From: a virus
Strand: one strand, 5' to 3'
DNA: 23,081 bases
IMG/VR virus record: IMGVR_UViG_3300025072_000053
Span: 1-23,081 of that record
In this document: piece by piece, positions 1 through 23,081 of the stretch
Numbering within the stretch: position 1 is the first letter of the stretch
Layout of the letters: each line of letters begins with the position of its first letter
Translations under genes and position numbers: made by a program
The notes under the pieces: model-generated
Databases searched by the model: none
Seen by the model: the letters and a program-made list of their open reading frames with translations, nothing else
What the model was told of the DNA's origin: nothing

Positions 1-465
1 GATTTTAATATTTTCGGATTTAAACCTGATAGACGTGATGTATATAAAATTTTAGATTTAGCTGTATGGGATGGTTCACAATTTGATTCTAGAACACAAG
101 GAAGACAAAAGGATTACTTTCTTGTAAGAGATACAGGAATGGTGCATTTTTCTAGATATTTCTTTTTACCAGCTAGATTTAGAGGATTTAATACTCCTAC
201 ATTTAGATTTGGTGGTGGAGAATTTATTACGCCTGTAAGAATAAAATATTTATATGGTAGAAATTTAGCGACAGATGTGCGTGAAGGTGGTTTTGTTACA
301 GAACTAGCTAAAAAAATGGCTGCAATAGAAATACTTAAAAATTCTGATTTTGGTAATCTTACTGTAAGTGGTATGGATAGAGTACCTTTACAACAGAAAA
401 TTCAATTGTTTACCACTGAAATTATAGAAGGAATAGAATCACTGAAAGGTGTGGAGATATTTTAA
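1..465 (+). CDS. Virion protein, C-terminal part (5' end outside window)
   Basis: The reading frame is open from the first base and ends with TAA at 463-465, so at least 154 residues are visible and the true start lies upstream. An internal ATG at 139 is not a convincing start because the same frame continues unbroken before it. The protein is rich in aromatic residues and arginine (for example RYFFLPARFRGF), and its last 50 residues look helical. I recognise no named family. It overlaps the next gene by one base (TAATG) and sits just before the tail terminator and tail tube genes, so a neck, head-completion or tail-related virion role is inferred from position only. Confidence 0.6.
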   Translation, partial: DFNIFGFKPDRRDVYKILDLAVWDGSQFDSRTQGRQKDYFLVRDTGMVHFSRYFFLPARFRGFNTPTFRFGGGEFITPVRIKYLYGRNLATDVREGGFVTELAKKMAAIEILKNSDFGNLTVSGMDRVPLQQKIQLFTTEIIEGIESLKGVEIF

Positions 466-914
466 TGGCTAATGAACCAATGGCTGTAAAGGATTTTATT
501 ACAGATTTAGAAAGTCAATGGACTTATAGTAATGTTACTGATGCAACTAAGAAACCGGGGTTTATTGAAGTTACTGGAACTAGTGAACCAATGCGTTATA
601 ATCTTAATGTAAATGATCAGATTATAGCTAGACCTTCGGGACCAGCTGTACAGGAAACACCAATAGGAAATTGGAAATTTGGAAATAGAATATACAGTGT
701 AACTTTAGAAGTATATACACAAACAGATAGGCAGAGATTATATAATTTAATGAAAGAAATAAGAAGAGTTTGTCACGCTAGAATGCATAGTTTAACTAAT
801 TTTCAAAGAATACAATTCATGGATTTTAATGAATTAACTAATGCACAAGCTAATGTATGGGCAGGAACTGTACAAGTTCAGTTAGTTAACAATGCAATTA
901 CTTTAGAAACATAG
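465..914 (+). CDS. Putative tail terminator / tail completion protein
   Basis: A 149-residue protein whose ATG overlaps the previous stop (TAATG), implying translational coupling. It has the size and alternating strand/helix pattern of phage tail terminator proteins (HK97 gp10 / lambda gpU-like): a central strand region, a helix near residues 85-105 (RQRLYNLMKEIRRVCHARM), then a C-terminal strand (ANVWAGTVQVQLV). In siphophages and myophages this protein caps the tail tube and joins it to the head, and its gene usually lies immediately before the tail tube gene, as here. The assignment rests on synteny and predicted fold, not a diagnostic motif. A neck protein is the main alternative. Confidence 0.45.
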   Translation: MANEPMAVKDFITDLESQWTYSNVTDATKKPGFIEVTGTSEPMRYNLNVNDQIIARPSGPAVQETPIGNWKFGNRIYSVTLEVYTQTDRQRLYNLMKEIRRVCHARMHSLTNFQRIQFMDFNELTNAQANVWAGTVQVQLVNNAITLET

Positions 915-922
915 GGTTTTTT

Positions 923-944
923 AGTATAATATAAATAAGGAGAA
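923..944 (+). promoter_or_regulatory. Putative phage promoter (copy 1) running into the RBS of the tail tube gene
   Basis: The 36-base gap before the tail tube gene holds TATAAT at 925-930 and, overlapping it, TATAAATA at 930-937, the form of T4-type late promoters. AAGGAG follows. The block AGTATAATA, then AAATAAGGAGAA, recurs before the small membrane gene at 18273 with a single one-base gap. I see no good -35 box. Being in one of the few real intergenic gaps, before a gene that must be strongly expressed, it is a plausible late promoter; transcription itself is inferred. Confidence 0.5.
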
Positions 945-950
945 AATATA

Positions 951-2729
951 ATGGCAGTATTTCGTAGTGATCAATCACAATTAACATATGCAATGGAGAC
1001 AGCTCCGGGAGGAGATGTTGAACTTAATAATGGAACTAGAGAATCCTCACCTTTTTATGCACTGTTAACAGCAGATCATAATGCAGGTGTTACACAACTT
1101 ACTTATGATGGGGGTAATGCTACACTTACTGTAGGTGATATGGTAAGAATTGGCAATATTAGTCAAAGTGCTGATGCCAGTAGTTCCACAGTGGTACCAT
1201 TTGAACTCAGAAGAGTAGAGTATTTTACTCAATCTGGAAGTGATGGTTCTTATACAGGTACTATTTATCTAGATAGACCAATAGGTTTTAAACATCTTAA
1301 TAACTCATATATAGTAGAAATAGATAGTGCAGGTACTACATCACAATATAAATTTATTACAGAAGTACCGGGAGTATATGAATCAATTACAGTACCAGAT
1401 TTAGCTCCTACTTATGAACCTAGATACTTTCTAGGAGTAGGACAAAAAAGAGATTGGACTAAAATGTATATTGGAGCTCAGTCTTTTGCTGGATCTTTAC
1501 CGGGATTTATACCTTTAAATGGTAAACCATTGAGATGGTCAATTGGTAAAGTATATGATGTACCAGCAGCTACAAGTGGTAGTAATCCCACTGTGGATGC
1601 AACAGCAAGTAAAGGGGATGTATATCTTACTCTTTCATCATCACATGGTGTAACAGATAATGATTATATAGTTATTTATAGTCAAGCTTCTACAAGATAT
1701 ACAAGTGGTACATCTGATACAGAGGTTGAAATACATAAAGTAATAGATGTTCCTACTACTAATGTAGTAAGGTTAGATAAACCATTACGTTTTGATCATG
1801 CATCAGGTAGTTTTGTAGCAGAGGTTGCAGATGATGTTGTAGTAACACATCATATAGAGGAGACTGTATTACTAGATACGATGTCATGGCATTTACATAT
1901 GAAAGATAGTGGTGAAACAGCTCCTAATGATTTTGATAGACGATATGTAGGAGGATTTGTAGGATCTACTACACTATCAGCAGATGAGGGTGGTATGTTA
2001 ATGACTAGTTGGGATACAGTTACATTCCAAGATATGGTTCATAATCAAGAACAAATATCCACATCTGATGTAAATCCGGGATCTGAAGCAGCTTTAACTA
2101 CTTTATATTCAGGAGATTCAATGTCAGCGGGTATGCCTAGATTTACTGAAATGGCAGATATTGGTACTTCAGATATATCGTTCCCAACTACAGAACCATA
2201 TTATTTCTCTCAAGGGTCTGTGAAATTTATGGGACAAGAATTTGCTAGAGTTAGAAATTTTAATTTAAGTATTTCAAATGGTGAAGAAGCTAGATACTAC
2301 ATATCACCTAGATTTGGTAGACACAGAGGACCTACTGAAATAAGAGAGGGTAGAAGAAGTTATGGTATGTCTTGTACTTTAGCATTACCAGATTCAGCAG
2401 CTTCTGCTAGTGCCGTTGGTAGAAATACAGCTACAGAATTTTTCAAACAATTACTTATAGAAGGTAATTATGGAAGTGGAATGGAAGGATTTAATATTGA
2501 ACTTACATTTACTAGGGGTACTAATGATAGTATACAGATATTAATTCCTGCTGATTATACTTCAGGGGATGAGACAACTGGTGCCGAACCGGGATTAGGA
2601 AAAAATGGAGCATTTTTAACAAGTGCTGCTCACCCAATAGGAGCTGATCCTATAATACAAGTATCAGCAGAATTTCAAATTAGAAATCTAAAAATAGTAG
2701 TAACAGATACAGAACGTGTATACACATAA
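951..2729 (+). CDS. Major tail tube protein, enlarged, with duplicated beta modules
   Basis: A 592-residue protein starting at an ATG preceded by AAGGAG. The region around residues 420-590 (GSVKFMGQEFARVRNF onward, with a GRRSYGM segment) resembles the Phage_tube_2 class of tail tube proteins. Tail tubes are usually 150-350 residues, so this one is long. The extra length includes two related beta modules at about residues 46-124 and 217-293. Each ends in a matching pattern, LDRPIGFKHLNNSYIVEI and LDKPLRFDHASGSFVAEV, showing an internal duplication. Such modules probably decorate the outside of the tube. Its position between the tail terminator and the frameshifted chaperone genes is canonical. 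It carries five Pro-Gly dipeptides, all encoded CCG GGA. Confidence 0.75.
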   Translation: MAVFRSDQSQLTYAMETAPGGDVELNNGTRESSPFYALLTADHNAGVTQLTYDGGNATLTVGDMVRIGNISQSADASSSTVVPFELRRVEYFTQSGSDGSYTGTIYLDRPIGFKHLNNSYIVEIDSAGTTSQYKFITEVPGVYESITVPDLAPTYEPRYFLGVGQKRDWTKMYIGAQSFAGSLPGFIPLNGKPLRWSIGKVYDVPAATSGSNPTVDATASKGDVYLTLSSSHGVTDNDYIVIYSQASTRYTSGTSDTEVEIHKVIDVPTTNVVRLDKPLRFDHASGSFVAEVADDVVVTHHIEETVLLDTMSWHLHMKDSGETAPNDFDRRYVGGFVGSTTLSADEGGMLMTSWDTVTFQDMVHNQEQISTSDVNPGSEAALTTLYSGDSMSAGMPRFTEMADIGTSDISFPTTEPYYFSQGSVKFMGQEFARVRNFNLSISNGEEARYYISPRFGRHRGPTEIREGRRSYGMSCTLALPDSAASASAVGRNTATEFFKQLLIEGNYGSGMEGFNIELTFTRGTNDSIQILIPADYTSGDETTGAEPGLGKNGAFLTSAAHPIGADPIIQVSAEFQIRNLKIVVTDTERVYT

Positions 2730-2738
2730 GGAGGATAA

Positions 2739-3116
2739 ATGACAACTATAAAGGATAGTCCAGTACAGAAAAGTTTTGATGTAAATAAATATAAAATAGT
2801 AGAAGATAATCAAATTTATACTGTAAAAATTAATGATGATGAATTCGATGTAACAGTCAAACCAGTAACATGGCAATTAAAAAATGAGTTAATAGCTAAA
2901 TGTATGAAGTTTGACCAAGATGGAAGTTCTTCATTTGATGGTGGTACTTATATAAAAGAAGTTTTAAAAGCAATAATTATTGAAGCCCCTTGGGGTAAAA
3001 CAGATAATAAATTTCTAGATTCTATAAATTCAGATTTAGGAGCTGCTTTAGAAAAATTAGTTCCATCAGCTTTTGATACTAATTTCAATGAGGTAGATGT
3101 AGTAAAAAAAGAATAG
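2739..3116 (+). CDS. Tail assembly chaperone, upstream frame (lambda gpG-like)
   Basis: A 125-residue protein starting at an ATG after AAGGAGG. It has the make-up of a phage tail assembly chaperone: a short beta N-terminus (residues 20-45, with FDVTVKPVTWQLKNELIAKC) followed by a helical body. These proteins bind the tape measure and tube subunits during tail assembly and are absent from the virion. The gene lies between tail tube and tape measure, the standard place. Its last codons run through seven A residues and then TAG, and a -1 slip there would join it to the downstream frame to make a 208-residue product. Identification rests on synteny plus the frameshift signal. Confidence 0.7.
   Translation: MTTIKDSPVQKSFDVNKYKIVEDNQIYTVKINDDEFDVTVKPVTWQLKNELIAKCMKFDQDGSSSFDGGTYIKEVLKAIIIEAPWGKTDNKFLDSINSDLGAALEKLVPSAFDTNFNEVDVVKKE
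3091..3116 (+). promoter_or_regulatory. Programmed -1 ribosomal frameshift site
   Basis: The zero frame reads GTA AAA AAA GAA TAG, so A AAA AAA at 3104-3110 is a perfect X XXY YYZ heptamer, followed by G as in the A AAA AAG sites used in bacteria. An SD-like AGGT at 3091-3094 lies nine bases upstream, the arrangement that stimulates slippage in dnaX. The -1 frame is open from here to 3364, continuing RIDRFLRGVN into the next protein. Stop TAG is four bases past the heptamer. Confidence 0.75.
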
Positions 3117-3139
3117 ATCGTTTTCTTAGAGGAGTAAAT

Positions 3140-3364
3140 GTGGCAACAAAGGAAGCGATCTTATATACTCATTATGTAACTACGTTGGCACTTTTAGATA
3201 TGGGATTAAGTTATACAGAAATAAAAAATTTATCAAATACAGAAACTGTTATGCTTACAGCAATGCAGGCATCATTAAATGAATATAGAAATGAACAAAT
3301 GGAAAGAAATTCTAAACATCAAGAAGCTGCACAAGCTCATCCAACATTTCCTAGGAGGTATTAG
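3140..3364 (+). CDS. Tail assembly chaperone, downstream frame (lambda gpT-like; made as a GT fusion)
   Basis: This frame is -1 relative to the upstream chaperone and is open from the slippery site (first shifted codon AGA at 3110) to TAG at 3362-3364, giving 84 residues in a fusion of 208. The portion from GTG 3140 is 74 residues and mostly helical, ending in a polar tail (QEAAQAHPTFPRRY). By analogy with lambda gpGT, the fused part would bind tail tube subunits. AGAGGAG at 3128-3134 sits five bases before GTG 3140, so separate translation of this part cannot be excluded. The tape measure gene begins three bases after its stop. Confidence 0.65.
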   Translation: MATKEAILYTHYVTTLALLDMGLSYTEIKNLSNTETVMLTAMQASLNEYRNEQMERNSKHQEAAQAHPTFPRRY

Positions 3365-3366
3365 AT

Positions 3367-4407
3367 ATGCCTGAACAGTATGATGTACGTTTTTCTATTC
3401 TTGAAGATGCTTCCAGAACTGCTGCTGCACAACAGGGAGTAGTTGGTGGTATTAGTGCGGGACAGGAAAAAGCAGAAAAAACAAGAGAAGTTAGAGATAG
3501 ACAAACTAGTTTAGCAAGACTATTAGGTTTACAATTTACTTTAGCAGCATTACTTAAAAACTCACAAATTTTCACTGGAACTATTGGTGGTATATTTCAA
3601 ATTCTAGGAGGTTTAATTGATGTTACATTAGCTCCTTTCATGCCTTTGATTGTAGCTCTTATGACTAAACTTGCAGGTATTATTCCGAGATGGTCTGCAT
3701 ATACTCAAGCAGTGATGCCAGCAGTCATAGAAAAAATAACTAATGTAGGTCAAGGGATAGCCCAGATAGTTTCTGGTGTTAATCAATTTGCCAGAAAACC
3801 ATTTAATTTGTTTGATAAAGATGGAATGTCTGCAGATGGAAGACTTAGTTTATCAGATATATTTAGAGGTTTAGGTACTGCAGTATTAGGAGCTGGAGTA
3901 TTTAATGCTTTAAGAACTGGGTCTACTGGTATAGTATCTACAGCAGTAAGAAGTTTAATGAGTGGAACTATAGGAAGCTTAAGTAAATTTTTAAGATTCG
4001 GAGGTTGGGTAGCATTAATTTTTGAAAGCGTTAATATAATGAATATATTTAAAACATCAGGAATAAGAGCAGCTTTAATAAGAGTAGCAGATACAATTCT
4101 AATGACTTTCTTCTCAACACTTGGGGGTTTAGTTACAGGTGCAGCCGCTTCTTTTATTGGTTTAGGACCATTAGGTTTCTTAGCTGGTGCTGGAATTACA
4201 GGAGCAGCATATTCTAAATACGCTTCACCAAAATTTACTGGAATGATGGGAGGCGGTGGAGGTGGAGAGAGACCTAGATCCGAATTATATACAGAGTATA
4301 TGGAGAATAGGACTTATCCCACATCTGAATCTGCAAGTTTTATTGGATCACAAAATATAACTGCATTTGACTATGATAGAGAATTACCAAGAATAGGATC
4401 TAGATAG
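3367..4407 (+). CDS. Tape measure protein (short)
   Basis: A 346-residue protein with AGGAGG before its ATG. It follows the frameshifted chaperone directly, the hallmark position of the tape measure. Hydrophobic glycine/alanine-rich segments lie at about residues 55-105, 165-185, 210-225 and 245-285, as expected of a protein that lines the tube and is ejected into the host membrane. The N-terminal 50 residues are helical and charged. It is short for the family, whose members usually exceed 600 residues. At about 0.15 nm of tail per residue it would specify a tail near 50 nm, if it is the only length determinant. A short stretch, DKDGMSADGRLSL at 150-162, vaguely resembles a calcium loop. Confidence 0.65.
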   Translation: MPEQYDVRFSILEDASRTAAAQQGVVGGISAGQEKAEKTREVRDRQTSLARLLGLQFTLAALLKNSQIFTGTIGGIFQILGGLIDVTLAPFMPLIVALMTKLAGIIPRWSAYTQAVMPAVIEKITNVGQGIAQIVSGVNQFARKPFNLFDKDGMSADGRLSLSDIFRGLGTAVLGAGVFNALRTGSTGIVSTAVRSLMSGTIGSLSKFLRFGGWVALIFESVNIMNIFKTSGIRAALIRVADTILMTFFSTLGGLVTGAAASFIGLGPLGFLAGAGITGAAYSKYASPKFTGMMGGGGGGERPRSELYTEYMENRTYPTSESASFIGSQNITAFDYDRELPRIGSR

Positions 4408-4416
4408 GAGGGATTA

Positions 4417-4878
4417 ATGGCATTAGCAATATGTTTATATGATGGTGGATCAGTGAGATATGCATTAAAAGCAGATTCTTTTTCAATAAATTATGTAAAA
4501 ACTCCAGTACAAATTCCTCTACCCGGTGGTGGAAATCCTAAAATTTTAGATTTTGGACAAATTAGACCTACAGTTACAATTTCAGGTTTAGTAGATACCA
4601 CAGCTCCGGGAAGCTCAGAAAATGTTTCTGGACCTACTAGAAATAGTAGCACCGTATATACTGTACCAAGTAAAAAAAATTTAGAGGATTTTGTAACTAG
4701 TAAATTTTATGATGAAAATAGTGCGAAAGTAGAACTACTTTTATCAGATGGGACTGCAACTCCAGTATCAGCATATGAAGTGGCTATACAACAATGTAGA
4801 TTTGATTTAGCTCCAGCCACAGAAGATAGATTTAGTTTCACATTAGTATGTGTTGGTAGAAAGAGGGCTGATTCGTAA
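4417..4878 (+). CDS. Putative distal tail / baseplate protein
   Basis: A 153-residue, strand-rich protein with GGAGGG just before its ATG. Segments such as ILDFGQIRPTVTISGLVD and the C-terminal FDLAPATEDRFSFTLVCVG suggest a tail-tube-like or distal tail fold that caps the tube tip and docks the hub. I do not recognise a named family with certainty; the call comes from its place between tape measure and hub/fibre genes. It overlaps the next gene by one base (TAATG). Its two Pro-Gly pairs use CCC GGT and CCG GGA. Confidence 0.45.
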   Translation: MALAICLYDGGSVRYALKADSFSINYVKTPVQIPLPGGGNPKILDFGQIRPTVTISGLVDTTAPGSSENVSGPTRNSSTVYTVPSKKNLEDFVTSKFYDENSAKVELLLSDGTATPVSAYEVAIQQCRFDLAPATEDRFSFTLVCVGRKRADS

Positions 4879-7800
4879 TGACAGATACGTTACAATTTAA
4901 AGCTTCAAAAGTATATGTTTGGATTCAAGTTGCTCAGCTTAATGACACGTCAGATGATGGGGGTGGTGGAGCTGGAACTGGTATATCTAATTCTAGAACA
5001 AGTATAACAGTAGATACAGGGCATAAACTGTCTAATGGAATGACAGTTTTAATTGACAGTGAAGAGGTAACAATATCAAATTGTGATAGTAGTACAGATA
5101 CAGCTATTACAATTGATAGAGCAGAGACGGGTACATCAGCTGCAACTCATCTAGATAATGCTCCAATATATGCATGGTGGGAAGTAACAGATGCGACTAA
5201 TACTCAAAGTTTAGTTCAATCTTTAACTATAACTGATGAAATTTATAAACCTATGATGCTTCAATTAGTATTATCTAATTTTTCTTTAACTACTAAATTT
5301 AGTGTGGGAGAATTAGATGGTGTAATAACAGAAGGAGTCCCTATAAAAGTTTTAGAGGGGGCAACTAATACAGTATTGTTTTCTGGTGACATTGCAAGAG
5401 TAACTAAACAACATGCTTTAGAAGAAGGAAATACCCTACAAATTGCAGCCTATGATGCTTTACATGAATTAGGAAGAACTAAAATAGTTGGAGATGATGC
5501 GGAAGTATTATTAAAAGATGGGGGTGGTTCAGCAGCTGACATTAGTACTTATAAATATTCAGAAATAATTAAACTTTTGGTGCAAAGATTCCAATATTCA
5601 GGTATTAATACAACTGAAAATAATATTACATTTACAGAACCTACCAGTGGAAGTGAGCCAAGATTTGAACCTTCTAGATATGTTAGACCAGCAACTGATA
5701 GAAATGATAGAGTTACTTTCGCAAGTTCTGATACATCAGTTTTAAAAGCCATTCAAAGAATGGCGTTAGCAGATCAAATTACTACTAATGGGTTTGGATA
5801 TACTTTTTATGTAGATCCAAATTTTACAAAAACATCTACTGCTCATAAACCTGCTGCATTTTTTAATTATTATAAAACTAGTTTTATGCCTCATCAAGAT
5901 GAATCTACTTCCATATCTACTGGTAAAATTACATTTCAAAATTATTTTGAATCAGATCCAGTAACAGAAAATGGTTCAACCCGTCTTATAAAATCTGGAG
6001 CATCGTTTGATAATTTAGATGTTGATAAGGCTAATGTAATTAATGTAAGATTTAGGGATCCAAATACTGGAAGAATTAGAAATTTAGAATTTGAAATTTT
6101 TTGGTATTCAGCTTATAGTGTAGCAACATCTCATTTTAGTACAGCTTATTCTGGTAAAAAAATAATTGCGGACTCTCATGATACTGCTGGAGTTCATGGG
6201 GCACATGATCCAAAGTTAAATGCAGGTACTCCAACTGATTTCGCTGCTAGACTAATAGATACGGATGAGAATGTTATTGGATATGTACAATATGCAAGTT
6301 CTACAAGTGCAGGATTTTTATTAGTTTCAGGTTCAAATACAAAAACTGCTACAAGTAAAGTAGTTGCTGGAGAAAATTTATGGTTGAATAAAAAAGCCTC
6401 AAATGATTATATAACTTTAACTAGTGTAACTGATGTTGAAGCAGGTAAGCAATTTAGACCTCAAGAAGCATTAGAACAGAAGATAATGGTCAATATGGAT
6501 TTCGGTCTTGAGAGTAGTCACGATAATATTAGACAAGCAGTAGCAGCTAGGGTTGCTCAAAAAGGTGATCCAAAAGTTAGAGGTAGAATACAAATCAGTA
6601 ATAATTACCCTCAGACTACATTTGAACATCAAGTCCTTGCTGCTGATACACTTGCTACTTCTGCTATAGGATCTTTAACGAAAACTGAATGGACAGACGC
6701 TGTTTTGGCTGCGGGTGGTGGATTGACAGATGGGGGTGATGGGCATAGTAGTTTAACTCTTTTTCCTCAACTCGGATTAAGAGCCGGACATGTTTTAGCT
6801 AAATTAACAGGTCAACATGGAACTGTAGATACATATGGATATTTAGAAAAAGTAGAAGCAAATAAATTAACAGTTACACTTAATTCTGGTACTTTATCAA
6901 ATAATGATTATGTTAGATTTCACGTACCTATAAGAGCTGGTCATATGGTTAAAGTTAGATCCACCCATCATAATATAGGTGATTTTACGGGTGGGAATTG
7001 TATGGTTACATCAATAAATTATCTTGAATCAGCTGGTTCAGCTTATACTGATATAGAAACATTAGGTTTAAGGTCTACTAGTGGTCAAGAAATTATAGGT
7101 ACTGAAAGACCTGAGTTGCTAAATATAGATGATAGTCAAAATGATGATTGGCAGGGACATCCTTTTGGATTTGTAAATGAACCACATTTTACTGGAGCTT
7201 TTAGTGTTGGAGATACGGGTGGGAACGACAAAGATAGAGCTATTAATTGGCTAGCTGGAACTTTATATATAGGCAATGAAACCTATGCGATTGCTGCAGA
7301 TGATAGTGAGGATGCTACATACGGAATAAATGGTTTAATGGGTATTACTGATGATGATAATGATGGAATGCCCGATGAAAGATATGTTATATACTTTGAA
7401 CCAACAGTATCTACTACTAGATTTGCTTTTGCCACAGAGAGTAATTTTGAAGCGAGAAATGCAATAGAAGGAAGAAACACAGCTTCTTCTCTTCTTTTAC
7501 CATTCGGACAAAATAGAATAAAAATAGGAACTGCATTTGCAAGTAAAAGTGGTGCAAATGCAAAATTCAATATACTTATTAAATCAGGATTAAGTACTGT
7601 TACTGAAACTGGAAGTGCTAGACAAAATGTACCTCGCCCAGAGTTTGTTATAGGAGGTGCACAACTTTCAGGAGATATAGATACTCATTTTGTACCTACT
7701 CTAACTGCTGCTGGAGCAGACCCTGTCACAGATGCTGGATATGACTTAGGATCAACTGCACGAAATTGGAGACAAATTCATGCACAAGATACTAGTATAA

Positions 7801-8123
7801 ATGCAGCATCAGATAGAAGATCAAAGAAAAATATAAAGCCTTCTAAATTAGGACTTGATTTTATTAATGATTTAAACCCTGTAAGTTTTCAATGGAATTC
7901 TAGTGAAACAAAACATATAGAACATGGAATTATTGCTCAAGAAGTAATTGAAGCTATGAAAAAACAAGGCATTAATGATTTAGAACAATTTACAGGAATT
8001 AGATATGATAAAAAAACAAAGCGATATCTAGGTAGATATATGCAGTTTATGGCTCCAATGATGAAAGCAATACAAGAATTATCAGCTAAAGTAGAAAAGT
8101 TAGAAAATGAAGGCGAAAAATAA
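4878..8123 (+). CDS. Tail hub/fibre protein with C-terminal S74 self-cleaving chaperone
   Basis: A 1081-residue protein. Residues 38-101 form a small beta module related to those in the tail tube protein. About 100-330 (VPIKVLEGATNTVLFSGDIA and following) resembles tail hub or baseplate proteins. The middle is strand-rich, with an acidic calcium-type loop DDDNDGMPDE at 825-834. From residue 978 the sequence matches peptidase S74 intramolecular chaperones: SDRRSKKNI, then LNPVSFQW and HGIIAQEV, then a terminal coiled coil (ELSAKVEKLENEGEK). S978 and K983 have the five-residue spacing of the known Ser-Lys dyad, so cleavage before S978 is predicted after trimer folding, leaving a 977-residue mature protein. 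It starts by TAATG overlap and overlaps the next gene by 17 bases. Confidence 0.8.
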   Translation: MTDTLQFKASKVYVWIQVAQLNDTSDDGGGGAGTGISNSRTSITVDTGHKLSNGMTVLIDSEEVTISNCDSSTDTAITIDRAETGTSAATHLDNAPIYAWWEVTDATNTQSLVQSLTITDEIYKPMMLQLVLSNFSLTTKFSVGELDGVITEGVPIKVLEGATNTVLFSGDIARVTKQHALEEGNTLQIAAYDALHELGRTKIVGDDAEVLLKDGGGSAADISTYKYSEIIKLLVQRFQYSGINTTENNITFTEPTSGSEPRFEPSRYVRPATDRNDRVTFASSDTSVLKAIQRMALADQITTNGFGYTFYVDPNFTKTSTAHKPAAFFNYYKTSFMPHQDESTSISTGKITFQNYFESDPVTENGSTRLIKSGASFDNLDVDKANVINVRFRDPNTGRIRNLEFEIFWYSAYSVATSHFSTAYSGKKIIADSHDTAGVHGAHDPKLNAGTPTDFAARLIDTDENVIGYVQYASSTSAGFLLVSGSNTKTATSKVVAGENLWLNKKASNDYITLTSVTDVEAGKQFRPQEALEQKIMVNMDFGLESSHDNIRQAVAARVAQKGDPKVRGRIQISNNYPQTTFEHQVLAADTLATSAIGSLTKTEWTDAVLAAGGGLTDGGDGHSSLTLFPQLGLRAGHVLAKLTGQHGTVDTYGYLEKVEANKLTVTLNSGTLSNNDYVRFHVPIRAGHMVKVRSTHHNIGDFTGGNCMVTSINYLESAGSAYTDIETLGLRSTSGQEIIGTERPELLNIDDSQNDDWQGHPFGFVNEPHFTGAFSVGDTGGNDKDRAINWLAGTLYIGNETYAIAADDSEDATYGINGLMGITDDDNDGMPDERYVIYFEPTVSTTRFAFATESNFEARNAIEGRNTASSLLLPFGQNRIKIGTAFASKSGANAKFNILIKSGLSTVTETGSARQNVPRPEFVIGGAQLSGDIDTHFVPTLTAAGADPVTDAGYDLGSTARNWRQIHAQDTSINAASDRRSKKNIKPSKLGLDFINDLNPVSFQWNSSETKHIEHGIIAQEVIEAMKKQGINDLEQFTGIRYDKKTKRYLGRYMQFMAPMMKAIQELSAKVEKLENEGEK

Positions 8124-8538
8124 AGTTGTTAGATTGCGTAAAAACAATCCTTTCATGTCTACAGCAAAGATCGCAAAACAAGTTGGAGTGACTAGGGTAT
8201 ATGCTCATCAAGTATTAAAAAAGAATGATTTAGAAACTAATCCACCCAAACCTAAAAAAGTGGTATACTGTAAAGTATGTGGAGAAATAACGAACACAAG
8301 TCGAAGTATTCATAAGGGAGAATGCACCTTTAAATGGAACTATTTAAAATTAACATGTTCTTGGTGTTCAGTTCCTTTCTACAGACATAAAAAGATAATA
8401 AAGCAAAATTACAGGTTAAAACTAAAAAATGTATACTGCAGCAGACAATGTTTTCAAACAGCAAGGACACAAAAGATTGGAAATAAACAACGAACTTATA
8501 TTGAAGTGGGAACCGAAAGTCTACAAAATGTTGGCTAA
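8107..8538 (+). CDS. Helix-turn-helix and zinc-binding protein (putative regulator)
   Basis: A 143-residue basic protein whose ATG lies inside the end of the fibre gene. Residues 17-39 (STAKIAKQVGVTRVYAHQVL) form a clear helix-turn-helix. Two cysteine clusters follow: CKVC with a later HKGEC, and CSWC with a later YCSRQC, each able to bind zinc. This suggests sequence-specific nucleic acid binding. Because it precedes and overlaps a sigma-like gene, a role in phage transcription control is plausible. An HNH-type or other homing protein is less likely, since I see no catalytic His-Asn-His pattern. Confidence 0.6.
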   Translation: MKAKNKVVRLRKNNPFMSTAKIAKQVGVTRVYAHQVLKKNDLETNPPKPKKVVYCKVCGEITNTSRSIHKGECTFKWNYLKLTCSWCSVPFYRHKKIIKQNYRLKLKNVYCSRQCFQTARTQKIGNKQRTYIEVGTESLQNVG

Positions 8539-9028
8539 TGTATATGTTTATGGATATGATAAAGAAGATTTAGCACAAGAATTACGATTAGTTATATGTA
8601 AAGCTGCTAAACTTTATAACCCTAATAAGAAAACCATCTTTCATACTTATCTACATACTGCAATGGCTAACACTTTAAAAACTCTATGGATGAAGGCAGC
8701 TAAAAGATTACAAAGTTATAGTCTTGACAAAGAATTTGAAACAAACGATAATAATGATTATCATTATTCATTAAATGATTTTACAAAACAAATAGATATA
8801 AATTTATTAGACTTAGAAGTTGATGATTTATTAGATTCTTTAGGGTTAGATAAAGGTGAAAAACAATTTCTGATCGATAAATTTAAAAATCGTACAATGA
8901 GAGATATAGAAAGTAATTTAAAAAAAATCAAAGATACAGAAATAGTAAATAAAGAAGAGGTGCCGAAAACATATTCGGTGTACAAAGTAAAGAAATCTTT
9001 GAGAAATAAGTTTAGAGAGAATGATTAG
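8477..9028 (+). CDS. Phage RNA polymerase sigma factor, sigma-70 region 2 type
   Basis: A protein of about 183 residues. The segment DKEDLAQELRLVICKAAKLY followed by NPNKKTIFHTYL matches sigma-70 region 2, which binds the polymerase clamp and recognises the -10 element. The C-terminal part (LDKGEKQFLIDKF, then KVKKSLRNKF at the end) looks like a divergent region 4 with an insertion. I prefer TTG 8477 as start because AAGGA at 8463-8467 precedes it by nine bases; ATG 8429 would add 16 residues but has a weak RBS and a longer overlap, and ATG 8528 would cut into region 2. The product would redirect host RNA polymerase, as T4 gp55 does for late genes. Confidence 0.7.
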   Translation: MEINNELILKWEPKVYKMLANVYVYGYDKEDLAQELRLVICKAAKLYNPNKKTIFHTYLHTAMANTLKTLWMKAAKRLQSYSLDKEFETNDNNDYHYSLNDFTKQIDINLLDLEVDDLLDSLGLDKGEKQFLIDKFKNRTMRDIESNLKKIKDTEIVNKEEVPKTYSVYKVKKSLRNKFREND

Positions 9029-9030
9029 TA

Positions 9031-10272
9031 TTGGAAAATTTTAATTTTATAGAATCTGGAATTATATTTGGATTATGTAATCCAAGTAATTTTAAGGATT
9101 TTACATATTTACCTAAAGATTTTGCTGAACATGGTGAAACATATAAGTTCATTCAAGATTATTTAGATAATTATTCTGAATTCCCTACTGTAGAAGTTTT
9201 AGTAGAGAAATTTGATTCATTAAAAATCGAAGCACAATCAATAAATTTCAATTATGCTTTATCCCAATTTACTAACCAAGTAATGTTTAGAAATATAGTT
9301 AATGCTTTCTCTAGTAGTAAACCCTTATTACAAGATAATCCTAAAAAAGCATTAGGATTAATTATGGATAAGTTAAATGATGTAGAAATATTATATGATT
9401 CTGATGTTAATCAATATGACTCTGGAAATTTAGATAGATATGAGGAATGGAAACGTAGAAGTAAGATTAGAAAAATGGGGGATGGTATTATTGGGATAAG
9501 AACACCATTTAAAATGATTAATTCTACAGGAATAGGATGGCAACCGGGAGATTTAATCACTACATATGCAAGACCAACTGTAGGGAAAACATGGTTATGT
9601 TGTAAATTAGCTGCAGATGCGATAAAAAGTGGTTATAAAACCTTATTAGTATCTACAGAAATGCCTAAGACTGCTATAAGTTTACGAATGGATGTATTAT
9701 TAGGTCATATGATGAACTATAAATTATCTCATAGTGCACTTAGGAATGGTAAAGATATAGATGAAGAAGAATATAAAAAGTTTTTAGAAGAAACAGATTT
9801 CAAAAATCTATTAATTTGTGATCATATAAGTGGGGAAGATAGTATATCATTACCAAGTATTACAAATTTGGTAAGAAAGTATTCCCCCGATCTATTGATA
9901 GTAGATGGAGTATATTTAATATCTACATATGATAAAAATAGAGCAGCTTGGGAACAATCACATTCATTATTCTATGGTTTAAAAACTCTAGCTCTATCAA
10001 CTAATACTGCTATAATAGCCTCAACTCAAGCAACAAGAGAAGCTGCAGCTAATATGTTTACTCAACCAACAGCTGGTCAAGTAGCATTTGGGGATGCTTT
10101 AATTAGAGCTTCTGATGTAGCGTTATCAATGTGTATGATAGAAGATCAACCAAAGAAAAGAGAAATAGCTTTCCAAAAATATAGAGATGGAGATTTACAA
10201 TCATTAGATTGTGAGTTTATTTGGGATGTTGATAAAGGGAGAATAGAAGAAGATGATGACTCATTATTCTAG
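9031..10272 (+). CDS. dnaB: DnaB-like replicative DNA helicase
   Basis: A 413-residue RecA-fold ATPase of the DnaB family that unwinds DNA at the phage fork. Walker A is ARPTVGKT at residues 180-187 (K186), with Ala in place of the usual first Gly. Walker B is DLLIVDG at 287-293. STEMPK after the first strand and STQATREAAAN later fit DnaB motifs. The roughly 130-residue N-terminal part is helical. A TGA at 9022 blocks any upstream start in this frame, so TTG 9031 after AGAGAGA is the start. It overlaps the next gene by 20 bases, and its primase partner follows shortly. Confidence 0.85.
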   Translation: MENFNFIESGIIFGLCNPSNFKDFTYLPKDFAEHGETYKFIQDYLDNYSEFPTVEVLVEKFDSLKIEAQSINFNYALSQFTNQVMFRNIVNAFSSSKPLLQDNPKKALGLIMDKLNDVEILYDSDVNQYDSGNLDRYEEWKRRSKIRKMGDGIIGIRTPFKMINSTGIGWQPGDLITTYARPTVGKTWLCCKLAADAIKSGYKTLLVSTEMPKTAISLRMDVLLGHMMNYKLSHSALRNGKDIDEEEYKKFLEETDFKNLLICDHISGEDSISLPSITNLVRKYSPDLLIVDGVYLISTYDKNRAAWEQSHSLFYGLKTLALSTNTAIIASTQATREAAANMFTQPTAGQVAFGDALIRASDVALSMCMIEDQPKKREIAFQKYRDGDLQSLDCEFIWDVDKGRIEEDDDSLF

Positions 10273-10579
10273 AAGAAGGAAATCCAAACCTGTAAAACAA
10301 TTTGCTGGATTTACCATTGATAATAAGAATAATGTATTTTCCAAACTAAAATGTGGTAAATGTTCCATAGATGGAAAATTAAAAATAGGAGTATCTGTTC
10401 TAGATGTTAAATCATTATTAAATAAAAGAATGTTGGGGGTAGTTAAAGACGATCCTTCATGTATAAAATGTGGGACAAGGTTTCCTCAAGGATTTAGGAG
10501 AGTAGTAAATGGTTACATATACAAGACAAAAAAAGAAGTACTTAATAAAGATGACGGATTGGACTCAAGTTTTAACTAA
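10253..10579 (+). CDS. Small zinc-ribbon-like protein of unknown function
   Basis: A 108-residue basic protein with two CxxC pairs, CGKC near residue 34 and CIKC near residue 70, which probably bind one zinc. It is wedged between helicase and primase and overlaps both genes, so it is co-translated with the replication proteins. No family is recognised. A role as a small DNA- or RNA-binding factor in replication or middle-gene control is a guess from context. ATG 10253 and ATG 10256 are adjacent alternatives after GGGAG. Confidence 0.55.
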   Translation: MMTHYSRRRKSKPVKQFAGFTIDNKNNVFSKLKCGKCSIDGKLKIGVSVLDVKSLLNKRMLGVVKDDPSCIKCGTRFPQGFRRVVNGYIYKTKKEVLNKDDGLDSSFN

Positions 10580-11411
10580 TATAGGATTTGATGTACCTTT
10601 AGGTCAAGATCAATTTCAAATATTATGTCCTTTCCATAGTGATAGAGTAAAATCATGTTCTTTAAATACTGAAAAAGGTGTGTGGATTTGTTTTGCTGGA
10701 TGTGGTCAAGGAAGTTTAATAACATTTATTAAAAAATATAAGAATTGGTCTAATGAACAAATTGATTTATTTTTAAATAAATATAAAACAGATTATGATG
10801 ATATTTTTAATTTTGAATTAGATGAAGTTGATTCTATACTTCCAGAGGTTCAAATACCTTATACTCAATTTAAAGTTCCTAATTGGATATTTGATAGGGG
10901 ATTTAATAAAAGCACACTTAAAAAATGGAAATGTGGAGTTACAGGTAATAATGGTTTAGTAATTCCAGTAGAGGATAAAGATTTACGTACAGTTGGATGG
11001 ATAGTAAGACAAGAAAAAAATATTCCTAAATATTTATATTCTACCGGATTGAAGAAATCTAAATTATTATTTGGACAATCATATATAAAACCTTGTAATT
11101 CTATATATGTAACTGAAGGAGCTTTAGATGCCATGTGGATGGATCAATTAGGTTATCCATCAGTAGCGTTATTAGGAATGAATATGTCAAAAACACAACG
11201 AGAATTACTATTGACATTACCAACAAAGGAAATTATACTATGTTTAGATAATGATGATGCGGGGGAGATTGGAAGAAATAATATATTAGATTCATTAATG
11301 GGTAAAATTACTCTGTCTTATATAAAACTTCCTAAAGAATATAAAGACGTACAAGAAATAAAATCTTGTGATATACTTAAAGATATAATAAAAAATAGAA
11401 GATACTGGTAA
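10551..11411 (+). CDS. dnaG: DnaG-like DNA primase (zinc finger plus TOPRIM)
   Basis: A 286-residue primase when started at ATG 10551. Residues C26, H29, C47 and C51 form a CHC2-type zinc site (CPFH ... CFAGC), with three rather than the usual two residues between the last pair. The TOPRIM fold is clear: EGALD at 189-193 and LDNDDAG at 232-238 supply the metal-binding acids. It makes RNA primers for the lagging strand. A longer form from ATG 10509 is possible but would place extra charged residues ahead of the zinc finger. No helicase-binding C-terminal domain as in bacterial DnaG is visible. It overlaps the preceding zinc protein by 29 bases. Confidence 0.85.
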   Translation: MTDWTQVLTNIGFDVPLGQDQFQILCPFHSDRVKSCSLNTEKGVWICFAGCGQGSLITFIKKYKNWSNEQIDLFLNKYKTDYDDIFNFELDEVDSILPEVQIPYTQFKVPNWIFDRGFNKSTLKKWKCGVTGNNGLVIPVEDKDLRTVGWIVRQEKNIPKYLYSTGLKKSKLLFGQSYIKPCNSIYVTEGALDAMWMDQLGYPSVALLGMNMSKTQRELLLTLPTKEIILCLDNDDAGEIGRNNILDSLMGKITLSYIKLPKEYKDVQEIKSCDILKDIIKNRRYW

Positions 11412-11420
11412 GGAGGACAT

Positions 11421-12155
11421 ATGTCAGGAATCGGTATGATACAAAAAAGATTAGAAGATAGAATTGCTAAACAATCACAAGTTAGTGAAAGTAGCGGAAA
11501 AGAAATTTGGTTAAAAGATGGAGATCAACTTTTTATGAAAGCTATTGCTACTGGTGATGAAAATGATATCTATTTACATGAATTCCATATTTATGAGTTC
11601 CAACAAGGAGCAGATAAGGGATGGAGAAGTGTACTTGTAATAGATGGGGAACCTGTAGATGCAGTACCTAGTGAAGCTATGTATTGGGATGACCAGCCGG
11701 ATAAAAGAAAGTTACCTAGACACAAATTCGCTCTTTGGGGATACGTTACAGAGATACTTCACCCCAATAAAAGAGATGAATCATGGGATGAGATAACAAG
11801 TCGGTCAGGAGTGAAAATGTATAGAGAATCAGTTAATGATTTTAAAGTTCTCACACTGTCTTTTGGGGCTCGTAATACCAATTTTTATCAATTTTCAGAT
11901 ATATATGATGAAAATGGGTCTTTAAATAAAAATATAATTAGGATAAAGAGAAGAGGGTCTAACCTAGACACTACTTATACTATTACAACCACTAAAGAGG
12001 TTATAGATATTCCTGAAAATAAAGCGAGTGAAATTAAAAATCTTACTCCTATGTCGGAATATGTTGAACAAAGGTATGGAAAATCTACTTCAGATACAAG
12101 TGTTCCTGATAATGCTGTATCAACTGAAGATGATGACGATGATATGCCGTTCTAA
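11421..12155 (+). CDS. Putative single-stranded DNA-binding protein with SSB-type acidic tip
   Basis: A 244-residue protein after a strong AAGGAGG. Its body is strand-rich (residues 25-190), compatible with an OB fold. Its last eight residues, DDDDDMPF, closely resemble the DDDIPF tip of bacterial SSB that recruits polymerase, helicase and repair partners. The preceding 25 residues are a low-complexity linker, also as in SSB. It sits between primase and DNA polymerase and overlaps the downstream frame by TAATG. I see no zinc motif as in T4 gp32. The function is inferred from tail, size and synteny. Confidence 0.7.
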   Translation: MSGIGMIQKRLEDRIAKQSQVSESSGKEIWLKDGDQLFMKAIATGDENDIYLHEFHIYEFQQGADKGWRSVLVIDGEPVDAVPSEAMYWDDQPDKRKLPRHKFALWGYVTEILHPNKRDESWDEITSRSGVKMYRESVNDFKVLTLSFGARNTNFYQFSDIYDENGSLNKNIIRIKRRGSNLDTTYTITTTKEVIDIPENKASEIKNLTPMSEYVEQRYGKSTSDTSVPDNAVSTEDDDDDMPF

Positions 12156-12181
12156 TGTATAGCACTTCTCCCCTTGTCAAA

Positions 12182-12212
12182 GACTCTCCGGTTCTAATAC
12201 AATCGGAGAGTC
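12182..12212 (+). promoter_or_regulatory. Hairpin that sequesters the polA ribosome binding site (putative translational operator)
   Basis: GACTCTCCG at 12182-12190 is perfectly complementary to CGGAGAGTC at 12204-12212. One G-U and two A-U pairs extend the stem to 12 pairs with a seven-base loop CTAATAC. The 3' arm contains GGAGAG at 12205-12210, which sits ten bases before ATG 12221, the likely polA start. Folding would hide this RBS. No T-tract follows, so it is not a normal intrinsic terminator. Confidence 0.7.
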
Positions 12213-12220
12213 GTAATAAC

Positions 12221-14236
12221 ATGATAGTTACTTCAGAAACATTTAAAGATACATTAAAATCATTTCCAGATACTTCTACATGGATAATAGATGTGGAAAC
12301 TAATGGACTTAACCCTTATGATATGAATCAATTATGTGGTATAGGTTTAGCCCCATTAAATCACTCTGAAAACGAGGCATATTATTTCCCATTTAGACAC
12401 CAAACAGATGAACCTAATTTAACTCAAGCAGAATTGAATGAGTTAGTACAGTTTATAAATGATAAATGTGACACTATTATTGGATATAATGTGAAATTTG
12501 ATGTTAAATTTCTTAATAACGAAGGTGTTAATATTGATAAAATGAAATTTATAGATGTAATAGTTGCAGTTAGAATGACTGAATCTAGTACGGTCAATAG
12601 TTTGAAACTTGTAGATACATTAATTAGAAGTTATGGAGAGCAAGCAGGTAAATATGATATTGAAACTAAGCAGATTCTTCGTGAAAATAAATGGACTAAA
12701 GACTTTTCTCTATCTCCACCATCAATATTAGGTCCTTATTGTATAAAAGATGTATATTGGGCACAGAAAATATATTTAGATAGGCTTGAAAAATTAGAAG
12801 AATCAGGTCAATTAGAGTTATTTGAATTTCAATGTGAACTTACTAAAACTTTATATGACATGGAAAATCGTGGGATTACTATTAATAATGATTATGCTAG
12901 AATTGTTAGTAAAAAAATAGAGGGAAGAGTAAAAGAGTTAAAGCAACGTATATATGATTTAGCTAGTGATGAACTTTTAAAAAAATTAGGATTTGAAGAA
13001 TTAAAATTTAAATTTAATATAAGTAGTCCTCAACAAATTGGTAGAGTATTTAACTTAATGGGTATACATTCCCCTTCTACAACTCCAACAGGGGCAGAAG
13101 CTTGGAATGAGGCAGTACTGATTCAATTGAATAATCCACTCGCAGGTTTAATTAGACAATATAGAACTTTAGAAAAGTTTCGTTCTACTTATATAGAACC
13201 TTATTTGGATATGAATATACTCCATACTAGTTTTCATAATTCAGGTACAGTAACAGGTAGGTTATCTTCACGAAATCCAAACCTTCAAAATATACCTAGA
13301 GGGATAATATATGTAGATGATAGGGAGTTATCTGAAGAAGATAAAGATGAAATTAGAGGTAGAGTAGCAGCGATAGTATCTAGTAAGGGTGGTAATTCTC
13401 AAACCAATCTTACAGATGACGTAATTGAGACATGGAGTTTCCTTGGTGGAGATAATTTTGATTCGACAGATGAAAAACAAGTGTCTATAAGAAATTTGTT
13501 TATACCTAGACAAAATTATAAATTAGTGTCTTATGATTATTCACAAATGGAAGTTAGAGTTTTTATGAATTATGTCAATAATCCTGAAATGAATGAGTTA
13601 ATGAAAAAAGAAAATATAGATTTTCATGGAGAAGCGGCTAAAATTGCTTTTAATATTGAAGAAACTGACCCTGAATTTAAATTTTACAGACAATTAGCTA
13701 AGTCCATTACTTTTGGAGTTATATATGGTATAGGTAAAGATAAGTTAGCACTACAATTAAATTCTACTCCACAAGAAGCGAGCAAATATAAAAGAACTTA
13801 TTTAGAAAATATGAAGGGTTCTAAAAGATTTTTTGATAATGTAGTAAGAACTATAGTAAAAAAGGGATGGGTTCGTAATAAATATAGTAGAATTTATAAA
13901 GTACCAAGAGATGTGGCGTATAGAGGGGTTAATTATTTAATACAAGGAACAAGTGCGGATATTATGAATGAAAGAATGGTTGTTATACATAATTATCTAA
14001 AAGATAAGAAGAGTAATTTGCTTTTACAAGTGCATGATGAAATTATATGTGAAATTCATAATGATGAAATTGAGGAAGTAGCTCCCAAAATTAAGGAGTT
14101 AATGGTAGAAAATTCTTTAAATATACCATTAGAAGTAGATATTGAGCTTTGTGAGCCCTCTTGGGCAGTGAAAAAAGAATATCAGGTGACTGAAAATAAA
14201 AAAATTAATATAATTGATTATATAGACTGGGATTAA
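12221..14236 (+). CDS. polA: Family A DNA polymerase (PolA) with 3'-5' proofreading exonuclease
   Basis: The phage replicative polymerase, about 671 residues from ATG 12221, or 693 from ATG 12155, which overlaps the SSB stop. Numbering from 12155: exonuclease motifs D46xE48, N112xxxD116 and Y195xxxD199 are intact; polymerase motif A is DYSQMEVR starting at D461; motif B has R512, K516, F520 and Y524; motif C is HDE at 627-629. No 5' nuclease domain is present. F520 matches E. coli F762. Compared with E. coli Pol I, about 55 extra residues lie between NIPRG (379-383) and IRNLF (445), just before motif A. I prefer ATG 12221 because GGAGAG precedes it, within a hairpin. Both starts may be used. 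Confidence 0.93.
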   Translation: MIVTSETFKDTLKSFPDTSTWIIDVETNGLNPYDMNQLCGIGLAPLNHSENEAYYFPFRHQTDEPNLTQAELNELVQFINDKCDTIIGYNVKFDVKFLNNEGVNIDKMKFIDVIVAVRMTESSTVNSLKLVDTLIRSYGEQAGKYDIETKQILRENKWTKDFSLSPPSILGPYCIKDVYWAQKIYLDRLEKLEESGQLELFEFQCELTKTLYDMENRGITINNDYARIVSKKIEGRVKELKQRIYDLASDELLKKLGFEELKFKFNISSPQQIGRVFNLMGIHSPSTTPTGAEAWNEAVLIQLNNPLAGLIRQYRTLEKFRSTYIEPYLDMNILHTSFHNSGTVTGRLSSRNPNLQNIPRGIIYVDDRELSEEDKDEIRGRVAAIVSSKGGNSQTNLTDDVIETWSFLGGDNFDSTDEKQVSIRNLFIPRQNYKLVSYDYSQMEVRVFMNYVNNPEMNELMKKENIDFHGEAAKIAFNIEETDPEFKFYRQLAKSITFGVIYGIGKDKLALQLNSTPQEASKYKRTYLENMKGSKRFFDNVVRTIVKKGWVRNKYSRIYKVPRDVAYRGVNYLIQGTSADIMNERMVVIHNYLKDKKSNLLLQVHDEIICEIHNDEIEEVAPKIKELMVENSLNIPLEVDIELCEPSWAVKKEYQVTENKKINIIDYIDWD

Positions 14237-14238
14237 TA

Positions 14239-14433
14239 ATGGAAGTAAAGTTAAAAAATGGTGAATCATTTGAAAGTTTATTTAGAAGATTTAAAAGAAT
14301 GACACAGAAAGAAGATATTGTTGGATTATGTAGAAGAAAACAAGAGTTTGAACCAAAAAGTAAATTAAGACAGAGAAAAAAAGCAGATAAATTAAAAAAA
14401 AGTAGGCAAACTTCTAAAGAAGATGGGAGATAA
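14239..14433 (+). CDS. rpsU: Phage-encoded ribosomal protein bS21
   Basis: A 64-residue, very basic protein. It follows the S21 pattern along its length: VKLKNGESFESLFRRFKR at the start, then an IVGLCRRKQEFEPKSK segment, then a lysine/arginine tail. The E-x-F-x5-RRFKR signature is diagnostic. bS21 sits on the 30S platform beside the anti-Shine-Dalgarno helix and affects initiation. Phage copies are known from marine viruses and are thought to replace or compete with host S21 so that ribosomes favour phage messages. It begins three bases after the polA stop and is probably co-transcribed with the replication genes. Confidence 0.85.
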   Translation: MEVKLKNGESFESLFRRFKRMTQKEDIVGLCRRKQEFEPKSKLRQRKKADKLKKSRQTSKEDGR

Positions 14434-14434
14434 A

Positions 14435-14854
14435 ATGAAAGATCACAAGCTTAAAAAAAATTTAAATAAAGATATATTTTGGTGTGAAGAAAATGATGAT
14501 GAAACTATATACTATGATGGCTTAAAAGAGGCATTTATAGGATTAGGTTATCAACAATTTAATGGACCTTGTGCTGTATATGATAGAGAAAAGGCAATAG
14601 AAATTATTGCAAGAGATTTTTATAATACCAAGAAAAAAGAGTATGATTTTGATAAAATGACTGCTGAAGAAAAATTAAGCACGGTGCAAGAAGTGGGAGA
14701 TGAGTGTTATCAAGAAGCTATGGAGTACTTTGAATACAATACTGAAGGAGCATGGGTTGGAGATAGAACTCCAATATTTGTTCAAATGAAGGAATTATTA
14801 ACACCTATAGAGGAGGAATATGATGCCTATAGGATGGAAGAATCCCAAAGTTAA
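14435..14854 (+). CDS. Hypothetical acidic protein
   Basis: A 139-residue acidic protein of no family that I recognise. The start ATG 14435 is chosen because GGGAGA precedes it and it lies one base after the S21 stop; an in-frame ATG at 14423 would overlap S21. The middle contains KAIEIIARDFYNTKKKEYDF and the end is strongly acidic (PIEEEYDAYRMEESQS). Its 3' end overlaps the DUF3310 gene. It is probably a small cytoplasmic accessory protein of the early region. Confidence 0.55.
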   Translation: MKDHKLKKNLNKDIFWCEENDDETIYYDGLKEAFIGLGYQQFNGPCAVYDREKAIEIIARDFYNTKKKEYDFDKMTAEEKLSTVQEVGDECYQEAMEYFEYNTEGAWVGDRTPIFVQMKELLTPIEEEYDAYRMEESQS

Positions 14855-15173
14855 ATATAATTTTACATTGGGAGAATATGAAGATAAGAAGAAAAATTAT
14901 CCAGATTTAACATGGAAGCAATATAGAGACATGAAAGGATATCCTGATATATCGAATGATGCTATAGGAAATTCTACTGATCCAACACATTATCATTTAG
15001 AGATAGAACCTTGGGATTTTATACATGCAAATAAGTTATCTTTTGCAGAGGGGAATGTAATAAAATATATATGTAGGTGGAGAGAAAAAGGTGGTGTTGA
15101 GGATTTAAAGAAAGCAAAACAATATATAGATATGCTAATAGCTAAGGAGCTAATAAAAAATGGAGAAGTCTAA
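14823..15173 (+). CDS. DUF3310 family protein (phage nucleotide kinase-like)
   Basis: About 116 residues. The second half matches DUF3310 well: THYHLEIEPWDFIHAN, then LSFAEGNVIKYICRWREKGG and VEDLKKAKQYIDMLI. This family is widespread in phages and is often labelled SaV-like or nucleotide kinase, but its biochemistry is not settled. Two adjacent ATGs at 14820 and 14823 follow AGGAGG; the second has the better spacing. It overlaps the gene on each side, within a run of small early genes. Confidence 0.8.
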   Translation: MPIGWKNPKVKYNFTLGEYEDKKKNYPDLTWKQYRDMKGYPDISNDAIGNSTDPTHYHLEIEPWDFIHANKLSFAEGNVIKYICRWREKGGVEDLKKAKQYIDMLIAKELIKNGEV

Positions 15174-15366
15174 AAGTAATAGTTATATTGATACTGATGA
15201 TGATATGAAAACTTTAGAAGAATTTACTTGTAATCCTCATCATTTTATTCTTAAAGAAAGACGTGCCCCTGATTCCCCTAAAGGATTTATAACTGGTAAA
15301 TGTAGTAAATGTAATATTACCCATAAAGAATATATAATAAAAAGGAGGGCTATAAAAAATGGCTAA
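15160..15366 (+). CDS. Small zinc-binding protein
   Basis: A 68-residue protein with potential zinc ligands: CNPHH near residues 24-28 and CSKC near 48-51. Small Cys/His proteins of this sort are common in phage early regions, but the partner is unknown. GGAG precedes ATG 15160, and the gene overlaps its neighbours at both ends. Confidence 0.5.
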   Translation: MEKSKSNSYIDTDDDMKTLEEFTCNPHHFILKERRAPDSPKGFITGKCSKCNITHKEYIIKRRAIKNG

Positions 15367-15592
15367 GATAGGTGTGAAATTAGGGTTTACTTTTAGAGTA
15401 GGTCCATTAGATACTAATCAATATGCAAGAATGGATATGGAAATTCATGATCTTGATACTGAAATTTCTATAGAAGAACAATTGGAGGAAGCTGGGTTAA
15501 CTATAGATAAAGCTTACCAAGTAGTTCATGATAAAGTGGATAATGGAATCAGGGAAATATTTAAAAAAGGTAAGAAAAAAAATGGAAAGTGA
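15359..15592 (+). CDS. Hypothetical small protein
   Basis: A 77-residue protein preceded by GGAGGG. A strand-forming start (KIGVKLGFTFRVG) and an acidic middle (DLDTEISIEEQLEEAG) are followed by a helix and a lysine-rich tail. No family is recognised. The start looks like proteins that use the plain name 'gamma-type' phage accessory factors only in shape, so no function is proposed. It ends 11 bases inside the next gene. Confidence 0.5.
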   Translation: MAKIGVKLGFTFRVGPLDTNQYARMDMEIHDLDTEISIEEQLEEAGLTIDKAYQVVHDKVDNGIREIFKKGKKKNGK

Positions 15593-15851
15593 GTATGTTA
15601 GAGCTATTGTCATGGAAAATATTCTGGCTGAAAGAGAATTTAATACTGAAAAAGTTAGAAATTTTAGAAATAAATCAGATGTAAATGATTTTTGGACAGT
15701 TATTTTAGCGGAAGAATTGGGAGAAATAGCAAAAAAAGTGCGTAAAAATAATACTGCTGGAATGTATAATAGATTGATACAGTGTGCTGGTATTTGCATG
15801 GCATGGGCAGAGGCTTACCATGAAGATAAAATTAAGAAAGAGGATAAATAA
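15582..15851 (+). CDS. MazG-like putative NTP pyrophosphohydrolase
   Basis: About 89 residues from ATG 15582, chosen over ATG 15528 because it avoids a long overlap and fits the domain. The segment AEELGEIAKKVRKNN followed by QCAGICMAWAEAY matches small all-alpha MazG-like proteins, where the EExGE acids bind magnesium. The second acidic motif is less clear (AEAY rather than ExxD), so activity is uncertain. In marine phages MazG-like enzymes are thought to adjust nucleotide pools or alarmone levels. It precedes the recA-like gene by three bases. Confidence 0.5.
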   Translation: MESEYVRAIVMENILAEREFNTEKVRNFRNKSDVNDFWTVILAEELGEIAKKVRKNNTAGMYNRLIQCAGICMAWAEAYHEDKIKKEDK

Positions 15852-15854
15852 TTA

Positions 15855-16856
15855 ATGAAAGAAACTGCAGAATCAATATTTAATGAATTATTAAATGATA
15901 AAAAATTAGCTACTAAAAGAGGAGACGATGAAAGTTTTGCTTATGGTAGAATACCATTTAATATTCCACAATTAGATAGAATAACAGCTGGTGGTATACC
16001 TAGAAAAAGATTTACATTGCTTTTTGGTGGGTGGTCATCAGGTAAATCTTATATAGCATCTCAACTTTGTAAATCTGTACAAGAAGATGGGGGAGTTTCA
16101 GTTTGGATAGACTTAGAAAAATCATGGGATCCTGCATGGATGGAAAAAGTTGGTATAGATATAACTAAAATAATAGTAGCTGACCCCGCAACTGCAGAAG
16201 AAGCATTTAAGATTGCTCAAAAGAGTTTAAGAACTGGAGTAGATTTAGTAGTGTTAGATAGTGTAGCAGGAATAATACCTGCAGATATATTTAATAACGA
16301 AAAAGGTATTGACTATAGTCCTATAGCATGGCAATCAAGAACATGGAATCAAATGTTAATTAGATTACTTCCTGATTTAACATATGGAAGTTCATTGGTT
16401 GCTATTAATCAAACTAGAGGAGCTATGGGACCAATCACTGCAATGGAAACTATGCCCGGTGGGGAAGGACAAAAGTTCTTTTCACATTGTTGTATGCAAG
16501 TTTCCAAAGGTGGTTGGTTAAATGAACCAGCATCTTCAACTAACAGAGTGGGTTTTGAAATCAAAGTAAAACTATTAAAAGATAAATTTGGTGGGGAGAG
16601 ATGGGAAGAAGTAGTTATACCATTTCGTATAGAAGGTGGAGTAGATGTTGTGGAGACTTACGTTAGATTAGGATTAGAATATGGAATAATTAAACAAACA
16701 GGAGCTTGGTATACCTACGAAAAAATGCCTAATAAAGTAACAGGTATTAACAAAGTAGTAGACTGGTTTAAAGAAAACCCTGAAGATTACGAGAGGTTTA
16801 AGAATGAGACCGAAGAGTTTTACACCACAAGAGAATCTAATAGCCAAAGTTCTTGA
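15855..16856 (+). CDS. uvsX: RecA/UvsX-like recombinase
   Basis: A 333-residue RecA-family protein that would pair homologous strands in phage recombination and recombination-primed replication. Walker A is GGWSSGKS at residues 58-65, the catalytic glutamate is E88 in WIDLEKSWDP, Walker B is VVLDS at 132-136 (D135), and AINQTR at 183-188 matches the RecA INQ motif that senses nucleotide and DNA. Core length fits the RecA fold, with a short acidic C-terminus. AGAGG lies upstream of ATG 15855. Its last 53 bases also encode the start of the next gene. Confidence 0.88.
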   Translation: MKETAESIFNELLNDKKLATKRGDDESFAYGRIPFNIPQLDRITAGGIPRKRFTLLFGGWSSGKSYIASQLCKSVQEDGGVSVWIDLEKSWDPAWMEKVGIDITKIIVADPATAEEAFKIAQKSLRTGVDLVVLDSVAGIIPADIFNNEKGIDYSPIAWQSRTWNQMLIRLLPDLTYGSSLVAINQTRGAMGPITAMETMPGGEGQKFFSHCCMQVSKGGWLNEPASSTNRVGFEIKVKLLKDKFGGERWEEVVIPFRIEGGVDVVETYVRLGLEYGIIKQTGAWYTYEKMPNKVTGINKVVDWFKENPEDYERFKNETEEFYTTRESNSQSS

Positions 16857-17094
16857 AGAAACAGGACTTCGTTATGCTAGACAAGTACCTATAGGAAATT
16901 ATACTGTAGACTTTCTTATAACAGAAATGAATGTTATAATAGAAGCAGATGGTCCTTTTGGACATTTAGCAAAAAGAGATATTAAAAGAGATGACGACTT
17001 AATAAACATGGGTTTTACAGAAGTTTGGCATCTTAAAGAGAAAACATATAAAGATATAAAGGAGAGGTTATGGCAGGAATTGAAGCTATATTAA
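16804..17094 (+). CDS. DUF559/Vsr-like PD-(D/E)XK endonuclease
   Basis: A 96-residue nuclease. SFTPQENLIAKVL at residues 5-17 and RQVPIGNYTVDFLI, with IIEADGPFGH, form the DUF559/Vsr-like pattern: E10, D36, E47, D49 and H54 are the likely catalytic residues. Vsr nicks DNA at T:G mismatches within the Dcm context; DUF559 proteins are often of unknown substrate. GAGAGG before ATG 16804 supports this start even though it lies 53 bases inside the recA-like gene. Being sandwiched between RecA-like and Cas4-like genes, it probably nicks or trims DNA during recombination. Confidence 0.7.
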   Translation: MRPKSFTPQENLIAKVLEETGLRYARQVPIGNYTVDFLITEMNVIIEADGPFGHLAKRDIKRDDDLINMGFTEVWHLKEKTYKDIKERLWQELKLY

Positions 17095-17756
17095 GCAAAG
17101 GAAATAATACAAAAAAATCTAGAAAAAGAACTAAAAATCAAGATAGATGGCTATTAAAATCTATTGATAACGTATTAAGTAGAAAAAATAGTCCCCCAAC
17201 TAAAGGGAAATTTTACCCATCTTTATTTGGTAATCCTTGTGATAAGTATTTATATCTTGCATATCGTGGTCAATTAGATTGGGATACTATAGAGGCGAGA
17301 GTACAACGTATATTTGATCATGGTGGTACCTTTGAATCACGTATGAAAAAGTATTTAAAGAAAGCTGAACTTTATATAGATGATGAAATTAGTGTGAAAT
17401 TAGAAGCTCCTCCAATATCTGGTAGGATGGACTTTTTAATAAAGCATGAGATACATGGAGAAACCCCTTTAGAATTAAAAACTATTAAGAGTGAAGATTT
17501 TAAAGAGTTAAAAGAAACACCAAAAAGTGAGCATTTAATTCAATTACAGATTTATTTAAATATTAAAAAATATGATTATGGGGTTGTGTTGTATGAAAAT
17601 AAAAATGATCAAAATTTAAAAGCTTTTCAAGTAGAAAGAAATGAAAAAACTTGGGAAAATATTTTAGAAAGATGTGATAGAATAATGAATATGACTATAG
17701 AACCAGAACAATGTACTGGTATGTGGTATTGTAAATGTAAAAACAGGAGGCAGTAA
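17070..17756 (+). CDS. Cas4-like PD-(D/E)XK exonuclease with probable Fe-S cluster
   Basis: A 228-residue nuclease of the Cas4/RecB family. H84, D121 in ISGRMDFLI, the E135-x-K137 pair in LELKT and Q160 within QLQIYL form the nuclease core. Four cysteines, C57 near the N-terminus and C215, C221 and C223 at the C-terminus, have the layout that binds a [4Fe-4S] cluster in Cas4 and AddB. No CRISPR array or cas1/cas2 is nearby, so this is the phage recombination/end-processing type. GGAGAGG precedes ATG 17070. The next gene starts by TAATG overlap. Confidence 0.78.
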   Translation: MAGIEAILSKGNNTKKSRKRTKNQDRWLLKSIDNVLSRKNSPPTKGKFYPSLFGNPCDKYLYLAYRGQLDWDTIEARVQRIFDHGGTFESRMKKYLKKAELYIDDEISVKLEAPPISGRMDFLIKHEIHGETPLELKTIKSEDFKELKETPKSEHLIQLQIYLNIKKYDYGVVLYENKNDQNLKAFQVERNEKTWENILERCDRIMNMTIEPEQCTGMWYCKCKNRRQ

Positions 17757-18238
17757 TGGAAAAAAGATGGAGTTATCAAGATTCAATTAGGTTAGCTAAT
17801 CAAGCTTTAAAAGAAGCTGGTATTCCTAAAGTAATAATGGATGGTAATGCTGATGCTGAATTAAATTTTATTGATGTACTTCACGCATCTCCAGAACAGT
17901 TAGAAAAGTACCTAGTAATATATGGTGGATTTAAAGGACAACTTGAGCAACGGGTATCTGATACAGAAACTAAAAGAGCAGCAATGGAAGCCCAATTCAC
18001 TGAAAATTATAATATTGCTTATGCAGACTTACTGAGTCAAGTTGAAGGAAAGAAACCAACTAAAGATGAGTGTAGAGGGATCATAATGGGATCTATCGAA
18101 CCTTTAGCTAAATTACAGAGAGAATTGATAGATGTCACTGCAATAATGAATAAATTAGAGTCACAACTTAGGTTATATACCCAATGTTGGGCTACTGTTT
18201 CTAGAATTGTTGCGTTAAGGACTAAAGGATTTGATTAA
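17756..18238 (+). CDS. Hypothetical helical protein linked to the Cas4-like gene
   Basis: A 160-residue protein, almost wholly helical. Residues 60-90 (QLEQRVSDTETKRAAMEAQF) and 115-140 look like coiled coil. I recognise no family. GGAGG precedes ATG 17756, which overlaps the previous stop, so it is translationally coupled to the nuclease. It could be a mediator or scaffold for the recombination proteins; this is inference only. After it comes one of the few clear intergenic gaps. Confidence 0.55.
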   Translation: MEKRWSYQDSIRLANQALKEAGIPKVIMDGNADAELNFIDVLHASPEQLEKYLVIYGGFKGQLEQRVSDTETKRAAMEAQFTENYNIAYADLLSQVEGKKPTKDECRGIIMGSIEPLAKLQRELIDVTAIMNKLESQLRLYTQCWATVSRIVALRTKGFD

Positions 18239-18242
18239 TTTG

Positions 18243-18264
18243 TAGTATAATAAAATAAGGAGAA
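18243..18264 (+). promoter_or_regulatory. Putative phage promoter (copy 2) before the membrane cassette
   Basis: The 34-base gap after the helical protein contains TATAAT at 18246-18251 and AAGGAG. The block from 18243 to 18264 is identical to 922-944 upstream of the tail tube gene except for one missing T (equivalent to 932). No convincing -35 box is visible. Its recurrence at two transcription-unit borders argues for a shared promoter, probably late. Confidence 0.5.
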
Positions 18265-18272
18265 TTTCTACT

Positions 18273-18422
18273 ATGGGAAAATTTAGACCCCAAATTTTTT
18301 TAGCAATAGCTTGTTTAACTACATTATCTGTAGTTGGGTTATTCCATGGTATGCCAGAAGTATCTACTGCAACAATTGGTGGAATCATAGCTTTAGGCAT
18401 GAAAATTTTAGAGGGGGAATAA
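18273..18422 (+). CDS. Small membrane protein, two predicted TM helices (holin-like)
   Basis: A 49-residue protein from ATG 18273, with AAGGAG eight bases or so upstream. Two hydrophobic segments, about residues 8-24 (FLAIACLTTLSVVGLF) and 31-45 (STATIGGIIALGMKI), are joined by a short loop, with a positive N-terminus. Size and topology suit a small holin, but no endolysin is found in this window, so the role remains open. It is the first gene after the repeated promoter motif. Confidence 0.6.
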   Translation: MGKFRPQIFLAIACLTTLSVVGLFHGMPEVSTATIGGIIALGMKILEGE

Positions 18423-18444
18423 AAACGAGTGGAAGAAATGACTA

Positions 18445-18549
18445 GTGAAAAAAGAGAAGATACTTACAAAACATATTTTAATAATTACCACTATTTTAAC
18501 AATAATATTAATTGCGGTAATAATAATAGGAGAAATATATAGTAGATGA
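18445..18549 (+). CDS. Very small single-TM protein
   Basis: A 34-residue peptide from GTG 18445 with GGAAG ten bases upstream. A lysine-rich start (KKEKILTKH) precedes one long hydrophobic helix (ILIITTILTIILIAVIII). It ends with TGA overlapping the ATG of the next gene (ATGA), which argues for a genuine coupled gene. Function unknown; an alternative reading of the same stretch gives a polar asparagine-rich peptide and is less likely. Confidence 0.45.
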   Translation: MKKEKILTKHILIITTILTIILIAVIIIGEIYSR

Positions 18550-19811
18550 AGGCGAAACTAGTTAAAATATTAGATATATTTTTATATATAATTACATTTA
18601 TTACCGTAATCTGTGGAGCATTTGTATTAAGTGTCACTTCAATAAATCCAGTCAATTTATGGTGGGCGATTGCTCCAATCCAAACTCCATTAGGAATAAT
18701 TACTTATTCTGGTGTTATGGAATACCTTACATTTTTACAAACATGGTATTGGTATAGTATTGGCATTTCAGCCTTTTCCATTGTTTTTGGATATGCAATA
18801 CATGTTAGATCACTAAAGGCTCTATATGAGCTTATAAAAGCCTCTCCAAAGGCTCTTTTGTATTCCCCAATAACTTTTTATAAAACTTTAAAGAACTTTA
18901 GGGATTGGTTGTTTAAGAAAATAGAATATCTGAATGGCGAGTCTGCTAAATGGAGACGTTTCTTTACAATAGCTAAGTCACCTTATTCCTTACTTAGGTC
19001 ACTGGGTCTTAATCCACAAATGGCTATAGCTGTATTGGGTGTTGGTTCTACAACAGCAGTTGGTGTTGGTGTAGCAGAAGTAATGGAAATAAGAAGTTTT
19101 GCTGGTGGTAGTGCGGGTATATATGCCGCACCTAGTGAATACCCAGATGAAGAGCTTGAAAAACGTATGGCATGGAGAAAAGACAATCCCTCAGATAATA
19201 CGCTTAGAATTGTGCTTGGTTCTACTCCTGTAGAACTTATCAGTATCTCAGATGTGTCTGTAGGTACAGCTTATACTGGTTCAGCATTACCTAGTGGAAA
19301 AGTTGAGGCTATTTTAATTGAAGGCAAGCTGGGGATGAGTGCCAGACTTGAAATCGGAGAATTTATATTTGAAAGGAATACTTGTAAAACATTAACATTA
19401 AGTGATATTAATGCCCATAAAGTAGTGATTCAACATAACGCATCTGATGGACAAAGTATTTCTCAAACAGTAGGATCTAATCGTGATTTACAAATTTCAG
19501 GTGGTAATTTTATGGCTAAAGAATTATCCACTTCTGGAGGTACTTATGATAGAATCTGGTTGGATACAGGTAGCTTAACTTCTACAAATGCCAAGATTAA
19601 TAAACTTAATCTTTCTAATATTGTTAGTAAAGGTGGAACATGTGTAATTAGACAAGCTAATATAGGTCTATTAACGATACAATACAACACAACAGGTAAT
19701 GACCAAGACTTTGCGACTAAAGAGTTTCAAGTACAATCCTCAACAAAAGCGAGTATTTGGGAAGTAAATAACAATATAGAGGTTCTTTTAACAGAACCAG
19801 CTACACAATAA
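18546..19811 (+). CDS. Membrane-anchored beta-rich protein of unknown function
   Basis: A 421-residue protein with an unusual layout. Three hydrophobic segments are visible: about residues 9-31, 67-88 and 159-180, with a basic helical stretch between the last two. From about 220 to 421 it is strand-rich and repetitive, with short turns such as KLNLSNIV and IRQANIGLLTIQYN, like a beta-solenoid. Three segments would place the beta part on one side of the inner membrane or, in a virion, on its surface. No known family is recognised. It starts by ATGA overlap with the tiny TM gene, and AGGAG lies 13 bases upstream. Possible roles include host surface modification, exclusion of other phages, or part of the ejection apparatus; none is shown. 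Confidence 0.65.
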   Translation: MKAKLVKILDIFLYIITFITVICGAFVLSVTSINPVNLWWAIAPIQTPLGIITYSGVMEYLTFLQTWYWYSIGISAFSIVFGYAIHVRSLKALYELIKASPKALLYSPITFYKTLKNFRDWLFKKIEYLNGESAKWRRFFTIAKSPYSLLRSLGLNPQMAIAVLGVGSTTAVGVGVAEVMEIRSFAGGSAGIYAAPSEYPDEELEKRMAWRKDNPSDNTLRIVLGSTPVELISISDVSVGTAYTGSALPSGKVEAILIEGKLGMSARLEIGEFIFERNTCKTLTLSDINAHKVVIQHNASDGQSISQTVGSNRDLQISGGNFMAKELSTSGGTYDRIWLDTGSLTSTNAKINKLNLSNIVSKGGTCVIRQANIGLLTIQYNTTGNDQDFATKEFQVQSSTKASIWEVNNNIEVLLTEPATQ

Positions 19812-19812
19812 G

Positions 19813-19914
19813 GTGAATAATAGATTTGATGAATACATTAAATTAATGCTTAAAATAGCTTTATTAGCTAGTTGTGTTTGGGTAGTATTAATCATAAGAG
19901 AAGTAATGTTTTGA
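19813..19914 (+). CDS. Very small single-TM protein
   Basis: A 33-residue peptide from GTG 19813, two bases after the previous stop. A polar N-terminus (NNRFDEYIK) is followed by one hydrophobic helix (LKIALLASCVWVVLII) and ends RE-VMF. An in-frame ATG at 19846 would leave only the helix. The RBS is weak (ATAAG), so translation would depend on coupling to the upstream gene. Confidence 0.35.
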   Translation: MNNRFDEYIKLMLKIALLASCVWVVLIIREVMF

Positions 19915-19926
19915 AAGAGGGAACAT

Positions 19927-20085
19927 ATGAGAAGAGGCATAATAAAGACGTTACCAGCGTTAACTTCCGCTCTTGTAGCGGTTGGAGCAACTTTACTATT
20001 TGTACATAGAGAAAGAATAGAAAATAAAGTAGCTTCTAATTTAAGTTTAAGACAAATAAAAAAAGAGGGAATTCCTTTACAGTAA
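19927..20085 (+). CDS. Small membrane-anchored protein
   Basis: A 52-residue protein from ATG 19927 with GAGGGA ten bases upstream. A positive start (MRRGIIK) and one hydrophobic segment (ALTSALVAVGATLLFV, residues 11-26) precede a charged C-terminal helix (HRERIENK). This resembles a type II anchored peptide with the short tail outside or, less likely, a spanin fragment. It is the last of the membrane cassette and is followed four bases later by the RuvC-like gene. Confidence 0.5.
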   Translation: MRRGIIKTLPALTSALVAVGATLLFVHRERIENKVASNLSLRQIKKEGIPLQ

Positions 20086-20089
20086 AGAA

Positions 20090-20563
20090 ATGAGATATTT
20101 AGGACTAGATACGTCTAGTAAGGCTATTCATGGCGTTATATTAGACGAACAAGAAAATTTGCTATCCACCCATAAAGTTATATGCAACACTAAAAATCCT
20201 TTTAAAGAAAGATTCTCAGAGTTATTAACAAATTTTATGAATGAATTGTGGGATATTGATGCAGTAACTTTAGATTTAGCTTTAATAGAAGAACCAATAT
20301 TCGCACAGAATAGAAATGTAGTACGTACTCTTTCAGAAGTAGTGGGGGCTGTATGGGCTATATTAAGTATAGCAGATGTTCCAACTAAATTAGTGGATAA
20401 TGGGACTTGGAAGAAAAATATCATAGGAAATGGAAAATCTAAAAAATGTGATATAATGAAATATGCAACAGAAAAGTGGGGAGATAAATTCCCCGAACAA
20501 GATTATGCTGATTCAGCATGTATAGCTTTATATGGATTGAAGGAGAGTGATAATGTCATATAG
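20090..20563 (+). CDS. ruvC: RuvC-like Holliday junction resolvase
   Basis: A 157-residue RNase H-fold nuclease of the usual RuvC length. GLDTS at residues 5-9 gives D7, LIEEPIF at 65-71 gives E67 or E68, and DYADSACIALYG at 138-149 gives D138 and D141, completing the four-acid metal site. It would cut Holliday junctions left by the RecA-like protein so that concatemers can be packaged, which suits its place just before the terminase genes. The RBS is weak. It overlaps the next gene by 11 bases. Confidence 0.85.
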   Translation: MRYLGLDTSSKAIHGVILDEQENLLSTHKVICNTKNPFKERFSELLTNFMNELWDIDAVTLDLALIEEPIFAQNRNVVRTLSEVVGAVWAILSIADVPTKLVDNGTWKKNIIGNGKSKKCDIMKYATEKWGDKFPEQDYADSACIALYGLKESDNVI

Positions 20564-21026
20564 CAAAGTTAATAAAAATCCTAAATTTTATTTTATGGAA
20601 AAGAAAAAGAATAAGGTAGAGAAACCTAAGGATAGTTTACCAAAAGGTATGACTAAAAAGAAATTTAAAGATAAATATGCAAAGGTTGTATGGTGTGATT
20701 ATTATGATTGTATACATAATGAAAGACCAGAAGGGATGAGTAGGAAAGTTGGGACTATAATGGGTAATCCTAACTACGAATCTGTAGGAACCAAGGATGA
20801 ATCTTTTAAAGGTGTATGTAATAAAGAGGAGATTGGAATAAGATTTAAAGTTATAAAAACTTCAAGTGGTGCAAAACATAAGGTTCCTGAATGTTTTAAT
20901 GCTACGTCAAATAAAACAGGACATATGGATTTTAGTAAACTTTTACAACCTGATGGAAGTCCATTTGGGGGAAGTATTGAATCAGGAAATGCTGATACAG
21001 GGTATTCAAATGTGGGGTATCTCTAA
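20553..21026 (+). CDS. Hypothetical Cys-containing protein
   Basis: About 157 residues from ATG 20553, chosen because GGAGAG lies seven bases upstream; GTG 20547 adds only two residues. The N-terminal third is lysine-rich. Cysteines in WCDYYDC, GVC and PEC could form a zinc or other metal site. The C-terminal 40 residues are glycine/serine-rich and probably disordered. No family is recognised. It ends in a TAATG overlap with the small terminase gene, suggesting a packaging-related or structural role by position. Confidence 0.5.
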   Translation: MSYSKVNKNPKFYFMEKKKNKVEKPKDSLPKGMTKKKFKDKYAKVVWCDYYDCIHNERPEGMSRKVGTIMGNPNYESVGTKDESFKGVCNKEEIGIRFKVIKTSSGAKHKVPECFNATSNKTGHMDFSKLLQPDGSPFGGSIESGNADTGYSNVGYL

Positions 21027-21529
21027 TGCCAAAAAAATTTTCTAGAAATGTGAGGGAACGAGGATTAAAATTATATTTGGATGATAGTTATTCAGCGAGA
21101 GAGATTGCAGAACAATTATCACAAGAATTTAGGACAGTTGTTACCACCCCTACTATTTATCATTGGGTTAGAGTTTTTGATTGGAAGAGGGTGAAGAAAG
21201 AAACCCAAACTAAATCTTTAGAGAAAATGCAAGAAAATGAATCATCAAGATTGGCTAGGATACAAGAAGAACATCAGTCAGCTTATGAAGCTATTAGAAG
21301 TAAAGCGGGTTCAGAATTAAACTCTTTAAATTTTGATAGAGCTTTTGATGCAGTTAAAGCTTTAGATATTGGAATACAGGGGGAGAGAAAAGTAGCAGAA
21401 GGGTTGATAAATATACAATTCATACAAGATGTGGTAAATATTCTTGTGGATGAAATAGATGATACGGATTTAATTAAAAGAATAGCTGGTAGATTGAAGG
21501 TATTAATGGCTTCAAAAGAAGATGAGTAA
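21026..21529 (+). CDS. terS: Terminase small subunit
   Basis: A 167-residue protein with an N-terminal helix-turn-helix (YSAREIAEQLSQEF through TTPTIYHWVRVFDWKRV, residues 20-55), a central helical oligomerisation region (65-125) and a C-terminal helix. This is the layout of phage small terminases, which recognise the packaging site and regulate the motor. It lies directly before, and overlaps, the large terminase gene, which confirms the call. Confidence 0.8.
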   Translation: MPKKFSRNVRERGLKLYLDDSYSAREIAEQLSQEFRTVVTTPTIYHWVRVFDWKRVKKETQTKSLEKMQENESSRLARIQEEHQSAYEAIRSKAGSELNSLNFDRAFDAVKALDIGIQGERKVAEGLINIQFIQDVVNILVDEIDDTDLIKRIAGRLKVLMASKEDE

Positions 21530-23081
21530 TGAATTAACTACATATAATAAGGCATTTGAAATGCTTGCTGATAGATTAGTGACGAGCAGAAAATATTCTA
21601 TCGGAAGTTTTTGGGAATTTGTTAGGGATGTGTGGTCTTTAGGTTTTGAACATCCTGAATATTTTAAAGCTTGGCATGTAGGAAAACTATGTGAAGAAGT
21701 TGAAGAATGTATGGAAAATAAAATGAATTATCTCGCTATATTACCTAGAGCACATTTTAAATCTACAATTTTAGGACATGCATTTAGTATATGGAGAACT
21801 TTAAAAACTCCGGGAAGCTGTAATATTTTATATTTATCTTATAGCGATACTATGGCAAAGTATCATATCTCTGAAATTAACAAAGAAGTTAATCGTAATC
21901 CAATTTTAAAACAATTAATGACAAATAAAGCTCCAAAAGCGGACTTTACTTTTAGATACTCAACAGGAAACGAAGGAACTGCAGAAATATTACATGGTGG
22001 GTTATTTTCTTTCAAACGTGGTATGCACGTTAATGGAGCATTAATTGCTGATGACATATTGAAAGACCCTGAAAGTCCATTGGCAGTAGGTCAAATGGCG
22101 AAGATTGAGGATCACTTCCTTACAGAATCCTTATTTATTCCTAATCAAGGAATTCCTGTGGTGGTTGTAGGTACACCTATGATACCCGGAGATTTATTAA
22201 CAGTACTAGAAAAAGATGATAGATTTAAAACTACTAAGCTTCCTGCATTAGATCCAGAACCGGGAAGAAGAGTGTTAATGCCAGAAGTATATAATGAAAA
22301 ATGGTTATTAGAACAACAAAAAGCAAAGCCTAAATCCTTTGCATCAGAATTTTTATTACAACCACATTTTAATACTGAGGCATATTTTAATACTGAAGAT
22401 ATTGAAAAGTGTGAAGATGCAAATTTAAGATCATTACCCACTACTATGAAACATGATTTTAGTGATGATGAAGATATATTTGCTGGGTTCGATGTAGGTA
22501 AGAAAAGACATCCATCTCATTTAGTTGTGTTTAAAAGAAAAGGTGAACGTATAGAACAAATTCATCAATCATGGTTAGATGGTTGGGATTATTCACAACA
22601 GGTTGTATTTTTAAATGAAGCGGCAGAAAATTTTGGATTATCAAAAGGATATATAGATAATACCAGAGGTGAGTTAGAGGATAGGGGATTACATAGATTA
22701 TGGTATCCATTATCATTTTCTTTAAAATCCAAGAATAATATGGCACATATTTTTGAAGAGTATGTGCATTCAGGTAATTTACATTTAATAAGAGATCATA
22801 GACAAAGACAGCAGATATTATCAGTTAGTAATGAATTAAAAGCTCCTGAAACCCCTATGGGGCATGGGGATGCTTTCTTTTCTATTGCTATGGCTTTGCA
22901 AGCTGCGTATGAAACTGGGGTATATAGAATGCAGACTGTAGCTAATTTACAGGATATTGCTGCAGATGTTGACCCATCATTAAAAAATGTTGGAAATTTA
23001 GACAAAAATAAACCTGATGTACTACTTGATTTTGATCAAGACAAGTATAATAATAACATGGAGTCGCCAAACCCCTCATGC
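21522..23081 (+). CDS. terL: Terminase large subunit, packaging ATPase-nuclease (3' end outside window)
   Basis: The frame is open from ATG 21522 to the last base, 520 residues. The ATPase has a variant Walker A, PRAHFKST at residues 75-82, a Walker B LIADD at 174-178, and coupling motif VGTP at 216-219. The RNase H-like nuclease follows, with D324 in AGFDVGKKRHPSH, D379 in YIDNTRG and D450 in GHGDAFFS. All catalytic parts are therefore inside the window, and only a C-terminal tail is missing. It cuts and pumps concatemeric DNA into the prohead. The start overlaps the small terminase stop by eight bases. Three Pro-Gly pairs are encoded with CCG or CCC. Confidence 0.93.
   Translation, partial: MSNELTTYNKAFEMLADRLVTSRKYSIGSFWEFVRDVWSLGFEHPEYFKAWHVGKLCEEVEECMENKMNYLAILPRAHFKSTILGHAFSIWRTLKTPGSCNILYLSYSDTMAKYHISEINKEVNRNPILKQLMTNKAPKADFTFRYSTGNEGTAEILHGGLFSFKRGMHVNGALIADDILKDPESPLAVGQMAKIEDHFLTESLFIPNQGIPVVVVGTPMIPGDLLTVLEKDDRFKTTKLPALDPEPGRRVLMPEVYNEKWLLEQQKAKPKSFASEFLLQPHFNTEAYFNTEDIEKCEDANLRSLPTTMKHDFSDDEDIFAGFDVGKKRHPSHLVVFKRKGERIEQIHQSWLDGWDYSQQVVFLNEAAENFGLSKGYIDNTRGELEDRGLHRLWYPLSFSLKSKNNMAHIFEEYVHSGNLHLIRDHRQRQQILSVSNELKAPETPMGHGDAFFSIAMALQAAYETGVYRMQTVANLQDIAADVDPSLKNVGNLDKNKPDVLLDFDQDKYNNNMESPNPSC

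What the first reader, a model, noticed from the sequence alone, without database searches (positions are those of the whole stretch)
1..23081. CCWGG appears completely absent, and every Pro-Gly pair is recoded to avoid it
Reading the window by eye I found no CCAGG or CCTGG. With G and C each about one sixth of bases, chance alone predicts around ten. More telling, all 13 Pro-Gly dipeptides (one in the terminator, five in the tail tube, two in the small tail protein, one each in helicase and RecA, three in TerL) use CCG GG (10) or CCC GG (3), although proline elsewhere is nearly always CCA or CCT. The excess of CCSGG rules out simple lack of GC. This is what strong counter-selection against an EcoRII/Dcm-type CCWGG target would give. 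A link to the Vsr-like gene at 16804 is possible, because Vsr acts on Dcm-site mismatches.
Basis: partly seen in the sequence, partly recalled or inferred. Interest (0 to 1): 0.75.

Follow-up and report, generated by a model that had tools for sequence, protein, structure and literature searches.

The report
Phage family with forbidden restriction words
This piece of an uncultivated tailed phage, and over a hundred related fragments, completely lack several short DNA words that bacterial restriction enzymes cut, rewriting codons and even giving up an amino-acid pair to do so; the strategy is known, but here it is unusually strict and combines several words at once.

Summary
The window has 0 CCWGG (expected 15.4 by Markov model, 14.2±2.0 by codon-preserving shuffle), and all 13 Pro-Gly pairs use CCG or CCC. 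GGCC and GCGC are also absent. In 145 related, partly overlapping virus loci (1.63 Mb) CCWGG is 0 against 1429 expected. The window's own clade also has no GGCC, GCGC, CGWCG or GRCGYC. Other branches forbid other sets (GATC, GGWCC, CGCG, CCGG, CASTG); one 82.8-kb relative lacks eight or more words in the 80 kb read. Relatives that do carry CCWGG code Pro-Gly normally, so this is not a codon-pair rule. Half of the lost sites changed at the central A/T, which cytosine deamination cannot do. Trp-Pro, whose codons always spell GGCC, is missing from GGCC-free members. Almost no member encodes a matching methyltransferase. Best explanation: purifying selection by orthodox Type II restriction enzymes of an unidentified bacterial host. 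The Vsr link fails: the gene is a DUF559 nuclease that is not Vsr by profile and is equally present in CCWGG-containing relatives. The strategy is known; strictness, breadth and clade-specific combinations are extreme. Host and enzymes remain untested.

The parts
1..23081 (.). Whole window: 0 CCWGG, 0 GGCC, 0 GCGC on both strands (also 0 CGWCG and 0 GRCGYC, where expectation is below 1)
555..559 (+).
1005..2593 (+). Five CCGGG at Pro-Gly (1005, 1368, 1500, 2076, 2589) in ORF 951-2729 (tail tube-like; PHROG 290, minor tail protein)
4522..4610 (+). CCCGG 4522 and CCGGG 4606 at Pro-Gly in ORF 4417-4878
9544..9548 (+). CCGGG at Pro-Gly in DnaB-like helicase (9031-10272)
16455..16459 (+). CCCGG at Pro-Gly in RecA/UvsX-like recombinase (15855-16856)
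21810..22264 (+). CCGGG 21810, CCCGG 22185, CCGGG 22260 at Pro-Gly in TerL (21522 to window end)
16804..17094 (+).

Best explanation
The window belongs to a family of probably lytic tailed phages of bacteria that evade host restriction by having no sites. Their hosts carry several orthodox Type II restriction enzymes (for this clade cutting CCWGG, GGCC, GCGC, CGWCG and GRCGYC). Incoming genomes with even one site are destroyed, so every new site is purged, usually by synonymous change (Pro-Gly forced to CCG/CCC) and where no synonym exists by giving up the dipeptide (Trp-Pro, which always spells GGCC). Shown: the absences, their clade-specific sets, the codon and dipeptide effects, the near lack of viral methyltransferases. 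Inferred: that host restriction enzymes are the agent, that they cut at single sites, and who the host is.
For: Window counts and codon shuffle. Close clade, 290 kb: CCWGG 0/205, GGCC 0/172, GCGC 0/149, CGWCG 0/41. Contigs found through the capsid gene, 305 kb close: 0/281, 0/187, 0/181, 0/96; 359 kb farther: CCWGG 0/360; GRCGYC 0/56 close. All CCWGG-free loci: 0/1429. An unrestricted k-mer scan found essentially only palindromes at 4-6 bases. Sets change along the tail-tube tree: minimum 7 changes for CCWGG, 10 for GATC. Pro-Gly: 406 of 406 CCS in CCWGG-free contigs, 198 of 215 CCW in relatives with CCWGG. CCWGG sites of relatives aligned to CCWGG-free ones: 0 of 69 kept, other motifs 29-35% kept. 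GATC at 9% divergence: 0 of 15 kept, other palindromes 60-82% kept. Trp-Pro 0 vs 26.8, Pro-Trp 24. C5 MTase in 1 of 50 related records, N6/N4 and D12 MTases in 0 of 50, none in the window. No tyrosine integrase in 15 records, matching the finding that complete elimination marks non-temperate phages and orthodox Type II sites (PMC6286503).
Against: No host was found: two scans of about 85,000 GTDB genomes for tail-tube and capsid relatives confirmed none, so no host restriction or modification gene has been shown. Contigs are fragments and share ancestry, so expected counts are not independent trials. Trp-Pro is also low in unrelated viruses (74 vs 133), so the fair expectation in the clade is nearer 15 than 27. 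One third of random viral contigs also eliminate one to three words, so the phenomenon is not unique.
Confidence: 0.88

Rival explanations
1. Mutational loss: host C5 methyltransferases methylate CCWGG, GGCC and GCGC in viral DNA, and 5-methylcytosine deaminates to T, eroding the sites without restriction.
For: CCWGG, GGCC and GCGC are classic 5-methylcytosine targets (general knowledge); 12 inner C>T and 6 inner G>A changes among 69 lost sites.
Against: 34 of the changes at 69 lost sites are W>S at the centre, which deamination cannot cause; Pro is kept and recoded to CCS; GATC is eliminated by changes at all four positions; mutation gives reduction, not 0 of 1429.
Confidence: 0.03
2. A general codon-pair or translational rule disfavours CCW-GGN, so the absence is about codons rather than DNA cutting.
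For: All Pro-Gly pairs in the window are recoded.
Against: Relatives with CCWGG use CCA/CCT before Gly in 92% of cases, unrelated viruses in 78%; CCWGG is absent in every frame; GGCC and GCGC are absent too.
Confidence: 0.01
3. The phage's own nuclease (the DUF559 gene or the Cas4-like exonuclease) cuts host DNA at these words and the phage avoids them to protect itself.
For: A DUF559 nuclease-like gene is conserved beside RecA in the family.
Against: The gene is equally present in CCWGG-containing relatives, one gene would have to account for five or more unrelated words, and word sets differ between relatives.
Confidence: 0.04
4. Artefact of library preparation or assembly, for instance digestion of the DNA before sequencing.
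For: All contigs are metagenome assemblies.
Against: The same samples give contigs with different sets: 3300046467 gives L038 (0 CCWGG) and L043 (34), 3300029787 gives L029 (0) and L061 (11), 3300030110 gives L030 (0) and L066 (19).
Confidence: 0.01

Closest known systems
Restriction-site avoidance by lytic dsDNA phages (Rusinov et al. 2018, PMC6286503)
   Same: Near-complete elimination of orthodox Type II palindromes, no tyrosine integrase found, almost no self-methylation.
   Different: There elimination (CB<0.1) holds for 7.1% of Type II phage-site pairs; here 99 of 100 long loci eliminate at least one word, mean 2.46, against about 0.5 in random viral contigs. Host unknown here.
EcoRII (Type IIE) and single-site CCWGG isoschizomers (such as MvaI or BstNI)
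   Same: Recognition word CCWGG.
   Different: EcoRII needs several sites for efficient cleavage (PMC4081073); the all-or-none pattern here fits enzymes that cut single sites. No enzyme was identified.
Vsr mismatch endonuclease (PF03852)
   Same: Possibly the same broad nuclease fold as DUF559/MTES_1575 (recalled, not tested).
   Different: No Vsr profile match in the window; best solved relative is 3hrl, 'endonuclease-like protein'.

Membership tests
Type II restriction-site avoidance | Word far below composition and codon expectation | tested here: met
Type II restriction-site avoidance | Avoided words are palindromic Type II targets | tested here: met
   Unrestricted 4-6-mer scan gives essentially only palindromes; CCWGG is the EcoRII/MvaI word; other assignments from general knowledge
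Type II restriction-site avoidance | Host encodes the cognate restriction enzyme | not testable with these tools
   No host found in GTDB genomes
Type II restriction-site avoidance | Virus does not protect itself with cognate methyltransferases | tested here: met
   1 C5 MTase in 50 related records, none of N6/N4 or D12 type; none in the window fragment
Type II restriction-site avoidance | Non-temperate lifestyle (typical, not strictly defining) | tested here: inconclusive
   No tyrosine integrase in 15 records, but records may be incomplete and other lysogeny genes were not sought
Vsr mismatch endonuclease | Match to Vsr profile PF03852 | tested here: not met
   DUF559 instead
EcoRII-type (IIE) restriction pressure | Isolated single sites tolerated | tested here: inconclusive
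   178 of 201 loci have 0 sites and only one has a single site, which speaks against tolerance; but loci overlap and contigs are fragments

The most novel reading that the evidence does not exclude
The set of forbidden words is a heritable barcode of the restriction repertoire of a host lineage that carries five to ten or more single-site Type II systems at once; the phage family tracks changes in this repertoire by purging whole words within a few percent of divergence, down to the loss of an amino-acid pair from its proteome, so the word set alone could assign hosts.
Probability: 0.45. Interest if true: 0.65.

Novelty: new member of a known kind. Interest (0 to 1): 0.48.

Why it matters
It gives a large uncultivated phage family in which restriction evasion by site loss is close to absolute, involves several words at once and switches between close relatives. 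That makes the rate and protein cost of evading restriction measurable, predicts the methylation motifs of an unknown host, and offers a practical way to match phages with hosts through methylome data.

Tried and rejected
Vsr link: rejected. Codon-pair effect: rejected by relatives and by unrelated viruses. Deamination: rejected by W>S changes and by GATC. Sequencing artefact: rejected by same-sample contrasts. Host search through GTDB with tail tube and capsid: nothing. Host clues from cultured phages: TerL and RecA hits are only 22-31% identical, tail tube none. tRNA genes: none in 47 loci. Sample origin through papers: one hit, not useful. Kin genomes of the window cannot be drawn for a virus record. 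CCCGGG, absent in the first set, was 15/59 in the second set, so I do not count it as forbidden.

Full report
What was checked. The window is a 23,081-base IMG/VR virus record, a fragment of a tailed phage with tail genes, a DnaB-like helicase, primase, family-A polymerase, RecA/UvsX, a Cas4-like exonuclease, a RuvC-like resolvase and TerL running off the 3' end. Shine-Dalgarno-like stretches precede many starts, and its RecA and a sigma-70 region-2 match fit a bacterial host.

The observation. CCWGG is 0 and CCSGG 13. Permuting synonymous codons with the proteins kept gives 14.2±2.0 CCWGG and 2.9 CCSGG; no shuffle of 2000 reached zero CCWGG. All 13 Pro-Gly pairs are CCG or CCC although 90% of other prolines are CCA/CCT. 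GGCC and GCGC are also 0, each with a shuffle fraction of 0.002 or less, and no shuffle had all three at zero.

Relatives. A tail-tube search found 27 related loci, a profile search 76, and a capsid search 401 candidates of which 80 were kept. Pooled over 290 kb of the close clade, CCWGG is 0/205, GGCC 0/172, GCGC 0/149, CGWCG 0/41. The set found through the capsid gene repeats this: 0/281, 0/187, 0/181, 0/96 in 305 kb, and CCWGG 0/360 in 359 kb of farther relatives; GRCGYC is 0/56 and AACGTT 2/64 in the close set. Loci of the two sets can come from the same virus populations, so they are not strictly independent. Over all CCWGG-free loci the count is 0 against 1429 expected (these loci were chosen for having none, so the figure states the size of the absence, not a test). 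Unrelated viral contigs fetched by an arbitrary 16-mer give CCWGG 653/963 and GCGC 911/950, so the expectation model is roughly sound.

Clade-specific sets. Nearly every contig eliminates one to five of the 4- and 5-base words, in different combinations: CCWGG in 61, GATC 38, GGCC 32, GCGC 29, GGWCC 13, CGCG 10, CCGG 6, CASTG 5. Over 80 kb one relative (G046) has 0 CCWGG/74, CASTG/59, CGCG/37, RGATCY/28, GGYRCC/27, CYCGRG/24, GRGCYC/24, CCATGG/19. On the tail-tube tree the states change at least 7 times for CCWGG and 10 for GATC. In 100 family loci the mean number of eliminated words is 2.46 with one locus at zero, against about 0.5 and two thirds at zero in random contigs; that control list wrongly contained the window, which only raises it.

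Why selection on DNA. In CCWGG-free contigs all 406 Pro-Gly pairs are CCS; in relatives with CCWGG 92% are CCW; in unrelated viruses 78%. CCWGG sites of relatives aligned to CCWGG-free genomes: 0 of 69 kept, other motifs 29-35% kept, and 34 changes are W>S at the centre. Between relatives 9% apart, 0 of 15 GATC sites are kept while 60-82% of other palindromes are. Trp-Pro always spells GGCC: 0 seen against 26.8 expected in GGCC-free close contigs, with Pro-Trp at 24; unrelated viruses reach 0.56 of expectation, so about 15 would be a fair baseline.

No self-protection. Among 50 related records one C5 methyltransferase was found (G025), and no N6/N4 or D12 type; none in the window. No tyrosine integrase in 15 records. 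This agrees with the survey in which elimination concerns orthodox Type II sites and non-temperate phages (PMC6286503).

Single-site cutting (inference). 178 of 201 loci have no CCWGG and only one has a single site; the other 22 counts are mostly six or more. EcoRII needs several sites for efficient cleavage (PMC4081073), which would leave isolated sites tolerable. Fragments and overlapping loci limit this argument.

The Vsr idea. The ORF at 16804 matches DUF559 (E 6e-12) and MTES_1575, has a PDB relative 3hrl, and has no Vsr match. It is present in all 15 loci holding both neighbours, three of them CCWGG-containing. It is a core gene of unknown target.

What is missing. No host genome in GTDB was found to hold a relative and cultured phages are only remotely similar. 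The enzyme side is therefore inferred.

Noticed in passing
G005 (record of L012; L101:1-4833): All 18 GATC of this 29.4-kb contig lie in its first 4.8 kb, the remaining 24.6 kb have none; the patch is most like GATC-containing relatives L142/L145, so recent recombination or an assembly chimera.
   Followed up: partly
G025 (L047, L083): An 81.6-kb relative carries a C5 cytosine methyltransferase next to its family-A polymerase; its specificity is unknown and the genome still lacks CCWGG and GATC and has one GGCC.
   Followed up: partly
proteins of G025, G046 and G040 (alignment A2): A NadA (quinolinate synthase) gene and ribonucleotide reductase genes occur among these relatives; NadA is an unusual phage-borne metabolic gene.
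   Followed up: no
window 16804-17094: Small DUF559 nuclease-like gene overlapping the end of recA and followed by a Cas4-like exonuclease; the three occur together in the family, suggesting a role in recombination.
   Followed up: partly
window 8429-9028: Sigma-70 region-2-like protein, conserved widely in the family, possibly a phage sigma factor.
   Followed up: no

Follow-up and report, generated by a model that had tools for sequence, protein, structure and literature searches.

A hairpin covering the Shine-Dalgarno sequence of a family A DNA polymerase gene in a clade of uncultured phages, with a leader open in the polymerase frame in part of the clade

Among phage replicative polymerases, the T4-type family B enzymes are the best-known examples of translational control exerted through a structured start region; for a family A phage polymerase, no case was found in the literature searched, which took in few subscription papers. 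Autoregulation is already known for T4 gp43 and gp32 (PMC3014915, PMC535899), sequestration of the ribosome binding site (RBS) in a hairpin for the T4-type genes e, soc, 49 and I-TevI and for Aeh1 mobE (PMC3014915), and translational coupling by unfolding or by re-initiation (PMC12548453). Among the marine and phage RNA motifs of PMC2864571, the part of the table covered names none for ssb or polA.

The DNA analyzed here (the window) is a viral stretch of 23,081 nucleotides in which genes for a DnaB-like helicase and a primase (Pfam, PHROG) lie 5' of an ssb-polA pair. The features of this pair and of its junction are the following.

11421..12155, + strand: ssb, 244 aa, gp32-like single-stranded DNA-binding protein (likely) with the acidic tail DDDDDMPF (PHROG 9721, E 5e-4; AlphaFold model)
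12155..12157, + strand: putative upstream in-frame polA ATG, overlapping the ssb stop (TAATG; TAA at 12153-12155), without a Shine-Dalgarno (SD) sequence of its own (SD energy −0.6)
12155..12220, + strand: leader, open in the polA frame, encoding MYSTSPLVKDSPVLIQSESRNN (frame analysis)
12164..12173, + strand: pyrimidine run ACTTCTCCCC, near the place of ACCTCC in relatives (Thr-Ser codons ACT TCT vs. ACC TCC; sequence comparison)
12182..12193, + strand: 5' arm of the hairpin, pyrimidine-rich and anti-SD-like (folding, covariation)
12194..12200, + strand: hairpin loop CTAATAC (folding)
12201..12212, + strand: 3' arm of the hairpin (folding, covariation)
12205..12210, + strand: GGAGAG, SD-like, within the 3' arm, 10 nt 5' of the ATG at 12221 (sequence, SD energy, opening cost)
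12221..14236, + strand: polA core frame, 671 aa from the ATG at 12221, family A DNA polymerase with a 3'-5' exonuclease domain (Pfam DNA_pol_A, E 9e-79, and DNA_pol_A_exo1, E 5e-7; PHROG 17)

The top matches of the ssb AlphaFold model (pLDDT 72) are the RB69 and T4 gp32 cores (Z 7.8 and 7.6 over 166-168 residues), with the next unrelated structural match at Z 4.2 and a Foldseek E of just 0.03; the assignment as gp32-like is likely, not certain, because a Z below 8 falls short of proof.

Hairpins that cover an RBS are themselves a known kind, and what is new is the variant with predicted in-frame re-initiation ahead of a family A polA. The transcripts of T4 e, soc, 49 and I-TevI and of mobE resemble this one in enclosing the SD in an intramolecular helix close to the start codon (PMC3014915). 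For T4 e and I-TevI, late promoters give transcripts that lack the 5' arm (PMC3014915), whereas here promoter-like matches do not rise above chance; moreover, the gene concerned here encodes a replicative DNA polymerase, and the stem can fall within an in-frame extension. The gp43 operator, too, is a hairpin that precedes a phage DNA polymerase gene, close to the RBS. Between T4 and RB69, the uppermost 10 bases and a UAAC loop are the same, and the hairpins are located some 40 bases upstream (PMC3014915); here, by contrast, the stems, of 11-17 pairs, overlap with the SD, loops vary, and the polymerase belongs to family A, not family B. In the coupled pairs f1 genes VII-IX, MS2/fr coat-lysis and rpmI-rplT, the downstream RBS is in a hairpin and a TAATG overlap occurs, as here (PMC12548453), but the re-initiation start at this locus is in the polA frame, so that re-initiation would yield an extended protein and not only free an RBS. 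T4 genes 25 and 38, with split RBSs, also have a hairpin in the start region, and their long SD-to-ATG spacing is shared by one group of relatives (group B, below); there the hairpin lies between SD and AUG (PMC3014915), whereas here the SD is within the stem and none lies upstream, there being no SD-like purine run between the ssb stop and the stem of the window. T4 gene 32 autoregulation has in common with this locus a gp32-like SSB gene, here the adjoining one, but acts on its own leader through a pseudoknot and an A+U-rich RBS (PMC3014915), in contrast to the plain hairpin before polA.

The hairpin at 12182-12212 (GACTCTCCGGTTCTAATACAATCGGAGAGTC) comprises 12 pairs and a 7-base loop (−17.2 kcal/mol), with nine Watson-Crick pairs (GACTCTCCG/CGGAGAGTC) followed by G-U, U-A and U-A. 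The preliminary description of this DNA, made from the single sequence, had placed and paired the stem correctly, including GGAGAG in the 3' arm, and had correctly noted that the ssb stop overlaps the ATG at 12155 (TAATG, in frame, adding 22 residues). This is the strongest local fold of the window in 45-nt tiles. The window has a single perfect 9-bp stem (at least 6 G/C, loop of 3-20), and of 60 dinucleotide-shuffled windows only one has any. By energy alone, however, 14 of the 60 shuffled windows hold an equal or stronger 45-nt tile, so the single sequence is only moderately striking, and it is the comparative evidence, i.e. the compensatory changes, that settles the reality of the hairpin. 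Rfam 15 gave no match in the window at the gathering score and none in nine relative loci at E up to 1.

To compare relatives, we sampled loci from viral contigs (the best 80 of 338 for polA and the best 80 of 262 for ssb, confirmed by scans); 157 of these contained both genes and yielded 69 distinct ssb-polA junctions. One locus with a broken ssb frame (L142, with a leader as in L032) was excluded from the folding counts, the trees exclude six junctions whose proteins are short or whose ssb lacks a start, and folding was limited to outgroup junctions whose genes are at most 130 nt apart, which leaves aside 12. In the polA tree (63 rows), the window, 24 group B and 5 group C sequences form one clade (100/100), apart from 33 others. 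A foreign origin of ssb in group C was considered and dropped, as groups A, B and C stay together in a quick ssb tree (SH-aLRT 89). The clade represents a large family of uncultured, probably marine phages; no close relatives were found among 50,697 phage records, and a scan of genome contigs found remote polymerases only.

All 33 folded clade junctions, with 25 distinct sequences, have the hairpin at the same place, with 11-17 pairs and energies of −17.2 to −23.6 kcal/mol. Thus, relatives that keep the start layout and lack the stem, the counter-case named in the preliminary description, are absent (0 of 33). A further scan brought in more group C members, and the group C analysis covered 12 sequences with 10 distinct leaders, some from contigs already sampled; the hairpin is present in all, and one locus (L218) was excluded, the junction being absent at the place read. 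Outside the clade, the element is absent from 35 of 35 junctions, a sample from the best-scoring loci: in 16, polA starts no more than 25 nt past the ssb stop, in 7 the leader is a different one of 36-107 nt, and in 12 the genes are more than 130 nt apart. With a covariance model, each of 14 clade records gave a single strong match (E ≤2.1e-10), and a whole-record search of six outgroup records gave nothing better than E 0.16. Across the 20 records searched, no repeat copy fell below E 0.039; the next match in the window (10253-10332, E 0.047) corresponds to the similar acidic tail of the helicase gene.

Some outgroup junctions hold additional genes. In L145, a deaminase gene (2437-2840; Pfam dCMP_cyt_deam_1, E 3e-18) lies between ssb and polA, and similar insertions were seen by eye in L146, L147, L152, L154 and L160; the junction is a site of repeated insertion. 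L055 has a 37-aa ORF (2898-3011) between the two genes that overlaps the polA start, with similar ones, by eye, in L059 and L062.

The stem changes in a compensating fashion, the check that the preliminary description had proposed. Among 28 distinct aligned sequences, 92.7% of 329 cells are paired, and 11 of the 12 pairs show two-sided changes, with 68 such cells compared to 16.8 in shuffles; none of 500 shuffles reached the native values of pairing or covariation. When the alignment is slid by 1-3 columns, pairing drops to 37-59%; these slid versions take relatedness into account, whereas the covariation shuffles ignore it. For group C alone, 99.1% of 110 cells are paired and the covariation score exceeds all 500 shuffles, although the three pairs with two-sided change were matched in 135 of 500. 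Synonymous resampling of 10 leaders gave 0 of 500 resamples as stable as the native sequence in each. G-U cells outnumber A-C cells in the aligned stem 55 to 7, an excess suggestive of selection on the RNA of this strand. At the five central pairs, the 3' base is a purine in every one of 140 cells, whereas the outer pairs swap sides. From these comparisons, the hairpin is almost certainly real and selected as RNA. It is a base-paired element of the mRNA strand, with a purine-rich, SD-like 3' arm, that the sequence comparisons place solely between ssb and polA and in one polA clade.

The loop behaves differently, and the conservation of CTAATAC that the preliminary description had named as support was not found. 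The window has CTAATAC, group B mostly ATGTCCT (exceptions L012, L039, L037 and L102), and group C TTTGACTCA, TAAACTCA or TAACTTATCCTG. A long-range helix between the group B loop and the ssb RBS (AGGACAT) was rejected, because groups with the ssb RBS GGAGGCTTA or GGAGACGTA retain the loop ATGTCCT and because the window has AGGACAT without that loop.

The 3' arm coincides with the polA SD. A search for SD-like matches no farther than 28 nt from the polA start puts the best one inside the 3' arm in all 33 clade junctions, with match energies of −6.4 to −11.6 kcal/mol in 32 and a weak match in L012 (−2.9). The calculated cost of opening the SD core is 15.6 kcal/mol for the window (14.4 when the context length is changed) and 10.1-18.9 kcal/mol across the clade, compared to a median of 2.7 and a maximum of 4.8 kcal/mol for the SDs of 18 other window genes; with the 5' arm masked, the median for the clade drops to 6.7 kcal/mol. 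The earlier proposal that the stem hides the polA SD is thus borne out, with an opening cost of 14-16 kcal/mol and maintenance by compensatory change in related phages. In group C, 9 of 12 sequences have the SD GGAGGA 9-10 nt from the ATG, and opening costs are 11-18.5 over the 12. The SD-to-ATG spacing is 10 nt in the window, 7-13 in group C and 12-23 in group B; the group B spacing exceeds what most other window genes use, which makes an SD role in that group doubtful. Judged from these folding energies and their conservation, it is quite probable that the hairpin lowers direct initiation at polA.

The leader itself can be read in the polA frame. The window type and group B together have 24 distinct leaders, whose 518 codons in this frame include no stop, compared to 53 and 37 stops in the other two frames, which affect 24 and 19 of the leaders, respectively; every one of the 24 has an in-frame upstream ATG. 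An ATG on the ssb stop is present in each of the 11 leaders with a gap of 2 mod 3 and in none of the 13 with a gap of 1 mod 3, where the ATG lies inside the ssb acidic tail instead. Leader frame and start position switched together, perhaps a single time on the tree, so the 11 and the 13 leaders are not independent. The two in-frame polA starts of the preliminary description are thereby supported indirectly, by the stop-free leaders and by the upstream start that co-varies with the frame. A polA-frame-open leader that runs from a start at or inside the end of ssb, found by sequence comparison in all 24 leaders of the window type and group B, is new here. Apart from the open frame, the peptide is not conserved (50/57/59 substitutions at the three codon positions; 39 synonymous vs. 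100 non-synonymous codon changes). Met 12221 and its neighboring residues are conserved. Translation of the N-terminal extension is probable in the window type and its nearest relatives, and the open frame and the position of the start lend somewhat better than even support to use of the upstream start, and hence to an extended PolA, in the window type. A programmed frameshift from ssb into polA was rejected by eye, the frame relation being opposite in sign between the two sub-groups. In group C, 9 of 10 distinct leaders carry polA-frame stops, and the leader lengths (57, 58, 60 and 62) differ by amounts that are not all multiples of three; the hairpin therefore exists in translated and untranslated versions of the leader.

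The preliminary description had also suggested that ribosomes finishing ssb melt the stem. This is not what the layout indicates: the stem begins 15-26 nt past the ssb stop, and masking an assumed ribosome footprint (to 11 nt past the stop) in a simple model leaves the opening cost in the same range, so that ssb termination alone should not open it. Opening by ssb ribosomes would need re-initiation at 12155 and read-through of the stem. A start at or near the ssb stop combined with a frame open through the stem is found in all 24 leaders of the window type and group B, whereas 9 of 10 group C leaders lack this combination; for group C, nothing was found that opens the stem, since a ribosome at the ssb stop falls short of it.

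We therefore consider, as the reading best compatible with the leader and folding data and with modest confidence, that the hairpin would act in cis as a throttle on direct polA initiation that is by-passed by ribosomes re-initiating from ssb. The buried SD would keep direct initiation at the ATG at 12221 very low, and the mRNA, with its open and strong ssb SD, would give rise to little PolA. In the window type and group B, ribosomes ending ssb would start again at the in-frame ATG that overlaps this gene (12155 here) and translate on through the stem, yielding an N-terminally extended PolA (693 aa here); this read-through may also briefly uncover the SD for the 671-residue PolA. In group C, there would be no read-through, and the stem would be a plain cover on a textbook SD. 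In either form, the hairpin probably keeps polymerase output low or tied to ssb translation. This would be a covariation-supported case for a family A polymerase in a large clade of uncultured phages, and, given the natural translated and untranslated leaders, leader swaps could separate the roles of re-initiation and SD cover.

A different, rather unlikely explanation is a translational operator, whereby PolA or the gp32-like SSB binds the hairpin and the preceding pyrimidine element and represses polA when off DNA, as with T4 gp43 and gp32. The location at the RBS and an adjoining SSB that models like gp32 are compatible with this, as are the T4/RB69 gp32 and gp43 precedents, described as mRNA-specific repressors (PMC3014915, PMC535899). 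The usual ATGTCCT loop of group B would also fit, as would the pyrimidine element, since ACCTCC, invariant outside the window type, occurs 2-14 nt past the ssb stop in 32 of 33 folded clade junctions (e.g. L017 2938, L050 2941), and the group C run AACCTCCTCTCAAT is identical in 12 of 12 sequences and non-coding there. However, the window is the sole folded clade junction without ACCTCC, the loop and ACCTCC of group B largely double as codons, and the loop sequence varies among the window, group B and group C, so that the gp43-like operator with a conserved loop put forward in the preliminary description finds no support. ACCTCC, which we take to be the 16S anti-SD motif, does not track changes in the 3' arm. 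A back-up anti-SD role was rejected for it: masking ACCUCC after the 5' arm shifts the median opening cost merely from 6.7 to 6.3 kcal/mol, with a clear effect in L051/L053 alone (9.0 to 3.0).

Slightly less probable still is an intercistronic mRNA element, i.e. a stem that guards the 3' end of the ssb message, takes part in processing of that end or stops ribosomes from running on, with the SD overlap being secondary. Three distant relatives (L075, L078 and L081) have strong but unrelated hairpins immediately 3' of ssb, followed by a free SD, and in a reporter screen cited in PMC12548453, structure after the stop reduces coupling. On the other hand, there is no U-tract or T run after the stem and no terminator-like site was found, and the constant purines of the 3' arm (140 of 140 central cells) count against such an element. 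The leader, moreover, tracks polA and not ssb where the two disagree. In L088, L089 and L096, ssb is nearest to L012/L097 (78% vs. 67% for the L131 clade), whereas polA is nearest to the L131 clade (87% vs. 76%), and the leaders resemble those of the L131 clade (76% vs. 68%), which argues, from this single event, that the hairpin leader belongs with polA. An unrelated strong hairpin likewise occurs just after ssb in the outgroup locus L083.

A more elaborate and improbable proposal, beyond a simple operator, is that the ssb-polA leader is a sensor RNA of replication state that arose apart from T4, in which free gp32-like SSB (or PolA) would, when not engaged on single-stranded DNA, recognize the hairpin together with the pyrimidine element, which in relatives is ACCUCC, and so determine whether PolA is extended, through read-through from ssb, or short, from direct initiation.

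A DNA-level element between ssb and polA, such as a single-strand origin or a primase site, would fit the conserved place amid replication genes and the single copy per record, but is very improbable given that the G-U over A-C excess (55 vs. 7) is that expected for RNA of this strand and that SD identity is retained. A coding by-product or chance palindrome, to which the open polA frame of the window type and group B and the equally strong tiles in 14 of 60 shuffled windows might point, is the least credible of all, being refuted by covariation and at odds with the synonymous resampling (0 of 500 in each of 10 leaders) and with retention of the hairpin in group C, whose leader has stops.

A sigma-70 promoter within the stem was also considered (TTGTCA-18-TACAAT at 12174-12203, with the −10 element in the loop) and is not favored: promoter-like matches in the region number 12, compared to 12.5 in shuffles, and L017 has none at the corresponding place.

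Elsewhere in the window, the C-terminus of the DnaB-like helicase (IEEDDDSLF, 10230-10272) resembles the acidic tip of the SSB (12130-12155; DDDDDMPF, DDDDSLF in relatives), and, by this resemblance, the two tips may share one binding partner. A small ORF at 16804-17094, in another frame and overlapping the end of a RecA/UvsX-like gene, has an endonuclease-like DUF559 match (E 6e-12), and a possible phage sigma factor (PHROG 351, E 1e-8) is encoded at 8429-9028, in another frame and overlapping the ORF at 8107-8538.
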